Below are positions 1 through 64,000 of a stretch of DNA of 64,000 bases, in pieces (the stretch's first letter is position 1; each line of letters starts with the position of its first letter). Origin of the DNA: Saccharibacillus sacchari DSM 19268 (lineage in GTDB: Bacteria; Bacillota; Bacilli; Paenibacillales; Paenibacillaceae); the NCBI RefSeq assembly GCF_000585395.1, contig NZ_KK073875.1, positions 3,695,307 through 3,759,306 on the forward strand. The letters are read 5' to 3'. The position numbers and the translations under genes are program-made. The notes beneath the pieces were generated by a model, which had not been told where the DNA came from, made no database searches, and saw only the letters and a list, made by a program, of their open reading frames with translations.

Positions 1-1
1 G

Positions 2-1390
2 ATTCATCGTTTTGGTAACGCTTTTATGGATAAAGACGGGCATGACTATTGGGATATCGATACGTTGTTTCAGGAAATTCTGATTGGCTTGCAAAAGGCA
101 AAGGCGGCAGGAATCCGCACATGTACATTGGGAATCGATACATGGGGGGTTGATTACGCCTTGTTGAACTCTTTTGGAGAACGTTTGCATGACGTATACG
201 CGTATCGCGATAATCGGACTTCCGGAGCTGCTGACCGTTTGCATCAGAGCCTGGTAAGCCGGGATTTCGTTTATGCGAAGACCGGAATTCAGGAGCTGAG
301 CTTCAACACGCTGTACCAATTGTATGTGCATGATCGGCAGCAGTTGGACCAGACGGATCGGATTCTGCTCGTTCCGGATTATCTGTATTATGGCTTGACC
401 GGAAAAATGATCAACGAATCGACCAATGCTTCAACTACGCAGCTTCTAAATTTGCAAACGCGCGAATTCGATCCGGATTTGCTCAAGGCACTGGGGCTTA
501 AGCGCGAGCAGTTTGCCGAATTGACGCAGCCGGGTACGGACCTCGGAAGCTTGAAGGCGGAATTGGCGGCAACAGGCGATTACCCCGAATGTTCGGTCAT
601 TGTTGCGCCGACGCACGATACCGCATCCGCGGTTGTCGGCGTACCGGCCAAGACGGATCGAAGCTGGGCTTATATCAGCAGCGGCACTTGGTCATTACTT
701 GGCGCTGAGCTAAACGAGCCGCTTAATGGAGACGAAGCGCGCAAAGCCAACTATACGAATGAGTGGGGAGCGTACGGCACATTCCGTTTTCTCAAAAATA
801 TTATGGGACTATGGATGATCCAGGAGGTTCGCCGCGAACATGGGGGGTCACATCATTTTGCTGAGCTTGCCGAATGGGCCGAGCGAGAAGACGCGTTTCG
901 GAGTTTGGTTCCGTGCAACGATGAACGCTTCCTGAATCCCCGAAGCATGACCGACGAGATTGTCGCGTTTTGCCAGGAGAGTGGACAACCCGTGCCGGAC
1001 ACGCCGGGACGACTGGCCAGATGTATTTTCGATAGCTTGGCTCTGACGTATTTGGATGCCATGCGCGAATTGGAACGATTGACGGGGCAAACGTACGAGG
1101 TGCTGCATATCGTCGGCGGGGGCTCCAATAACAAATTGCTGTCCCAACTCACAGCCGACCTGCTGGGTATCGAAGTGCGGACAGGCCCTTCCGAAGCCAC
1201 TGCGATCGGTAACATCGCGGTTCAACTGATCGCGGATGGATCGCTGACGGATATCGGACAGGCAAGGCAAGTCATCGCGGACTCATTCCCGCCAACGGTT
1301 TATCATCCAAGCCCGGTATCCAATCGTCATGATCTGGCGGAACGCTGGCAGCGCATCACTCAACTCACCTTGAAGGAGACTTTACAATGA
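2..1390 (+). CDS. rhaB: Rhamnulokinase, 5' end cut by the window edge
   Basis: This enzyme phosphorylates L-rhamnulose with ATP to L-rhamnulose 1-phosphate in the cytoplasm, the second step of rhamnose breakdown. The frame is open from base 2, and codons before the first ATG (base 26) already read [19 protein letters not shown], a typical RhaB segment, so the real start lies upstream of the window. FGGY-kinase features follow: [11 protein letters not shown] near the N-terminal half, DTASAVVG and the C-terminal GGGSNNKLL nucleotide-binding loop. It overlaps rhaA by 4 bp (ATGA), so the two are translationally coupled. The missing N-terminal part is probably a few dozen residues, judged from the usual RhaB length of about 480. 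Confidence 0.93.
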
Positions 1391-2664
1391 GCGAAGCAAC
1401 GGAGAAAGCTTATCTGGAAGCCAAAAAATTATACGCCAAGCATGGCGTCGACGTGGATGCGGCACTCGCCAAACTGGCGGATATCAAGATATCGATTCAT
1501 TGCTGGCAAGGAGACGACGTGCAAGGGTTTCTGTTCCGCGATAAGACGCTAAGCGGAGGAATTGCAGTAACCGGCAGTTACCCGGGGCGCGCTTCGACGC
1601 CGAATGAGCTGCGTGCCGATCTGGATGCGGCTTTGGCGCTTATTCCGGGCAAACATAAAGTCAACCTGCACGCGATCTATGCGGATACGGACGAGCAAGT
1701 AGACTTGGATGCGTTAGAGCCGCGTCACTTCCAGGGCTGGATCGATTGGGCGAAGAGCAAGGGTCTGGGTTTGGACTTCAACCCGACGCTGTTCTCCCAT
1801 CCAAAGGCTGAGGACGGCTTTACTCTAAGCCATACCGATCCGGAAATCCGCAAATTCTGGATCGATCATTGCAAGGCTTCACGCCGCATCGCCGAGACTT
1901 TCGGTCGCGAGTTGGGTCAACCGTGCGTCACAAACCACTGGATGCCGGACGGATTCAAAGATACGCCGGTCGACCGCTGGTCGCCGCGCGCGCGTCTGCG
2001 AGATTCCCTCGACGAGATCTTCGCCGAGAAGATCGACGAGCAATACAACATCGACGCGGTGGAAAGCAAATTGTTCGGCATCGGTTCGGAGAGCTACGTC
2101 GTCGGTTCGCATGAGTTCTATATGGGCTATGCCATGAGCCGAGGCAAGACCGTTTGCCTGGATGCCGGACATTTCCACCCGACCGAAGTCATTTCCAATA
2201 AACTGTCTTCCATCCTGATGTTCACCGACCAACTGCTGCTGCACGTTAGCCGCCCGGTTCGCTGGGACAGCGACCACGTCGTAACGATGGACGACGAGCT
2301 TTTGGAAATCGCCCGCGAACTCGTTCGCGGCGATCTGCTGCCGCGCACCCATATCGGACTCGATTTCTTCGACGGCAGCATCAACCATATCGCCGCCTGG
2401 GTCATCGGCGTTCGCAACACCCAAAAAGCACTTCTGCGCGCTCTGCTTGAGCCGATCGAACAGCTTAAACAAATCGAAGTCGAAAAAGACTACACATCCC
2501 GTCTGGCACTCGTCGAAGAATTCAAATCTTACCCATTCGGCGCGATCTGGGACCACTTCTGCGACCAAGCCGGCGTCCCCGTCCGCGAAGACTGGCTGAC
2601 CCAAGTCAAAACCTACGAAAAAGAAGTCTTGGAAAAACGAGGCCAAGAAAGTGTGATGCAGTAG
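1387..2664 (+). CDS. rhaA: L-rhamnose isomerase
   Basis: It interconverts L-rhamnose and L-rhamnulose, a metal-dependent TIM-barrel isomerase in the cytoplasm. The 425-residue product matches the usual RhaA length (about 420) and carries family segments such as [40 protein letters not shown] and [13 protein letters not shown], which hold the metal and substrate ligands. The ATG overlaps the rhaB stop by 4 bp. The gene ends at the edge of a long inverted repeat (2662-2893) whose left arm includes the stop codon. rhaD follows in the same direction 483 bp later, so the repeat sits inside what should be the rhaBAD unit. Confidence 0.95.
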
Positions 2665-2893
2665 CTTCTAAGCAGCTATTCCCGCTATTCTCGAAAGTTA
2701 CGTTGGCGGGAGAAGCGAGAAGACTGCGAGAGAAATTCGTTCAAGCCGCTGTCTCACTTGGAAAAGTTGATTGAAATTTTGAGTTGAAGTTTTCCAAGTT
2801 CAAAGGCGTCTTTCACTGAATTTCTCTCTCCGTCTTCTCGCTTCCAGCCATGTTGGACTTTCTCCAGACGTTGAATAGCTTCTAAGAAGCTTG
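2662..2893. repeat. Dispersed long-hairpin element, copy 1
   Basis: First of seven full copies in the window. Nested inverted arms: outer 2662-2681 with 2873-2893 (AGCTTCTAAG core), a GAAGCGAGAAGAC/GTCTTCTCGCTTC stem (2712-2724 with 2832-2844), and an apical stem ACTTGGAAAA/TTTTCCAAGT (2756-2765 with 2790-2799). Between the stems lie the near-invariant strands around AAATTCGTTCAA...CGCTGTCTCAC and TTCAAAGGCGTCTTTCACTG. The left outer arm includes the rhaA stop codon, and the element separates rhaA from rhaD. Confidence 0.85.
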
Positions 2894-2960
2894 TATAGGG
2901 AGAAAAAAAGATACCAAGATTAAAGAAAAGATATAAGAAAATGAATACCGAGTTTCACAC

Positions 2961-2983
2961 AGGCGAAGGGTTCGACTTCGCCT
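2961..2983 (+). other. Short hairpin upstream of rhaD
   Basis: AGGCGAAG and CTTCGCCT form a perfect 8 bp stem with a 7-base loop. No T-run follows, so this is more likely a leader structure or mRNA-stability hairpin than a terminator. The rest of 2894-3147 is A-rich and shows no gene. Confidence 0.4.
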
Positions 2984-3147
2984 CTATGAACTAACCCACC
3001 ATCCACGTGCGTGCCGAGCGGAGGGGGAGAAGGAGTCGAAGAAACGAAGTGGTCGCCTTTGAAAATTCAACACGCGATCGCAGACCCTTCTCCCACGCAG
3101 CGCCCCCAGCGCCGCTCCATTTCCACGCACCCAAAGGAGCCCAACTC

Positions 3148-3987
3148 ATGAGCACAATCAACGCCGAACAAACAGCAAAAGCGCTTGAAATTCCGTTTAT
3201 CCGCGAAATGTCGGAAATCACCCAACATATGTGGCGCAATGGCTGGGACGAGCGCAACGGCGGTAACGTCAGTTATATTCTCGACGAAGCCGAAGTTGCC
3301 AAATACCTCGATATCGATAAGGTCATTCGCGTGATCGAGCCTGCATTTCCTGTTAACGAACTTGCGGGCAAATACTTTATCGTAACCGGCTCCGGCAAGT
3401 ATTTCAAAAATGTGCTGCAAGACCCGTCCGGCAATCTGGGCGTGCTGCGCGTAAGCAAAGACGGCACCAAGCTGGAGCTGCTATGGGGCCTGGATCACGA
3501 TGCCAAGCCGACGAGCGAGCTGCCTTCGCATTTTATGAGTCATATTGAACGTCTGAAGGCTGATCCGAACCATCGCGTCGTTATTCATAACCACGCAACG
3601 AATGTGCTGGCGATGACCTTCATTCACGACCTCGATGAAGCCAAGTTTACGAAAACGTTATGGGAAATGTGTACCGAATGCATCGTCGTATTCCCCGACG
3701 GCATCGGCATTATTCCGTGGATGGTGCCGGGTTCGAGCGAGATCGGCCGCGCGACGGCGGACAAGATGAAGGAGTATCATTCGGTCATTTGGCCGCAGCA
3801 CGGCATTTTCGGAACCGGCACATCGATTGACGAGGCTTTCGGCTTGATCGAGACGATCGAGAAGGCGGCACAGATTTATATGCTGATCGCTCACCATGAG
3901 ATCAAGCAGCGGATTACTGAACAAGAACTGTCTGACCTTGCGGCAGCGTTCGGCGTCAACCCACGGCCAGGCATTTTAAGCGTCTAA
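3148..3987 (+). CDS. rhaD: Rhamnulose-1-phosphate aldolase
   Basis: It splits L-rhamnulose 1-phosphate into dihydroxyacetone phosphate and L-lactaldehyde, the last step of the pathway begun by the two upstream genes. The frame is open from 3007, but the ATG at 3148 is preceded by AAAGGAG at a good distance and gives a 279-residue protein, close to the usual 275. Class II aldolase features: [12 protein letters not shown] near the start, VTGSGKYF, and the zinc ligands His147 and His149 (VIHNHATN) and His218 (QHGIFG). A hairpin follows the stop. Confidence 0.94.
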
Positions 3988-4011
3988 CACGAGCCATGAT
4001 CTTTATAGTTT

Positions 4012-4043
4012 ACGCCTGATTCCCATATGCGGAGTCAGGCGTT
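4012..4043 (+). terminator. Hairpin after rhaD
   Basis: ACGCCTGA and TCAGGCGT pair around a short loop, 25 bases after the rhaD stop, followed by a weak TTTCGTGT tail. Probable intrinsic terminator of the rhamnose unit, with a poor U-tract. Confidence 0.6.
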
Positions 4044-4090
4044 TCGTGTAAAATAAGGACAAACCAGAGAGGCGAAAGGGGGCAAAGCGG

Positions 4091-4543
4091 ATGTTCCAGG
4101 ATCATGCGGAGCAGTATGTCGTGTTTAAGATCGAAGGGGAAGAATACGGATTGCCGATCCAGCATGTGCTGCAAATTCTGACTGTGCCGGAAAATGTTCC
4201 GGTATCGGATTACTATTCGGCGATTCGCGGGATGATGAAGATTCGAGGCAAGATTATGCCCGTATTCGATGTGCGTTTTGCTTTTGGCTTCGACGAAGCA
4301 TTCCCGGATGCTAAGCAAAGGCTGCTGCTCATCGAGATCGGGCGCCTGAACGTAGGCCTAATCGTGGACGAAATTACTGAAGTGCTGAAGGTCGGCGCAG
4401 AGGCTCCTCAGATCGGAGACGGAAAAAGCCGAGGGAAGCGAAAAGGATCGTTTTTCACGGGGATGTATAAAACATCGGATCGAATCGTGATGCTGTTCGA
4501 CCTTCAGGAGATGCTGGAAGAAGAAGGACTGTTCGTCGAATAG
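4091..4543 (+). CDS. CheW-like chemotaxis coupling protein
   Basis: A 150-residue single CheW domain, the type of adaptor that bridges chemoreceptors and the CheA kinase at the inner face of the membrane. Supporting segments are YVVFKIEGEEYGLPIQHVLQIL at the start, IRGMMKIRGKIMPVFDVR in the middle and GLIVDEITEVL before the C-terminal strand. The start follows AAAGGGGG. It stands alone between two terminators with no other chemotaxis gene nearby, so it is an orphan CheW paralogue rather than part of a che operon. Confidence 0.85.
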   Translation: MFQDHAEQYVVFKIEGEEYGLPIQHVLQILTVPENVPVSDYYSAIRGMMKIRGKIMPVFDVRFAFGFDEAFPDAKQRLLLIEIGRLNVGLIVDEITEVLKVGAEAPQIGDGKSRGKRKGSFFTGMYKTSDRIVMLFDLQEMLEEEGLFVE

Positions 4544-4571
4544 CAAGAAAAACTTAAAAAACACACAAATA

Positions 4572-4606
4572 CCCCCGCATCCTTGAATTAACAAGACTGC
4601 GGGGGG
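4572..4606 (+). terminator. Hairpin after the CheW-like gene
   Basis: CCCCCGCA and TGCGGGGG form a strong GC stem 28 bases after the stop. The U-tract is weak (CTATTCGTT), and an A-rich stretch precedes it, so it may also act on the minus strand. Confidence 0.65.
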
Positions 4607-4613
4607 CTATTCG

Positions 4614-5800
4614 TTAAGGTCATTATTCAATTTTATTCGTTCCTCCTGATAATCCAATCCACATGCTTGACATGGCGAACGTAATTCTTGGGTTTCCAGT
4701 CTTGCCGATTGGCGTATGCTTCACAGCTTTCGTCAACCGTTTAGCGGTTTGTTTCTTATTTTGTAAACCAATTTCTTGCCCGGGTCTTGCATCCGTACTC
4801 CGTTAACTTCGGAGCTTGTCGCATCTTCGCGACTGTTTCCATGTCGTGTTGCATATGGGGGTGAGTTCCCGCATACATCGATTCCACGAAAAGTGTTTTC
4901 ACGGACACTTTTCCTTTGTGTAAATCGTGCTAGTATGCTTCGCTGTCGCTATTGCATCGGAACCCTTCTCCTTTCCACGCAAGGTTTAATCCTGCTCGAA
5001 ACGGCCGTTTCCACTGAACAATAGTTTCTCTTTGGTTTGACAACCTAATTGCCCGCATGAGGCGTCTTCTGGACTTACGGGTCCAGTATGCGTAAGCAAA
5101 GGTCTGCCTGCCTAACCTATTGCATTGGAATCATGCTCCTTTTTTGCAAGGCTTCTTTCCTTGCTCGAAATCGCGATTTCCTTCTACAATGGTCTTTTTC
5201 AAAGCATATTCACCTTTACCTTGTTCAATTTAGCATTTACGTCTTGATTCTTGATTACATCTCTGAGTTTCCCACATACCTGATTTTACAGAAAGGTGCT
5301 GTCACGTACGCCTCCTGAACGTAAAACCACTCAGTATGCTTCGCTTACGTGTTTCATCGGAATCTTCTCCTTTGGAGCGAAACGAATCTTCGCTGCTTTG
5401 GCATTTTTCCGGCGGTTAAAGGTCATTATTTGATTTCTTATTGGTGAGTTCCCACGTACCCTCGATCTCACGAAAAACGTTTTCACTGACGTTTTTCATG
5501 CGTGAAAATCGGTCATCGGCACGTTTCGCTAACCTGTGTCATCGGAATCCTGCTCCCTTCGAAATCCAAGATGGTAAAATCTCGTTATCGACCGGTCTTC
5601 AATCTTCCGTCCTCGGCAATGGTCTATGGTGAGTACTCTAAGTTTCCCGCATAACCGTTCTCTCGAAAGACGTTTTCACGGGCGTCTTTCTTTCAACGTA
5701 AGAGTTCGGGATATGCTTCGCTTACCCTAGTCCATTGGACTTGTCCCTCCTTCGATGAATGATGGAAAAGTCTTTGAGTGGCACCCGCAATACCGATGTT
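4614..5800. repeat. Degenerate tandem array of ~190 bp non-coding units
   Basis: No convincing gene lies here. At least five diverged units follow each other, best seen from the motif CATCGGAAtc near 4955, 5123, 5354, 5540 and 5733 (spacing about 170-230 bp). Each is preceded by a TATGCTTCGCTTAC-like box (about 4933, 5083, 5333, 5520, 5712) and, in most units, by GAGTTCCCgCATAC and a small hairpin such as AAAAGTGTTTTCACGGACACTTTT. A related segment GTTAAGGTCATTATT occurs at 4613 and again near 5415. Base composition is T-rich and lower in GC than the neighbours. Short frames exist but are not conserved between units. Confidence 0.65.
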
Positions 5801-6049
5801 GCTGCTGCTTTGAAGTATTGTTGGTGTTGCTCATATATTACCCCCGATCAGAGAAAAGTAAAACGTCTGTAAAAACATCACGATGTTTGTAAAAGCAGAT
5901 CTCGTTCATCCAGCTCTTTCGCGCTTCTGCACACGCAAGATAGCGCTTTATTTTACGATTTTTCTCGTTTTCGGTACCAAGCAAGCTCTAAATCCGCCTT
6001 AATTTTGGGTAATAGAAAAGAAGATAAGCAACATAAGGAGGCGTAAAGG

Positions 6050-6619
6050 ATGGCTATGTTAAAAACGATCAAAACAAGCATGAATGACATCAAGCAGGCA
6101 CAAGACGGAATCAAGGCATCCATGGACGGTCTCAAAACGGAACTGGATACATTGAAAGGCAATATGGAGCGCGTGCAGGAACAGGTGAAGGACAAACCGG
6201 CAAAATTTAAATCCTCTTTATCTTATTTGAAATTGGGAATCGGGGATCTGAAGGCCGAAGCGGCAAATATCAAGCAGGGCTTCGCGCAAATTAAAGATGC
6301 CGGAAAGGATCGGGAACCTGCCGCTGCCTTAATCGCAGGTGCTGAATTTGTGCATGAAGCATCCGGATTTAAGTTGAAAAGGGCAGGACAGGTCATTGGA
6401 GAAATCACGTATGCCGAAGGACCCGAACCCGATACATGGATGGCGAATCATACCTATGTAGACCCTGACCACCGAGGCGGAAACGTAGCCAAGCAGTTAT
6501 TGGATCGGCTTGTTGAAGAGGCGCGCCTGCAAGAAAAAATGATTTTCCCGGTTTGCTCTTATGTTCGCGCTCAATTCAAGCGAAATGATGAGTATCGGGA
6601 CGTATGGCATCAGTATTAA
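6050..6619 (+). CDS. Coiled-coil protein with C-terminal YjdJ-type GNAT domain
   Basis: 189 residues in two parts. Residues 1-90 are helical and charged with heptad-like repeats (IKTSMNDIKQAQDGIKASMD, LKTELDTLKGNMERVQEQV), a likely coiled coil. Residues 100-189 match the small GNAT-like family exemplified by YjdJ (PF14542 type): GEITYAEG, NHTYVDPDHRGGNVAKQLLDRLVEEAR and IFPVCSYVRAQFKR. Such domains are usually stand-alone with about 90 residues. The ATG follows TAAGGAGGCG. The gene stands alone, ends at a terminator, and follows the repeat array; nothing shows its substrate. Confidence 0.75.
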   Translation: MAMLKTIKTSMNDIKQAQDGIKASMDGLKTELDTLKGNMERVQEQVKDKPAKFKSSLSYLKLGIGDLKAEAANIKQGFAQIKDAGKDREPAAALIAGAEFVHEASGFKLKRAGQVIGEITYAEGPEPDTWMANHTYVDPDHRGGNVAKQLLDRLVEEARLQEKMIFPVCSYVRAQFKRNDEYRDVWHQY

Positions 6620-6644
6620 TAAATTTCCGATGAAGATGCACTTT

Positions 6645-6687
6645 AGGCTTGGGTGATACAATGTTGCCCAGGTCTATGCTTTTTTTT
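6645..6687 (+). terminator. Terminator after the GNAT-like gene
   Basis: AGGCTTGGG pairs with CCCAGGTCT (including G-T pairs) and is followed by a run of eight T. Confidence 0.75.
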
Positions 6688-6725
6688 ATGAGCCAAATCG
6701 GTTATTCTTAATAGAAGAACCGACA

Positions 6726-6753
6726 TTGTAATCATTACAATTGTATATATTAT
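6726..6753 (+). promoter_or_regulatory. Fur-family-type operator overlapping the bphO promoter
   Basis: TTGTAATCATTACAA (6726-6740) is a perfect 7-1-7 palindrome with the xxxTAATNATTAxxx layout of Fur/PerR/Zur boxes. Its first bases can serve as a -35 (TTGTAA), with TATTAT (6748-6753) as a -10 at 16 bp. A bound repressor would therefore block the heme oxygenase-phytochrome unit. Which Fur-family member binds cannot be read from the site. Confidence 0.65.
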
Positions 6754-6767
6754 GAACTTCGTGCAGA

Positions 6768-6793
6768 AAGCGGTGGCTCAAGGGCCACCGCTT
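6768..6793 (+). promoter_or_regulatory. Leader hairpin before bphO
   Basis: AAGCGGTGGC and GCCACCGCTT form a perfect 10 bp stem with a 6-base loop, followed by CACTTTT, between the promoter and the start codon. It resembles a weak attenuator or a 5' stability hairpin. It could also end transcription entering from upstream. Confidence 0.5.
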
Positions 6794-6827
6794 CACTTTT
6801 CGGCGCGTCAGCAGGAGGAGACTATCA

Positions 6828-7427
6828 ATGACCACAAACATCTTGGAGCGCCTAAGAAATGACAGCGCGCCTTACCATGATCGGGTGGAAGCCAACCCCT
6901 ATGCTTCTGCAATCATGGACGGCACCATCGAATTGAATGCCTATAAATACTATCTGGAGATGTTCTACGGATTCGTTGTTCCGTTGGAACGTCGCGCGGA
7001 GGCTTCGCAAGCTTTATCCGAATCGGGCTACGATCTGCAAGATCGCCGCAAAACGCCGATGCTGGAAAAGGATCTTATTGCACTCGGCACGTCCGAGGAG
7101 GAGTTTGGCGAGATTCCGCTGTGTATAGCATTGCCGGACATCTCGACCCCGGAGAAACTTCTCGGTTGCTTTTACGTGATCGAAGGCTCGACAATGGGCG
7201 GGCAGATGATCACGAAGAAGCTATCGCGCACATTGCCGATTTCTACAGAATCAGGCCTGGCTTACTTCAATGCTTATGGCGAAGAAAGCCGCACGCGTTG
7301 GGGAGCTTTTCGCGAACGTTTGCTGGAGGCCGGACAAAGCGAGGAAAGCTGTGAAGAGATTACCCAATCCGCGATCGAGACTTTCCGATTGTTGGAGCGC
7401 TGGTTTGAAGAACGAGTAAGACCTTAA
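6828..7427 (+). CDS. bphO: Biliverdin-producing heme oxygenase (BphO type)
   Basis: It opens heme to biliverdin, iron and CO; biliverdin is the chromophore of the phytochrome encoded next. The 199-residue protein has the expected short bacterial form, with the proximal heme ligand in APYHDRVE near residue 17 and the distal-helix motif CFYVIEGSTMGGQMI. The start follows AGGAGGAG. It precedes the phytochrome gene by 48 bp in the same direction, the common bphO-bphP order. The Fur-type box upstream would tie expression to iron, zinc or peroxide, which fits an enzyme that releases iron. Confidence 0.9.
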   Translation: MTTNILERLRNDSAPYHDRVEANPYASAIMDGTIELNAYKYYLEMFYGFVVPLERRAEASQALSESGYDLQDRRKTPMLEKDLIALGTSEEEFGEIPLCIALPDISTPEKLLGCFYVIEGSTMGGQMITKKLSRTLPISTESGLAYFNAYGEESRTRWGAFRERLLEAGQSEESCEEITQSAIETFRLLERWFEERVRP

Positions 7428-7475
7428 CGCCGACATCATGATTGCACCAAACATATAGGAGGTACTTACACCATC

Positions 7476-10031
7476 ATGTTCAATGCCAACTTGAATTCCG
7501 AAAATGAACCTCTGAATCGCTCTCTGATTACGGGCGACGGCTTTGTCACCGACGAGCCGATCGACCTGACCAATTGCGACAAAGAACCGATTCATATTCC
7601 CGGCATGATTCAACCCAACGGAGTATTGTTGGCTGCCAGACGTACCCCGACAGGCAAGATCGTGCAATGCAGCCGGAACTCGAGCGAACTGCTTGGGCTT
7701 GCGCCGGATGAGCTGCTCGGAATGCCTTTGGCCGACTTGATCGGAGCCGACGCGATGATGGATCTCGTCAAGCGCGATCTGAATACCGTTGCTTCCTCCG
7801 ATCTGCAATATTTGAATTTACAAATCGATGTACAAGGCTTGCCCGTGAGATTTACGGCAGTCGCGCACGAAAGCGAAGGCTTATTGATTCTCGAGCTTGA
7901 GCTGGAAAGCGATGACGAGGTCGATAATGATTTTCGATGGATTCGCACCTTCTTCGTCAAGCTGAAACAGAGCGCCAATCGGTATACCGCCAGTCAGGCA
8001 GCCGCCGAGCAGGTCAAAGAAATCCTGGGTTACGACCGAGTCATGATCTATGAATTCGATAAGGAATGGAACGGCAAAGTCATTGCGGAAGCCAAGGAAC
8101 CCCAACTGGAACCGTTCCTCGGCCATCATTATCCCGCATCCGATATTCCCAAACAGGCGCGCGAGCTATATCTGCGCAACTGGTTGCGGACCATTGTCAA
8201 TGTGGATTATGCGCCGGTGGAAATTACGCCAACCTTGCAGCCTCTAACCGGACGACCGCTCAATCTGAGTTTGTCCGTGCTGCGAAGCGTATCGCCGATG
8301 CATATCGAATATTTGAAAAATATGGGCGTAGGCGCAACCGTGACCATTTCCCTGATTCACGACGGACAGTTATGGGGCATGATTACCTGTCACCATTACT
8401 CGCCAAAGTATGTTACGCATCGCATCCGCAATCTCTGCAACTTCCTTGGCGCATTCTTCTCCAACGAGCTGTATCAGCGTCAGCAGCTTGATGAATATCA
8501 AAGCGAGCTGCGATTGCGCACCGAAGCGTCGCGCATTGCTAAAATTTTCCTGGGTAATTCGAGTCCTTTTCATATCGTTGAGGAATTATATGCTTCAGAG
8601 AGCCGCCTGTTAAAAATGATGGATGCTTCCGGAGTCGCCATTAGCTTCAACGATAAGTTACTGTTGTTCGGCGATACGCCGGCTCCTGCGCAAGTCAGGG
8701 AACTTTCCGGCTGGATGGCGGGAAAAGCCAAAAACTATATGCATCAAACTTCCAGGCTGAGTCTGGAGTTCGCTCCGGCTGAAGCCTATAAAGAAAAAGC
8801 GTCGGGGGCGCTGTATGTCGCTCTGTCTCCGGGCCAACAAAATTATATCGTCTGGTTCCGGCCTGAAGTGCTTCAGATCGTAGATTGGGCGGGAGACCCG
8901 GCCAAAGCCGTGATTCGAGACGACGACGGGATGCGGCTTTCGCCGCGGAAGTCGTTTGAGAAATGGCGTCAGGTTGTGAAAGGCACTGCGTTTGACTGGA
9001 AAACGGAAGAGCTGAATGCTTTATTCGAACTGCGCGCCGTCGTGGACAACCAGACGAAAAGCGACTTGCAGCGCGCTGAGGAACAAGCGTTGCAGAACTC
9101 GCGGATGCTGCGTCAGAACGAACAACGATACCTGCAATTGATGGAATTCTCGCCGGTTGCTTTCTTTACGATTACGGATCGGCATATTGTCTATTGCAAT
9201 GAACAGGCCGCGCAGCTGCTTGGAGAAGCGGATAAGGAAGAATTGATAGGCCGTGATTTTCTTCCGTTCGTGTTGGCTGATTCCCGCGAGCCGATGCGGC
9301 TCTTATTGGAAGAACTTGAACGGGATGCTTCTGCGATCGTCTCGGGCAGTCAATCCTTCGTCAACGTGAAATGCGAACCGCTTCAGCTCGATATTACGCT
9401 GGCTGCCGTGTCGCACAGCGGCAGACCTTCGATCATGTTGATCGCGCGCAAAATAGCCGAAACGATCGAGCAGCAGACTGAATATACAAGCATTACCGAT
9501 CAATTGAGCAGTTATATGGCAACCGATCCATTGACCGATCTTCCGAACCGCCGGGCTTTCGAAGAACGGCTGGAAGAAGATTGGAATTCGGCCTTTGCGT
9601 TCAATGACCGGCCGCCTATCGCATTGCTGGAGATCGATATTGACGATTTCCGTGCTTACAACGCCGTGCATGGATTGCAAGGCGGCGATCTCTGCATTCA
9701 GAGCGTTGCCCAGGTGCTCGATTTGTTCGGGCGTCAGCATAGGGCGAGCGTTTCGCGCATGGGCGGGGGAACATTCATGCTACGAATGGACGGCGAGCAT
9801 GCAGACCGAGCGCGAGAACTGGCCGAACAGCTGCGCCAAGCCGTTGTGGGGCTGCAAATGAGCCGCGACGAAGGGCAGCGCGCAGAAGATTACGTGACGG
9901 TCAGCATCGGCGGTATCGTCATGCGTCCGAATCGGGAGTATCGGTTCACGCACTTTATGGCTCAGGCCGATCGCGCACTGATGAAAGCGAAGCGAGAAGG
10001 AAAAAACCGCGTCGTGTTTATGGAAGAGTAA
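7476..10031 (+). CDS. bphP: Bacteriophytochrome with C-terminal degenerate GGDEF domain
   Basis: A red/far-red photosensor of 851 residues. Order: N-terminal PAS with the biliverdin-binding Cys34 (LTNCDKEPIHIPG), GAF with PASDIP (220-225), PHY with the tongue motif PRKSF (490-494), a second PAS (about 555-680, LMEFSPVAFFTITD) and GGDEF (about 690-851, DPLTDLPNRRAFEE). The GGDEF signature reads GGGTF (763-767), so the residues at the third and fourth positions that support catalysis are Gly and Thr. Diguanylate cyclase activity is therefore doubtful, and no EAL domain is present. The AGGAGG site lies 13 bases before the ATG, longer than usual. Light output may pass through dimerisation or a partner protein. 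Confidence 0.92.
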   Translation: MFNANLNSENEPLNRSLITGDGFVTDEPIDLTNCDKEPIHIPGMIQPNGVLLAARRTPTGKIVQCSRNSSELLGLAPDELLGMPLADLIGADAMMDLVKRDLNTVASSDLQYLNLQIDVQGLPVRFTAVAHESEGLLILELELESDDEVDNDFRWIRTFFVKLKQSANRYTASQAAAEQVKEILGYDRVMIYEFDKEWNGKVIAEAKEPQLEPFLGHHYPASDIPKQARELYLRNWLRTIVNVDYAPVEITPTLQPLTGRPLNLSLSVLRSVSPMHIEYLKNMGVGATVTISLIHDGQLWGMITCHHYSPKYVTHRIRNLCNFLGAFFSNELYQRQQLDEYQSELRLRTEASRIAKIFLGNSSPFHIVEELYASESRLLKMMDASGVAISFNDKLLLFGDTPAPAQVRELSGWMAGKAKNYMHQTSRLSLEFAPAEAYKEKASGALYVALSPGQQNYIVWFRPEVLQIVDWAGDPAKAVIRDDDGMRLSPRKSFEKWRQVVKGTAFDWKTEELNALFELRAVVDNQTKSDLQRAEEQALQNSRMLRQNEQRYLQLMEFSPVAFFTITDRHIVYCNEQAAQLLGEADKEELIGRDFLPFVLADSREPMRLLLEELERDASAIVSGSQSFVNVKCEPLQLDITLAAVSHSGRPSIMLIARKIAETIEQQTEYTSITDQLSSYMATDPLTDLPNRRAFEERLEEDWNSAFAFNDRPPIALLEIDIDDFRAYNAVHGLQGGDLCIQSVAQVLDLFGRQHRASVSRMGGGTFMLRMDGEHADRARELAEQLRQAVVGLQMSRDEGQRAEDYVTVSIGGIVMRPNREYRFTHFMAQADRALMKAKREGKNRVVFMEE

Positions 10032-10040
10032 TTCGAAAGA

Positions 10041-10080
10041 AGCCGTCTCTCAATAACTGAGCAGACGGCTTTTTGTTGTT
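10041..10080 (+). terminator. Terminator after bphP
   Basis: AGCCGTCT and AGACGGCT stem followed by TTTTGTTGTTTTTTG. Confidence 0.85.
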
Positions 10081-10101
10081 TTTTGATAAGAAAAGGCAAG
10101 A

Positions 10102-11292
10102 TCAAAGCGACAGCGGAATCTCTTTGACGCCGCGCACGATCATGCCTGGACGCCATTCCAACTCATCCGCATCCTCGCGCAATCGGATATCCGGAAAGCG
10201 GCGCAGCAGCGTGTTGATCGCGATTTCGCCTTCCAAACGGGCCAGCGGAGCGCCCAAGCACATATGAATGCCATGTCCGAAAGCCAGATGACGGCTGCGT
10301 TCGCGCGTAATATCAAACAGATCGGGATCAGGGAATTGATTCCCGTCGCGTCCGGCTGAATCCAGGGCAACAATAACCAAATCTCCGCGTTTTATGGCAT
10401 GTCCCTTGAACTCCAGATCCTCGCCGGCCCATCTCGATGTGCTGAATTCTACGGGACCGTTATATCGGAGCATTTCTTCGATGGCGCCTTTGATCAGCTC
10501 GGGATTATCCCGGAGTTTCTTCAATTGATCAGGATGCTGGAGCAGCGAGAGCACTCCATTGCCGATCAGATTTACCGTCGTCTCGTGCCCGGCAATAATC
10601 AGCAGCGAGACCACTCCGTAGATTTCCTGCTCGGACAGCCGCTCGCCGGCCTCTTCGGCCACGATTAATCGGCTGATTAGATCGTCTCCGGGCTGCTTGC
10701 GCAGCTGCTCGAACCATTGCGCCAAATATTCGGTAAACTGCTGCATATGCAGATAAACATCCGGACTTTCTTCCGCATTGGCTGCCCCGATAATCGAATT
10801 GGACCATACCCGGAATTTATCCCGATCAGAGATCGGTACGCCCAAAATCTCGCTGATCACAATGATCGGCAGAGGAAAGGCATAGTCGTCAATTAATTCC
10901 ATCGTATCTTGCCCTTCTACAGCATCGAGCAGTCCGTCCGCGATCTGCTGAATATGCTCGCGCATGCTTTCCACCAGCTTTGGAGTAAATCCTTGCTGTA
11001 CCAGTCCGCGCAGACGGCGATGATCCGGCGGATCGGAAAATAACATATTACTTGTGAAAATAGATTGGTATTCGCTGCCGAACATCTTGGTCATGTCTTT
11101 GACAAAACGCTGGTCTTTTAGAATTTCGACGGCATCTTCGTAACGGGTAATCATCCATCCGAACTGGCCGTCGGGGAACATCAGCTTGGCAATCGGTTCC
11201 TCTTCTCGCATGCGGGCATAGATCGGATACGGATTTTGCACGGCTTCGGGCGTAAAAAGTTCTTCCTTTGGAGACGAATTTGAAGAATTCAA
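10102..11292 (-). CDS. Cytochrome P450
   Basis: A heme monooxygenase of the soluble bacterial type. Family marks are the I-helix IIAGHETTVNLIG, the K-helix EEMLR, and the heme loop FGHGIHMCLGAPLAR with ligand Cys345. The open frame reaches 11442, but the start chosen is a TTG at 11292, eight bases after AGAGGAG, giving 396 residues, the normal size of CYP107/109-type enzymes. The upstream extension is cysteine-rich and unlike any P450 N-terminus. No ferredoxin or reductase partner is adjacent, and the substrate cannot be inferred. It is convergent with bphP and divergent from the DinB-like gene. Confidence 0.92.
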   Translation of the reverse strand: MNSSNSSPKEELFTPEAVQNPYPIYARMREEEPIAKLMFPDGQFGWMITRYEDAVEILKDQRFVKDMTKMFGSEYQSIFTSNMLFSDPPDHRRLRGLVQQGFTPKLVESMREHIQQIADGLLDAVEGQDTMELIDDYAFPLPIIVISEILGVPISDRDKFRVWSNSIIGAANAEESPDVYLHMQQFTEYLAQWFEQLRKQPGDDLISRLIVAEEAGERLSEQEIYGVVSLLIIAGHETTVNLIGNGVLSLLQHPDQLKKLRDNPELIKGAIEEMLRYNGPVEFSTSRWAGEDLEFKGHAIKRGDLVIVALDSAGRDGNQFPDPDLFDITRERSRHLAFGHGIHMCLGAPLARLEGEIAINTLLRRFPDIRLREDADELEWRPGMIVRGVKEIPLSL

Positions 11293-11440
11293 TGCATTGG
11301 CTCCTCTCGGATTTGATTCATGGTCTACCCCACATATAGGCCAAGGGCGACTGAATGAAACAGTGATTTTACAATCGGTGCGTTGCAGAGGCAAAAAAAG
11401 GCGGTGTATACTGATCTTATGTTGAAATGGAGGGAATATC

Positions 11441-11905
11441 ATGACTGACGCTTTTGCGTTTAAAATGACGGATCGGGCTCAAGCACAGATTTTGAAATAT
11501 GTAGAGGGCATCTCCGAAGAAGCGCGCACGGTTGTGCCTGCTGGATTTTCCAACCACCTTCATTGGCAGTTGGGCCATATTGTTGCGGTAGCCGACCGGG
11601 TCGTGAACGGTCTGTCCGGTCGCCGGTCCGTGCTGCCGGCAGCCTATGCTACGTACTTCGCGCCGGGCACCAAGCCCGCTGAGTGGGAAGGCGAGCCGCC
11701 TGCTTGGGAAGAACTGTTGATTCGCTTGGAGGAATTGCCTCAGCAATTCCGGGATGCTTATGCAGGGAAGCTGGATGAAAAGCTGACGAACCGGGAGAAC
11801 TTTGCCAAAGCAGAAACGCTCGGAGATCTGGTAACGCTGAACGCAGGTCATATGCAGCATCATTCGGGATTCATTAATGCGTTGGCGCGTGCGGTTCGGG
11901 CTTAA
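11441..11905 (+). CDS. DinB-like metal-binding protein
   Basis: A 154-residue four-helix-bundle protein of the DinB superfamily. Metal-binding histidines are placed as in the family: one in LHWQLGHIVAV and a pair in NAGHMQHHSGFI. Members of this group include thiol transferases (BacT/YfiT type) and damage-inducible proteins, and the sequence does not say which applies here. The start follows ATGGAGGGA. The next gene begins 25 bp downstream, so the two are probably cotranscribed. Confidence 0.8.
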   Translation: MTDAFAFKMTDRAQAQILKYVEGISEEARTVVPAGFSNHLHWQLGHIVAVADRVVNGLSGRRSVLPAAYATYFAPGTKPAEWEGEPPAWEELLIRLEELPQQFRDAYAGKLDEKLTNRENFAKAETLGDLVTLNAGHMQHHSGFINALARAVRA

Positions 11906-11930
11906 ATAAACAGAGAAGGAGAGATACCGC

Positions 11931-12899
11931 GTGAAAAAATCAAAAGCATTGTGGACTGCTCTTGGCGTAGCTGCCGTTCCGGCGGCGGCTGTAGTTGCAG
12001 GAAGCTTTTACTTCTATCAAATGGCGGTTGCGCGTGCTCCGAAAAAGTTTCTCGACGGCGATCCGGGCTTGCAACCCAACCCCGACGTACAGACGGAAAC
12101 GACATCCAGCCGCGATTGGTGGAACAGTCAGTCCTTCGAGCACCGGGAACTGCTGTCCGGCGACGGGCTGAAGCTGCATGCGTATTATTTGCCTGCCAAA
12201 CGTCCAACGTCGCGCACCGCTATTCTGGCTCACGGCTATTCCGGCGATGCTTCCGTGATGAGCGGGGTATCCAAGTTTTATCATGAAGATTTGGATATGA
12301 ACATCCTCGTGCCGGATGCCCGCGGACATGGACGCAGCGAAGGGACCTACATCGGTTACGGTTGGCATGAACGGGTGGATTATCTGGGTTGGATTCGTCA
12401 GATGATCGCGCAGGACGGACCGCAGGCGCAGATCGTCTTGCACGGCATTTCGATGGGCGGCGCAACGGTCATGATGACGAGCGGCGAAGACCTGCCTCCG
12501 CATGTCAAAGCGATCGTGGAGGACTGCGGCTACACGTCGGTTCGCGACGAACTTGCGCATCAGATGAAGCGGATGTACAAGCTCCCTACGTTCCCGATGC
12601 TTCCGGCTACAGAAGCGTTGACGAAAATTCGCGCCGGATATTCATTCACCGAAGCATCCGCGCTGAATCAGGTCCGTCGCTGCCGTACGCCGATGCTGTT
12701 CATTCACGGATCGAACGACGTGTTCGTGCCGACGTCGATGGTACACGAATTATACGAAGCTTGCCCGGCAGACAAAGACTTGATGATCGTCGACGGTGCC
12801 GGACACGGCGATTCTTTCCTGATCGACAAAGCCGCATACACGAGTAAAGTCAAAGAGTTCCTGAGCACTCGGCTGACCGAGCCTGCCGCGGCAGACTGA
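11931..12899 (+). CDS. Membrane-anchored alpha/beta hydrolase, YqkD-like
   Basis: 322 residues starting at a GTG after AGAAGGAGAG. An N-terminal hydrophobic helix (about residues 8-30) anchors it, with the hydrolase domain outside or at the membrane. Catalytic triad candidates are Ser174 (GISMGGA), Asp263 (GSNDVFVP) and His292 (GAGHGDS); the oxyanion strand is LAHGYSGDAS. Similar Bacillus proteins (YqkD) are serine hydrolases of unknown substrate. A terminator follows. Confidence 0.85.
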   Translation: MKKSKALWTALGVAAVPAAAVVAGSFYFYQMAVARAPKKFLDGDPGLQPNPDVQTETTSSRDWWNSQSFEHRELLSGDGLKLHAYYLPAKRPTSRTAILAHGYSGDASVMSGVSKFYHEDLDMNILVPDARGHGRSEGTYIGYGWHERVDYLGWIRQMIAQDGPQAQIVLHGISMGGATVMMTSGEDLPPHVKAIVEDCGYTSVRDELAHQMKRMYKLPTFPMLPATEALTKIRAGYSFTEASALNQVRRCRTPMLFIHGSNDVFVPTSMVHELYEACPADKDLMIVDGAGHGDSFLIDKAAYTSKVKEFLSTRLTEPAAAD

Positions 12900-12909
12900 G
12901 GCTGATTCG

Positions 12910-12949
12910 AAGCTTTTTTCCGTTTAGCACGCGGAGAAAAGCTTTTTTC
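12910..12949 (+). terminator. Terminator after the YqkD-like hydrolase
   Basis: AAGCTTTTTTCCG pairs with CGGAGAAAAGCTT and runs into TTTTTTC. Confidence 0.75.
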
Positions 12950-13047
12950 TTATGCGAATTTCGGAATTTGGGACATATGTCCTTCCCTGATCCTACCGCT
13001 CTATTCGTATAATGGGTAAGGTTATCAAAGGAAACGGGGGCATACGG

Positions 13048-13476
13048 GTGTTTAGAGGAATAGTGTTCGCTTTTTTGGGCGGCGCCTGCATTACCTTGCA
13101 GGGCGTGGCCAATTCCCGGATCAGTCATGATATCGGGACCTGGCAAGCGGCAACGGTCACGCAGCTAACAGGATTTATTATGGCGTTGATGATTTATCTG
13201 TTCGTGCGCGACGGGGATCTTGGCGGGTTCCGCAAGGTTAAGCCGCTCTATCTGGCAGGCGGTGCATTTGGTTCGGTGATCATTTTCAGCGAAGTGACCG
13301 CGATTCAGACGATCGGCGTCACGTTTACCATCTCGGCATTGTTGATCGCTCAACTGCTGGTGACCTTTTTGATCGATCGATTCGGTTGGTTCGGCACGAC
13401 GAAAAGCAAAATGGGCGCGCCGCAGTTTATCGGTCTGGCGATGATGATCGGCGGCGTTTTGATTATGAAGCTATAG
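13048..13476 (+). CDS. Small DMT-family membrane protein (DUF606/YdcZ type), first of a pair
   Basis: 142 residues, nearly all in four hydrophobic helices, with family segments GGACITLQGVANSRI, ATVTQLTGFI and GVTFTISALLIAQLL. The GTG at 13048 is chosen because the preceding codons are not family-like and a purine-rich AAAGGAAACGGGGG lies ahead. A second member of the same family follows after a Crp/Fnr regulator. Proteins this short must pair to form a transporter, so the two may form a heterodimer. The substrate is unknown. Confidence 0.8.
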   Translation: MFRGIVFAFLGGACITLQGVANSRISHDIGTWQAATVTQLTGFIMALMIYLFVRDGDLGGFRKVKPLYLAGGAFGSVIIFSEVTAIQTIGVTFTISALLIAQLLVTFLIDRFGWFGTTKSKMGAPQFIGLAMMIGGVLIMKL

Positions 13477-13494
13477 GCGAAGGAGCCTTTGGGT

Positions 13495-14196
13495 ATGAGA
13501 GAAATCAAAGATTCGGAGCTGTTGCATCAGTATCTGGCGCAGCATGAGTTGGAGCAGGCGTTCCATGAGCCGCTGCGTCCTTTATTGAACCTGTATGTAT
13601 TCGAGCCTGGCGAAGAGTTATGCAGTCAAGGCGCGCGCGCGGATATGCTGTACGTGCTGGTCAAAGGAAAAATCAAGATTTATACGACTTCGCCGGAAGG
13701 CAAGACGCTGGTGATTTCGTTCAAAAATCCGCCCGAAGTCATCGGAGACATCGAATATATTCGCGACCTGAACATTATCAATACGGTCGAAGCGGTCTCT
13801 CCCGTTACGGTGATCGGAATCAACGGGAAAACGTTGAAGCGCTACGGAGACGATCATGCGCCGCTGCTGCGTTTCATGCTGGATATCATCACGAAAAAGT
13901 TCTACGTCAAATCGGACTTTCTCAGCTTCAACCTCATGTATCCGGTGGAAGTGCGGCTTGCGAGTTATCTGCTCTCCGTTTGCTACGACGAGAGCGATAT
14001 CGGCTTCAAAGGGCGTCTGGCGACTTCCGAGTTGACCGACACGGCCAACCTGATCGGCACCAGCTATCGGCATCTCAACCGCGTGATCCGCAAGCTGTCC
14101 GAAGAAGGGCTGGTCGAGCGCAGCGGAGGATATCTGCACGTGCGCGACCGGGCGCTGCTGGAGCAGTTGGCCGGACGGAATTTGTACGAACATTAA
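13495..14196 (+). CDS. Crp/Fnr-family regulator, YeiL-like
   Basis: 233 residues. Residues 1-120 form the cyclic-nucleotide-type beta-barrel (FEPGEELCSQGARADMLYVLVKGKIKIY, IGDIEYI); residues 145-225 form the winged helix (ELTDTANLIGTSYRHLNRVIRKLSEEGLV). An ATG at 13495, nine bases after AGGAG, is preferred over the TTG at 13489. There is no FNR-type cysteine cluster for an iron-sulfur centre. It sits between the two small DMT-family genes with short gaps on both sides, so it probably regulates them. Confidence 0.83.
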   Translation: MREIKDSELLHQYLAQHELEQAFHEPLRPLLNLYVFEPGEELCSQGARADMLYVLVKGKIKIYTTSPEGKTLVISFKNPPEVIGDIEYIRDLNIINTVEAVSPVTVIGINGKTLKRYGDDHAPLLRFMLDIITKKFYVKSDFLSFNLMYPVEVRLASYLLSVCYDESDIGFKGRLATSELTDTANLIGTSYRHLNRVIRKLSEEGLVERSGGYLHVRDRALLEQLAGRNLYEH

Positions 14197-14227
14197 GGAA
14201 TAGGCCAAGATCGAAGGAGGAAAAAGA

Positions 14228-14707
14228 ATGCTGATCGGATTGCTGCTTGCGGCATTTGCAGGAATGATGGTCGCCCTGCAAACGATTTTTAACAATAGAA
14301 CGGATGTGCATATGGGCTCGTGGGCGACGACGACTTGGGTGCTCTTTATGGGGTTTGTCGCTTCGTTGGCATGCAGCCTGATCTTCGAAGGAAGCCGTAC
14401 GTTCAACTTGCAACAGATGCAGCCCTGGTACTGGTTCAGCGGCTTGATCGGCGTAGGCGTCGTGATCTGTCTGGTACTGGGCATCAAGATTCTCGGCCCG
14501 ACGTTCTCGGTCTCGGTAACGCTGACTGCCCAACTCGGCTTCGCCTTGCTGTTCGACTCGCTCGGATGGCTGGGTCTGGAGAAAGTAGCCTTCGACTGGA
14601 AGCAGCTTGCGGGAGTCGTTGTCATCGTGGCCGGAATTTATGTCTTTAAGTTCGGCGGGAAAAAGAAGTCGGCGGAGGCCGTACAATCGGCTTCCGCCGC
14701 AAATTAA
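14228..14707 (+). CDS. Small DMT-family membrane protein (DUF606/YdcZ type), second of a pair
   Basis: 159 residues with four or five hydrophobic segments and the same layout as the gene at 13048: FAGMMVALQTIFNNRT, WATTTWVLFMGFVASL, GPTFSVSVTLTAQLGFALL and a Lys-rich tail. The start follows GAAGGAGGAAAAAGA. The pair flanking a Crp/Fnr regulator suggests a two-subunit exporter or importer under local control. A MITE-like element begins four bases after the stop. Confidence 0.8.
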   Translation: MLIGLLLAAFAGMMVALQTIFNNRTDVHMGSWATTTWVLFMGFVASLACSLIFEGSRTFNLQQMQPWYWFSGLIGVGVVICLVLGIKILGPTFSVSVTLTAQLGFALLFDSLGWLGLEKVAFDWKQLAGVVVIVAGIYVFKFGGKKKSAEAVQSASAAN

Positions 14708-14710
14708 ACT

Positions 14711-14872
14711 AGGGCGTGTCTTCAAACCTCGACGGAAGCATATTTTGCCGAATTTTCGTGCTGAACAAGGAACTTTTCTGAAGGCGTGCCGGGGCACGTC
14801 AAGGGAAAGTGACGCAAGGCAGCGCGAAAAGGCGGTAAAAGATGCATGTTGGCAGGTTTGAAGACACGCCTT
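14711..14872. mobile_element. MITE-like element with 16 bp terminal inverted repeats
   Basis: About 160 bp with perfect ends GGCGTGTCTTCAAACC (14713-14728) and its reverse complement (14855-14870). The interior continues to pair imperfectly (GCATATTTTGCCG with GGCGGTAAAAGATGC) down to a central GGCGTGCC/GGCACGTC stem, and it has no coding frame of its own. CTAG precedes and TTAG follows, possibly a 4 bp target duplication. A nearby palindrome TTAGGGCGTACACGCCCTAA (14871-14890) repeats the same terminal words. Confidence 0.7.
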
Positions 14873-14964
14873 AGGGCGTACACGCCCTAACAAAGCCCGT
14901 GCTCGAAAAATGGAAATTCTGCTGAGCATTTAATCCAAAGATTCTATGGTAAGGAGACTTGCAA

Positions 14965-15399
14965 ATGGTAAATCAACAAAACGGACAATCGAGCACGATG
15001 CCGGTCATGATCGACAAAGTCGCCTGGATTTTGATTCAAGACGGCAAAGTGCTAAGCGCACGTTCAAAAGGCAAAGACCTTTACTATTTCCCCGGCGGCA
15101 AACGCGAACCCGGAGAAAGCGACACCGAGACGCTCGTGCGCGAGATCGAGGAAGAATTGACCGTCCGAATCAAGCCCGACACCGTACGCCCCTTCGGAAT
15201 TTTCGAAGCCGAAGCCGACGGCAAAGCCGCCGGAGTGCGCGTACGCATGGTCGGCTACACCGCCGATTACGAAGGCCAATTAACGCCTGCCGCCGAGATC
15301 GAAGAACTAGCTTGGCTAGGTGAAAACGACCGCAACCAACTCTCCGCTGTCAGCCAATTGGTCTTCGACGTTGTCTACGGAACATGCAGAAAAGCTTAA
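14965..15399 (+). CDS. Nudix hydrolase
   Basis: 144 residues with a full Nudix box, GKREPGESDTETLVREIEEE, which binds Mg and hydrolyses nucleoside diphosphates linked to another moiety. The ATG at 14965 lies eight bases after AAGGAG. The N-terminal part reads VAWILIQDGKVLSARSKGKD, as in MutT-type enzymes. The substrate cannot be assigned. It stands alone between the MITE-like element and a partial hairpin repeat. Confidence 0.87.
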   Translation: MVNQQNGQSSTMPVMIDKVAWILIQDGKVLSARSKGKDLYYFPGGKREPGESDTETLVREIEEELTVRIKPDTVRPFGIFEAEADGKAAGVRVRMVGYTADYEGQLTPAAEIEELAWLGENDRNQLSAVSQLVFDVVYGTCRKA

Positions 15400-15477
15400 A
15401 TAATCTTTTGGTCTACTCTATAAATATTCTAAAATGAAGACGGCTTGGATAGTAGGGTTGTCAACACGCGACCGAAA

Positions 15478-15530
15478 CGAATTTCTCTCCCAGTCTTCTC
15501 GCTTCCCCCCCGCCTACGTAACTATCGAAG
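15478..15530. repeat. Partial copy of the dispersed hairpin element
   Basis: ACGAATTTCTCTCcCAGTCTTCTCGCTTC followed by CCGCCTACGTAACTaTCGA matches one outer arm of the dispersed element (reverse orientation to copy 1). The other arm and the apical loop are missing, so this is a decayed remnant. Confidence 0.65.
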
Positions 15531-15539
15531 GCAATCGAT

Positions 15540-15570
15540 GACAGCCCAAATAACCGGGCTGTCTTTTTTC
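15540..15570 (+). terminator. Terminator upstream of the GNAT-aminotransferase gene
   Basis: GACAGCCC and GGGCTGTC stem followed by TTTTTT. It serves the Nudix gene. Confidence 0.85.
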
Positions 15571-15637
15571 CCGTAACGGCAAACTCATGCTATGCTAGTT
15601 AGACAGACCAACAGATAAAGAGCAGGAGGCGGAGAGC

Positions 15638-17311
15638 GTGGAAATCAGAACGATTCGTGCAGCGGACAATGCCGCGATCGAAGTCATCATCCGGGAATGC
15701 CTGATCGAATTCGGCGGCAACCGGGAAGGATTAGCCTGGCAGGACGATAGCCTGTCGGCACTATCCGCCTTCTATGCGGGAGACGATCGGGAATACTGGG
15801 TTGCGGTTGAAGACGGCGAAGTAATCGGCGGCTGCGGCATCGCGCCCTTTGCCGAGTCCAATAAAGTCTGCGAACTGCAAAAAATGTATCTTCTTGCCGG
15901 AGCGCGCGGGAACGGTACGGCAGGCAAGCTGCTTGCCATTGCATTGGAGTTTGCCGCATTGCATTATGAGGAGTGTTATTTGGAAACGCTGCAAACGATG
16001 GAAGCCGCCAATCGATTTTACCGGAAGAACGGTTTCCGGGAGTTGGATGCACCATTAGCGGGTTCGGAGCATTTTGCCTGCGACGCTTGGTATATTCGCT
16101 CGCTTCATACCGGTTGGAAATCCCGCCGGGTGAGCGAGATGGGATCGTCCGTATTCTCGAAAGTATTCGGATGGAAAGAAGAAGCGCAGCGTCTGGGAAA
16201 AGAAATGATCGACCTCAGCATCGGTACGCCGGATCATCCGCCCGCACCGGAAATACGCCAAGCTTTGAGCGAAGCGTCGCTGCGAGAAGATGTCTACGGT
16301 TATCCCGGTACGAGAGGCAGTGCGGAGTTCCGTAAACAAGCCGCGGCCTGGATGAAGCACCGCTTCGGCGCTAACGTTAATCCGGAAAGCGAACTGCTGC
16401 CGCTGCTAGGCTCGCAAGACGGACTTGCGCATCTGGCTCAAGCGGTCTGCAATCCGGGAGACCTGGCCATGGTGCCCGATCCCGGTTATCCGATCTATCT
16501 GGGAGCATTGAGACTGGCGGGAGTCGAGCCGTATAAGCTGCCCCTGAGGCGGGAAAACGGATTTTTGCCGGATCTGGATCATATTTCGGACGAAACGTGG
16601 TCGCGCGCTCGTTTTATACTGGTCGCCTTCCCCGGCAACCCGATCGGAGCCCTTGCCGATCAGGCTTACTTCGAGAAATTGATCGCCCTGGCTAAAAAAT
16701 GGAACGTGCTGATCGTCCACGATCTCGCTTATTCGGAATTGGGCTTCGGCGATTACCGCCCGATGAGCATCTTGCAACTTCCTGGCGCCAAAGACATCGC
16801 CGTCGAGTTGCATTCTTGTTCGAAAAGCTTCAACATGCCCGGCTGCCGGATCGGCTTCATTACCGGCAACGCCGAAGCCGTCGGAGCCTTGCGGGAACTG
16901 AAAGGCCATATCGATTTCGGCGTATTTGAACCCGTGCAGCAAGCGGCAATCGAAGCATTCCGCTTGGCGATGGAAGCTCCGGAGGGAGACCGAGGCGTAG
17001 CCCCGCTCTATGAAAGCCGGTGTGAGGTATTCCATCAAGCCCTAACGGAAGAAGGCTGGACGATCGACAAACCGGACGCCACCATGTTCCTTTGGGCAGA
17101 AATTCCGGAACGTTTCCGCGAGAACGGCCGTATCGGAAGCTCAAGCGCCTTCGCGGAAGAACTTCTTCTTGCCACAGGCGTGGCCGTTGTCCCGGGCGAA
17201 GCCTTCGGCGACGAAGGCGAAGGCTTTGTACGAATCGCGCTAGTACGCGAAGAAGAAACGCTGGTGGAAGCCGCGCGTCGGATCGGCCGATTTATTCGCG
17301 GTGAAATATAG
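15638..17311 (+). CDS. Fusion of a GNAT acetyltransferase and a PLP class I/II aminotransferase
   Basis: A single open frame of 557 residues. Residues 1-155 are a complete GNAT domain (IRTIRAADNAAIEVII, CELQKMYLLAGARGNGTAGKLL, ANRFYRKNGFREL). From about residue 167 the protein reads as a complete fold-type I aminotransferase: GSSVFSKVFGWKEE, DLSIGTPDHPP, PDPGYPIYLG, FPGNPIGA and the PLP lysine Lys396 in SCSKSFNMPG. The second part resembles LL-diaminopimelate/aspartate-type aminotransferases, normally a separate protein of about 390 residues. The GTG start follows AGCAGGAGGCGGA. No stop, frameshift or internal ribosome site was seen at the junction. Substrate unknown. Confidence 0.85.
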   Translation: MEIRTIRAADNAAIEVIIRECLIEFGGNREGLAWQDDSLSALSAFYAGDDREYWVAVEDGEVIGGCGIAPFAESNKVCELQKMYLLAGARGNGTAGKLLAIALEFAALHYEECYLETLQTMEAANRFYRKNGFRELDAPLAGSEHFACDAWYIRSLHTGWKSRRVSEMGSSVFSKVFGWKEEAQRLGKEMIDLSIGTPDHPPAPEIRQALSEASLREDVYGYPGTRGSAEFRKQAAAWMKHRFGANVNPESELLPLLGSQDGLAHLAQAVCNPGDLAMVPDPGYPIYLGALRLAGVEPYKLPLRRENGFLPDLDHISDETWSRARFILVAFPGNPIGALADQAYFEKLIALAKKWNVLIVHDLAYSELGFGDYRPMSILQLPGAKDIAVELHSCSKSFNMPGCRIGFITGNAEAVGALRELKGHIDFGVFEPVQQAAIEAFRLAMEAPEGDRGVAPLYESRCEVFHQALTEEGWTIDKPDATMFLWAEIPERFRENGRIGSSSAFAEELLLATGVAVVPGEAFGDEGEGFVRIALVREEETLVEAARRIGRFIRGEI

Positions 17312-17355
17312 AGGTAAAAGATAAACGTATGTCCGTAGCGTTCTTTTGGCAAGAA

Positions 17356-17633
17356 CCACATATAAAAAAAGCTGCTCTCTAATCGTAGAGAGCAGCCAAC
17401 CTGTAGAGAAAGTCTAGCGTAACTGGAAGCCAGAAGGCGGAGAGAGAAATTCAGTGAAAGACGCCTTTGAACTCGGAAAACTCCTTATTTCAATCCCATC
17501 CATTTTCCGAGTGAGACAGCGTCTTGAACGAATTTCTCTCGGAGCTTTCTGGTTTCCCCCTCGCCCATGTAACTTTTTCGACATCTTGAGAGCTGCTCTC
17601 CAATCATAGAGAGCAGCTTCTTTTTATATGTGG
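17356..17633. repeat. Dispersed long-hairpin element, copy 2 (reverse)
   Basis: Largest arms of the family: CCACATATAAAAA (from 17356) pairs with TTTTTATATGTGG (to 17633), each followed inward by a GCTGCTCTC...GAGAGCAGC hairpin that can act as a terminator in the outward direction. Inside, the stem is GAAGCCAGAAGGCGG with GAGCTTTCTGGTTTC, different from copy 1 yet still paired. The apical stem is ACTCGGAAAA/TTTTCCGAGT. It lies between two converging genes. Confidence 0.85.
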
Positions 17634-17651
17634 AAAGCTTCAGGCAATTCG

Positions 17652-18137
17652 TTAAGCAGCCGCTTGCGCAGAAGCAACGCGACCTTGCGGCGGAAATATT
17701 TTCATGAAGATCGCGCGCGTAACCGGACCCACAATTACCAGTTGCAGCGGAAGCGCACAGATAAAGTTTGTCCATAAACTATGAGCATACGCCTCGCCCA
17801 GACCCGAAGCAAAACCCGCATGAGTCAAAGCTCCGTACATCGACATGAAAATCACCATTCCAAGTACCATGAAGCATGAAATCGTCAGCACTTTTTGGAT
17901 TACCGGCGCGCCGGGTTTGACCAAACGCCCCGCGATTTTTTTGGCTAGCGGACCTACGATGAAGAGATCCAGCACCAAAGCCACTACAAAAGCTGGAAGG
18001 TAGCCAATCGCCATCATGCGCAGTGCCTCCCAAGCAAACCCTTGCATGAGCAGCACGTTATAAATGGTCATGCCCAGTACCATCAGCGCGCACATCATCG
18101 TCGTGAAGATCAAATTTTCCTTTTTGTTTTTACCCAT
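17652..18137 (-). CDS. DUF2798 membrane protein, two-repeat form
   Basis: 161 residues with four hydrophobic helices arranged as two similar halves (TMMCALMVLGMTIYNVLLMQG and LTISCFMVLGMVIFMSMYGAL), each ending in an IVGP motif (FIVGPLAKKIAG, VIVGPVTRAIF). This is the DUF2798 layout. The ATG at 18137 follows AAGGAG; a start at 18158 is possible in frame. It is transcribed away from a MarR gene, with palindromes between them, so it is a likely target of that regulator. Its transport or other role is unknown. Confidence 0.85.
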   Translation of the reverse strand: MGKNKKENLIFTTMMCALMVLGMTIYNVLLMQGFAWEALRMMAIGYLPAFVVALVLDLFIVGPLAKKIAGRLVKPGAPVIQKVLTISCFMVLGMVIFMSMYGALTHAGFASGLGEAYAHSLWTNFICALPLQLVIVGPVTRAIFMKIFPPQGRVASAQAAA

Positions 18138-18172
18138 TTCTCTGCTCCTTATGCCCAAGCTTTGTTTTTATT

Positions 18173-18225
18173 GTCCACTTGGTTTACAATATCACTAGGA
18201 AAGAAATAATGTCAACCTAGTTGAC
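18173..18225. promoter_or_regulatory. Paired operator-like palindromes between DUF2798 and marR
   Basis: GTCAACCTAGTTGAC (18211-18225) is a perfect 6-3-6 palindrome, and GTCCACTTGGTTTAC (18173-18187) is a diverged copy 38 bp away. Both lie in the divergent promoter region, one near each start. This is the usual arrangement for a MarR dimer that represses itself and its neighbour. Confidence 0.65.
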
Positions 18226-18260
18226 GAAGATCCATGATCTTCTGACAGGAGTGCGGATTC

Positions 18261-18680
18261 ATGAATATGAACAAAGCTTCTTCGACCACTTTGATTGACC
18301 TGATGAGCGACAAGCATCTTTTTTTGCGGAAAAAGGTGGCGGAATTGGATGGAGAAGAACTCAATCGAACGGAAACGCATATTCTGGCTGTCGTCGAAAC
18401 GGCCGTAAAAGTCTCGATTTCGGAGATTGGAAGAGCCGTTAATCTGACTCGTCAGGGTACGCATAAAAGTGTGTTGGGTTTGATTGAACGCGGTTATCTG
18501 GAAGAATCGCAGGATACCGCTAACCGTCGTGATCGCTATGTGCGCTTAACAAGCAAGGGACAGCAGGCTTGCGATCGTCAACTGGCAGTCAAACGCGAGT
18601 TGGAACTTGAGATCGCGCAAAAGCTAGGGCAAGAACATGTTGAATGGCTCAAACGGCTGCTTGTCGAAGAGTGGATTTGA
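18261..18680 (+). CDS. MarR-family regulator
   Basis: 139 residues with a winged helix: VSISEIGRAVNLTRQGTHKSVLGLIERGYLEESQDTANRRDRYVRLTSKG, where DxxNRRDRYVRLT is the wing. The ATG follows GACAGGAG. It is divergent from the DUF2798 gene and probably controls it through the palindromes between them. A bidirectional terminator follows. Confidence 0.88.
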   Translation: MNMNKASSTTLIDLMSDKHLFLRKKVAELDGEELNRTETHILAVVETAVKVSISEIGRAVNLTRQGTHKSVLGLIERGYLEESQDTANRRDRYVRLTSKGQQACDRQLAVKRELELEIAQKLGQEHVEWLKRLLVEEWI

Positions 18681-18711
18681 GATGTTCTTATGATGTTCCG
18701 ATGATACGAAG

Positions 18712-18757
18712 AAAAAGACTTGAAGACACGCTCTGAAGCGGTCTTCAAGTCTTTTTA
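18712..18757. terminator. Bidirectional terminator between marR and the hydrolase
   Basis: AAAAAGACTTGAAGAC pairs with GTCTTCAAGTCTTTTT, giving T-runs on both strands between converging genes. The stem shares TTGAAGACACGC with the end of the MITE-like element at 14855. Confidence 0.85.
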
Positions 18758-18780
18758 ATGAATGAGTGTCTGCGTGACGT

Positions 18781-19749
18781 TTACTGGATATTGCTCTCGA
18801 CATCTTGGTACAGGCTGTTATGAAAAATCTCCGCGTCGCTGCCTTTGAAAGCTTCGGCGGCTTCGGCGTTTCCTTGGAGATGCCACATGAACCATGCCGT
18901 CATATAGCCGTCGATGGCTAGGTAGCTATCGCCGTGATCGATGCCTTTTTTTCGGGCGATCATTTTTTCGACGGAATCCGGAAGGGCCGCGTAATTGGCT
19001 TGAAGCGCCCATAACGGCGTGATGCCTTGTCCTTCCGTTAAGGTGATATTGTCGGCGGTTCCGGCATCGAAGCTGCCCGTGCCCGCGGTCAGGAAAGTCG
19101 GAATGTTGATCTTCGACAGATCGTAGCTCCATTCCGTGCCGAATACGCTTTCTTGTCCCCAATACGGAGAGGTAGGACTGACCGCGTATAAAGCTTTGTA
19201 CTTGTTGCCGTGAGGCTGGGACGTTACCGCATTGATTGCTCCGACGCCGCCCTGCGAGTGGCCGCCGATTCCGATGTTTTGCGTATCGACTTTTCCGTAA
19301 AAGATGCTGCTGCCGTCTTCGTTCAGTTTTAATAGGAACTCTAAGGTTTCTTCTGAAGAAGCGCCGGTTCGCGAATTGTTGTCTTCGTTGCCCACCACGA
19401 TAAATCCCCAAGAAGCCAGATGCTCGAAAAAGGCCGGGTATCCGCTTGCCGGGGTGCCGCTTCCGTTGGCAATGACCACGACCGGATAAAGGGCATTCTC
19501 TTTTTCTAAATCCGCCGGATACCAAATTTCGTGTTTTTGGACAGCCGCGTCGTCAACCTTGAATTCCGCAAACGACACTTTTTCTTCGCCTGGTTCCGTA
19601 TATCGCTTTTCGATCGGCTGCTCTGTTTGCGTGAACTTATAATAGTGCGCATTTTTGTATTTTGAAAATGCAAACAGTCCTGCGATCAATAAAGCAATAA
19701 TGATCACGATAATCAACAAGATTTTCAGAATCGTTTTTAAAACTTTCAT
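18781..19749 (-). CDS. Membrane-anchored alpha/beta hydrolase (chlorophyllase/PET-hydrolase-like fold)
   Basis: 322 residues. A hydrophobic N-terminal helix (about 5-27, LKILLIIVIIIALLIAGLFA) anchors or exports it. The nucleophile elbow is GIGGHSQGGVGA, and VVVIANGSG holds the oxyanion strand; the likely acid and His lie in GSFDAGTADN and GIDHGDS. The fold resembles the extracellular dienelactone/chlorophyllase-like group. It lies downstream of the second hydrolase in the same direction, separated by a perfect palindrome. Confidence 0.82.
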   Translation of the reverse strand: MKVLKTILKILLIIVIIIALLIAGLFAFSKYKNAHYYKFTQTEQPIEKRYTEPGEEKVSFAEFKVDDAAVQKHEIWYPADLEKENALYPVVVIANGSGTPASGYPAFFEHLASWGFIVVGNEDNNSRTGASSEETLEFLLKLNEDGSSIFYGKVDTQNIGIGGHSQGGVGAINAVTSQPHGNKYKALYAVSPTSPYWGQESVFGTEWSYDLSKINIPTFLTAGTGSFDAGTADNITLTEGQGITPLWALQANYAALPDSVEKMIARKKGIDHGDSYLAIDGYMTAWFMWHLQGNAEAAEAFKGSDAEIFHNSLYQDVESNIQ

Positions 19750-19809
19750 AAGTAAACGTCCTCCGGTTTATTGTTATGCCGATTTCTATGCCCGATGATT
19801 CGCGGGAGG

Positions 19810-19862
19810 CTAGGGCGTGTACGCAAAATCTGCTCCCATCGGAGTTTGCGTACACGCCCTAG
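19810..19862. repeat. 53 bp palindrome sharing ends with the MITE-like element
   Basis: CTAGGGCGTGTACGCAAA and its exact reverse complement flank a 17-base loop. The first 11 bases (CTAGGGCGTGT) equal the end of the MITE-like element at 14709-14719, and the same word occurs alone at 37451-37461. It lies between two hydrolase genes and could also act as a weak attenuator. It may be the smallest form of one mobile family. Confidence 0.6.
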
Positions 19863-19875
19863 ACGACAGCCTTTT

Positions 19876-20862
19876 TTACTTGACCGGCAGATACATGTCC
19901 AAATATTGTTCCACGCTCTCCATATACTTCGCGTATAAAGCCGTATCGTTCTGAAGCGCATGCCCCGAGTGCGGGAATTCGATATACTCGTGCGGCACGT
20001 TATTTTTTTCCAACGCCCGCACGAGATGCTTGGACGCGTCAAACGGGCTGACTTTGTCATAGACGCCGTAAGCGATCACGCTGGGCACCGAATTTTCGTC
20101 CACCCACATATAAGCCGAGATCGGCTTGATCGCTTCTTCGTAGGCTTCCGTTCCGAACATGTCCGCGGTGATCTCGGAGCCGGACATGACTGAAAACAAC
20201 CCGGCTGCCGCCTCCGGATTCTGATCCAGTCCGTAGACCGACCAGTCCTCCGGATAAAAGCTCGACGGACCTACCGCTTCGAACATCATCTTTACCGGAA
20301 TCGGCGATTCGGCCGCGTCGCGGTAAGCATATAACATCGCCAGCGTCCCGCCCGCCGAACCTCCGGAGATCGCCATCGAATCCAGATCGTAGCCTAACTT
20401 TCCGGCTTCTTCGACAACGGCGGGAATGCTGCTTTTGATCTCTGTCGATTGCGAGTACACGCTGGCTTGGGGATGCCGTTCATTGCGCAAGGTGTAATTG
20501 ATGCCTGCCGCGACGTAGCCTTTGGAAGCCAGCCACTTGAGCATGTCCGCATCATCCGATTTGTCGCCTGTCGTGAATCCGCCGGCATGCAGATATACGA
20601 CAAGACCGTAAGCGTCCTTGCTCTGATCGGCAGGCAGGTAAAGATCGAATTTGTTCGCGTCGCCGTCCCCGTAGGATAGATCCGTATGGATCGTGCCCGT
20701 TTCGTCGTTCCAGTCTACCGTATACTTTTTTAATGCCGGAGCCGCGTAAGTGAGCTTGAACACCGCCGATCCCGCAAAAGAAAGGATAAATGCGCCTACG
20801 CACAGCAGGATGAACAGGCCGGTTTTATGTTTCTTCTTTTTGATTTTTTGTTCGCTTCTCAT
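19876..20862 (-). CDS. Membrane-anchored esterase/lipase (alpha/beta hydrolase)
   Basis: 328 residues from the ATG at 20862; the frame extends further upstream but that part is not protein-like and overlaps another ORF. An N-terminal Lys-rich stretch and helix (about 12-32) anchor it. The GGSAGGTLA elbow and VVYLHAGGFTTGDKSD (a His-Ala-Gly-Gly oxyanion loop) mark the carboxylesterase/hormone-sensitive-lipase branch; FPHSGHAL holds the catalytic His. The start overlaps the stop of a small membrane ORF by 4 bp (ATGA), so translation is coupled. Confidence 0.83.
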   Translation of the reverse strand: MRSEQKIKKKKHKTGLFILLCVGAFILSFAGSAVFKLTYAAPALKKYTVDWNDETGTIHTDLSYGDGDANKFDLYLPADQSKDAYGLVVYLHAGGFTTGDKSDDADMLKWLASKGYVAAGINYTLRNERHPQASVYSQSTEIKSSIPAVVEEAGKLGYDLDSMAISGGSAGGTLAMLYAYRDAAESPIPVKMMFEAVGPSSFYPEDWSVYGLDQNPEAAAGLFSVMSGSEITADMFGTEAYEEAIKPISAYMWVDENSVPSVIAYGVYDKVSPFDASKHLVRALEKNNVPHEYIEFPHSGHALQNDTALYAKYMESVEQYLDMYLPVK

Positions 20863-20999
20863 AAGAAATTGCCTCCGAACAAAGATCCTCCGACCATTAA
20901 GTTGAGGAATGCGCGCACGGCAAGCCTTCCCGAAATCCATCCGACCACCAGGATCGCTGCTAAAATAACTATTCGTTTCGTCGTAAAAAGTTTCGTCAT
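20859..20999 (-). CDS. Small membrane protein, coupled to the esterase
   Basis: 46 residues: MTKLFTTKR, then one hydrophobic helix (IVILAAILVVGWISG) and a Gly/Phe-rich tail. The start has an excellent AAGGAGAG site, and the stop overlaps the ATG of the esterase (TTATGAG). These two points make a real gene likely despite the size. No family is recognised. It could aid membrane insertion or act with the esterase, or it may be a translated leader. Confidence 0.65.
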   Translation of the reverse strand: MTKLFTTKRIVILAAILVVGWISGRLAVRAFLNLMVGGSLFGGNFL

Positions 21000-21040
21000 C
21001 GTTCTCTCCTTCATTCTTGTTCAAGAGGCGTACGGAACTC

Positions 21041-21069
21041 TTGACAATTTGTTGTCGCAGATATACGCT
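21041..21069 (+). promoter_or_regulatory. Promoter candidate for tetR
   Basis: TTGACA (21041-21046) and TACGCT (21064-21069) are 17 bp apart; TATACG two bases earlier is an alternative -10. It lies between the divergent small membrane ORF and the TetR gene. Confidence 0.45.
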
Positions 21070-21154
21070 ACCGACGTGCCAAATGTACCAACCCTTATAG
21101 GCAAGATCAAGACTTAAGGCGAAAATGGCACAGATCGGGAGTGGATGTACCATC

Positions 21155-21661
21155 ATGAACAACGAAGAAAAAAATACGTTTGCGAAAGAACAAATAACGG
21201 AAGCGTTTTTGCGTTTATTGAAAGATAGCGAGCTGTCCCAAATCACGATTGTTCAGATCACGACGGAAGCTCAGGTGAGCCGAAATTCGTTTTACCGAAA
21301 CTATCAAGATAAAGAGGAAATTCTGCTCCAACATATCAAGCATTTAATTACGCGGTGGAATGCGGAATACGACTTGAACAATAACCAGTCAGACAAAGAA
21401 ATGTTCGGAAGCTTATTTCATCATTTGAAAGAAAAACGGGATTTTTATCTATTGCTCAAAAAGAGAAATCTGTTTCATTTGTTTTTGAACGTTTTTGTCG
21501 AGATTTACGGAGCAAAGCGTGAATATGACAATATGGGAGCCTACGCGGCGTCTTTTATCGCTTACGGCGTGTACGGCTGGATTGAGGAATGGATCGGCCG
21601 CGGCATGCAGGAATCGGCGGAAACGATGTCGGCGCTTTTGGCGACGAGCGGGATGAAATGA
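21155..21661 (+). CDS. TetR/AcrR-family regulator
   Basis: 168 residues. The N-terminal HTH reads ITIVQITTEAQVSRNSFYRNYQDKEEILLQHI, a typical TetR helix-turn-helix; the C-terminal half is a helical ligand domain with YGVYGWIEEWIGRGM. Two starts are possible, ATG at 21125 and ATG at 21155; the latter gives a usual N-terminus. It is divergent from the small membrane ORF/esterase/hydrolase group, which is its likely target. Confidence 0.83.
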   Translation: MNNEEKNTFAKEQITEAFLRLLKDSELSQITIVQITTEAQVSRNSFYRNYQDKEEILLQHIKHLITRWNAEYDLNNNQSDKEMFGSLFHHLKEKRDFYLLLKKRNLFHLFLNVFVEIYGAKREYDNMGAYAASFIAYGVYGWIEEWIGRGMQESAETMSALLATSGMK

Positions 21662-21749
21662 TTTCGGAATTCTGTTGTAAAATCACGGCTTGAAGGTTTA
21701 TATTTTTCTTATCCGAATTGCCTTCAAGGCGTCGAAAGGGGTAGAGAGT

Positions 21750-22277
21750 ATGGGAGATCGCTTGGGCTTACTGGTTGTGGACGTGCAAAATGCCATGTTT
21801 GAAGCGGAGGAACCGATCTATCAGGGCGAGGAAGTCACGCAGCGGATTGCAGGCTTGCTGGAACAAGCGCGAACGGCGGATGTTCCGGTCATTTTCATTC
21901 GCCATACCGAAGCGGAAGGGCCTTTAGCGGAAGGCAGTCCGAGCTGGCAGATTCATGATACCGTTGCGCCGCAGCCGGGTGAATCCATTTTTCAAAAAGA
22001 GACGCCCGATTCGTTCGAACAGACGCCGTTGAATACGCATCTTCAGGAGATCGGCGTCAATCGGCTGGTGATCGTGGGCATGCAGACGGATTATTGCATC
22101 AATGCAACTTCTCGGCGGGCCGCGGAACTCGGTTATCGTCCGATCCTCGTCAGCGATGCGCATACCACCGTCGATGAGGGAGGAGAGACGGCAAAGGAAA
22201 TCATAGCTCGCTATAATGGAGAGCTGGCCGACTTTTCCGTTGAACTTCAACCCGCTTCGCGAATCTCGTTTGGCTGA
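21750..22277 (+). CDS. Cysteine hydrolase, isochorismatase family
   Basis: 175 residues with the family triad positions: Asp in LVVDVQNAMF, the central FIRHTEAEG/LAEGSPSW region, and the nucleophile Cys in GMQTDYCINATSRRAAELGY. Family members split amide or enol-ether bonds (isochorismate, nicotinamide, N-carbamoyl compounds); the substrate here is open. The ATG at 21750 is preferred over the upstream frame because of the family start DRLGLLVVDVQ and the GGGGTAGAGAG before it. Confidence 0.87.
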   Translation: MGDRLGLLVVDVQNAMFEAEEPIYQGEEVTQRIAGLLEQARTADVPVIFIRHTEAEGPLAEGSPSWQIHDTVAPQPGESIFQKETPDSFEQTPLNTHLQEIGVNRLVIVGMQTDYCINATSRRAAELGYRPILVSDAHTTVDEGGETAKEIIARYNGELADFSVELQPASRISFG

Positions 22278-22299
22278 AACGTGCGATTCGACTTGAAAC

Positions 22300-22334
22300 A
22301 GAGCCCCGGTTCATTGCGAGCCAGGGCTTTTTGC
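22300..22334 (+). terminator. Terminator after the isochorismatase-like gene
   Basis: AGAGCCCCGG pairs with CCAGGGCTTT around an 11-base loop, followed by TTTTTGC. Confidence 0.75.
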
Positions 22335-22447
22335 TTTGAACGTTGAATACATAAAAATGTGATTTCAACAATTCCATTGACAAAAATTCATCCGCTAGGC
22401 AATATAAATAAAGGATCTTTATAAAGTAGTTGAAGAACGGAGGCATA

Positions 22448-23452
22448 ATGAAAAGAGCAGATACGACGCTGATGAAGGAGATCAATCTGAACACGGTGCG
22501 GCGAACGCTAAAACGGATGGAAATCGCAACCAAGCCGCAATTGGCGGCGGAGACCGGATTAAGCGTAGTCACCGTGGCCGCGCTTGTACGAGAGCTGGCA
22601 GAGCGCGGGGAGCTGAACGAAGAGGAAACAGGAACCTCTACGGGCGGGCGTCCGGCTACGGTTTACCGCTTCGATTACGCTTATCGTCTAGCCCTGTCGC
22701 TGCATCTTCATGAGCGCGAAGGCATCGATACGGTATTCGCTTCCGTCGTGGATCTTCGCGGCGATATAAGGAAACATGAAGAACGGCTTTTTGATAAGCT
22801 GGATCGGGACTCCTTTTTGCGCTGGATCAAGAATTTGATGCAAGCTTATCCGCAGATTCAAACAATTGGGCTAGGGATTCCGGGTCAAGCGGTGGAAGGG
22901 CGGATCGAAGTGAGCAGCCATGATAGGTTGCGCGGAACCTATCCGGCTAAGTGGATCGAGGAACATTTTGGCGTGGCGGTGTTGCTGGAGAATGACGTCA
23001 ATGCGGCACTGCATGGTTATTTGTTAGAGGGATCCAGCGAGCAAGAGGGCGAGGAGGGCATGGTTATTGGACTTTATTTTCCGACTAAATACCCTCCCGG
23101 CATGGCAATCTCTTGGAACGGAACGTTAATCGGCGGCAAGCGCGGAATGGCAGGCGAGGTTAAATATTTGCCGTTGGATATCGATTGGAGCCGACCGCCG
23201 ACGGGAGAAGCCTGGAACGAGACCGTTTGCCGGATCGTGCATACCGCTTGCGTCGTATTGGCGCCGGAACGTGTCGTGCTCTACGGCGCGCAGACGGATG
23301 CCGTGTCGTGGACAGCTTGCTGGAACGCTTATGTTCGCCGCTATCCGCTGCCTGCCGAGCCTGACCTTCAATGGTCGGAACGCTTTGCGGAGCATTTTGC
23401 TTCAGGATTGCGCAATTTGGCACTGAAGACGTTGGAGCCGAAGATTTTATAA
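22448..23452 (+). CDS. ROK-family transcriptional regulator
   Basis: 334 residues. The N-terminal winged helix (RTLKRMEIATKPQLAAETGLSVVTVAALVRELAERGEL) is followed by an ROK sugar-kinase-like domain with GLGIPGQAVEGRIEV, LLENDVNAALHGY and MAGEVKYLP. The zinc-type cysteine cluster of active ROK kinases is not seen, so a regulatory role is likely. The ATG at 22448 sits after CGGAGGCATA. It is followed 29 bp later by an MFS gene; the usual interpretation is sugar-responsive control of that transporter. Confidence 0.85.
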   Translation: MKRADTTLMKEINLNTVRRTLKRMEIATKPQLAAETGLSVVTVAALVRELAERGELNEEETGTSTGGRPATVYRFDYAYRLALSLHLHEREGIDTVFASVVDLRGDIRKHEERLFDKLDRDSFLRWIKNLMQAYPQIQTIGLGIPGQAVEGRIEVSSHDRLRGTYPAKWIEEHFGVAVLLENDVNAALHGYLLEGSSEQEGEEGMVIGLYFPTKYPPGMAISWNGTLIGGKRGMAGEVKYLPLDIDWSRPPTGEAWNETVCRIVHTACVVLAPERVVLYGAQTDAVSWTACWNAYVRRYPLPAEPDLQWSERFAEHFASGLRNLALKTLEPKIL

Positions 23453-23481
23453 AACTTATGGATGCGTAAAAAGGAAGGAAG

Positions 23482-24717
23482 ATGCTTGTGGCAACCTGGT
23501 TTCTGATTGTCATTTATTTAGCTTTTATCAGTCTCGGCCTGCCGGACTCTCTGCTTGGGGCGGCTTGGCCGGTAATGCGACCGGATCTCGGCGCGCCGCT
23601 GGAGTCGGCGGGGATGTTGGCGATGATCGTGGCTGCGGGGACGATCGTATCCAGTCTGGCTAGCGGCAAGTTAATTGCGAAGTTGGGCACCGGTCCGCTG
23701 ACTTTGCTCAGCTGTCTGATGACGGCTGCGGCATTGTTGGGATTCTCGTTCGCGCCGTCTCTGATCTGGTTCGCTCTGTTGGCGATTCCGCTCGGACTGG
23801 GTGCCGGAGCTGTTGACGCTGCTTTGAATCATTATGTCGCGACCCATTACGAAGCGCACCATATGAGCTGGCTGCACTGTTTCTGGGGACTCGGCGCCAC
23901 AGGCGGTCCGCTCTTGATGTCGTATTTTATCAAAGAACATGATTCGTGGAGATCGGGGTATACGGCGGTCGCGATGATCCAGTTCGGTCTGGTGATCGTC
24001 TTGCTGGTCACGCTGCCGCTTTGGAAAAAGATTGCGGCGCGCCGCGCAGAGAATCCGGTTACCGAAGTTGCGATCGACGCGGCTAATCATGATTCCGCGA
24101 CGGTGCCTGAACCTTTGGCGGACGAGCAGCCCGCCAAACAACCTCTTCGCTTGCCGGGCGTGAAAATGTCGCTGTTGGCGTTCTTGTTCTACTGCGGCGT
24201 GGAGACGACCGTCGGACTATGGGGCGCGAGTTTCCTCGTCGGCGCGCGCGACGTATCCGCGGTAACGGCTGCCGGATGGATCTCGCTGTACTACGGCGGC
24301 ATCACCATCGGACGTCTGATTACCGGCTTTATCACGCTGAAAGTCGGCAACCGCGCGCTGATCCTGGCGGGGCAGATCATATCGGTCATCGGTGCGGTGC
24401 TTCTTATGCTGCCGCTGCCGGATGTCGTGGTGCTCATCGGATTTGTCCTGATCGGTCTGGGCTTCGCACCGGTCTATCCGGGACTGATTCACGAGACGCC
24501 TGCCCGGTTCGGCCGAGCCAACTCCGCGAAGCTGATCGGTTATCAGATGGCTGTTGCGTATACAGGGACTACGTTCCTGCCGCCGTTGTTTGGCGTACTG
24601 GCTTCGCAGACGGGGATCGGCTTGTTCCCGATCGTGACGCTGCTGCTCGTTGTGTTCATGCTGCTCAGTTCCGAGCAGGTTAATCGCGCGATCAAGCGGA
24701 CGAGAATGACGGGCTGA
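23482..24717 (+). CDS. MFS transporter
   Basis: 411 residues with twelve hydrophobic segments in two six-helix halves, separated by a charged loop near residues 180-220. The N-terminal half carries ISLGLPDSLLGAAWP and HWLHCFWG-like segments (HHMSWLHCFWGLGATGGPLL), as in the FucP-like/YfkF branch that includes sugar permeases. The start follows AAGGAAGGAAG. With the ROK regulator upstream, a carbohydrate substrate is the best guess. A hairpin element starts 13 bases after the stop. Confidence 0.85.
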   Translation: MLVATWFLIVIYLAFISLGLPDSLLGAAWPVMRPDLGAPLESAGMLAMIVAAGTIVSSLASGKLIAKLGTGPLTLLSCLMTAAALLGFSFAPSLIWFALLAIPLGLGAGAVDAALNHYVATHYEAHHMSWLHCFWGLGATGGPLLMSYFIKEHDSWRSGYTAVAMIQFGLVIVLLVTLPLWKKIAARRAENPVTEVAIDAANHDSATVPEPLADEQPAKQPLRLPGVKMSLLAFLFYCGVETTVGLWGASFLVGARDVSAVTAAGWISLYYGGITIGRLITGFITLKVGNRALILAGQIISVIGAVLLMLPLPDVVVLIGFVLIGLGFAPVYPGLIHETPARFGRANSAKLIGYQMAVAYTGTTFLPPLFGVLASQTGIGLFPIVTLLLVVFMLLSSEQVNRAIKRTRMTG

Positions 24718-24729
24718 GCAGGAAACGAC

Positions 24730-24951
24730 TGTCGATAAAGTTGTGTAGGCGGGGGAAGCGAGAAGACTGCGAGAAAAATTGCCAGCATAGGCTTCCGAAG
24801 TGCATTTCTTCGAAATGCTTCACAATTCGCTGTCTCACTTGGAAAAGTCGATTGAAAGTTTGAGTTGAAGTTTTCCAAGTTCAAAGGCGTCTTGAACTGA
24901 ATTTTTCTCTCCGTCTTCTCGCTTCTAGTTACGTTTGATTTTTTCGATACA
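24730..24951. repeat. Dispersed long-hairpin element, copy 3, with extra internal hairpin
   Basis: Outer arms TGTCGATAAAG/TTTTTTCGATACA, GAAGCGAGAAGAC/GTCTTCTCGCTTC stem, and apical ACTTGGAAAA/TTTTCCAAGT. Compared with copy 1 it has about 40 extra bases (24780-24826) that form their own hairpin, GAAGTGCATTTC/GAAATGCTTC. Copy 6 has the same insert. It lies between two converging genes. Confidence 0.85.
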
Positions 24952-24980
24952 ATTAAACTGTCCTACCAGTCTGATCGCCA

Positions 24981-25565
24981 TCACTGCGATACATGTATAA
25001 CTTCATAGATCGTTACTTCAAAAGAAGGATAGGCATTGAGCTGAGTTAGGCGCTGGGCTTCGTCGCTCCATTTCTCGGGGAGTTGCTCATAAAAAGCAAA
25101 TCGGCTGAAGCCCCATTTATCTGGGTTGTAGATCAGTGCTTCGCCTATTGCATCTTGAGTCTTGGGCAGTTGTTCGATAAGCTTTGCACCGAAACCGTTC
25201 AGCGAAGTTGTTTGGGGAATACGCCCGGTGATTTCTACGGCCCAGCGTGCTTGCGAGAAATTATGTTTGATTTGTATGTTAAGTGGAATACCGATATTGA
25301 CGTGTTGCCAACCGAATGAATGCAAGATCGCGTCGTAAGGGCCATTTAGCAAAAATTCGTTCATGCCGTCGTGATCGTTCCAAAGGTAAAAAGGAGCGTA
25401 AAGGTTCGAGAAGTTTCCGTACTTGCCTTTTTCCGAGATTAAATAAGCTTTAAGTGCCAAATACCGAAATCCGTCGGTTCGATGTCCATTCGTCTGTACT
25501 CTTTGGCGAATGATCGACATCTCGTAATCGACAGGAAGCGGGATTTTGTATTGCATTGCGATCAT
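24981..25565 (-). CDS. DUF4865 family protein
   Basis: 194 residues without signal or membrane segments. It begins MIAMQYKIPLPVDYEMSIIRQRV and contains NLYAPFYLWNDHDGMNEFL and NPDKWGFSRFAFYEQL, the pattern of DUF4865, a family regularly found beside LysR regulators. The function is not known; the fold is probably a ferredoxin-like dimeric barrel (inference). It is divergent from the LysR gene at 25693. Confidence 0.78.
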   Translation of the reverse strand: MIAMQYKIPLPVDYEMSIIRQRVQTNGHRTDGFRYLALKAYLISEKGKYGNFSNLYAPFYLWNDHDGMNEFLLNGPYDAILHSFGWQHVNIGIPLNIQIKHNFSQARWAVEITGRIPQTTSLNGFGAKLIEQLPKTQDAIGEALIYNPDKWGFSRFAFYEQLPEKWSDEAQRLTQLNAYPSFEVTIYEVIHVSQ

Positions 25566-25692
25566 TGTGCATCAACCTTTCGTTGCGGGCTTGAGAAATC
25601 GTGATTTTATGTTCATAGCGTACAATAGAAGAAGCAGAAGCCTGTAACGATTAGAATGGATCAGGGGTATCATTGAAAATGAGAGGTGTACG

Positions 25693-26538
25693 ATGGAACT
25701 GAATGATCTTGAACTTTTTCGTTGTGTCGCAAGGTTCGGTTCGATGTCCAAGGCTGCGGCGGAGTTGGGTTATGTTCAATCGAATGTCACTGCGCGTATC
25801 CAGACGCTGGAACGGGAATTCGGCGTCGCGCTGCTAAACCGTTCACCGAAAGGAATCAGTTTGAGGCCGGAGGGGAAGCGGTTGTTGGCGTATGCCGAGC
25901 AGATTCACCAGTTGGTCGAACAAGCCAAAGCAGAGGTTCCCTCCATGCGCGCTCGGCCGATGCGATTGGGGGCTTCCCAGACGTTGACCGCCGCTTATTT
26001 GAACCCGCTGATTCGCGATCCGGATTCCGGGATTCAAGTGTTCACTCGTTCCTTGGAGCAACTTGCGCATTTATTGGAATCCGGAGAGTTGGACGCGATG
26101 TTGGTGAATCGGGAGCCGGAGCAAGTGGATCGCTTGGAAAAAGTATTCGAAGCGGATGAGCCGATTGCTTGGATGGGTGGCGGCAGCGAGCAAGACTCTG
26201 TGGCTGCGGACTTGCCGCTTCTTGCTGCGCGCGATCCCGAGTGTCCTTATCGGCGTCAGACGCTGGAACAGTTGAAAAGATGCGATCCGCCGCGCCGTTT
26301 GATCGAAGCCGATACGCTGGAGAGCCTTGTGACCATCGTCGAAAGCGGACATGGGTTGGCGCTCTTGCCGATCGCGCTGCTTACTCCGCCTATGCGCATC
26401 GTTCAACTACCCGGATTCGATGCGGAAAAGGTACGCATTCGCTGCTATCGCAAAACTTTTCCTTCAGGCACATTCGATCATCCAACGCCCGGCATATCCA
26501 ATGAATGGGAACGCCTTAGAGCATTAATCACCAGGTGA
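25693..26538 (+). CDS. LysR-family regulator
   Basis: 281 residues. The N-terminal winged helix reads LELFRCVARFGSMSKAAAELGYVQSNVTARIQTLEREFGVALLNRSPKGISL, a textbook LysR start; the rest is the two-lobe ligand domain. It is divergent from the DUF4865 gene, a pairing common in Bacilli, and probably controls it. The start follows GAGAGGTGTACG. Confidence 0.9.
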   Translation: MELNDLELFRCVARFGSMSKAAAELGYVQSNVTARIQTLEREFGVALLNRSPKGISLRPEGKRLLAYAEQIHQLVEQAKAEVPSMRARPMRLGASQTLTAAYLNPLIRDPDSGIQVFTRSLEQLAHLLESGELDAMLVNREPEQVDRLEKVFEADEPIAWMGGGSEQDSVAADLPLLAARDPECPYRRQTLEQLKRCDPPRRLIEADTLESLVTIVESGHGLALLPIALLTPPMRIVQLPGFDAEKVRIRCYRKTFPSGTFDHPTPGISNEWERLRALITR

Positions 26539-26689
26539 AATCGATGTTTATGACCCGCAGACAAAAAGGCCTTGCTTCCTTCTGGCGAAGCGGATAACAT
26601 ATAAACGGCTATACGGAAGATTCGCGAGGGGTAGGAGAACGGAATATCGGATTCCGGATCGGACTTGCCCAATTACTGGAGGTTAACGT

Positions 26690-27985
26690 GTGTACGCTGC
26701 GTTGTGGGCAACTCTCATCTTTGTTTTGACTTTATTTTTGGTCATCCGACGTCCTTACGGACTGCCGATCGGGTGGTCGGCCTGCGGCGGCGCCGTGCTT
26801 GCGCTGCTTACCGGGGTCGTGGATATGCAGGATGTGCGCGATGTGACGGATGTCGTCTGGAACGCTACGTTGGCTTTCGTGGCGATCATTCTGATCTCGC
26901 TCGTGCTGGATCGGGTCGGCTTGTTCGAATGGGCGGCGCTGCATATGGCCCGTGCTTCGAAAGGCAGCGGCGTCCGCATGTTCGTGTACTTGGTTTTGCT
27001 GGGAGCGGTCGTGGCTGCGCTGTTCGCGAACGACGGAGCGGCATTGATTTTGACTCCGATCGTGCTGGCGATGGTGCGGGCGCTCAAGTTGAACGAACGT
27101 CAGGTGTTTCCGTTTATTATCGCGGGAGGCTTTATTGCCGATACGACTTCGCTGCCGCTATTAATCAGCAATCTGGTGAACATCGTCTCGGCGGATTATT
27201 TCCATATCGGCTTTATGCAGTATGCAGGCCGAATGTTCGTGCCGAATCTGTTTGCGCTGGCGGGAAGCTTAGGCGTGCTTTATTTCTTTTTCCGTAAAAG
27301 CATTCCCAAAACGTTCGATGATTCGCAGCTTAAAGCGCCTTCGACCGCGATTCGGGATCTGAAACTGTTCCGAATTTCGTGGGTCGTCGTCGGCTTGCTG
27401 TTGGTCGGTTATTTCGCGGGTGAGCTGCTCGGTATTCCGTTGTCGCTCACCGCAGGCGTGATCGCGATCTTGTTCCTGATTCTGGCTCGTCGCAGTCCGT
27501 CGATCTCCGTCGCGGCGATCGTCAAAGAGTCGCCGTGGTCGATCGTATTTTTCTCGGTCGGGATGTACGTGGTCGTGTACGGACTTCGCAACGTGGGATT
27601 GACGGATTGGCTTGCCGGAGGCATTCGCGGATTTGCCGATCACGGGCTGTTCGCGGCCACGATGGGCATGGGCTTCCTCACGGCGGTCATGTCGTCGATC
27701 ATGAACAATCTGCCGAGCGTGCTGATCGGGGCTCTGGCAATCGATACGGCAGACGCGGGCGGCCGCATTCAGGAGGCTTTGATCTACGCGAACGTGATCG
27801 GAGCGGATCTGGGGCCGAAGCTGACGCCGATCGGTTCGCTGGCAACGCTGCTCTGGCTGCACGTGTTGAACAACAAAGGCATCCGCATCACGTGGGGCCA
27901 GTATTTCCGTATCGGCGTCGTGTTGACGATTCCGACCTTGTTTATTACGCTGCTTGGGTTGTACTTATGGTTGTCTTGGTTATAA
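26690..27985 (+). CDS. arsB: Arsenite efflux membrane protein ArsB
   Basis: 431 residues and about twelve hydrophobic helices. It exports arsenite or antimonite through the membrane. Characteristic segments are [59 protein letters not shown] and [15 protein letters not shown]. The GTG start lies seven bases after GGAGG. No arsR, arsC or arsA is adjacent, so it stands outside the usual ars operon; regulation is not visible. Confidence 0.93.
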
Positions 27986-27994
27986 AAGGTTGTC

Positions 27995-28046
27995 AAAAGC
28001 CGCTTGCGCGGCGCAAGTCCCGGATCATGGAGATTCGGGGCTTTTT
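27995..28046 (+). terminator. Branched terminator after arsB
   Basis: AAAAGCC pairs with GGGGCTTTTT, enclosing two smaller stems (CTTGCG/CGCAAG and CCCG/CGGG). Confidence 0.65.
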
Positions 28047-28143
28047 GCCGTCTGGACGAAACTGTGCGAAAAAAGGGATCGAGCCTGCAAATGTTCGATC
28101 ATCGCGCAGTCTTTTTTCAACCCGACAGCTTTCGACAAATGGA

Positions 28144-28172
28144 TTGCTCTGAGTTTCCGAAAACGTTATAGT
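28144..28172 (+). promoter_or_regulatory. Promoter candidate for the GH2 gene
   Basis: TTGCTC (28144-28149) and TATAGT (28167-28172) with 17 bp spacing. GAAAACGTTAT overlaps the -10, and GAAAACGTATAC recurs near 28189, a possible pair of sites for a LacI-type repressor. No regulator gene for it is in the window. Confidence 0.45.
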
Positions 28173-28218
28173 AAGAGATGGAGAATGAGAAAACGTATAC
28201 AAATAGGAGTGAGAATCC

Positions 28219-31023
28219 ATGCAAAGCAAGTTGAATCTGTCCGGGGTATGGCAGTTGAGTCTGGACGAAGAAAGAAAAGGCCTGCCGCAGGCGTTCGAGG
28301 ATACGATGGAGCTGCCCGGCACGACGTCGCACGCCCGCAAAGGACGCCGCAACGAAGAGCAGTTGATCGGGTCGCTGACGGACGAATATAAATTCGAAGG
28401 CTCGGCCTGGTTCCGAAAAGAGATCGAAGTGCCGGCAGAGTCTGCGGAACGCGTCTCGCTGCTGCATTTGGAGCGTACGCGCATCACGACGGTGTGGCTG
28501 AACGGCGAGGAGACCGGCACGCGGAACAGCCTGAACGCGCCGCATGTGTACGACCTGACGGGCAAGCTTAAAGCGGGCAAAAATACGCTGACGATCCGAG
28601 TGGACAATGTGGGCTATCCGACCAAAGGCGGTCATATGACGTCGCCGGATACGCAAACCAACTGGAACGGCATTACGGGCGCGATCGAACTGCAATTCTA
28701 CGGGGAGTCTCGTTTGGAAGAGCTGCGCACCTATCCGAACGTAGGCGAGAAGCACGTTCGGATTACAGCCAATATCGAAGGGGAAAAGGCTGCTAAACTA
28801 CGCGTCTCGGCAGAAAGTTTCAACGGGGAAGGTTCGCATACGCCGGAATTGGCCGAGTTCGAGCTGAACGGATCAAGCGTCGACGTTACCTATTCGTTGG
28901 GCGAAGCCGCGCGTTTATGGAGCGAATGGACGCCGGAATTATATCGCTTGAAGCTGGAGCTCCTGGATGCGAACGGAGCCGTGGTCGATACGACGGAGAG
29001 CGTGCTGGGACTGCGCGAGTTCAAGTCGGCGGGCGACAAGTTCGAGATCAACGGCAAACGCACTTTCCTGCGCGGCAAGCATGACGGACTGATTTTCCCG
29101 TTGACCGGATATGCGCCGACGGACGTGGACGAGTGGGTTCGCATTCTGGGCATCTCGAAAGCGTACGGCATGAACCATTATCGTTTCCATACCGCATGTC
29201 CGCCAGAAGCTGCGTTTGCGGCCGCGGATCTGCTGGGGATCTATATGGAGCCGGAACTTCCGTTCTGGGGCACGATCACGGAGCCGGGCGAAGAAAATCA
29301 CAACCAGGCGGAGCAGGATTATCTGATCGAAGAAGGGTATGCCATCCTTAAAGCGTTCGCGAATCATGCGTCGTGCGTCATGTTCTCCCTCGGCAACGAG
29401 CTGTGGGGCAGCCGGACGAAGATCGATTCGATCCTGAAAGGATATAAGGAGTTCGATTCCCGTCCGCTGTATACGCAAGGCTCAAACAACCACCAATGGG
29501 TACCGGAGCTGCTTGCGCATGACGACTTCTTCTGCGGAGTGCGGTTCACGCGCGAGCGTCTGTTCCGCGGATCGTATGCGATGTGCGACGCGCCGCAAGG
29601 ACATGTTCAGGTTGCGCCTCCGGGCACGCTGACGGACTATGACCAAGCGATCTCGCCTGCGCGCGTTCAAGCGGCAGACGGCGAAGAAGGCGGCAAAAAG
29701 CAAATCCAGATTCAATACGGAACGGGAATGAAAACGGTCGAAGCCGAAGGCGACGGCGGGGATTGGGTGTCGCCTCTTCCGGTCGTGTCGCACGAAATCG
29801 GGCAGTACGCGACGTTCCCGAATTTCGACGAAATCGAGAAGTATACGGGACCGCTCAAAGCCGAAAATTTCAAAATCTTCCGCGAGCGTCTGGAGGAAAA
29901 AGGATTGGGCCGTCTGGCGCCCGCTTATTTCAAAAACTCGGGCAAGCTGGCGATGGAATGTTATAAAGAAGAGTTGGAAGCGGCGCTGCGTTCGCGCAAG
30001 CTGGCCGGATTCCAAGTGCTCGATTTGCAGGATTTCAGCGGTCAGGGAACGGCTTTGGTCGGCGCTCTAGATGCGTTCATGGATTCCAAAGGCTTGATCA
30101 CGGAAGAAGACTGGCGTTCGTTCTGCGATAATGCCGTGCTGCTGGCGCGCTTCGAATCGTATAATCTGGTCGGCGGCGACACGTTCTCTGCGGCGGTGGA
30201 GCTGAGTTGGTTCCGCGAGGAAGCGCCGGGCGACGTGGAAGTGAGCTGGTCGCTGCGTTCGGGTGAGCAACAGTTGGGTGCTGGCGTGGTTACGGCAAAC
30301 GTGACGGAGAGCGGCGATCTGTTCGAGCTTGGCGGTATAGAGCTGGCTTTGCCAAATGTAGAGTCGATGCAAAAGGCGGAATTGGCGCTTTCTCTGAATG
30401 GCACGGACGTCTACAAAAACTACGAGCTATGGATCTACCCGGCGGAAACGAAAGCGGATTTCGGCGACGTTCACGTGTTCGAGACGCTGACCGACGAAGC
30501 GAAAACGCTGCTGGCCGAAGGCGGAAACGTGCTGCTCATGCCGAATATCTCCGCGCTCCAAAACTCGATCGAAGGCACGTATGCCGCCGATTTCTGGTGC
30601 TTCCCGATGTTCCGTTCGATCTCGGAAAGCATGGATCGCAAGATTCCGGTCGGCACGCACGGCTTGCTCGTTCGCAACGAGCATCCGGCTTTGAAAGATT
30701 TCCCGAGCGAAACGCATACGACCTACGCTTGGTGGAACGTGGTCATGAACTCGCGCTCGGTCATTTTGGACGGCACGCCGTCCGAGTGGGAGCCGATCGT
30801 GCAAACAATCGACAACTTCGAGCGCAACCACAAGCTGGGGCTGTTGTTCGAATGCAAAACGGGCGGCGGCAATCTGCTCGTGTGCGCGGTCGATGCGGCT
30901 GCGGCCGGACAAACGCCTGATGGGCGTCAGTTCTTGAGCAGCGTGCTCAATTATGTGCGGTCGGATGCGTTCGCGCCGACGGTGGAGATTGAAATTGGTG
31001 AAGTGGAGAAGATGGTGCGATAA
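28219..31023 (+). CDS. Glycoside hydrolase family 2 protein
   Basis: 934 residues, no signal peptide, so it acts on imported oligosaccharides. Order: jelly-roll sugar-binding domain (about 1-170, SAWFRKEIEVP, VWLNGEETG), Ig-like domain (170-270), TIM barrel (about 275-600) and a long C-terminal part. Likely catalytic residues are Glu394 (SLGNELWG, acid/base) and Glu526 (VSHEIGQY, nucleophile). The HEIGQY variant occurs in GH2 enzymes acting on plant and pectic side chains, so a beta-galactosidase label is not safe. The start follows AGGAGTGAGAATCC. A hairpin element begins a few bases after the stop. Confidence 0.85.
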   Translation: MQSKLNLSGVWQLSLDEERKGLPQAFEDTMELPGTTSHARKGRRNEEQLIGSLTDEYKFEGSAWFRKEIEVPAESAERVSLLHLERTRITTVWLNGEETGTRNSLNAPHVYDLTGKLKAGKNTLTIRVDNVGYPTKGGHMTSPDTQTNWNGITGAIELQFYGESRLEELRTYPNVGEKHVRITANIEGEKAAKLRVSAESFNGEGSHTPELAEFELNGSSVDVTYSLGEAARLWSEWTPELYRLKLELLDANGAVVDTTESVLGLREFKSAGDKFEINGKRTFLRGKHDGLIFPLTGYAPTDVDEWVRILGISKAYGMNHYRFHTACPPEAAFAAADLLGIYMEPELPFWGTITEPGEENHNQAEQDYLIEEGYAILKAFANHASCVMFSLGNELWGSRTKIDSILKGYKEFDSRPLYTQGSNNHQWVPELLAHDDFFCGVRFTRERLFRGSYAMCDAPQGHVQVAPPGTLTDYDQAISPARVQAADGEEGGKKQIQIQYGTGMKTVEAEGDGGDWVSPLPVVSHEIGQYATFPNFDEIEKYTGPLKAENFKIFRERLEEKGLGRLAPAYFKNSGKLAMECYKEELEAALRSRKLAGFQVLDLQDFSGQGTALVGALDAFMDSKGLITEEDWRSFCDNAVLLARFESYNLVGGDTFSAAVELSWFREEAPGDVEVSWSLRSGEQQLGAGVVTANVTESGDLFELGGIELALPNVESMQKAELALSLNGTDVYKNYELWIYPAETKADFGDVHVFETLTDEAKTLLAEGGNVLLMPNISALQNSIEGTYAADFWCFPMFRSISESMDRKIPVGTHGLLVRNEHPALKDFPSETHTTYAWWNVVMNSRSVILDGTPSEWEPIVQTIDNFERNHKLGLLFECKTGGGNLLVCAVDAAAAGQTPDGRQFLSSVLNYVRSDAFAPTVEIEIGEVEKMVR

Positions 31024-31029
31024 GGAGGG

Positions 31030-31156
31030 CGAAGCGATAGGGAGGCGCTGCGGGAAAAATTCGCTCAGTACGCTGTCTCGCGCAGAAAGCTTGCAGCTTT
31101 CCGTGCTCAAAGGCGTCCTTCGCTGAATTTCTCCCTCCGCTTGGGCTATCGCATCG
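31030..31156. repeat. Dispersed long-hairpin element, copy 4 (divergent stems)
   Basis: The most changed copy: outer stem GCGATAG (31034-31040) with CTATCGC (31146-31152), next GGAGGCG with CGCTTGGG, apical GCGCAGAAAG with CTTTCCGTGC. All differ from copy 1 yet still pair. The inner strands AAATTCGCTCA...CGCTGTCTC and CTCAAAGGCGTCCTTCGCTGAATTTCTC are retained. Confidence 0.8.
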
Positions 31157-31241
31157 AGTTGGAGGAGTAGGGGAAGAGCGGAAGCTTTGGAATGTCGGTT
31201 GGCATTTTTGGGCTTTTGGTTTTTTAAGTATTGAAATTATT

Positions 31242-31288
31242 GAAAAGACCTCGGCGTTCGCTTAGAGCGAACGCCGAGGTCTTTTTTG
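31242..31288. terminator. Strong bidirectional terminator
   Basis: AAAAGACCTCGGCGTTCGC and its exact complement around a 5-base loop, with T-runs both ways, between the converging GH2 and molybdoenzyme genes. Confidence 0.93.
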
Positions 31289-31326
31289 CACATATGTTGC
31301 GGCGAAGAAGTCGGGATACCAAGATT

Positions 31327-33780
31327 TCAACCTTGCTCTTTGATGGGCGTCTTTTTGAAATCCGTCCGCTGAGGGGAATAGGGTTGGATCGGGACGTTGA
31401 TCATCGAGATCGGGATTTCGAGATGTTGGCCCGTTTGGATGCCGTAAGGCGTATCGAGCTTGTTGACGCGCAGCAGGTCGTCGACGCTCATGTCGTACTT
31501 GTCGGCGATATAACCGACGGTTTCGCCGCCGGCGACGAGATGCTGTTTGCGGAGCTTTTCGATCCGGCAGGCGGATTGCTTGAACGTCGGCTGCTTGGAC
31601 AGCGGGTCGACGAAGTCGGCGGTCAGGTCGTTGGCGGCCTGTTTGCTTTCCCAACTGCCGAAATGGAACGGCACGAATACGAGGCCCGGCTGAACGGCGT
31701 CGCCGATTTTGGCCGGGACTTCGATCTGTCCGCGCGGCGACACGATGCGGACGACTTCGCCTTCGACGATGCCGAGCTTCGCCGCATCGGCTTCGTTCAC
31801 TTCGACGTAACCGTGCGGAGCGGCGGCTTGCAGATACGGCGAGCGTCCGGTCTTGGTACGCGTATGCCAGTGCCAAACGAGCCGTCCGGTCGTCAGCCAC
31901 ATCGGGAAGTCGCCGCCGGGCTGCTCGGATGGCGGATTATAGCGGGTCGCGTGGAAAATGGCGCGTCCGTCCGCTTGTTTCTCTTCATATTCGGCTCGGG
32001 TCAAAGCACGGCCCGTAAATTGGTTTTTCGTGTAGCTCTGCGCGTAATCGGTCGACGTCGGGAATTTGAAATCTTCGTACAGCCGTACGGTGCCTTCGGG
32101 ACGCTCCGCGGTAGCCGGCCAGCGCATGCCGTTATGTTTTTGAAGCAGGTCGTATGTCATGCCGGTCATGTCGCTCGGACGTCCGCGCGAGACTTTTTTC
32201 CATTCTTCGAAGGCTTCTTCCGGGGTCGAATAACCGATCAGCGGCTGTCCGTCTTTGTCGCGGAAATCCATCCGTTTCGAGAAATCGATCAGGATCTCCA
32301 GGTCGGTGCGCACGCCTTCGGGCGGATTTACCGCTTTGCGAAGCAAATTGATGCGGCGGTCGGCATTTTCCATCGTGCCTTCTTTTTCGCCCCACATGGC
32401 GGCAGGGAGGACGACGTCGGCGACTTTGGACGTCTCGGTCAGGAAATGGTCCTGCATGATCACGAACACTTTTTCCAGAGCCGCTTTCGCCCGTTTGCGG
32501 TTCGGCAGGGAAACGAGCGGGTTGGTGCCGATATTCCAAAACACGTCGATCTGATCCTGTTCGATCATTTCCAACTGCTCTTCGATCCCTTTTTCCGGGC
32601 CGGCCGGAAGCAGCGATTCTTCAACGTTCCACAGATCTGCCATCTCCTGCAAATGCTGCGGGTTCATCGGGTTGCGGTTGGCGGGATAAGTGCCGACGCC
32701 GCCGACCGTGCGATTGGCCGAAGAACTGGGCTGTCCGGCCATATGAAGCGGTCCGCTGCCCGGTTTGCCGATCAGGCCGCGCGCCAAATGCATATTGTTG
32801 ATCGCCACGCAGGCCGTCGTCGCGTCCGCGCTTTGGAAGGCGCCTTGCAGCGTGGTCGTCACGAGCGTCGGGGTCTCGGACAGCAGACGTCCGGCTTCAA
32901 GCAGCGTTGCGACCGGAATTCCGGTCACTTCCGAAGTGCGCTCCGGCGTCCATTCCTCCAGCGCGCCGCGCATATCGTCGAAGCCGATCGTGTAGTTTGC
33001 GATAAACTCTTCGTCGGCAGCGCCGTTTTCCAGCATCATTCGCAGCAGTCCGTTGAGCAGGGGCACGTTGGTTCCGGGACGAAGCTGCAAATGCAAGTCG
33101 GCGCCGCGCACCGTCAATGTCCGGCGCGGATCGACGGCGATGATGTACGGTTTGCCGGTGCGGGCTTTGCGGTCCATGATGCGTTCATGCAGCACCGTGC
33201 CGGTCTCGGCGACGTTATGCCCGAACAGCATCAGCGTGTCCGTCTCGTCGATATCGTCGTAGGAAGCGGGGGCTCCGTCGGCTCCGAACGATTGCAGCAG
33301 GCAAAATTCCGTAGTCGCGGTACAAAGCCGGGTGTTGGCATCCAGCAGATGCGTGCCGATGCCGGCGCGTCCGACTTTTGCGATCGTGTAATAGTCTTCG
33401 AGGAATGCTTGACCCGTCGAATAAATCGCGATGCCGTTGGGGCCTTTTCGTTCCAGCGTTTCTTTCATTTTATTCACGATCAGATCCATCGCTTCGTTCC
33501 ACGTTGCCGGAACAAGCTCGCCTAGCTCGTTGCGGATCAGGGGGGACAGCAGGCGGTCGGGACTTGAATTGGCCTGCCACTGATTTTCGCCTTTCGGTCC
33601 GAGCCGTCCTCGGTTGATCGAGTGCTTGCTGTTGCCGCGGATGCCGACGATCTGCTCGTCTTTGACCGCGATCTCGCAGCCGCATCCGACCGAGCAAAGA
33701 TTGCAGGTGCTGTACACCCAGCGGTCGACCTGGCCTTGGCTGTATACGTTCATATCGATCCGTTCGTTTTGCCAACTCAT
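31327..33780 (-). CDS. Molybdopterin oxidoreductase (nitrate-reductase-like) with C-terminal LysM
   Basis: 817 residues from the ATG at 33780 (AGGAGG six bases before). Domains: N-terminal Fe-S part, Mo-bisMGD domains (TRLCTATTEFC, whose Cys is the probable Mo ligand as in Nas/Nap enzymes; VDPRRT; HHFGSW-like VPFHFGSWE) and a dinucleotide-binding C-terminal domain. Two oddities: the Fe-S motif has CNLCSVGC but the fourth ligand, normally LCxKG, reads LGPKG; and residues about 755-795 (VGYIADKYDMSVDDLLRVNKL) form a LysM domain. No Tat signal is seen, so it is cytoplasmic. The substrate may be nitrate, but this is not proven. It overlaps the small upstream gene by 4 bp. Confidence 0.85.
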   Translation of the reverse strand: MSWQNERIDMNVYSQGQVDRWVYSTCNLCSVGCGCEIAVKDEQIVGIRGNSKHSINRGRLGPKGENQWQANSSPDRLLSPLIRNELGELVPATWNEAMDLIVNKMKETLERKGPNGIAIYSTGQAFLEDYYTIAKVGRAGIGTHLLDANTRLCTATTEFCLLQSFGADGAPASYDDIDETDTLMLFGHNVAETGTVLHERIMDRKARTGKPYIIAVDPRRTLTVRGADLHLQLRPGTNVPLLNGLLRMMLENGAADEEFIANYTIGFDDMRGALEEWTPERTSEVTGIPVATLLEAGRLLSETPTLVTTTLQGAFQSADATTACVAINNMHLARGLIGKPGSGPLHMAGQPSSSANRTVGGVGTYPANRNPMNPQHLQEMADLWNVEESLLPAGPEKGIEEQLEMIEQDQIDVFWNIGTNPLVSLPNRKRAKAALEKVFVIMQDHFLTETSKVADVVLPAAMWGEKEGTMENADRRINLLRKAVNPPEGVRTDLEILIDFSKRMDFRDKDGQPLIGYSTPEEAFEEWKKVSRGRPSDMTGMTYDLLQKHNGMRWPATAERPEGTVRLYEDFKFPTSTDYAQSYTKNQFTGRALTRAEYEEKQADGRAIFHATRYNPPSEQPGGDFPMWLTTGRLVWHWHTRTKTGRSPYLQAAAPHGYVEVNEADAAKLGIVEGEVVRIVSPRGQIEVPAKIGDAVQPGLVFVPFHFGSWESKQAANDLTADFVDPLSKQPTFKQSACRIEKLRKQHLVAGGETVGYIADKYDMSVDDLLRVNKLDTPYGIQTGQHLEIPISMINVPIQPYSPQRTDFKKTPIKEQG

Positions 33781-34208
33781 CGCACGCCTCCTGTCTGCGG
33801 TCGGTAAAGCACCGGCACGATGTATTTGCTGGTGTCGTCGCCGTAGGCGTTTTCGATCTCCGCCGCCGCTTCGGTCAATGTCTTTTTGATGCCGGGAAAA
33901 CGGTTCTCTAGTTTGGCCGCTTCTTCCGAGTCCTCGTGATCCATCCAATCGACGGCGCGGAGCCAAGCGCGGAAGGTCGATTCGACGATCTCGTCGTTCA
34001 GGTAGACGACCGAGCAGTCCTTTTTGAAATCTTCCAAAGCCGGCGAGTCCTGCTTCAGGATAGGGAGCAGATTCCGCAAAGCCTGCCGTTCGTCCTCCAG
34101 GGCCGTGCGAAACAAAACCACCAGCGGATGGCTCATTTCGGCCGTTTCTTTCAATATTTGCTCGACTTCCTTAAGTACCGAAGAAAAAAGGGGGTAAAGT
34201 GTACTCAT
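33777..34208 (-). CDS. Unknown helical protein coupled to the molybdoenzyme
   Basis: 143 residues from the ATG at 34208, which follows AGGAGGGATTTC. The protein is predicted all-helical and acidic, with SSVLKEVEQILKETAEMSHPLVVLF and YLNDEIVESTFRAWLRAVDW, and has no cysteine cluster. The stop overlaps the start of the molybdoenzyme (ATGA). By position it could be a maturation chaperone or small subunit, as NarJ/TorD-like proteins are, but I do not recognise the family. Confidence 0.7.
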   Translation of the reverse strand: MSTLYPLFSSVLKEVEQILKETAEMSHPLVVLFRTALEDERQALRNLLPILKQDSPALEDFKKDCSVVYLNDEIVESTFRAWLRAVDWMDHEDSEEAAKLENRFPGIKKTLTEAAAEIENAYGDDTSKYIVPVLYRPQTGGVR

Positions 34209-34341
34209 GAAATCCCTCCTGTCCGCGTATATGTTATGAACCGGTATATGGTTATGCTCAAGATTACATACCCGTTCCGCTTTTTTGTTAACAAAAAAAT
34301 AAAAATTGAAAGGTTTGAATTTTAGATTGATTTTCGTATAC

Positions 34342-34361
34342 GTATGCGATATATTGCATAC
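34342..34361 (+). promoter_or_regulatory. Operator-like palindrome upstream of gntR
   Basis: GTATGC-N8-GCATAC, with CGTATACG just before and CTATAG after, 39 bases ahead of the GntR start. It lies in the region shared with the divergent molybdoenzyme unit, so one GntR site could control both directions. Confidence 0.55.
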
Positions 34362-34399
34362 TATAGTTTGTTGAAACGTCAAGCAAAGGAGGCTTCCTG

Positions 34400-35065
34400 T
34401 TGCCCGTTCCTCAAAATTTTAAAGCGCCGGCCCGAATGTCCGCCAAAGAAAAAGCGTTTGACCAAATCCAACGCTGGATTATCGACGGAACCCTTCAGCC
34501 GGGCGAAAAACTGCTCGAATCGGAATTAAGCGAATCGCTCGGCGTGAGCCGAACGCCGATTCGCGAAGCTTTTCAGCTGCTTGAAGTGAAGGGACTGGTT
34601 GCGACCTATCCCGGCAAAGAAACGAAAGTGACGGGAGTCGAAAAGGGCGATATTTTCAAATTGTATTCCACTTTGGCGGCTTTGCACGCGTCCGCGGCGG
34701 AAGTCGCGGCGAAGCTGATTCGTCCCGAACAAATTCGGCATTTGATCGATTTGAACACGGAATTCGAACGCGCGGTCGGCAGCGACCAACCTTACTTGGC
34801 GATGGAGACGGACGAGGAATTTCATAACGCGATCGTCGAGCTTTCGAGCAATCCGTACACGGCAAGCTTCAGCGATTCGCTTCAAGTTCATATCCGGCGA
34901 TTCAAATACGTGTTTTTGCAGCAGCCGATCGACTCTACGCAGGCTTCGGTCGACGAACACTTCGCGATCATCCGCGCTTTTCAAAGCCAGGACGGCGCAG
35001 CCGCCCACGAAGCGATGAAGCAAAATTTGATCCGTCCGATGCGCGAACTGGAACATCTGATTTAA
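34400..35065 (+). CDS. GntR-family regulator (FadR/FCD type)
   Basis: 221 residues starting at a TTG seven bases after AGGAGG. The N-terminal winged helix contains IIDGTLQPGEKLLESELSESLGVSRTPIREAFQLLEVKGLV, the GntR signature. The C-terminal FCD-type helical domain has metal-ligand candidates in ETDEEFHNAI and DEHFAII. It lies 27 bp upstream of ilvD and divergent from the molybdoenzyme unit, so either or both may be targets. Confidence 0.9.
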   Translation: MPVPQNFKAPARMSAKEKAFDQIQRWIIDGTLQPGEKLLESELSESLGVSRTPIREAFQLLEVKGLVATYPGKETKVTGVEKGDIFKLYSTLAALHASAAEVAAKLIRPEQIRHLIDLNTEFERAVGSDQPYLAMETDEEFHNAIVELSSNPYTASFSDSLQVHIRRFKYVFLQQPIDSTQASVDEHFAIIRAFQSQDGAAAHEAMKQNLIRPMRELEHLI

Positions 35066-35092
35066 TACTTCAACAGACGGGAGCAAATAAAA

Positions 35093-36796
35093 ATGGAAAA
35101 CAACAACGGCAGCCAAAAAGACTTGAGAATCCGCAGCAAAGTCATCAGCGAGGGCGCGAACCGGGTACCGAACCGGGCGATGCTGCGCGCGGTAGGATTC
35201 ACCGACGAAGATTTCAAAAAACCGATGATCGGCGTAGCCAGCACTTGGAGCGAAGTGACGCCGTGCAATATGCATATCAACGATCTTGCTTTCAAAGCGA
35301 AACAAGGCGTTAAAGAAAACGGCGGAGCGCCGCTCGTATTCAACACCATCACCGTGTCCGACGGCATCTCGATGGGACACGAAGGCATGTTGTTCTCGCT
35401 ACCGAGCCGCGAAGCGATCGCCGATTCGATCGAGATCGTGGCGGGAGCGGAACGCTTCGACGGCCTGGTGGCGGTCGGAGGCTGCGACAAAAACACGCCG
35501 GCCTGCCTGATGGCGATCGGGCGCTTGAACGTACCTTCCGTTTATGTCTACGGCGGCACGATTCAACCCGGAATTCTCGACGGCAAAAAGATCGATATCG
35601 TATCCGCGTTCGAAGCGGTCGGGCAGTATCAAGAAGGAAAAATGACCGACGAAGAGTTGAAAAAGGTAGAATGCAGCGCTTGTCCGGGTCCAGGCGCGTG
35701 CGGCGGCATGTATACGGCGAACACCATGGCAGCTTCCGCCGAAGCGATGGGCATGAGTTTGCCGGGTTCGTCGTCGACGCCCGCAATCTCTTCAGGCAAA
35801 GCAGACGAATGCGAAAGAGCGGGCGCAGCCGTGATCAACTTGCTCGAAAAAGAAATTTATCCGCGCGATATCATGACCAAAGAAGCATTCGAGAATGCGA
35901 TCACGGTCGTGATGGCGCTCGGCGGATCGACGAACGCGTTCCTGCATTTGCTCGCGATGGCGCATTCGGTCGACGTGGATCTGACGCTGGACGATTTCGA
36001 ACGCATCCGGTTGAACGTGCCGCATTTGGCCGATTTGAAACCGAGCGGAACGCATGTCATGCAGGATCTGAACGATATCGGCGGCGTGCCGGGCGTCATG
36101 AAAATGCTGCTTGAGCGCGGACTTCTGCACGGGGACTGCATGACGGTAACGGGCCGTACGTTGGCGGAGAACTTGGCCGACATGCCTTCCTTGGAAGAAG
36201 GACAGGACATCATCCGCTCGTTCGATAATCCGCTGAAGCCGAACGGACCGCTCGTCGTGCTGAAGGGCAACCTGGCGCCGGACGGCGCGGTAGCCAAAAT
36301 GTCGGGCATGAAAAAGTCCCGCTTTACCGGCCCGGCCAAAGTCTACGACAGCGAGGACGAGGCTACGGCAGCGATTACGCGAGGCGATATTGTCAAAGGC
36401 GACGTGCTGGTTATCCGTTATTGCGGACCGAAAGGCGGACCGGGCATGCCGGAAATGCTGTCGGTTACGGCGATGATCGTCGGCAAGGGGTTGGGCGGCG
36501 AAGTCGCGCTGATGACGGACGGACGCTTCTCGGGCGGTTCGCACGGCTTCGTGGTGGGACACGTCTCGCCGGAGGCTCAAGTCGGAGGCCCGATCGGGTT
36601 GCTTCGGACCGGCGACATGGTTACGTTCGACAGCGAGATCCGGGAGGTCAGCATGGACGTAAGCGAAGAAGAGTTGGCAGCGCGCAAGCAAGCTTGGGTG
36701 CAGCCGCCGCTCAAAGTGTCTTCGGGCGTGTTGGCGAAGTATGCCCGGCTGGTTTCCTCGGCGTCAAAAGGCGCGGTAACCGATTTGTTCGAGTAA
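35093..36796 (+). CDS. ilvD: Dihydroxy-acid dehydratase
   Basis: It dehydrates 2,3-dihydroxy-isovalerate and -3-methylvalerate in valine and isoleucine synthesis, using an Fe-S cluster. The 567-residue length fits. Motifs: [47 protein letters not shown] (cluster cysteines) and the C-terminal [21 protein letters not shown]. It is separated from other ilv genes and follows a GntR regulator. IlvD/Edd paralogues that act on sugar acids look similar, so a catabolic dehydratase role cannot be excluded. Confidence 0.88.
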
Positions 36797-36845
36797 ACGT
36801 CTTCGTTTATACTTGAACAAACCGCTACTTTCGGAGGGATCGGCA

Positions 36846-37445
36846 TTGACACCAAACATGACGGAGAAAGAAAAAGCCGCTTCGGGTTTGTTATACGACA
36901 ACAACAATGATCCGCAGCTCGTCCGCGAGCGCAATTACTGCAAATCGCTATGTTTCGAGCATAATCAGTTGAATCCGTTGAAGTTGGTCGAGCGCGAAGA
37001 GATGATTCGAAAAATCGTGGCCGAGGCAAAAGGACCGTTCGTGATCGAACAGCCCTTTTACTGCGACTTGGGTTATCGTATCGAGCTGGGAAGCAACTTT
37101 TACGCGAACCACAATCTGATCATTCTCGACGCGGCCAAAGTGAGTTTCGGCGACAATGTGTTCATCGGACCGAATTGCGGTTTCTACGCGGCAGGCCATC
37201 CGCTTGACGTCGAGCAGCGGAACGCGGGATTGGAGTACGCCTATCCGATCACGGTCGGAGACAACGTCTGGTTCGGCGGCAATGCGGTCGTGCTGCCGGG
37301 CGTAACGATCGGTTCCGGAAGCGTGATCGGAGCGGGCAGCGTCGTGAACCGGGATATTCCGCCGGGCGTGATCGCGGCAGGCAATCCGTGCCGCGTGATT
37401 CGCGAGATTACGGAAGAAGATCGGAATAAGTATAAACGGGCTTAG
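36846..37445 (+). CDS. maa: Maltose/galactoside O-acetyltransferase-type hexapeptide protein
   Basis: 199 residues. The N-terminal helical cap (EKAASGLLYDNNNDPQLVRERNYCKSLCFEHN) is followed by a left-handed beta-helix of hexapeptide repeats (VIGAGSVVNRDIPPGVIAAGNPCRVIREI) and the catalytic His in FYAAGHPLDV. These enzymes move acetyl from CoA to sugars. The TTG at 36846 lies seven bases after GGAGGG; an ATG at 36858 is the alternative. It follows ilvD by 49 bp. Confidence 0.87.
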   Translation: MTPNMTEKEKAASGLLYDNNNDPQLVRERNYCKSLCFEHNQLNPLKLVEREEMIRKIVAEAKGPFVIEQPFYCDLGYRIELGSNFYANHNLIILDAAKVSFGDNVFIGPNCGFYAAGHPLDVEQRNAGLEYAYPITVGDNVWFGGNAVVLPGVTIGSGSVIGAGSVVNRDIPPGVIAAGNPCRVIREITEEDRNKYKRA

Positions 37446-37490
37446 TGACGACACGCCCTAGAGCATTAACAAGGCGCTTGTGCCTTGCGC

Positions 37491-37528
37491 AAAAGACGCA
37501 TTTCCTTTTCAGGGAATGCGTCTTTTTT
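37491..37528. terminator. Terminator after maa
   Basis: AAAAGACGCATTTCC and GGGAATGCGTCTTTTTT stem-loop. Just before it, ACACGCCCTAG (37451-37461) repeats the terminal word of the MITE-like family. Confidence 0.92.
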
Positions 37529-37568
37529 GCGTATTCGTAGATCTTGCGGTCTAGTCGAAAAAAGGGGC

Positions 37569-37597
37569 TTGACGTGAAACGCGTTTCACGCGATAAA
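37569..37597 (+). promoter_or_regulatory. Promoter with embedded LacI-type operator, HAD gene
   Basis: TTGACG (-35, 37569-37574) and GATAAA (-10, 37592-37597) are 17 bp apart, and the spacer holds the perfect 16 bp palindrome GTGAAACGCGTTTCAC (37574-37589). This is a LacI/GalR-type site. It differs from the CcpA cre consensus at the centre (GCGC order), so a specific regulator is more likely. Confidence 0.7.
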
Positions 37598-37666
37598 GTA
37601 AACATACACCTTAATAAATGATGTTTATAAAGTGTGCGAAGGCATGCAACCAAGAGGAGGAAGATC

Positions 37667-38479
37667 ATGTTCAAGCTGGTGGTTAGCGATCTGGACGGAA
37701 CATTTTTGAATAACGAAGGCGATTTCGATCGGGAGCGGTTTGCGGAAGTATATGCGCAGATGCAGCAGCAGGGCGTTCAATTTGCGGCTTGTACGGGCAA
37801 GCAATGCGAGCGGGTAGAAGAACTGTTCGAAGGCTTCGAGGGAATTTGGATTCTCGGCGACAGCGCGACTCGGATCAAACGGGACGGCAAAGTGGTACAA
37901 GAATTCACGCTCGCTCGAGAGCTGGCGTTGGGATCGATCGCCGAGATCGAAGCTTTCGACCCGAATATGATCATTATCGCTTGCACCGGAGATGCGGCTT
38001 ATGTGCGCGACACGCTCCCGGACGACGAATACGGCTTGGTTAAACGTTCGTACCGCGAAGTCCTTCGGGTCTCCTCGTTTAACGAAGTTCCGGGTTCTTT
38101 CGTCAAAGTCACCGTGTTCGATGCCGAAGGACGCAGTGCAAATCTTCGACGCAAAGTGGAAGAAAAACTCGGCGGTCAAATGTATATCGTGGACTCCGAG
38201 CCGCGTTGGCTGGACATTACGGCGCTCGGCACCCATAAAGGCGAGACGGTTATGAAGCTTCAGCAGATGCTGGGAGCCACGCGTGAAGAAACGTTATCTT
38301 TCGGCGACGGGGAGAACGACGTGGAGTTGATGCAGATCGCTGAATTCAGCTTTGCCGTAAGCAACGCTTGCGAGAACACGAAGGCCGCAGCGGCTTTTGT
38401 TACCAAGTCCAACGTGGAAGACGGCGTGCTGCTTACGGTAGAAAAGCTGTTGCGTTTGCAGTCGCGGGCACGCGCTTAA
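37667..38479 (+). CDS. HAD-superfamily (Cof-type) sugar phosphatase
   Basis: 270 residues. Motif I is VVSDLDGTFLNN, motif II lies in ACTGK, and motif IV is SFGDGENDVELMQIA, the IIB subclass that removes phosphate from sugar phosphates or FMN. The ATG at 37667 follows AGAGGAGGAAGATC; the upstream 33 bases in frame are leader. The operator in its promoter suggests induction by a metabolite. Confidence 0.88.
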   Translation: MFKLVVSDLDGTFLNNEGDFDRERFAEVYAQMQQQGVQFAACTGKQCERVEELFEGFEGIWILGDSATRIKRDGKVVQEFTLARELALGSIAEIEAFDPNMIIIACTGDAAYVRDTLPDDEYGLVKRSYREVLRVSSFNEVPGSFVKVTVFDAEGRSANLRRKVEEKLGGQMYIVDSEPRWLDITALGTHKGETVMKLQQMLGATREETLSFGDGENDVELMQIAEFSFAVSNACENTKAAAAFVTKSNVEDGVLLTVEKLLRLQSRARA

Positions 38480-38498
38480 GTCCATAGTCCGGGTAAGG

Positions 38499-38558
38499 AA
38501 AAAGCTTCGCTTGCGAGCATACGGTAAACAGGCCGTGCCCGTAAGGCGAAGCTTTTTT
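38499..38558. terminator. Terminator after the HAD gene
   Basis: AAAAAGCTTCGC pairs with GCGAAGCTTTTTT around a long loop that holds an inner GGCC-type stem. Confidence 0.8.
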
Positions 38559-38577
38559 AAAAATGAGGCTTGAAAAT

Positions 38578-38593
38578 ACATAGATGTCTATGT
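38578..38593 (+). promoter_or_regulatory. MarR operator candidate, autoregulatory
   Basis: ACATAGATGTCTATGT is a 7-2-7 palindrome ending 12 bases before the marR start codon. The same CATAGA-TG-TCTATG core lies upstream of the next gene (39073-39086). Confidence 0.75.
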
Positions 38594-38605
38594 TATTATT
38601 CGTTC

Positions 38606-39028
38606 ATGAACAAATACAACGCAGCCGCATTGATCAGTCGGATCAACGATCAGGCACAGAAGCTGATTACAACCGAGTTGGAAGCGCAAGGTATTGAAGG
38701 CATTGTACCGTCCCACGGCGGCGTGCTGATGTTCCTTTATCAAAAAGACGGTTTGTCCGTAACGGAACTGGCGGAAGCAATTGGTCGCACACAGCCTACA
38801 GTGACGGTGTTGGTCAATAAGCTGGAAAAGTTGGGCTATGTCAAACGGGTGAAAAGTCAGACCGATCAACGGGTGACCCTTATCGCATTGACGTCGAAAG
38901 GCCGGGAGCTTGAACCGATATTCCGCAGTGTGTCCGCCCGCCTGAACGAAAAGTTGTACGGCAACTTGTCAAAAGACGAAGGTCTTGAGTTGGAGCGACT
39001 GTTAGACAAAATCGCGCATAGGTTCTGA
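38606..39028 (+). CDS. MarR-family regulator
   Basis: 140 residues with the winged helix LSVTELAEAIGRTQPTVTVLVNKLEKLGYVKRVKSQTDQRVTLIALTSKG. No clear ribosome site precedes the ATG (ATTATTCGTTC), so the message may be leaderless or poorly translated, which suits a repressor. Identical palindromes upstream of this gene and of the quinone reductase gene point to control of both. A quinone or electrophile is the likely signal, as for related MarR/DUF24-type pairs. Confidence 0.88.
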   Translation: MNKYNAAALISRINDQAQKLITTELEAQGIEGIVPSHGGVLMFLYQKDGLSVTELAEAIGRTQPTVTVLVNKLEKLGYVKRVKSQTDQRVTLIALTSKGRELEPIFRSVSARLNEKLYGNLSKDEGLELERLLDKIAHRF

Positions 39029-39048
39029 AATGTCCGACGACATGGAGA

Positions 39049-39087
39049 CCTATGCAATATTTTCGAATATTGCATAGATGTCTATGT
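39049..39087 (+). promoter_or_regulatory. Overlapping palindromes upstream of the quinone reductase
   Basis: CTATGCAATAT-N6-ATATTGCATAG (39050-39077) overlaps CATAGA-TG-TCTATG (39073-39086). The second is the same as the site before marR. The arrangement gives several CATAG half-sites in a row and could bind more than one MarR dimer. Confidence 0.7.
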
Positions 39088-39137
39088 AGTTATAGGCGAA
39101 AATAAACTATTTTATTATTTTTTGGAGGTTATTTATA

Positions 39138-39719
39138 ATGAAACATCTGATCGTTTACGCTCACCCGCACCAAGACAGCTTGAACCGTTCGATTCTGAAC
39201 ACGACCGTAACGGCTCTGCAAAGCAAAGGCGGGGAAGTCATCGTGCGCGATCTGTACGAGCTTGATTTCCAACCTGTGCTGAAAGCTCAAGATACAACAG
39301 CCATGAGAGCCGGAAACACGCCGCAGGACATCAAGACCGAGCAGGAGTTCATTACGCAAGCGGATACGATTACGTTTATCTATCCGATCTGGTGGACAGG
39401 TCTTCCGGCTATTCTTAAAGGTTATGTGGACCGCGTATTCGCTTACGGATTTGCTTATGCCAGCGACGAGAACGGCATCGTGAAGATGTTGACCGGCAAA
39501 AAAGGCCTGATCATCAACACGCACGGCACGCCAGCCGAAGTCTACGACCAAATCGGCATGAGCGACGCTCTGCGTGCTACCGCAACTGGCGGTATTTTCG
39601 AATTCACGGGCATCCAGTCCGCTGGCCACCTGCTGTTCGGCAGCATTGGCTATCTCCCGGAAGAAAGCTATCAAGAAATTCTGCGCCAAGTCGAAGATAC
39701 AGTCAAAAAAGCCTTTTAA
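39138..39719 (+). CDS. NAD(P)H-dependent quinone oxidoreductase, flavodoxin-like
   Basis: 193 residues of the MdaB/KefF/YwrO group, which carry two-electron reduction of quinones with FMN or FAD. Seen: the flavin loop LIVYAHPHQDSLNRSIL, the strand FIYPIWWTGLPAILKGYVDRVF and the GFAYASDENG region. The start follows TTTGGAGGTTATTTATA. A MarR gene immediately upstream and the shared palindromes suggest induction by quinones. A terminator follows. Confidence 0.9.
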   Translation: MKHLIVYAHPHQDSLNRSILNTTVTALQSKGGEVIVRDLYELDFQPVLKAQDTTAMRAGNTPQDIKTEQEFITQADTITFIYPIWWTGLPAILKGYVDRVFAYGFAYASDENGIVKMLTGKKGLIINTHGTPAEVYDQIGMSDALRATATGGIFEFTGIQSAGHLLFGSIGYLPEESYQEILRQVEDTVKKAF

Positions 39720-39751
39720 TTCGTTCAAACCAAATTTCTCCCGCAGCAATT

Positions 39752-39779
39752 AGCACTCGCTTTGGTGGGTGCTTTTTTA
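39752..39779 (+). terminator. Terminator after the quinone reductase
   Basis: AGCACTC and GGGTGCT stem followed by six T. Confidence 0.8.
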
Positions 39780-39855
39780 CGTTGGATCAAGAACATATGT
39801 TTGATATACTGAATGAAATAAGGATGATGAATAAAACAAGAAGGTGAATTGAAAT

Positions 39856-40212
39856 ATGGACAAACAAGACCTGATCGACCACTGCCTGACTTATCCGGGC
39901 GTGTACGAAGATTATCCGTTCGACGAGAGCTGGACCGTGATGCGGCACGGCAGCAACAAAAAGTCGTTCGCCTTCATTTACATACGGGAAGGCCGTCATT
40001 GCGCGAATTTGAAATGCGATCCGATGCGAGCCGCCATGCTTCGCGATCTGCACGGCGATATCAAGCCCGGCTACCATATGAATAAGGAGCATTGGAACAC
40101 CGTTATTTTGGACGGGGATCTGGATCAGGAAGATATTTTCGATCTCGTGCGGCACAGCTTCGAGCTGACCCGGCCGAAAATTTCGAAGAAACGGCAGCAG
40201 GCGGATTTTTGA
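39856..40212 (+). CDS. MmcQ/YjbR-family protein
   Basis: 118 residues with the family pattern LIDHCLTYPGVYEDYPFDESWTVMRHG at the start, KKSFAFIYIREG, NLKCDPMRAAMLRDLH and GYHMNKEHWNTVILDGDL. The fold is CyaY-like and has been called DNA-binding; the cellular role is not settled. The start follows AGAAGGTGAATTGAA. Confidence 0.87.
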   Translation: MDKQDLIDHCLTYPGVYEDYPFDESWTVMRHGSNKKSFAFIYIREGRHCANLKCDPMRAAMLRDLHGDIKPGYHMNKEHWNTVILDGDLDQEDIFDLVRHSFELTRPKISKKRQQADF

Positions 40213-40345
40213 AAATGCAGAGAAACGAACCGGGAGAAATCGCGATCGAAAAGACCGGCTTTTAATGTCGCGAAATCAATTCAAAGCAGCCGTGTCCGGG
40301 TTATCCTATAGTAAAGAAGCCGCAAAAGCGGAAGGAGGAGACCCG

Positions 40346-40492
40346 ATGAAAAGGACGCTGCGTACGCTGGCTGCCGTCGGACTGTTGGCGACGATGCTCG
40401 GATGCGGTTCGGACGATGACAACGATATGAATGATATGGACATGGACGACGCTGAGCATCAGCAGATGGATAACGATCAAGACGACGACTAA
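40346..40492 (+). CDS. Short Asp/Met-rich lipoprotein
   Basis: 48 residues. A lipoprotein signal peptide (MKRTLRTLAAVGLLATMLGC, Cys20) leaves a mature peptide of 29 residues made almost only of Asp, Met, Asn, His and Gln (DDDNDMNDMDMDDAEHQQMD). It would be tethered outside the membrane as a highly acidic tail. Metal binding (Ca, Mn or Cu) is suggested only by composition. The ATG follows GGAAGGAGGAGACCCG, an excellent site, so it is likely translated. No named family is recognised. Confidence 0.72.
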   Translation: MKRTLRTLAAVGLLATMLGCGSDDDNDMNDMDMDDAEHQQMDNDQDDD

Positions 40493-40541
40493 GGAGTAAG
40501 GGAAGAACGAAAAAGCTGCCGGAACGCATCCCGACAGCTTC

Positions 40542-40570
40542 AAAGCAGCGATCGAATTCGCTGCTTTTTT
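40542..40570. terminator. Terminator between the lipoprotein and the DHA2 exporter
   Basis: AAAGCAGCGA and TCGCTGCTTTTTT stem. A second stem, AAGCTGccGG with CCgaCAGCTT, precedes it at about 40513-40540. It serves both converging genes. Confidence 0.85.
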
Positions 40571-40607
40571 CTATGCTTTTTCTTAATTATCGGTCAAAGG
40601 ACTCGCT

Positions 40608-42092
40608 TTACGCTTTTACCGCTTCGCTTTTCTTGCCGTTTACGACTACCGTCTCCTCGCTGCCGCGCTTCACCTTTTTAATAAAGAACGACAGCAGCAG
40701 TCCGACGATCCCGATTCCTACGATCACGACATACGCATCGTTGATCCCGGCGATCTGGGCTTGCGTCGCGATCTGCGCCGGATCCGTGCCGTTTTGCATC
40801 ATGTCTGCGGCGTGCGACTTGGCGCGGTCGGACATGACGGTAACGAGCAGCGAAGTGCCGATTGCGCCCGCGACTTGACGCGTCGTATTGCTAATGGCCG
40901 TACCGTGCGCGTTCAGGCGAGGCGGCAGTTGGTTCAGACCTGCGGTCTGAAGCGGCATCATCATGAACGCCATGCCGATTCGGCGCGCCGTGGACATGAG
41001 AACCAGGTACGTATAACTGGTCGTATCCGTCAGATTAATGAAGCCGAGCGTGGTCGCGATCACGATCGCCATGCCGATAATGGTCAGCCATTTGGCGCCG
41101 TACTTATCGAACAGTCGTCCGGTAACTGGCATCAAGAGACCCATCAGCAGCGCGCCGGGCAGAAGCAGCAGGCCGGATTCGATCGCGGTGTAACCTCGGG
41201 CATTTTGCAGGTAAAGCGGCAGCAGCATCATGTCCGCATACATAATCATCGTTACCGCGATGCTGATGACGATCGTCAGTGAGAACATATTGAATTTGAA
41301 GGCGCGAAGGTCGAGCAGCGGCGTTGTCATTTTGAGCTGTCTCCAACAGAAGACGACCAACCCGATCACGCCGACGGCGATCATGATCAAGACTTCGGCA
41401 CTGGACCAGCCCAAACTGCCTGCACGGCTGAAGCCGTACAGCAACGCGCCGAAGCCGATCGTCGACAAGATGACGCTGATCGCATCGAACTTGACGTTCA
41501 CGCGTTCGCCGACGTTGCGCAGGAAAACGAAGCCCAACACGATGACCAATACGGCCAGAGGAATCATCGCGTAAAACATGGTTTCCCACGAATAGTGTTC
41601 CAGCGTATAACCCGCAAGCGTCGGTCCGATTGCCGGGGCAACGATAATGGCGAGACCGACCAGTCCCATCGCCGAACCGCGTTTTTCGGGTGGGAACAAG
41701 GCCAGAATGACATTCATCAAGAGCGGCATGATAATGCCTGCGCCGGCCGCTTGAATCAGGCGTCCGGTCAGCAGCATCGGGAAGTCGCCCGCAAGCGCGG
41801 AGACGACCGTGCCGACCAGGAAGATCATCATCGAAGCCTGGAACAACTGCCGCGTCGAAAATTTTTGCATCAGGTAAGCGGTGATCGGAATCAGCACGCC
41901 GTTGACCAGCAGATAGCCGGTGGTCAGCCATTGCGCGGTAGCGGCGGTGATGTCAAAGTCTTTCATCAGTTCCGGCGTTGCGACGCTCATCAGAGTCTGG
42001 TTTAAGGTCGCCAGGAAGGCGCCCAGAATCATGATGAACATAATCGGTCCTTTTTTGGCCGATTTTGTGTCTAAAGCATGGGTACTGCTCAA
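40608..42092 (-). CDS. DHA2-family MFS multidrug exporter (EmrB/QacA type)
   Basis: 494 residues with fourteen hydrophobic segments. Family motifs: MSVATPELMKDFDITAATAQWLTTGYLLVNGVLIPITAYL at helix 1-2, RLIQAAGAGIIMPLLMNVI (motif near helix 4) and GWRW-like positions. It exports drugs or organic cations by proton exchange. A TetR gene is transcribed divergently 224 bp away and is the probable repressor. The stretch between them (42093-42315) is AT-rich with ACACTTTTC near 42205 and GAAAGTGT near 42280, possible half-sites. Confidence 0.9.
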   Translation of the reverse strand: MSSTHALDTKSAKKGPIMFIMILGAFLATLNQTLMSVATPELMKDFDITAATAQWLTTGYLLVNGVLIPITAYLMQKFSTRQLFQASMMIFLVGTVVSALAGDFPMLLTGRLIQAAGAGIIMPLLMNVILALFPPEKRGSAMGLVGLAIIVAPAIGPTLAGYTLEHYSWETMFYAMIPLAVLVIVLGFVFLRNVGERVNVKFDAISVILSTIGFGALLYGFSRAGSLGWSSAEVLIMIAVGVIGLVVFCWRQLKMTTPLLDLRAFKFNMFSLTIVISIAVTMIMYADMMLLPLYLQNARGYTAIESGLLLLPGALLMGLLMPVTGRLFDKYGAKWLTIIGMAIVIATTLGFINLTDTTSYTYLVLMSTARRIGMAFMMMPLQTAGLNQLPPRLNAHGTAISNTTRQVAGAIGTSLLVTVMSDRAKSHAADMMQNGTDPAQIATQAQIAGINDAYVVIVGIGIVGLLLSFFIKKVKRGSEETVVVNGKKSEAVKA

Positions 42093-42315
42093 TTTCTCTC
42101 CGTCCTTTCGTTTCTGGGCTAGACTTTTTTTACAACGTGTCGGATAATCAACATTGCATAAAACAGATTATAGCGAGGCGTTAGCCTTGGTTACAAGCGA
42201 CACTTTTCCTTAAATCGTCAATTACTTTTCAAAAAAGCGCAAAATGTTGTTTAAAATTTGAATAATATACACAAATCGTGAAAGTGTAAATCAAGACATA
42301 TAAGGGGGAGTTGCA

Positions 42316-42903
42316 GTGAACGAAATACAGAAAACCAAAGTCGATCCCAGAGTCTTGCGGACGCGGCAATTATTGAAGAATGCACTCATTGAATTGTTGG
42401 AAGAGATGGAGCCGGACAAGATCACGGTGAACCGGATTGCCGAGCGGGCGACAATCAATCGGGTGACTTTTTATTTGCATTACCGCGATATTCAAGACAT
42501 GATGGAGAAAATGGCTGAAGAAATGGTCCTGGAGATCGAAAAAGCGATGACCAAAACCGTCGAGGAGAAGAAGACCGGCGGCGATGACGTGATATTGCTC
42601 GGACTGCTGGAGCATATCGCGGCCAACGCCAAATTTTATAAAGTGATTATCGGGTCGCGAGGCGTTCCTATTTTCCATGAACGGCTGCGGGATATTTTCG
42701 TGAAAAAAATCAACGACGGCGTAACGAAGCATATATTGGCGGAAAAAGGAATCCAGCAGGATGTCGCGGTCTGGTTCGGCTCTGCGGCCATGCTGGGCAC
42801 GATTGCTTCCTGGGTGCGCAACGACATGCCGTATTCGCCGCAATTTTTGGCCCGGCAGTTCGCATTGTTGTTCCGCCGCGAAGATCTGTACGAGACGGAT
42901 TAA
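42316..42903 (+). CDS. TetR-family regulator of the DHA2 exporter
   Basis: 195 residues starting at a GTG after AAGGGGGAGTTGCA. HTH: ITVNRIAERATINRVTFYLHYRDIQDMMEKM. The C-terminal helical domain ends with IASWVRNDMPYSPQFLARQ, as in the YcnC/DhaS-like subgroup. It is divergent from the exporter gene. The response-regulator gene starts 23 bp downstream on the same strand, so read-through is possible. Confidence 0.88.
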   Translation: MNEIQKTKVDPRVLRTRQLLKNALIELLEEMEPDKITVNRIAERATINRVTFYLHYRDIQDMMEKMAEEMVLEIEKAMTKTVEEKKTGGDDVILLGLLEHIAANAKFYKVIIGSRGVPIFHERLRDIFVKKINDGVTKHILAEKGIQQDVAVWFGSAAMLGTIASWVRNDMPYSPQFLARQFALLFRREDLYETD

Positions 42904-42925
42904 TGATCCGAAAGGAGAGGCCGAG

Positions 42926-44533
42926 ATGACACTGATCAAGCTATTGTTGGCTGACGATGAACCGATCATTTTACGCGGGCTGAAAAAGCTGCTGCCGTGG
43001 GAAGAGCTGGGATTTGAGATTGTGGGCGAGGCTAGCGACGGACGCGAACTGCGAGAGCTGATCCGCGACTTGTCGCCCCAACTGGTTATTAGCGATATCA
43101 GCATGCCGGAAGGCAACGGGATCGAAGTCATTCAGGAGATGAACGGTCGCGGCGGACAGGCTAAGATCGTCTTTATCAGCGCTTTTCAGGAATTCGGTTA
43201 TGCGCGCGAAGCCGTTCAGCTTGGCGCGCTCGATTACCTGGTCAAGCCGATCAGCAAAAGCCAATTGGAATCGGTCGTACGGAAAGCCGAGGCGCTGATT
43301 CGGGAAGAGAGCGAAGGTTGGCAGAAGCGGGAACGGCTGCATTATTATGAAGCCAAAGACCGGGCGCATACGATCGAAGAGCTGACGGCCCGTTTGCTTG
43401 ACGGAGATTTGAAAGCGTTAACAACTTTGGCGGAATTAAAGTCTTTGTTTATCGATGGCCGTTGCACGCTGTTTGTTATTGAAGCGGAAGATTCTTTCGG
43501 GAAATATGCGTGGCAGGAAAAAGAACGCAGTTTAGCGCATTTTGCTTTAGGTAACGTGATTCGGGAGACCGTCGAGAGTCAGCAAACGATGCGCGGATTA
43601 ACCCTGCAAAAAGAAGATCGCTTTGTGGTGCTGATGCAGCATGCCGACGTGGATACGCTCGCGAATCTTATTGAGGAACTCGTCGGCAAGATCGAGCGTT
43701 ACCTCAAACTGCATGTCGCATGCGGCGTGGGACGCACGGTAGATTCGCCTGAATTTGCAGCCGTCGCGTACCGATCCGCTCTGAAAGCGCTGGATCAAAC
43801 CTATTTTACCGGATTCGGTCGCGTGTTGCTGGACGAAGAGACGTGCGAAAGCAAGCCGTCAACGCCTCCGTTCGATTCCGCGGAACGACAAGCCCGGCTT
43901 ATCGGTTCGATGATTGCGCAGCGCAAAGAGGATATTCACCCGTTGACCGAGGAGTTATTCGCGCAGATCGGGATCAGCGCCGGAATCGGCAAGCATGCCG
44001 CGATATCGGCATTGTACCATCTGGTGCTCTCGGTGATCCGGGAATGGGAGCAGCTGCGAGGGAAGACTAACTCTTCAGATCGCTCGTATGCGCTTTTGTT
44101 GGAACGGTTAACGGCCTGTCCTTCTTACGCGGAAGCCTGCACGGTAGCCGAAGAAGCGTTGCGCAGTCGGATGGAAGCGGCGGACGACCTGGCATTAAGC
44201 CGGGATCACGACACGCCTGCCCGAATTCGCGCCTATATCGACGAGCATTACGCGGAGGCTATCACGTTAGAGAAAATGGCTGCGGAATTCTATATGAACC
44301 CCTATTACTTCAGCAGCTTTTTCAAAAAACAGATCGGGCAAAATTTCAAAACGTATGTGACCGACATTCGGATGACCAAAGCGCTGGCGCTGCTGCATAA
44401 TCCCGATCGGATGATCTACGAGATTGCCGAACAGGTGGGCTACAACAACGTTCGGCATTTTAGCGATACGTTCAAAAAGAAATACGGTCAAGTTCCGCAA
44501 GATTACCGTCAATCAGGTCGTACCTTGTCTTGA
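42926..44533 (+). CDS. YesN-type response regulator with AraC output domain
   Basis: 535 residues from the ATG at 42926 (AAAGGAGAGG before it). Receiver domain 1-120 with phospho-acceptor Asp57 (LVISDISMP), acidic pocket LLLADDEP and the conserved Lys in YLVKPIS. A middle region of about 270 residues follows, then the AraC double HTH (RIRAYIDEHYAEAITLEKMAAEFYMNPYYFSSFFKKQIG and YEIAEQVGYNNVRHFSDTFKKKYG). It forms a two-component pair with the next gene and most likely activates the importer at 46680-49804. Confidence 0.93.
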   Translation: MTLIKLLLADDEPIILRGLKKLLPWEELGFEIVGEASDGRELRELIRDLSPQLVISDISMPEGNGIEVIQEMNGRGGQAKIVFISAFQEFGYAREAVQLGALDYLVKPISKSQLESVVRKAEALIREESEGWQKRERLHYYEAKDRAHTIEELTARLLDGDLKALTTLAELKSLFIDGRCTLFVIEAEDSFGKYAWQEKERSLAHFALGNVIRETVESQQTMRGLTLQKEDRFVVLMQHADVDTLANLIEELVGKIERYLKLHVACGVGRTVDSPEFAAVAYRSALKALDQTYFTGFGRVLLDEETCESKPSTPPFDSAERQARLIGSMIAQRKEDIHPLTEELFAQIGISAGIGKHAAISALYHLVLSVIREWEQLRGKTNSSDRSYALLLERLTACPSYAEACTVAEEALRSRMEAADDLALSRDHDTPARIRAYIDEHYAEAITLEKMAAEFYMNPYYFSSFFKKQIGQNFKTYVTDIRMTKALALLHNPDRMIYEIAEQVGYNNVRHFSDTFKKKYGQVPQDYRQSGRTLS

Positions 44534-44550
44534 AAAAGGAGGACATACGC

Positions 44551-46311
44551 TTGCCGCGTGACCGCATATTTCGAAAACGGCTGTCTAAAAGTATTTTCTT
44601 CAAACTTTCGGCAGCCTTTATTCTGGTTGGCTTAGTGCCTTTATTTGCGCTCAGTTTATTCTCTGTCCAGACCTTTTCCAGTTACGTGGTTCGTTATACG
44701 ACCAGCAACCTGCAACAAATGGTGCTGTATATGAGCTATAACCTCGATACGGCTTTTCGGCAGTACGACGATATTTCGAAGCTGATGTATACCGGGCGCT
44801 ACGAAGGGTTTTCGGAGCAAATGAGCCGCAATCAGACCTATAACGTGAACGAGCTGGAACAGATCAACGCGACGCCTATCGATTCTTTTTTGAAAACGGT
44901 CCTGTACAGCGACACCTACATCACGGCAGCCTATTTCACGCGCGAATCGGACGGGAAATTGTATTACCAGGATCGCGAGAACCATGCTTTGCAAAGCGAT
45001 CTTCTTCCGATCAAGCAGTGGCAAGCCGATATGGCAGCACAGCCCAACCGTCTCGCGATTTTTCCGGCGCATGCAGACCCGTACTTTGCGGGATCGAAGC
45101 GGGACGTGTTCACGGTGGCCCGGAATTTGATCGATACTTCGGGTACGCTTACGCGGGAGCCGAAGGTGGTCGGGACGTTGTTTTTCGATGTGGATACGTC
45201 GTTGTTCCGCCAGTTCTCCGGTGAATCGGCATTGGGGGAGCAAGACGAGCTGGTGCTGGTCAACGGCGATAATCAGCAGTTCTTTAGCAAACAAGGGGGG
45301 ACGGGGACGGAAAAAATTTTGTCGGAGAATCCTGATCGAGACTTGTTGATTTTGGAGGAAAAAGTGCCGTATTTGCAGGGAAGGTTGGTTGCGGGCGTGC
45401 ATCGAGTGGCTTTGTTCGAACAGCTTTTCTCGGCCCGAACGACGGTATACCTGGCGATTTTGATCGGCGCAATCACTCTGGTCGTGGTCGGAGCTTGGTT
45501 CTCCCGGCGTCTATCGGCTCCGATTCGTCGCCTGATGCAGCAGATGACGGTAGTGGAATCCGGACGATTGGAACCGATGCCCGAACTTGCCGGCGAAGAC
45601 GAGATTGGGCGATTAACGCAGAGCTTCAACCGAATGGTCGAGCGGCTGCACATTCATATCGATGAAGCTTACGTGGCTCAGATCAAGCAGAAACAGACGG
45701 AGCTAAGCGCGCTCAAAAGCCAGATCCGCCCGCATTACCTGTATAATACGCTGGAAGTGATACGCATGAACGCGGTAGATAAAGACGCGGATGAAGTAGC
45801 CGACATGATCCATGCGTTAGCCAATCAATTGAAATACGTGATCGATTACGGTGAAGAGCAGGTGAGCCTGGAACGGGAAATCGCTCATCTTCAAGACTAC
45901 TTTTACATCATCTCCGTTCGTTACGATAACCGCTATACGCTTCGTTTCGATCGATCCCCGGAAGTAGACATGCAGCGGCCGGTGGTCAAACTCTGCCTTC
46001 AGCCGATCGTGGAGAACGCCGTTCAACACGGTCTTCGTACCCGGAAAAAAGGCACGGTTCTTGTCGCCGCCGCCGTGCAAAACAATCAACTTCACCTTAC
46101 GGTTCACGACGACGGATCCGGCATGGATGCCGAAACGTTGTCCCGGGTTGAAGCTGCGCTTCATGCCGAATCCCTACCCGGTCATTCGATCGGTCTCAAA
46201 AACGTGCATGAACGCATTCGCTCCCAATACGGCGAAGCCTACGGATTGACCGTTACCAGCCGCGAAGGTGTCGGGACTTCTATTCTTCTACGCTTCCCTC
46301 TGGTTGAATAA
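44551..46311 (+). CDS. YesM-type sensor histidine kinase
   Basis: 586 residues from the TTG at 44551, eight bases after AAGGAGG; the frame is open from 44530 but the extra codons overlap the ribosome site. Order: TM1 (about 16-38), extracellular sensor (40-295), TM2 (about 300-320), HAMP (320-375), His_kinase domain with His395 (SQIRPHYLYNTLEVI) and an ATPase domain (VENAVQHGLR, DDGSGMD). It probably senses an extracellular sugar and phosphorylates the YesN-type partner. A hairpin element lies between it and the importer genes. Confidence 0.92.
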   Translation: MPRDRIFRKRLSKSIFFKLSAAFILVGLVPLFALSLFSVQTFSSYVVRYTTSNLQQMVLYMSYNLDTAFRQYDDISKLMYTGRYEGFSEQMSRNQTYNVNELEQINATPIDSFLKTVLYSDTYITAAYFTRESDGKLYYQDRENHALQSDLLPIKQWQADMAAQPNRLAIFPAHADPYFAGSKRDVFTVARNLIDTSGTLTREPKVVGTLFFDVDTSLFRQFSGESALGEQDELVLVNGDNQQFFSKQGGTGTEKILSENPDRDLLILEEKVPYLQGRLVAGVHRVALFEQLFSARTTVYLAILIGAITLVVVGAWFSRRLSAPIRRLMQQMTVVESGRLEPMPELAGEDEIGRLTQSFNRMVERLHIHIDEAYVAQIKQKQTELSALKSQIRPHYLYNTLEVIRMNAVDKDADEVADMIHALANQLKYVIDYGEEQVSLEREIAHLQDYFYIISVRYDNRYTLRFDRSPEVDMQRPVVKLCLQPIVENAVQHGLRTRKKGTVLVAAAVQNNQLHLTVHDDGSGMDAETLSRVEAALHAESLPGHSIGLKNVHERIRSQYGEAYGLTVTSREGVGTSILLRFPLVE

Positions 46312-46342
46312 ACAGAACAAGAACGACTCGCTGTTCTCGGAG

Positions 46343-46523
46343 TGTCGAGGAAGTTACGTTGGCGGGGGAAGCGAGAAGACTGCGAGAAAAATTCGTTCAA
46401 TCCGCTGTCTCACTCGGAAAATGGATTAGATTGTAATAAGGAGTTTTCCGAGTTCAAAGGCGTCTTTCACTGAATTTCTCTCTCCGTCTTCTCGCTTCCC
46501 TCTCCTACGTAACTTTCTCGACA
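46343..46523. repeat. Dispersed long-hairpin element, copy 5
   Basis: Outer arms TGTCGAGGAAGTTACG (46343-46358) and CGTAACTTTCTCGACA (46508-46523), GAAGCGAGAAGAC/GTCTTCTCGCTTC, apical ACTCGGAAAA/TTTTCCGAGT. The apical pair is C-G where copies 1 and 3 have T-A. Confidence 0.87.
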
Positions 46524-46527
46524 ACCT

Positions 46528-46557
46528 GAAGAGCAGCTTACGCAGCTGTTCTTTTTT
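46528..46557 (+). terminator. Terminator after the histidine kinase
   Basis: GAGCAGC and GCTGTTC stem with a T-run, directly after the hairpin element. Confidence 0.75.
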
Positions 46558-46631
46558 CTGCTTAAGTTTCCCTCATATCATGCTTAAAAAACATCATTCA
46601 TCCCCGGAAATATCAATGCTATTCTAAACTC

Positions 46632-46645
46632 AGAAAGCGCTTACC
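46632..46645 (+). promoter_or_regulatory. cre-like site before the sugar importer
   Basis: AGAAAGCGCTTACC matches the CcpA cre consensus except at the edges (core AAGCGCTT). It lies 35 bases ahead of the start codon, so CcpA would repress the importer when glucose is present. Confidence 0.65.
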
Positions 46646-46679
46646 TAATTTACAAGAGATCGAAAGGGGATTGGAAAAG

Positions 46680-48002
46680 ATGATTGGACGGACAGCAAAA
46701 GGATGGTTCGCCGTTACGCTCGCTGCGTCGCTAGTACTCAGCGCCTGCGGCTCGGGATCGGGTGATGTGCAGACAACGAGCGGGGCCGCAGCAGACGGTG
46801 GAGGAGATAAGGTCAGCTTCACGATCGGTTACGCTTCCGGCGACCCGGCGGCGCGCAAAGCGATCAGCGACACGGTAGAGCGTTTCATGGACGCCAATCC
46901 GAATATCGAAATCAAGGACATCAGCGACAACTCGGCAAGCTCTTATCTGGATTGGCTGAAAACCAAGGATGCGGTAGGAGAGTTCCCGGATCTGGTTGAA
47001 ATGCGGGATACCGAAGTGTTTGCGGACGCGGGCAAAATCGTTGAGCTTCCGTCGGATCTGGTTGAACTGTTCGATTCACCGCCCGAGGTTGACGGAAAAG
47101 TGTGGAACGCGCCGCTTGCTCTCAATGTGCCGCAAGGCATTATTTACAGCAAAAAAGCCTATGCGGACGCCGGAATCACGGACCTGCCCCAAACCTATGA
47201 CGAGTTTCTCGAGATTCAAGAAAAGCTGAAAGCCAGCGGAATCAGTCCATTGGTCGTAGGGGGTAAAGACATCTTCCATATGGGCTTCTGGGTGAACAAA
47301 TTCCTGATCGACGACGTGTACGCGAAAGATCCGGACTGGAATTCGAAGAAAACGGCGCAGGAAGCGGCTTTTGTCGATGAAAATGTCGTGCAGGCCATGA
47401 CCGACTTCAAATTCCTGTTCCAGAATTACGTGGACAAAGGCTGGCTCAGCACCCCGGACAATCAGACGGCTTCGGTACTGGTGTCCGGCAAAGCGGCTCA
47501 ACTGTTCTCGGGAACCTGGATGTTCTCGCAGATCGAAGAGGCCGATCCAAGCTTCGAATACGGATTCTACGCGGTGCCGGATCGGGAAGGTCATGTGAAC
47601 GTCATCGGATTGCCTTCGCCAGCCGGATGGACTTTGTCTGCGGAAGCGGCGAAAGACCCTGACAAGACGGAAGCGATTGAGTCGTTTATTCGTTACTTTT
47701 TTGAACCGGAGCAATACTCCTTATACCTCGCGAGTCTGAACGGTATTCCTTCGACGAAAGAAAAGGTGGAATACGAGGCAAGTCCAGCCATGCAGTCGGC
47801 GCTTGATCTGATGAATGACCCCGAAGTCACCAAGTCGCTGGCGATCAACAATTGGTGGGGCGAAAATCTGATTCCTCCGCAGTTCCGCAACTGGTTCTAT
47901 AAGAAGCTGCAAGAGATGGTCGTGAGTGACGGAGACGTGAGCGACTATATGAAACAGATCGATACCGAATACGACAATCAGGTCAAAACTAACGCGATGT
48001 AG
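46680..48002 (+). CDS. ABC sugar importer, substrate-binding lipoprotein
   Basis: 440 residues from the ATG at 46680. Lipoprotein signal with Cys23 (SLVLSACGSG). The mature part is a family 1 solute-binding protein (SBP_bac type): DWLKTKDAVGEFPDLVEM, NVPQGIIYSKKAYADAGI, FSGTWMFSQIEEADP, LPSPAGWTLSAEA. It captures a sugar or oligosaccharide outside the cell and passes it to the two permeases that follow. No ATPase gene is in the operon; a shared MsmX-type ATPase encoded elsewhere is the usual solution in this group. Confidence 0.9.
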   Translation: MIGRTAKGWFAVTLAASLVLSACGSGSGDVQTTSGAAADGGGDKVSFTIGYASGDPAARKAISDTVERFMDANPNIEIKDISDNSASSYLDWLKTKDAVGEFPDLVEMRDTEVFADAGKIVELPSDLVELFDSPPEVDGKVWNAPLALNVPQGIIYSKKAYADAGITDLPQTYDEFLEIQEKLKASGISPLVVGGKDIFHMGFWVNKFLIDDVYAKDPDWNSKKTAQEAAFVDENVVQAMTDFKFLFQNYVDKGWLSTPDNQTASVLVSGKAAQLFSGTWMFSQIEEADPSFEYGFYAVPDREGHVNVIGLPSPAGWTLSAEAAKDPDKTEAIESFIRYFFEPEQYSLYLASLNGIPSTKEKVEYEASPAMQSALDLMNDPEVTKSLAINNWWGENLIPPQFRNWFYKKLQEMVVSDGDVSDYMKQIDTEYDNQVKTNAM

Positions 48003-48035
48003 ATGCAATAGAAAGAGAGAAAGGAGAGAAACGCT

Positions 48036-48968
48036 ATGGGAACTCCGGCTTCGACAGCGGGACTTCGGATCAAAGAGAAGTCCCGCCGGAAAAAATCGAG
48101 CGCGAATTCATTTGCCTTGATCTTTATCCTGCCATCCCTTGTACTGTACACGCTGTTTGTGATTGTACCGACCTTGGGCAGCGTCTACTTAAGCTTTACC
48201 TCGTGGGACGGAATCAGCGAAGACATTCGATTCATTGGATTGGCGAACTTCGCGGAAATCTGGCAAAGTCCCCGCGTGCATAATGCCCTGAAAAACACGC
48301 TTATTCTTACGGTCAGCCTAGTCCTATTGGAAAATGTTGCAGCGATCGCGATGGCCTTGATGGTGGATCGGGTACGTTGGTTCAAAAATCTGTTCCGCAG
48401 CTTGTTTTATTTTCCGACCTTGCTTAGCGGCGTAGTGATGGGCTTCGTCTGGACGATGATTTTAAACTACAACTTCGGCGTGTTCAATCAAATACTCAAT
48501 GCCGTAGGACTGGGCAGCTGGGCGCTTGATTGGTTGGGGAATCCGGATTATGCCATGGTCTCGATCATTTTGTCGACGGTCTGGAAAGGCGCGGGTTATT
48601 ACATGATTATCTATCTGGCGGGCTTGCAGGGCATTCCTACCGAATTGTCCGAAGCGGCCAGCATCGACGGCGCGAATAGTCGTCAACAGTTTCGTTTTAT
48701 TACCTTCCCGCTGCTGGCCGGTTCGCTTACGGTCTGCATGGTGTTGTCGACGATCAGCGCGCTCAAGATTTTTGACCAGATTGCAGTGATGACGGACGGG
48801 GGACCCGGATTCGCGACCGAGACGCTGACCTATATCATTTATAAAGTCGGCTTTGGCGAATTGCGACAGGGCTTTGGAACCGCGTTGGCGTTGGTATTGT
48901 TTGTGCTCATTCTGATCGTGACCGTAATTCAGGTTCAAGTTTTGCGAAAAAGGGAGGTGCAGCATTGA
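48036..48968 (+). CDS. ABC sugar importer permease, MalF/UgpA type
   Basis: 310 residues, six hydrophobic helices. After a basic N-terminus (KEKSRRKKSSANS) come the helix LIFILPSLVLYTLFVIVPTL, the family segment YLSFTSWDG and the EAA loop LSEAASIDGANSRQQFRFITFPLL, where the ATPase docks. It lies 33 bp after the binding protein with AAAGGAGAG before the ATG, and it overlaps the next permease by one base. Confidence 0.93.
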   Translation: MGTPASTAGLRIKEKSRRKKSSANSFALIFILPSLVLYTLFVIVPTLGSVYLSFTSWDGISEDIRFIGLANFAEIWQSPRVHNALKNTLILTVSLVLLENVAAIAMALMVDRVRWFKNLFRSLFYFPTLLSGVVMGFVWTMILNYNFGVFNQILNAVGLGSWALDWLGNPDYAMVSIILSTVWKGAGYYMIIYLAGLQGIPTELSEAASIDGANSRQQFRFITFPLLAGSLTVCMVLSTISALKIFDQIAVMTDGGPGFATETLTYIIYKVGFGELRQGFGTALALVLFVLILIVTVIQVQVLRKREVQH

Positions 48969-49804
48969 TGAAAGAATCGACGCGCAAGCGAATCGGCGAA
49001 GCCGGACTGTTTCTGATCACGCTGCTGGTCGACTTGCTCTTTTTCTTCCCGATCCTGTTCAATCTGATGTCCGCATTCAAAAGCAACGGCGAAATCATGC
49101 GGGACGCGATCGCTTTTCCGACGTCGCTGTATTTGGAAAACTTTCGTTATCTGTTGACCGAAACGGAGTTTCCGCGAGCGATCTTGAACAGTTTGATTTT
49201 GACCGCCGTTTCTATAGTGCTGCAAATTCTGATTATCCCGATGGCAGGTTACGCGATTGAACGCAGGCAAGCCAAGTGGACGAATTTTGTTTTCCTCTAT
49301 TTTCTCGCCGGCATGATGATTCCGTTCCAAGCGTATATGATCCCGCTGTTCAAAGAACTGAAAATGCTTGGCTTGTACGGGAGTCTGGCCGGACCGATCC
49401 TGATCTACGTCGCCGGGGCGGTAGGTTTTGGCTGTCTGCTCTATACGAGCTTTGTCAAAGGAATCCCGAAGGAGATCGAGGAAGCGGCAGAGATCGACGG
49501 TTGCGGACGCTACGGGATCTTCTGGAAAATCGTCTTCCCGCTGCTCGGCCCGGTGACCGCAAGTATGGTTGTATTGAACGGGCTTGGAATCTGGAACGAC
49601 TTTCTGCTGCCGATGCTGGCCCTGCCTTCAGGAGAACCCAAAACGATGGTTGTCGAGATCTATCGGTACATCGGCGAATTCTCGTCCAGATGGGACATGA
49701 TTTTCGCGGGTACGGCATTGTCGGTTATTCCGGTTCTGATCGTGTTCGTCTTTATGCAAAAGTATTTCGTTAAAGGGATCTCCTCGGGTGCAACAAAGGG
49801 ATGA
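48968..49804 (+). CDS. ABC sugar importer permease, MalG/UgpE type
   Basis: 278 residues. FFFPILFNLMSAFKSNGEIM and the EAA loop IEEAAEIDGCGRYGIFWKIVFPLLGP are standard for the second permease of a CUT1 importer. The start may be the ATG at 48968 (TGATG overlap with the previous stop) or the TTG at 48965; the same GGAGG serves either. Confidence 0.92.
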   Translation: MKESTRKRIGEAGLFLITLLVDLLFFFPILFNLMSAFKSNGEIMRDAIAFPTSLYLENFRYLLTETEFPRAILNSLILTAVSIVLQILIIPMAGYAIERRQAKWTNFVFLYFLAGMMIPFQAYMIPLFKELKMLGLYGSLAGPILIYVAGAVGFGCLLYTSFVKGIPKEIEEAAEIDGCGRYGIFWKIVFPLLGPVTASMVVLNGLGIWNDFLLPMLALPSGEPKTMVVEIYRYIGEFSSRWDMIFAGTALSVIPVLIVFVFMQKYFVKGISSGATKG

Positions 49805-49847
49805 ATCATGAATAAAAAGCAGGATGAACGATGAAGGAGCGTGCAAT

Positions 49848-50984
49848 ATGCAGGAGCGCTTAAATAAAGCAGACCGTCAATGGCTGAACGAAATAGGTAG
49901 CAAAATCGAACTTAAAATGCAAGCGCAAGTGCAACGGATCGGCTCCAAAATTCCGTATATTCCGCAAAACGGACAATACGTCGAAGACAAAGCCGAGACG
50001 GATATTTACTGGTGGACGAACGGGTTCTGGCCGGGCATGCTGTGGCAGATGTATCAGGCAACGGGCGATCAGGTCTATCAAAAAGCGGCGGAAGAAGTCG
50101 AAGAAAAACTGGACCGCGCACTCGAAGGGTATGAAGGCTTGCATCACGACGTCGGCTTTATGTGGCTGCATTCCGCGGTAGCGAATTATCGATTGACCGG
50201 AAATCCGCGTTCGCGTACAAGGGGACTGCATGCCGCGAATTTGCTGGCCGGTCGATACAATCCGCGCGGACGCTTTATCCGGGCGTGGAACGAGGATTGC
50301 ACCGGCTGGATCATCGTGGACTGCCTGATGAATCTGCCGCTGCTGTATTGGGCAGGGCGCGAAACGAACGATCCGAGGTTTGTGGAGATAGGGAAGGATC
50401 ACACGGATACTTCATTGACTCATTTGCTTCGCCCGGACGGTTCCTCGAACCATATCGCGGTACTGGACCCGAATAACGGCGATTTGATCGGGACGCCAGG
50501 CGGGCAAGGATACGAATCCGGTTCGGCCTGGTCCAGAGGGCAAGCGTGGTCACTGTACGGGACGGCGCTTGGCTATGCGCATACGGGCGAAGACCGCTAT
50601 TTGCAGGCGTCCAAACGAACCGCGCATTATTTTTTTGCCCATACGGCATCGACCGATTTCGTTCCGCTGATCGATTTCCGAGCGCCTGCGGAGCCGATCG
50701 GGTTCGATACGACGGCAGGGGTTTGCGCCGCTTGCGGATTGCTGGAATTGGCCGAGATCGTAGGCGAGCATGAAAAAGAGCTATATCTGCGCGGCGCGAT
50801 TCGTATCCTTCAAGCGATCGATCGGCGCTATTGCGACTGGGACCCGGAACGCGATTCGATCGTTTCGCGCGGAAGCGGCTCTTACCACGGGCGCAACGAT
50901 TACGAGGTACCGATTATTTACGGGGATTATTTTTTGATCGAAGCGGTGCTGCGGTTGCAGGGTCGGGGTCTGAGAATATGGTGA
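49848..50984 (+). CDS. Unsaturated glucuronyl/galacturonyl hydrolase, family GH88
   Basis: 378 residues, cytoplasmic. It removes the unsaturated uronic acid that polysaccharide lyases leave at the end of oligosaccharides, by hydration of the double bond. Alpha6/alpha6-barrel marks: YWWTNGFWPGMLWQMYQATGD, the two key aspartates Asp101 (HHDVGFMW) and Asp158 (IIVDCLMNLPLLYWA), and GSAWSRGQAWSLYGTALGY. The start follows GAAGGAGCGTGCAAT. It lies 43 bp after the second permease, so the importer probably brings in lyase products such as pectin or glycosaminoglycan fragments. Confidence 0.9.
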   Translation: MQERLNKADRQWLNEIGSKIELKMQAQVQRIGSKIPYIPQNGQYVEDKAETDIYWWTNGFWPGMLWQMYQATGDQVYQKAAEEVEEKLDRALEGYEGLHHDVGFMWLHSAVANYRLTGNPRSRTRGLHAANLLAGRYNPRGRFIRAWNEDCTGWIIVDCLMNLPLLYWAGRETNDPRFVEIGKDHTDTSLTHLLRPDGSSNHIAVLDPNNGDLIGTPGGQGYESGSAWSRGQAWSLYGTALGYAHTGEDRYLQASKRTAHYFFAHTASTDFVPLIDFRAPAEPIGFDTTAGVCAACGLLELAEIVGEHEKELYLRGAIRILQAIDRRYCDWDPERDSIVSRGSGSYHGRNDYEVPIIYGDYFLIEAVLRLQGRGLRIW

Positions 50985-51037
50985 TTATGAACGATGCCGT
51001 GAATTTAAATATACGAATTGCAGTCAATGTGAAAAAA

Positions 51038-51053
51038 AGTGCTTGAAATCACA
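51038..51053 (+). promoter_or_regulatory. Fnr/Crp-like site before ric
   Basis: AGTGC-TTGAAA-TCACA matches TGTGA-N6-TCACA in 8 of 10 positions, about 100 bases ahead of the ric start. A better match lies before hcp (60493-60508). Confidence 0.5.
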
Positions 51054-51153
51054 AGTCATCTATTTAACCCTCCCTATACTGAAAAAGAACGAGGCGTCGT
51101 GCTTAATCGCCTTACCGATCGTATCCTTTCAAGCCTATAGGGAGGCCAATCAT

Positions 51154-51858
51154 ATGACAACTGCAACCGTAAACGAAAACACTTGGGTATCCGATATCGT
51201 TAGCGAAATGCCGCGCACCGGCGATCTGTTCCGCGAGCTGCGCATCGACTTCTGCTGCGGAGGGAAGATGCCGCTTCAGCAAGCTGCGCAAGAGCGCGGA
51301 CTCGATACAGCCGAAGTGCTGAGCCGCATCGAACAGATCGCCCAGGAAGAAGCACTGCGTCAGGAAATGAAGCCGTCTTCGCTGGAACCCGATGCACTGA
51401 TCGCTCATATTCAACAGAGATATCACGCGACGTTGCGCGAAGAACTGCCCGCGTTGACGCCTTATGTGACCAAGCTTGCCCGCGTTCACGGCGGACACCG
51501 TCCGTACCTGCTCCGCGTTCAAGAAATCTTTTCGTTGTTGAAAAAAGAACTGCTGGAGCACACCGAAGACGAAGATCAAAAGGTGTTTCCGCTGCTGAAA
51601 AGCTACTTTGCTTCGCCTTCCTCCGAAAGCGCAGAAGCACTTAAGCCCCATCTGTCGGAGCTGGAAAGCGAGCATGAAGCCGCAGGCGATCTGCTCAAAG
51701 AACTGCGCGAAATCACAAGCGACTTCGTCCCTCCGATGGACGCATGCGGCACGCACCGTCTGGTTCTGAATCGTCTGGAAACGTTGGAAAAGGATACGTT
51801 CGAACATATTCATCTGGAAAACAACGTGCTGTTCGATCAGGCTCGAAAAGCAATTTAA
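51154..51858 (+). CDS. ric: Iron-sulfur cluster repair di-iron protein (Ric/ScdA)
   Basis: 234 residues. The N-terminal ScdA domain carries IVSEMPRTGDLFRELRIDFCCGGKMPLQQA, with the Cys-Cys pair; the rest is a hemerythrin-like four-helix bundle with His and Glu ligands (RVHGGHRPYL, LEHTEDEDQKVFPLL, LESEHEAAGDLLKEL, FEHIHLENNVLF). It repairs Fe-S clusters damaged by nitric oxide or peroxide. The ATG at 51154 follows AGGGAGGCCAATCAT; upstream frame codons are leader. A perfect terminator follows. Confidence 0.93.
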   Translation: MTTATVNENTWVSDIVSEMPRTGDLFRELRIDFCCGGKMPLQQAAQERGLDTAEVLSRIEQIAQEEALRQEMKPSSLEPDALIAHIQQRYHATLREELPALTPYVTKLARVHGGHRPYLLRVQEIFSLLKKELLEHTEDEDQKVFPLLKSYFASPSSESAEALKPHLSELESEHEAAGDLLKELREITSDFVPPMDACGTHRLVLNRLETLEKDTFEHIHLENNVLFDQARKAI

Positions 51859-51932
51859 TGAAGAGCAGCAGGTTGGAGGAGCAGCGTATTTCTGCTCTAG
51901 CGTTCTTTCGCCTGCCTTATGAACATAGGAAC

Positions 51933-51968
51933 AAAAAGACTCCGCGAGTGTTCGCGGAGTCTTTTTTC
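51933..51968. terminator. Terminator after ric
   Basis: AAAAAGACTCCGCGA and TCGCGGAGTCTTTTTT. Serves ric and the converging anti-sigma gene. Confidence 0.92.
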
Positions 51969-51994
51969 GTATAGGACTTGCAAAAATAAGCGGA

Positions 51995-53116
51995 TTATTC
52001 GTTTTTACCCAGGTCAATCTTGACTTCCAGACCCTCCAGATAAATCTTCGCATCGCTATTCGAATCGCTATCCCGCAAATAAGGCTTTACGATGATATAC
52101 TCGGCTTCGCTCAAATCTGCTCCGTAATTGGAAAGGCTCGTCATTGTGCCGCCGTCCTGCATGCCTTGACCGCCTACGATATCCAGGGCTTTACCCTGAT
52201 CATCGACGATCTCGTACGCGCTCGGCAGCAGGGCCTCGTCTTGTTTAGTCGCAGAAGCCGTTTGATCTTTCAGTTCAAGCGTCGTTCCTAATTGTACGGT
52301 AGAAGCCGTAACATCCAGGGAGTCGATGCTTAACGCGTATTGCTCATTTTGAACGGTCGGTCCCGGATTCAAATGCAGTTCCCGTCCGGCCGCAATCCGT
52401 TCAAAGGGTACGGTCACACTCAGCGGCTGCGCATGATTCCGCATCGTGACCGTAATTTCCCCTTCAAACTGATTACCCAGTCCTTGTGCTTCGGCAGGAT
52501 CAAGCGGGCTATTCATCAGCAGCGTATAGGTACCGTTCCCCTGATCGATCGGCTCCTCGTAAAAGAAACCGTTGAATTCCGGCTTGCCTTCAATGCTCAG
52601 ACTGACATTTTGCATCTCTTCTTCCAGCTTACTCGCATTTGGAATGTCCGGAACGGTCAGATCCATGGCAAAAGCGACGCGCGTTCCGTCGAAGATCGTT
52701 TCTTTGACCTTCATGCTCATATTTCCCGATACGGCGGTCGCTTCAACGATCGTTCCCTGGCTGCGTTCGCCTGCAGTACGCAGACCAGCATCGCCTTCGA
52801 TTTTGCTAAACAGGCTGCCGATCAACGGAATTTCCCGAATCGTATCGGCCATCACCGGAGAGACAAAGCCTGAAGCGAACAATCCGGCGGAGATCGCGAC
52901 GACTGATGCGGCAACGATAGCTGTCCGGCGCAGGGGAGAGGTTCTTCGTTTGTTTTTGGAGGTGGTTAGGTCAGTTGCGGCAGATTCAGGGCGATCCGGC
53001 AGCGAGGCATAAGCCGCGTCCAGCCGAGTGCGTACGACGGGAGACATAGGCTTATGCTCTCCGGCTGCTTTTTTCAAATGAAGATCGAGCTGTTGTCCGG
53101 CATTAGATCGATTCAT
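51995..53116 (-). CDS. Membrane protein with DUF4179/DUF5643 domains, probable anti-sigma factor
   Basis: 373 residues. A cytoplasmic segment (1-60), one membrane helix (about 64-85, TAIVAASVVAISAGLFASGFV), and an extracytoplasmic part with two beta-rich domains. This is the DUF4179 layout typical of regulators encoded after ECF sigma factors. Its start overlaps the sigma gene by 14 bp, so the two are coupled. The inference is that it holds the sigma factor at the membrane until a cell-envelope signal arrives. Confidence 0.83.
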   Translation of the reverse strand: MNRSNAGQQLDLHLKKAAGEHKPMSPVVRTRLDAAYASLPDRPESAATDLTTSKNKRRTSPLRRTAIVAASVVAISAGLFASGFVSPVMADTIREIPLIGSLFSKIEGDAGLRTAGERSQGTIVEATAVSGNMSMKVKETIFDGTRVAFAMDLTVPDIPNASKLEEEMQNVSLSIEGKPEFNGFFYEEPIDQGNGTYTLLMNSPLDPAEAQGLGNQFEGEITVTMRNHAQPLSVTVPFERIAAGRELHLNPGPTVQNEQYALSIDSLDVTASTVQLGTTLELKDQTASATKQDEALLPSAYEIVDDQGKALDIVGGQGMQDGGTMTSLSNYGADLSEAEYIIVKPYLRDSDSNSDAKIYLEGLEVKIDLGKNE

Positions 53117-53636
53117 AGTTCATACTCCCTTTCGCATGGATTTGAAATTTCTTCATTAAAACGGCTCGCGCCCTCATTAATCGGGTCTTGACTGCACTCT
53201 CGGTCAATTCCAGCGTCTGCGCGACCTGCGAAATGCTCATATCTTCAAAGTAATGCAAAATGACTACAATCCGCTGCTTCTGCTCCAATCGATCCACCGC
53301 ATCCCGCATATCGACTCCTTCGTAGTCATTCCCCCGAGAAGCCGTCACCGGGAAGTCCGCAACCGTAACCGTTCGGCTTCGACCACGCAGCAGCGTATTG
53401 CATTCATTGATCAGGATGCGGAACATCCACGTTCGGAAAAACTGAGGTTCCCTCAGCGAGGCTATAGAGCGATAAGCCTTGAAGATCGCCTCCTGCATCG
53501 CATCCGCGACATCCTCTTCTTTTCTCAGCATCGACCAGGCCATATGGTATAACGCCTCTTCGTTTTGCCTCATCAATTCCACAAAAGCATCCCGATCCCC
53601 GTCCCTGGCTCGCAGCACTAACTCTTCATTTGCCAA
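53103..53636 (-). CDS. ECF RNA polymerase sigma factor
   Basis: 177 residues. Region 2 reads YHMAWSMLRKEEDVADAMQEAIFKAYRSIASLREPQFFRTWMFRILINEC and region 4 reads RIVVILHYFEDMSISQVAQTLELTESAVKTRLMRARAVLMKKF. The start is a TTG after AAAGGAAGATGCGC; the nearby ATG is out of frame. It precedes its probable anti-sigma partner. A promoter for autoregulation was not identified. Confidence 0.92.
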   Translation of the reverse strand: MANEELVLRARDGDRDAFVELMRQNEEALYHMAWSMLRKEEDVADAMQEAIFKAYRSIASLREPQFFRTWMFRILINECNTLLRGRSRTVTVADFPVTASRGNDYEGVDMRDAVDRLEQKQRIVVILHYFEDMSISQVAQTLELTESAVKTRLMRARAVLMKKFQIHAKGSMNYESI

Positions 53637-53750
53637 AGCGCATCTTCCTTTCTTTGTTTTGGATGAACATTAGATGGGGGAGCGCGCCGTTCGGTTACAT
53701 CGAATATCTCCATAGACGCAAAAAAGTTCGGCATCCCGGCAAACCACGCA

Positions 53751-53790
53751 AAAAAGCGGAATTTCGCTAAAGAGCGAAATTCCGCTTTTT
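53751..53790. terminator. Hairpin upstream of the sigma gene
   Basis: AAAAAGCGGAATTTCGCT and its exact complement with T-runs both ways. It isolates the sigma operon from the aldehyde dehydrogenase side. Confidence 0.88.
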
Positions 53791-53850
53791 AAAAGACAAG
53801 ATCAGCAAATCAATAAGAAAGTACTACGTTCTTTCTCCTTCTAACTAGAA

Positions 53851-54068
53851 GATCGAGAAACTCCAACGTAGCTGGAAGCGAGAAGACGGAGAGAGAAATT
53901 CAGTGAGGGACGCCTTTGAACTCGGAAAATTCCTTAGTTAAATCCAGTCCATTTTCCGAGTGAGACAGCGTCTTGTGAAGCATTTCGAAGAAATGCACTT
54001 CGGAAGCATACGCTGGCAATTTCTCTCGGAGTCTTCTCGCTTCCCCCGCGAAAGTAACTTTCCCGATC
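53851..54068. repeat. Dispersed long-hairpin element, copy 6 (reverse), with extra internal hairpin
   Basis: Outer arms GATCGAGAAA and TTTCCCGATC, GAAGCGAGAAGAC stem, apical ACTCGGAAAA/TTTTCCGAGT. It has the same insert as copy 3 (GAAGCATTTCGAAGAAATGCACTTC, 53977-54001). The outer arm touches the aldehyde dehydrogenase stop codon. Confidence 0.85.
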
Positions 54069-55380
54069 AGACGCCCCGCACCAATATCGACTTATGATGC
54101 GAGAACGTCTCGAAGCTTTGTTTCCCGTGATACGAACCCATGCCGCTTTCGCCGACGCCGCCGAAAGGCAGTTCGTGCGAACTCATATGCAGCAACGTTT
54201 CGTTCACGCAGCCGCCGCCGAAGGAAACATTGCCGAGTACCTGTTCTTGCACAGCTTTGTCGTTGGTGAACAGATAGAGCGCTAATGGTTTCGGGCGATC
54301 CACGATTTTTTCCAGCACTTCATCCAGATCGGTGTACGTCATCACGGGCAAAATCGGACCAAAGATTTCTTCCTGCATGACAGGCGAATCCCAAGTTATG
54401 CCTTGCAGCAGCGTAGGCTCGATCATCAGCTGCTCGCGATCGGAACGGCCGCCGAGCAGCACTTCGCCATCGTCCAGGAAACGACTGAGTCGATCGAAGT
54501 TTTTGCTGTTTACGATATGAGGGAAGTCGGTATTTTGCATCACGTCTTCGCCGTGTTTGCTCGCAATCTCCAATCCGATCTCTTCCAACAGCGCTTCGCG
54601 CACATCTTCATGTACCAGCAGATAGTCCGGTGCGACGCAGGTTTGGCCCGCATTGAGGAACTTGCCTCGGACGAGACTTTGCGCAGCTTTCTTCAAATTG
54701 GCGTCTTTATGCACGATCGCCGGACTTTTGCCGCCAAGCTCCAGCGTTGTAGGTGTCAGATGCTCGGCAGCTGCGCGCATGACGACTTTGCCGACCGGCG
54801 TACTGCCCGTGAAGAAGATATAGTCGAATTTCTCGCGCAGCAGCTCGGTACTAGTCTCGACTTCGCCTTCCATCACCGCAACAAATTCATCCGGGAAGCA
54901 GTCGCGAACCAGATCCGAACTCACTTTCGATACGTGCGGAGTCAGCTCGGACGGCTTCAGCACGACGGTGTTGCCCGCAGAGATCGCTCCGACCACCGGA
55001 GAAAAGGCGAGCTGGAACGGATAGTTCCACGGCGCGATGACCAGCGTTACGCCATACGGCTCCGGATGAATCGAGCTTGTTCCGTCCGGAATCTGGCTGG
55101 AAGTCGGTACGACGCGCGGCGCCATCCATTGCTCCAGATGCTCCAATGTATAATCCAGTTCGCCGAGCACCAGACGGATTTCAGTGTGGTAGGCTTCGGC
55201 TTCCGATTTATTCAGATCGGCGCGAAGGGCGTCGAGGATACGTTGTTGATAATCTTCAATTCCGCGGCGTAGGCGTTTGAGAGCATCGACCCGGTAGGCG
55301 AGGCTTTTCGTTTGGCCGGTACGGAAAAAGCGACGTTGTCGCAGCACCAGTTCATTAGCGCTTAAAGATGTCGTTGTCAT
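54067..55380 (-). CDS. Aldehyde dehydrogenase, class 3-like (YwdH type)
   Basis: 437 residues from the ATG at 55380. It oxidises aldehydes to acids with NAD(P). Motifs: PWNYPFQLAFSPVVGAISAGN (cofactor fold), FTGSTPVGKVVM, the general base in LELGGKSPAIV and the nucleophile Cys in NAGQTCVAPDYLLVH. The short length, without the N-terminal extension of class 1 enzymes, and the C-terminal GMGSYHGKQSFETFSHHKS place it with long-chain or aromatic aldehyde dehydrogenases. A TetR gene is divergent and probably controls it. Confidence 0.91.
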   Translation of the reverse strand: MTTTSLSANELVLRQRRFFRTGQTKSLAYRVDALKRLRRGIEDYQQRILDALRADLNKSEAEAYHTEIRLVLGELDYTLEHLEQWMAPRVVPTSSQIPDGTSSIHPEPYGVTLVIAPWNYPFQLAFSPVVGAISAGNTVVLKPSELTPHVSKVSSDLVRDCFPDEFVAVMEGEVETSTELLREKFDYIFFTGSTPVGKVVMRAAAEHLTPTTLELGGKSPAIVHKDANLKKAAQSLVRGKFLNAGQTCVAPDYLLVHEDVREALLEEIGLEIASKHGEDVMQNTDFPHIVNSKNFDRLSRFLDDGEVLLGGRSDREQLMIEPTLLQGITWDSPVMQEEIFGPILPVMTYTDLDEVLEKIVDRPKPLALYLFTNDKAVQEQVLGNVSFGGGCVNETLLHMSSHELPFGGVGESGMGSYHGKQSFETFSHHKSILVRGV

Positions 55381-55501
55381 GATGATCGTCTCCCGTTCAT
55401 TTGTATTTTCAAACATTTAATTGCTATCAACTCATAGTTCACAGTATAGACGGTCTGCAATTGTGCTACAATAGCCATCAGTTACACGATTGCGGCTTAT
55501 G

Positions 55502-55513
55502 CCACATATGTGG
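55502..55513 (+). promoter_or_regulatory. Palindrome between the aldehyde dehydrogenase and tetR
   Basis: CCACATATGTGG is a perfect 12 bp palindrome in the divergent promoter region, 41 bases before the tetR start. A plausible TetR operator. Confidence 0.5.
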
Positions 55514-55554
55514 ATAGATTGGGGTTTAAATATTCAAAATAGAAGGAGGAGCCT

Positions 55555-56163
55555 ATGCCTTTATTTTCAGATCCGCCTAATAAGCTCGATCCCAGAGTGA
55601 CACGAACCCGAAAAATGCTGCGGGAAGCGCTCATGGCTCTGCTTGAAGAAAAAGCGTATGAACGGATTACGGTTGCGGATATTGCGGATCGAGCAACCGT
55701 CAACCGTAAAACCTTTTATCTGCATTACGAGACAAAAGATCATCTGCTTCAGAGTGTTACCGACGGGATTTTGGATGAACTGTTCGGCGAAGCGAAAGCG
55801 GCGCAGCCGACCGATCTGTCGATCGACGAGATGCAGAGCTATATTGCCGAGCGGACTTTTGCTTACGTAAAAAAACATCGAACATTCTTCGAAGTGATGT
55901 TCGAACGCAAAGCCATGACGGATTTCGTACAGTACATGAAGCGGTATTTCGCGCGTTTTTACGAAGAAAAATTCGCAAACATCGACGAAAGTCGGCTCTC
56001 GGTGCAAAAAGACGTAATCGCCAGCTACATCGGTTCTGCCTATGTCGGCGTGATTCACGGTTGGTTGAACGACGGAATGAGACAATCGCCGGAAGAAATG
56101 ACTCGCCAGATGATTTTGCTTAATCTTCAAGGACCGATTCAAACGGTGAAAAATTCACAATAG
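55555..56163 (+). CDS. TetR-family regulator
   Basis: 202 residues with HTH ITVADIADRATVNRKTFYLHYETKDHLLQSV and a helical C-terminal domain ending in GWLNDGMRQSPEEMTRQM, like the regulator at 42316. The start follows AGAAGGAGGAGCCT. It is divergent from the aldehyde dehydrogenase gene. Its last codons overlap the first of three similar direct repeats. Confidence 0.89.
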   Translation: MPLFSDPPNKLDPRVTRTRKMLREALMALLEEKAYERITVADIADRATVNRKTFYLHYETKDHLLQSVTDGILDELFGEAKAAQPTDLSIDEMQSYIAERTFAYVKKHRTFFEVMFERKAMTDFVQYMKRYFARFYEEKFANIDESRLSVQKDVIASYIGSAYVGVIHGWLNDGMRQSPEEMTRQMILLNLQGPIQTVKNSQ

Positions 56164-56167
56164 AAAA
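56147..56167. repeat. Direct repeat, copy A (partial)
   Basis: TGAAAAATTCACAATAGAAAA, including the tetR stop codon. It matches 20 of 21 bases with the longer copies at 57844 and, less the last bases, at 58557. Confidence 0.6.
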
Positions 56168-56281
56168 TAAAAAAATCTAAACCGGATAAACTGGGAGTAA
56201 CTGGTTGACGCATGTTAGAGCCTATTTAATAATGGGATTATACGATTTAATATATAGCCTACTATTTAGAGGGGGATGTTC

Positions 56282-56758
56282 ATGCAGAATCGAAAGGCTC
56301 AAGGGTTGATCTTCTCGATGTTCGCTTTTGCCGCGTTGATATCCGGTTGCGGATCTGTAAGTCATGCTCAAACTGCAAACCAGCCTACCCAAATCGAAGT
56401 GTCGGCTACAACGCATCAAATCTTGCCGAATGGCGAACAAGTGCTTGTTGAGATGGAGACTACGGATACCACGTATGAAGAAACAGCGATTTGGCGCCGC
56501 CAAAAGCAAGATGAGCTAAAAGTAAAGATCGGAGAAATCGCCGAAGTGAATCCGGAGGATATTGCACTACTGTTGGGCCAAATCTCGGATTCGGAGTTGA
56601 GTTGTTCAATGGTTCTACGAGCAGATGTTGAACTGGATAGTCAACTCGCACATAAGATCAAAGAGTCGGTAATAAACGCGATAGCCGAAGATCCGTCAGG
56701 TAACAAAATTAAAAAAGAAAGCATTGCGATTTCAAACAGCAAAGGCGAAGTATTTTGA
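56282..56758 (+). CDS. Hypothetical lipoprotein
   Basis: 158 residues from the ATG at 56282, six bases after GGGGG. Lipoprotein signal with Cys23 (FAFAALISGCGSVS). The mature part is mixed alpha/beta with WRRQKQDELKVKIGEIAEVNPEDIALLLGQISD and resembles a small ferredoxin-like domain; no named family is recognised. It lies in a segment bounded by direct repeats, and the next gene follows after 16 bp. Confidence 0.65.
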   Translation: MQNRKAQGLIFSMFAFAALISGCGSVSHAQTANQPTQIEVSATTHQILPNGEQVLVEMETTDTTYEETAIWRRQKQDELKVKIGEIAEVNPEDIALLLGQISDSELSCSMVLRADVELDSQLAHKIKESVINAIAEDPSGNKIKKESIAISNSKGEVF

Positions 56759-56774
56759 AGCAGAGGAGACCCGT

Positions 56775-57824
56775 ATGCGGCTAAAAGATCTACAAGAGAA
56801 AATGCTGATTCCGGATCGAGAAGTTTTGATTAATGGTTTGGTCAAAATGAAAGATTACGATGTGCTGCTGATTTCAATTACAGCGGAAAATCGGAAACAT
56901 AGACTATGGACGTTGCACAAATTGCCGGAGCAGCCGTATGAAGACGAAATCACCTACCAACACGAAGAAACGCTTACGAATCGCGAGATAATGCAGCAGC
57001 AGTTGCAATGGGAAGCTACAATTGCTATCGACAGTCAAGAAAAACATATCTCGCAAATGATCATTCAAGGACAGATCATGACTTTCAATTCGTCGGAGTC
57101 GATGTATGCGATGGAACATCACCATGGAATCGATATGAAGCTCCAGCATTTTGTTGAAAAGGGGCTGGATCTTGAATGTTTTGCAGAGACTCGATTGGAC
57201 CGTTTGTCGTTGACTGTTTACGAGCAGGACGATTCTGAACGTTTTCCGGAAATTGACTTGGATCAAGAATTTGATATCACCTTGAAATTCAATAGTACGA
57301 CTCACAGGGTCCCTATACATACCGAGCCAATTGTGCTGGAATTCGGAAATGCGAAAAAAGAAATCAAGCATTCTTTTTATGATTCTTTTTACGAAAAAAA
57401 ACGCTTTTTCTACATTGATGCCTTGACCCGATATGACCTTTGGAAAGAACGTGAAAAAGAATTAGAGCAGCCTATATCCGCGGACTTGACGGAAGAGGAA
57501 TGGCAGCAGTTTAAAGAGGATCATTTCAGAGCACTGGAAACACTTTGTTCTAGAAAACAGGATCTTGCTCTTGTTGAGTACGAGTCTGAAAACAATATCC
57601 AGTTGAACTTTTATATGAAACACCATTTGGATGCAGCGCCACTACCCTCATCCAACGGTGTAGCGATGTCTATCATGTTCTCACCCGATCACGAGTTTGG
57701 ACACAACGGCTTCAAAAGTCGAATAGATTCGATCGGTCCAGTAGACAAAGCTTTCGAGGGAAGTATTGTCATCGAACTTCTATCTTATTACGTGGAACTG
57801 CCGGAGAAAATTATCAAACTATAA
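56775..57824 (+). CDS. Hypothetical protein, no recognised family
   Basis: 349 residues from the ATG at 56775 after AGAGGAGACCCGT. No signal or membrane segment. It is rich in Glu, Asp, His and aromatic residues and in predicted strands (EQDDSERFPEIDLDQEFDITLKF), and has no motif I can name. Base composition is lower in GC than the surrounding genes, which together with the flanking repeats suggests transfer. It is probably cotranscribed with the lipoprotein. Confidence 0.65.
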   Translation: MRLKDLQEKMLIPDREVLINGLVKMKDYDVLLISITAENRKHRLWTLHKLPEQPYEDEITYQHEETLTNREIMQQQLQWEATIAIDSQEKHISQMIIQGQIMTFNSSESMYAMEHHHGIDMKLQHFVEKGLDLECFAETRLDRLSLTVYEQDDSERFPEIDLDQEFDITLKFNSTTHRVPIHTEPIVLEFGNAKKEIKHSFYDSFYEKKRFFYIDALTRYDLWKEREKELEQPISADLTEEEWQQFKEDHFRALETLCSRKQDLALVEYESENNIQLNFYMKHHLDAAPLPSSNGVAMSIMFSPDHEFGHNGFKSRIDSIGPVDKAFEGSIVIELLSYYVELPEKIIKL

Positions 57825-57834
57825 CTATAATAAT

Positions 57835-57861
57835 TTTAATGTAATGAAAAATTCATAATAG
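57835..57861. repeat. Direct repeat, copy B
   Basis: 27 bases identical to copy C (58548-58574). Includes a small inverted TGAAAAATTCA. It sits just ahead of the TraB/ChaN-like gene. Confidence 0.75.
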
Positions 57862-57887
57862 AAAACAAATAGGAGAAACTAAAGACA

Positions 57888-58535
57888 GTGGAAAAAACAA
57901 AAACAATCGGCCTACTGGGCGTCGTGCATCATAACGAATTGCGCATACAATCCGGTTTGACGCTGGAGCTGACCCGGGAGTTGATTCTGGAGTTCGATCC
58001 GAAAGTTATTTGCGGAGAAGTGCTGCCGTCGAGCTGGGAACATTACAAGCAAAAGTCGGATGATCGAGGATATTGGGGGGAGCCGCCGAGCGAATATTAC
58101 GACCTGATTTTCGATCTTTGCGCGGAGCGTAAGATCGCATTCGAACCTATTGACTGGGTGGAGTTGGACGTATGGAACGATTTTGATCCTTTTCGCAATT
58201 ATGTGGGGCAGAAGCGCGAAGAACTGGAACAGCAATCGGAAGCATTCTGGCAAAAGCAGCTTCAAGGCGCGCAGGAGGGAAGTATCCCGTTCAACACGAC
58301 AGCCTTCGACGAAGCGACGCGCAGCAAATACGAGTGGTTGCAGAGTATCGACCCGGAAGCGCATGAGTTTCGCTGGACAACCCGGCATCTGATCATGACG
58401 CAACGGATCAAAAATGCGATGAAAAGACATCCGAACAAAAAAGTACTGTGCATTGCGGGAGCCGATCACAATCATGTCCTGCATGAACAGTTGGGCAGGG
58501 ACGCCGGTGTTCAACTGATCTATCCATTACGGTAA
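57888..58535 (+). CDS. TraB/ChaN-like domain protein
   Basis: 215 residues starting at a GTG after AATAGGAGAAACTAAAGACA. Segments IGLLGVVHHNELR, VICGEVLPSSWEHY and LCIAGADHNHVLHEQL resemble the conserved Glu and His positions of the TraB/GumN/ChaN-EreA fold, whose members include heme-binding and esterase-like proteins. The match is by pattern only. It is enclosed by two identical 27-base direct repeats. Confidence 0.6.
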   Translation: MEKTKTIGLLGVVHHNELRIQSGLTLELTRELILEFDPKVICGEVLPSSWEHYKQKSDDRGYWGEPPSEYYDLIFDLCAERKIAFEPIDWVELDVWNDFDPFRNYVGQKREELEQQSEAFWQKQLQGAQEGSIPFNTTAFDEATRSKYEWLQSIDPEAHEFRWTTRHLIMTQRIKNAMKRHPNKKVLCIAGADHNHVLHEQLGRDAGVQLIYPLR

Positions 58536-58547
58536 TATTAAATTTTA

Positions 58548-58574
58548 TTTAATGTAATGAAAAATTCATAATAG
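58548..58574. repeat. Direct repeat, copy C
   Basis: 27 bases identical to copy B (57835-57861), 13 bases after the stop of the enclosed gene. Confidence 0.75.
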
Positions 58575-58643
58575 TAAACCTAAAATCAAAAGCAGAAAAA
58601 TTAAAAGCGCAATCTCCAAACCCAAACAACCCTACATACTTAT

Positions 58644-58696
58644 AGAAAAAGCGTAGCTTCATCCCCACAGGCGGGTCGGAAAGCTACGCTTTTTCT
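58644..58696. terminator. Bidirectional terminator before hcp 3' end
   Basis: AGAAAAAGCGTAGCTT and its exact complement around a 21-base loop, with T-runs on both strands. Confidence 0.9.
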
Positions 58697-58708
58697 ATCT
58701 ACTATTTA

Positions 58709-60400
58709 TTAAGCTTCAAGGAACATTTTCATGTCGTCTTCCACATTTGTAATACCGGCAATCCCGAAGTTATCAACCAACACCTGAGCCACATTCGGTG
58801 ATAGGAAGGCAGGCAGAGTCGGGCCGAGATGGATATTTTTCACACCGAGATGCAGCAACGCGAGCAGGACGATAACTGCCTTTTGCTCATACCATGCGAT
58901 ATTATAGGAAATCGGCAGATCGTTGATATCATCCAGACCGAACGCTTCCTGAAGCTTCATCGCGATGACGACGAGCGAGTAGGAGTCGTTGCATTGTCCG
59001 GCATCAAGTACGCGCGGCAGGCCGCCGATCTCGCCAAGATCCAACTTGTTATATTTATACTTGGCACAACCGGCTGTCATGATCACGGTGTCCTGCGGAA
59101 GTTCTTTTGCGAAATCCGTGTAGTAGTTACGCGATTTCATCCGCCCGTCGCAGCCGGCCATCACGAAGAATTGGCGGATCGCGCCGGTCTTTACAGCTTC
59201 GACAACCTGATCGGCAACACTTAGTACCGCATGGTGCGCGAATCCACCGACAATCTCGCCGCTTTCGATTTCTGTTGGAGCCGGGCAGGAACGGGCTTGT
59301 TCAATCAGCGCGGAAAAGTCTTTGTGGGCGCCGTTCTCGCCGTCCGGAATATGCGTCACTCCCGGGAAGCCCGTGTTACCTGTCGTATACAGTCGCCCGA
59401 TATAGCTGTCTTTCGGAGGCACGATACAGTTGGTGGTCATCAGAATCGGTCCGTTGAAGGATTCGAATTCTTTGTTTTGTTTCCACCAGGCGTTGCCGTA
59501 GTTCCCATAGAAGTGATCGTACTTTTTAAAAGCAGGATAGTAATGGGCAGGCAGCATCTCGCTGTGCGTGTAGATGTCAATGCCTTGACCCTCGGTCTGA
59601 ATGAGCAGTTCTTCCAGATCCTTCAGGTCGTGTCCGCTGATCAGGATACCCGGGCGAGTGCCGGCTCCGATGTTGACCTTCGTCACTTCCGGATTGCCAT
59701 AGGCGCCAGTGTTGGCTTTATCGAGCAAGGCCATCGCATCCACGCCGTATTTACCTGCTTCGAGGTTGAGCGCAACCAGATCTCCGGCTTCCAATGTATC
59801 ATCGAGCGTTGCAGCAAGCGCACGACGGGTGAACGCGTCCAATTCCGGATCGATTTCGCTTAGCTGTCCGGCGTGATAAATGTACGCAGCCATGCCTTTG
59901 AGTCCGTAAGTCAGCAGTTCTCGCAGCGAACGAATGTCTTCGTTTTCCGTGCGAAGCACGCCGACCGTCCAGGCTTTGCCATCGAATTCGCTTTCTTCCG
60001 TTTCCCAAGTTGCGGCATCCGGCAAGTTATTTGAAGTCTCAGGGAACTGAGCCTCGCGCAGTGCACGAAGTTCTCTGCGCAGCGCCAAAGCGGCATGGTT
60101 TTTCGCAATAAAGTAATCCCGGTCAAAGTTGGCATTCGTGATCGTGGCAAAAAGCGAGTCCATAATGAACAAGGAGACTCGGCGTTCCAAAGTCGCAGGC
60201 ATATCCAGATCCAGGCTGAGGAAAGAAATGCCCTTCAGCGTATAGATCAGCAAGTCCATCAGATTGGCGACGTCATGGGGTTTACCGCAAACGCCTTGAA
60301 TCGTGCAGCCGGTTCCTTTCGAAGCTTCTTGGCATTGGAAACAGAACATGGAAGGCTGAGTCGCTTCATTTGTTCGTTCGGATCGGGAATTCATGGTCAT
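58709..60400 (-). CDS. hcp: Hydroxylamine reductase / hybrid cluster protein
   Basis: 563 residues from the ATG at 60400, ten bases after GGAGG. It reduces hydroxylamine to ammonia in vitro and acts on nitric oxide as an NO reductase or nitrosylase. The N-terminal cluster ligands are Cys20, Cys23, Cys32 and Cys38 ([13 protein letters not shown]); the hybrid-cluster ligands lie in [40 protein letters not shown] and [10 protein letters not shown]. The partner reductase hcr is absent. An Fnr/Crp-like site lies about 93 bases upstream. Confidence 0.95.
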
Positions 60401-60492
60401 GGTCAATTTCCTCCGTTATCAAGTGTTAGGGGTTATCGCTTCGCGTAATCGTAAGCCTATGTGTTCATTGTAAAAGGTTCAAATTGTAGGCT

Positions 60493-60508
60493 TGTGATTA
60501 CGCGCACA
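60493..60508 (-). promoter_or_regulatory. Fnr/Crp-like site upstream of hcp
   Basis: TGTGA-TTACGC-GCACA matches TGTGA-N6-TCACA at 9 of 10 positions. Outer bases T and A extend it to TTGTGA...GCACAA. Its distance from the start codon suits activation of hcp. Confidence 0.65.
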
Positions 60509-60562
60509 ACAAACCGGGCGACTTTGCGAACGGGGAAACAAAAGTCTCGGAGGGGAGAGAAG

Positions 60563-60722
60563 TTCCTATTCGTATGGGGAAGCTGGGGGCTGCGGGAGAA
60601 ATTCGTTCAAGGCGCTGTCTCACTAGAAAAACTGGAATGAAATTTAAATGGAAGTTTTTTTAGTTCAAAGGCGCCTTTCACTGAATTTCTCCCTTCGCCC
60701 TCGCTTCGCATAAGGAGAGGGG
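60563..60722. repeat. Dispersed long-hairpin element, copy 7 (divergent stems)
   Basis: Stem GGAAGCTGGGGGC with GCCCTCGCTTC, flanked by TATG/CATA; apical ACTAGAAAAAC with GTTTTTTTAGT. Both stems differ from copy 1 but pair. Inner strands AAATTCGTTCAAGGCGCTGTCTCAC and TTCAAAGGCGCCTTTCACTGAATTTCTC are kept. Confidence 0.8.
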
Positions 60723-60735
60723 AAAGAATAAAAAA

Positions 60736-60920
60736 TAACTGCAAATATCCATTTAATTTTTGGATTTTCTTTTGTTTTGAACGAATAGATGCAGATATCC
60801 ATTTAAATCGGTTCTTTTATGGCGGATTGCGTTTCCTTGCTCTAAATAACTGGATATATGCAGGTATTTGGCGGTTAGGAACGTACGGCTTCGGATTAAC
60901 TGGAGATATGCAGTTAATTG
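60736..60920. repeat. Four copies of an ~18 bp motif in two orientations
   Basis: TAACTGCAAATATCCATTTA (60736), GATGCAGATATCCATTTAAA (60788), then in reverse AATAACTGGATATATGCAGG (60845) and ATTAACTGGAGATATGCAGT (60896). Shared core TGCAnATATCCA. Two forward and two reverse copies can pair across a 185-base AT-rich gap beside the SDR gene. No gene is seen in 60723-60913. Confidence 0.65.
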
Positions 60921-61588
60921 GAAGGCAACGAGATGACGGCCGGGAAAGTGGCTTCGAACGTCGTTTGTTGGGCGTACATGGAGTACCACGCTTCTGCGAT
61001 GATGTCGGGGTCGCCTTCCGTGCCCGGGGCGATCAGGGTTCCGATGGACAGGTGGCCGATGTAGATGCTTTTGGTTTTTAATTCGTTGTGCAAGTTAGTG
61101 ATGTAGTTGCGAAGTCCGGACATGGCGATGCCGGCGTTGCCGACCATAGGCATCGGGGTCATGGCGGAGTAACCTGTCGTGAACAGGAAAGCACCTTTGC
61201 CTCGGGTCAGCATATCGGGCAGGATTTCGTTTACAGCAAGAATCGCAGGGAGGACATACGAATGAAGTTGGGCTTCGGCGTCTTCCGGACGCATTTGCAA
61301 GGCGTGAACGAAAGTCTCAAAGCCTGCATAAGGACTGAATTCGAGGACGTCGATGCTGCCGAAATCCTGTTTCATTTTTTGGAGGGAAGAACGAAGGGCG
61401 TCGAGGTCGGATGCGTCGGCGGGATAGGCGCGAGCTTCGATATTCAACGCGCTCAGCTCTTGCACCAGTGTATCAAGCTTAGCGGCATTACGGGATAACA
61501 AAGCAACGCGGAATCCTTCTGCTCCGAAGCGTTTTGCGATCGAAAGACCCAGTCCCGGACCGGCTCCGATAATAGCGATTGTTTTCAT
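60914..61588 (-). CDS. Short-chain dehydrogenase-like protein with altered active site
   Basis: 224 residues. The Rossmann start is standard (IAIIGAGPGLGLSIAKRFGAEGFRVALLSRN), so NAD(P) binding is likely. After the Ser/Thr position (LFTTGYSAMTP) the usual YxxxK is missing: the stretch reads MVGNAGIAMSGLRNYI. It may be an inactive or redirected member used as a sensor, as in some atypical SDRs. It is divergent from a TetR gene, with two good palindromes between. Confidence 0.84.
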   Translation of the reverse strand: MKTIAIIGAGPGLGLSIAKRFGAEGFRVALLSRNAAKLDTLVQELSALNIEARAYPADASDLDALRSSLQKMKQDFGSIDVLEFSPYAGFETFVHALQMRPEDAEAQLHSYVLPAILAVNEILPDMLTRGKGAFLFTTGYSAMTPMPMVGNAGIAMSGLRNYITNLHNELKTKSIYIGHLSIGTLIAPGTEGDPDIIAEAWYSMYAQQTTFEATFPAVISLPSN

Positions 61589-61628
61589 GTGACAAGCTCC
61601 TTTTCGGGTGATATATTAAATTAACATG

Positions 61629-61704
61629 TGTTGCTTTAGTAACCATACCGAGATTCGGCGCGTTCAACAATCGACGATCTTGCCGAGTTGTTGCTATAGC
61701 AACA
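61629..61704. promoter_or_regulatory. Two TetR operator candidates between SDR and tetR
   Basis: TGTTGCTATAGCAACA (61689-61704) is a perfect 16 bp palindrome; GTTGCTTTAGTAAC (61630-61643) is the same site with one changed arm base, 60 bp away. One lies near each divergent start. Confidence 0.75.
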
Positions 61705-61747
61705 CGATGAGCAGATTGTTGCGCGACAAACAGGAGGAATAGCCAAA

Positions 61748-62314
61748 ATGGCCACGAAAGTGCAGAATCAACGGATGACCAACACGAAGCAATCGCTGGT
61801 CGATGCGTTTTATAGTTTGATTAATGAAAAGGATCTGGACAAGATGACCATCACGGATCTGACCAGTCGGGCGAAAGTGAATCGGGCGACGTTTTATGCG
61901 CATTTTTATGATAAATACCAACTTTTCGAATACATCCATGGCATGTCGGCGGAGAACGTCATCACTGAGCGTACTTCAGGCAGAGTGACTTTTGGCGAAG
62001 AAAGCGCGAAGCAATTGTTCCTCGCCGTATGCGATTATCATCGGAAGCCGGATTTTGAGTGCCGGAGCAGCTATCTGAGCTTTATTCCCCAGATTCAGGA
62101 GAAGATGCGCGCAGCACTGAGGGAGTATCTGTCTAAAAGTTTGGAAGGACAAATGAGCGAAGCGGAGAAAAGTCTGTATGTTCCGGTCTATGCGGCGATG
62201 ATTCATGAAGCTGGATGCTTGTGGGCGGACGGAAAGGTTGCTCTTGATCAGGATGTAGCGGCGGCGAATGTAGTGAAGTTGGCAATGGGGATAGGGGGAA
62301 GTAGACGACAATGA
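61748..62314 (+). CDS. TetR-family regulator
   Basis: 188 residues. HTH: MTITDLTSRAKVNRATFYAHFYDKYQLFEYIHG. The helical C-terminal domain contains AMIHEAGCLWADGKVALDQ. The start follows CAGGAGGAATAGCCAAA. It probably represses itself and the divergent SDR-like gene through the paired palindromes. It overlaps the next gene by 4 bp (ATGA). Confidence 0.9.
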   Translation: MATKVQNQRMTNTKQSLVDAFYSLINEKDLDKMTITDLTSRAKVNRATFYAHFYDKYQLFEYIHGMSAENVITERTSGRVTFGEESAKQLFLAVCDYHRKPDFECRSSYLSFIPQIQEKMRAALREYLSKSLEGQMSEAEKSLYVPVYAAMIHEAGCLWADGKVALDQDVAAANVVKLAMGIGGSRRQ

Positions 62315-62871
62315 GCTTATATGATCGCTTTTTGACTATGGAAGATGAGGTTGAGAAGCTATTGGGGATGTGGCGAAACTTGCATCAGGATTACTCGCCG
62401 GAAGCCAGACAGATTTTTAACGGTCAATCGGATCAATTTTCGCGTGAGATGCTGATTCTGACCAAAGCTTGTGAACGGATGGGTTTGACTGGGACAGGAG
62501 AAGAGTATTTCGGAACGGAAAATGACGATCAGCAAATCAAACATTATCCATTGGTTATCAAGGAATCTGCCGAAGAAATCATGAAGCAGTACATAATTTT
62601 TTATGTTTTTTGGAGTCGGGAAGAACTCGTTGAGCGAATCGCTCGTTATACTAATTTTTCGCAGAACCTGGAGCGCGGCTTGATTCTTTTAAAAACGCTA
62701 CCTCGAACGTCCGATTTAAATTGGGGCGGAAGCGAACAGTTAAACCTTTTATTGAAAGAAGTATCACTTGAACAAGAACGTCCTTTTACAAAAGAACAGA
62801 CCTTGGTGGTGGCAGACGGTTGGTATTATATTCAAGGACACCAAGACTTCATCGATTGGCTCAACACGTAA
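62311..62871 (+). CDS. Hypothetical protein coupled to tetR
   Basis: 186 residues, soluble, mostly helical (DEVEKLLGMWRNLHQDYSPEARQIFNG, EEIMKQYIIFYVFWSREELVERIARY). No family recognised. The ATGA overlap with the TetR stop implies coupled translation. Confidence 0.68.
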   Translation: MSLYDRFLTMEDEVEKLLGMWRNLHQDYSPEARQIFNGQSDQFSREMLILTKACERMGLTGTGEEYFGTENDDQQIKHYPLVIKESAEEIMKQYIIFYVFWSREELVERIARYTNFSQNLERGLILLKTLPRTSDLNWGGSEQLNLLLKEVSLEQERPFTKEQTLVVADGWYYIQGHQDFIDWLNT

Positions 62872-62946
62872 GTCTATCACGAGTCCGTCGGACGAAAATG
62901 CCAGAGCACTCCGCTCCAACAACCCGTTTCCAAATTATCTTTTTAG

Positions 62947-63823
<877 letters not shown>

Positions 63824-63871
63824 ACAACGATACTTAAGCAAGTGAGTAACCATTCGATAAGATCAATAATA

Positions 63872-63914
63872 AAAGAACCCTATGATGCGCGATGTGCATG
63901 GCAGGGTTCTTTGT
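63872..63914. terminator. Terminator after DUF488
   Basis: AAAGAACCC and GGGTTCTTTG stem with a T-run. A-rich on the other side, so it may work both ways. Confidence 0.75.
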
Positions 63915-63923
63915 TTTAGCTTT

Positions 63924-64000
63924 TTATATCGATGTGGTGTCTGACAAGCGGTTTTTGGTCAGTCCCCGCGCGTATCCATAGAGAACAAAAACGGCGGCGC
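63924..64000 (-). CDS. Possible C-terminal end of a minus-strand gene
   Basis: The minus strand is open from the window edge to a TAA at 63924, reading AVFVLYGYARGLTKNRLSDT. A bidirectional terminator lies just after it, which fits a gene entering from the right. Only 25 codons are visible, so no identity can be given and it may be chance. Confidence 0.3.
   Translation of the reverse strand, partial: AAVFVLYGYARGLTKNRLSDTTSI

Follow-up and report, generated by a model that had tools for sequence, protein, structure and literature searches.

The long hairpins dispersed among the genes of Saccharibacillus sacchari DSM 19268 are very probably MITEs with an IS1182-family source of transposase, their target a terminator stem-loop that is chosen by shape and copied whole to both sides of the inserted element. 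The target itself can be read directly: MITE and IS alike are inserted at rho-independent terminators, and the duplicate that flanks them is the whole terminator stem-loop. The family was met in a window of 64,000 nucleotides (contig NZ_KK073875.1, positions 3,695,307 to 3,759,306), where an earlier note took the hairpins for either an RNA or a palindromic mobile or protein-binding DNA element. Of these, the palindromic mobile element is supported: copies have terminal inverted repeats in common, target duplications can be exact, unoccupied sites exist, and an IS1182-family element has the same ends. A strand-specific RNA kept site by site is not supported. Below, G000 denotes the genome of the window, other G numbers its congeners, and L numbers the loci that were fetched.

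Seven full copies and one remnant had been reported from the window, and all were found where they had been placed (2662-2893, 17356-17633, 24730-24951, 31030-31156, 46343-46523, 53851-54068 and 60563-60722, with the remnant at 15478-15530). A covariance model (R1) trained on 50 copies of the hairpin recovered all seven at 66-130 bits, five of them belonging to its training set. The first copy (core 2721-2835, plus strand, 127.2 bits) stands between the stem-loops AGCTTCTAAGCAGCT (2663-2677, overlapping the stop codon at 2662-2664) and AGCTTCTAAGAAGCT (2877-2891), read in the sequence and identical at 14 of 15 positions; a degenerate further copy, a weak eighth place, lies at 3016-3103 on the minus strand (22.6 bits, E 0.0029). 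The second (17435-17547, minus strand, 125.8 bits) is enclosed by duplicates of a terminator stem-loop, also read in the sequence, that match directly with two differences, the left one (17370-17396) with an A-run to its left and the right one (17591-17617) with a T-run to its right. The third and sixth carry an extra 42-nt side hairpin and stood outside the training set; in the third, which starts left of the model match (24805-24916, plus strand, 66.2 bits), that hairpin lies at about 24781-24822, while the sixth matches at 53884-53993 (minus strand, 66.9 bits). A short apical loop distinguishes the fourth (31045-31142, plus strand, 97.0 bits), at which no recognisable terminal repeats were seen. 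The fifth is a palindrome bounded by TGTCGA and TCGACA (46343-46523, plus strand; R1 core 46377-46489, 120.9 bits), with a predicted RNA fold of -96.6 kcal/mol (z -10.8), and the seventh scores highest (60587-60700, plus strand, 129.8 bits). The remnant is a single outer arm; a stretch of 34 nt in it shows 94% complementarity to the left arms of the 2662 and 46343 copies. Copies in the window thus occur in both orientations, and all seven lie between genes by crude ORF-based calls, as had been claimed; of 204 in a broader set, 14 apparently fall inside an ORF call.

Across the 6.08 Mb genome, a 29-nt segment from the inner strand is matched 191 times with at most three mismatches (the reversed pattern, as a control, never), and the R1 model gives 150 matches, which is every candidate scored. 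In the genomes searched the family was confined to the genus Saccharibacillus, with copy numbers that differ by lineage. The hairpin has no match in Rfam 15 at gathering thresholds, two weak matches (E <= 1) falling outside the copies, and for that database the family was rightly called unrecognised. Its members fit the MITE class, being short, palindromic and about 190-240 bp in size (203-207 bp for G002 and G003 copies with duplicates), with terminal inverted repeats at both ends and a non-coding character judged from length alone.

Between copies the stems do co-vary: two-sided changes occur in 16 of 32 pairs (in at least one sequence each) and amount to 119 such cells, a level reached in none of 500 shuffles, and the signal is destroyed by sliding one strand by one to three columns. 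The inner strands, described in the earlier note as constant, change little, but an internal loop of two constant unpaired strands had to be corrected, since part of it, AAGACGC/GCGTCTT, pairs and co-varies; beside a bulged T, two pairs are preserved through double changes, in one and in two of the 50 sequences respectively. Paired change had been taken for the mark of a selected fold, and this stands between copies, at the level of the element. Site by site it does not, and the fold looks like the property of a mobile element, not of a host RNA selected in each place. Of 32 placed pairs of orthologous sites, 14 were excluded as empty, unparsed, inverted, of another core type or double elements, and 74 gapped pair cells were set aside. 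At the 18 occupied sites that remained, 102 of 182 changed pairs break, among them 93 of the 143 changed on one side.

Nor do resident copies always keep their parts. Comparison of orthologous sites shows interior modules exchanged, acquired, missing or turned round without the element having moved, and an automatic parser, some of whose side-hairpin calls in double elements are doubtful, found turnover of apical stem-loops, side hairpins or whole cores in 17 of 27 orthologous pairs, with two inverted. In S. endophyticus the first window copy is present with another apical stem-loop, the third is inverted and the fourth has one core difference; at their orthologous sites the fifth is inverted, the sixth is without its side hairpin and the seventh has a wholly different apical stem-loop. 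The aligned S. endophyticus intervals for 17356 and 15478 hold no element, but align too poorly for a pre-insertion site to be read. A core slower than its flanks found no overall support in 22 same-orientation type-A pairs, where identity was 0.929 in the 3' strand, 0.892 in the 5' strand (13 pairs), 0.86 in the outer arms and 0.908 in the flanks. On the MITE account, the palindromic body would be maintained at the level of active elements, and fixed copies would decay and exchange modules through gene conversion or recombination between inverted arms. We consider it unlikely, if worth entertaining, that the transposase instead acts on hairpins as such, both in target and in element, so that the turnover of resident modules would be its own exchange of stem-loop for stem-loop, a swapping of cassettes rather than ordinary gene conversion; movement would then take place in the form of a cruciform or folded strand, for which the element requires its palindromic body.

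Less credible still is a core that serves as structured RNA, or as a protein-bound 3'-UTR hairpin, selected by the host in each place, with mobility secondary. Such a role would be in keeping with the strong co-variation among copies, with unpaired positions that are conserved, and with double changes within orthologous pairs, which exceed those in shuffles (39 against 12.4, with a maximum of 21 in 1000) and keep the pair in 30 cases. Neither terminal repeat is recognisable in 33 of 78 G000 elements whose core can still be recognised, a figure biased because copies were found by their core, and purifying selection is therefore not claimed. Against host selection, stem-loops are exchanged, inverted, gained and lost in place, and swapped modules account for some of the 39 double changes; most one-sided changes break the pair; and orientation relative to tandem genes (46 sense, 53 antisense) is without bias. 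Pairing is not kept after insertion as a locus-selected RNA would have it, though double changes exceed shuffles, and a strand-specific RNA in 3' UTRs was rejected on the unbiased orientation and the decay of pairing.

The MITEs have, moreover, a probable partner. IS copies of 1570 bp (L219, L220 and L223) and 1550 bp (L225) have ends of the TCAG..TGTCGAGAAA type, with one or two mismatches in L225. The end TCANNNTGTCGAGAAA is common to MITE and IS, a TCANNNTGTCGAGAAAGTC-like sequence stands at both ends of the MITE, and TCAGNNTGTCGAGAAA is shared with L219, L220 and L223, as befits a candidate autonomous partner, the overlap being limited, by eye, to about the terminal 16 bases. Exact stem-loop duplicates (29, 18, 19 and 24 bp at L219, L220, L223 and L225) enclose four of the five complete IS copies, which gives them the palindromic or stem-loop targets looked for in IS1182; the fifth, L218 in G002, has unlike hairpins on its two sides, and three shorter remnants that show a pair of end-like matches (L221, L224 and L227) have only diverged or unlike ones. 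The transposase contains the Pfam domains DUF772 and DDE_Tnp_1_6, and against NF033551 (IS1182 transposase, cut-off 270 bits) L225 scores 460 bits and the C-terminal ORF of L220 286.5 bits, the N-terminal ORF reaching 212 bits, under the whole-protein cut-off. Two other DDE_Tnp_1_6 genes (L289 and L294) were rejected as partners for want of convincing matching ends. A match to a known REP or MITE with its transposase would, by the earlier note, have refuted its view; this applies in part, for a likely source of the transposase came to light, though no MITE already described did.

Of 16 congeners searched for DDE_Tnp_1_6, 11 were without a match, including G014 and S. endophyticus (G015), the latter with 167 pattern matches; the source may accordingly have been lost there, or be missing from the assembly, or another enzyme may be at work. 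The abundance of palindromes, in genomes without a DDE_Tnp_1_6 match as well, would sit comfortably with mobilisation by an enzyme of another class, such as a REP-type Y1 transposase, and with an accidental likeness to IS1182 ends, but MITE and IS have the same ~16-base end and the same unusual duplication of a whole stem-loop, and we regard such an accident as highly improbable.

Duplications were scored as gapless direct repeats of at least 14 bp at the element ends, in fetched loci with two recognisable terminal repeats (83 rows, or 81 distinct places; the two rows that repeat places already counted, in L155 and L107, are both among those without a duplicate). A gapless duplicate was present at 46 of the 81 places, exact at 30, and 14-30 bp long (median 21.5); the remaining 35 had no such 14-bp duplicate, some having visibly diverged ones and others none. 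At least four complementary bases join the start and end of the duplicate in 33 of the 46, compared with 4 among 513 shifted windows. T-rich sequence (at least 5 of 8) follows the right duplicate in 37 and A-rich sequence precedes the left in 31, and among the G002 and G003 copies listed 20 of 23 have a gapless duplicate of the whole stem-loop. The flanking hairpins match directly, loop included, and not inverted, so the outer stems were rejected as inverted duplications derived from the target. At two sites that are empty in S. endophyticus, seen in the comparisons of L013 with L155 and of L269 with L248, that species has a single stem-loop where two flank the element in G000. Insertion that removes the stem-loop and leaves no duplication, in the manner of IS1272, does not fit these elements, the stem-loop being present on both sides. 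That the twin hairpins arose around a repeat by recombination, or by terminators evolving convergently, could be argued from older copies in which the two sides are merely roughly similar, but exact duplicates in register with the ends of MITEs and ISs alike, and the two empty sites, leave it next to no credence.

Transposition into terminators can be pictured, in outline, as follows. An IS1182-family IS with matching terminal repeats would supply the transposase and mobilise the MITE in trans; the enzyme would pick its target by shape, perhaps cutting an extruded cruciform or a folded strand at its 5' feet; and joining of the element would copy the stem-loop whole onto both sides. With the A-run mostly on the left and the T-run mostly on the right, a terminator can remain on each side. 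Only the stem-loop is duplicated, its A- and T-tracts being left out, so that termination can stay functional at both flanks. Insertions would thus be cheap and many copies tolerated, a geometry that could explain how one genome carries well over a hundred gene-adjacent insertions. The family offers a large natural data set on target choice by DNA shape, with an entire terminator stem-loop as the target that is duplicated, and a reminder that strong co-variation of pairs among dispersed repeats need not indicate a host-selected RNA.

Several known systems invite comparison. The bcr1 repeats of the Bacillus cereus group are short, foldable and mostly intergenic, and REP/BIME sequences with RAYT resemble the Saccharibacillus family in being numerous intergenic palindromes, often near gene ends. 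To our knowledge, REP/BIME have no terminal repeats with target duplications and depend on another class of transposase (RAYT), and it is this description that sets the Saccharibacillus family apart. The IS1182 family in general (ISfinder), with which the partner shares its type of transposase, makes direct repeats of widely varying length; our literature search found no IS1182-family MITE at terminators. ERIC, RUP/BOX/SPRITE and QMITE are likewise MITE-like palindromic repeats, short, foldable and mostly intergenic (PMC10969869); neither terminator stem-loop duplication nor IS1182-type ends are known to us for them or for bcr1. Some IS1182 members target palindromes, according to a review cited in PMC5678879. 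Closest are IS1272 and TnSha1 of staphylococci, whose IS1182-family transposases are reported to be directed to stem-loops without preference for primary sequence, several of them transcription terminators (PMC4923244, PMC5678879). As described there, IS1272 removes or replaces its target stem-loop and leaves no duplication, whereas the Saccharibacillus elements duplicate theirs whole, and in Saccharibacillus the MITEs, which lack genes, are far more numerous than the ISs identified. Duplication of the stem-loop appears in the published model as an alternative outcome (6b, Fig 13 legend of PMC5678879), and to that outcome, which the legend holds possible, Saccharibacillus contributes many real cases.

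We conclude that the dispersed palindromic hairpins of Saccharibacillus are most probably MITEs of the IS1182 family whose insertion duplicates an entire terminator stem-loop. Sequence reading and repeat finding bore out all seven copies, each palindromic, and the remnant, an outer arm, at the window positions given in the earlier note. A 29-nt piece of the inner strand has 191 matches with at most three mismatches in the S. sacchari genome (6,075,237 bases), against none for the reversed control, and is matched in 10 of the 59 genomes searched, own included, all from the same genus; none of 43 genomes outside it had a match. Among the matches listed in a pattern scan of a named collection, 88 of 89 stretches belonged to Saccharibacillus and one to Acidithiobacillus. 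A covariance model built on 50 copies hit each of the 14 other congeners examined (S. endophyticus CCM 8702 was not in this set), from a single weak match in congener G001 to 87 each in S. qingshengii and sp. CPCC 101409 and 113 in sp. JS10; since some places were matched on both strands and no more than 150 candidates per genome were scored, these figures count matches, not copies. Genome G002 and S. qingshengii carry mainly a related core type, with ends as in the family (GCTGCGGGAGAAATTCGTT..CACTGAATTTCTCCCTCCGC) and different inner strands. A degenerate copy at window positions 3016-3103 (22.6 bits) overlaps the beginning of an ORF (3007-3987), and the start of this gene may therefore derive in part from the family.

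An alignment of fifty copies supports a hairpin whose outer stem varies and is followed, towards the apex, by 11 bp of pairing (GRGAGAAATTC/GAATTTCTCYC), a bulge with a small loop, a second stem of 7 bp (AAGACGC/GCGTCTT), a loop that is conserved (TGTCTC/TCAAAG) and an apical stem that again varies. The co-variation between copies reported earlier held when tested: 16 of 32 pairs had both sides changed in one or more sequences, pairing was present in 93.1% of cells, and none of the shuffles attained any of five measures, with RNAalifold adding two pairs maintained by double changes, in one and in two sequences. The folding energy of copy 46343-46523 is -96.6 kcal/mol (z -10.8), and a whole G002 element has z -4.1; no family for the repeat was found in Rfam 15. 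The fetched loci contain 204 elements, 14 of which fall within crude ORF calls, and the 188 between two called genes divide into 64 convergent, 99 tandem and 25 divergent arrangements. Facing genes end a median of 92 bases from the core edge for 60 S. sacchari elements and 101 for the other 144, a set that also includes some S. sacchari loci; tandem elements are 12 sense versus 23 antisense in the former and 34 versus 30 in the latter.

The key to the target lies in recent copies from G002 and S. qingshengii, typically 203-207 bp, which start TCAGGCTGTCGAGAAAG, finish CTTTCTCGACACGTTGA and are typically flanked by direct duplicates of a complete terminator stem-loop, with an A-run outside on the left and a T-run outside on the right. 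The duplicate is gapless in 20 of 23 such copies (at locus L093, GCTCCTTCCCGTATCGGGAAGGAGC flanks both sides) and carries a one-base indel in L089; L101 and L102 showed none. Taken over every fetched locus, the 83 rows in which both ends could be recognised represent 81 places. Gapless duplicates of 14 bp or more are present at 46 of these and are exact at 30; the remaining 35 include several with diverged or indel-bearing duplicates and others with nothing. At least four complementary bases at start and end occur in 33 of the 46 duplicates versus 4 of 513 shifted windows. Empty orthologous sites (locus pairs L013/L155 and L269/L248) hold a single stem-loop where S. sacchari has stem-loop, element, stem-loop, the two stem-loops at L269/L248 already differing slightly. 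Within the window, duplicates are clear at copies 2662 and 17356. Between the duplicated terminators flanking L118 there is a compensated difference in one pair (GGACGTCC..GGACGTCC versus GGACGCCC..GGGCGTCC), which suggests that such duplicates remain functional.

A terminal-repeat search uncovered a candidate autonomous partner, a 1570-bp element in G002 whose ORFs carry DUF772 and DDE_Tnp_1_6, with relatives in S. sacchari (two, 94-95%) and S. qingshengii and fragments in G002, G008 and G012. S. sacchari has a further IS1182 type, L225, and NCBIfam assigned the scanned L225 and L220 proteins to IS1182. Exact stem-loop duplicates surround L219 (29 bp), L220 (18 bp), L223 (19 bp) and L225 (24 bp), and not L218; the shorter remnants L221, L224 and L227 are flanked by no more than diverged or dissimilar hairpins. 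In all four 1570-bp copies (L218, L219, L220, L223) the junction between the two transposase ORFs reads AAAAAAG, which we take to resemble a -1 frameshift site and which looks like a candidate for programmed frameshifting. DDE_Tnp_1_6 was matched in 5 of 16 congeners, four above the cut-off; several repeat-rich genomes are therefore without a visible source. The anatomy of the elements, their ends, the duplications, the empty sites and the related ISs are direct observations. We infer that an IS1182-family transposase would move the MITE in trans, with a presumed cleavage geometry at the target, that insertion would be near-neutral for termination, and that a mechanism of module exchange would operate between copies.

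Both flanks located 32 of 78 unique S. sacchari elements in fetched S. endophyticus loci. Of these, 27 parsed as occupied in both species: two were inverted, three had another core type, ten differed by a 42-nt side hairpin, six had apical parts less than 60% identical, and 17 showed any of these differences. The comparison was automatic, and a few of its side-hairpin assignments in double elements are open to doubt. On visual inspection, copies 2662 and 60563 have wholly different apical stem-loops in the two species, and 24730 and 46343 are inverted, although these last two may instead be independent insertions in the two species. In 18 orthologous pairs kept for counting (1180 base pairs), 93 of 143 one-sided changes break the pair and 30 of 39 two-sided changes keep it; thus over half of changed pairs break. 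Shuffling gave an expectation of 12.4 two-sided changes (maximum 21 in 1000) against the 39 observed, an excess of joint changes that takes in module replacement. In our reading, the pattern at fixed sites reflects a selfish palindrome evolving in concert rather than selection site by site.

The window holds other repeats. A second dispersed palindrome at 14709-14874, with 55-bp arms (CTAGGGCGTGTCTTCAAACC..), is 77-96% similar to many places in S. endophyticus and sp. CPCC 101409, with one listed in G002, and showed no sequence resemblance to the hairpin family. A 32-nt element with ATGAAAAATTCAT symmetry occurs at 56137-56168, 57835-57866 and 58548-58579 (two copies 97% alike) and is possibly a regulator binding site; a single intergenic region (60734-60917) has four related units of 23 nt, AATAACTGCAAATATCCATTTAA or close to it, at spacings of 50, 61 and 50 bases, which are possibly operators.

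No description of such IS1182 MITEs was found in a mostly open-access literature on IS1182 with MITEs, terminators or palindromes. IS1272, of the IS1182 family, targets stem-loops, terminators included, which it deletes or replaces, leaving no duplicate behind (PMC4923244, PMC5678879), whereas the Saccharibacillus elements duplicate the whole stem-loop.
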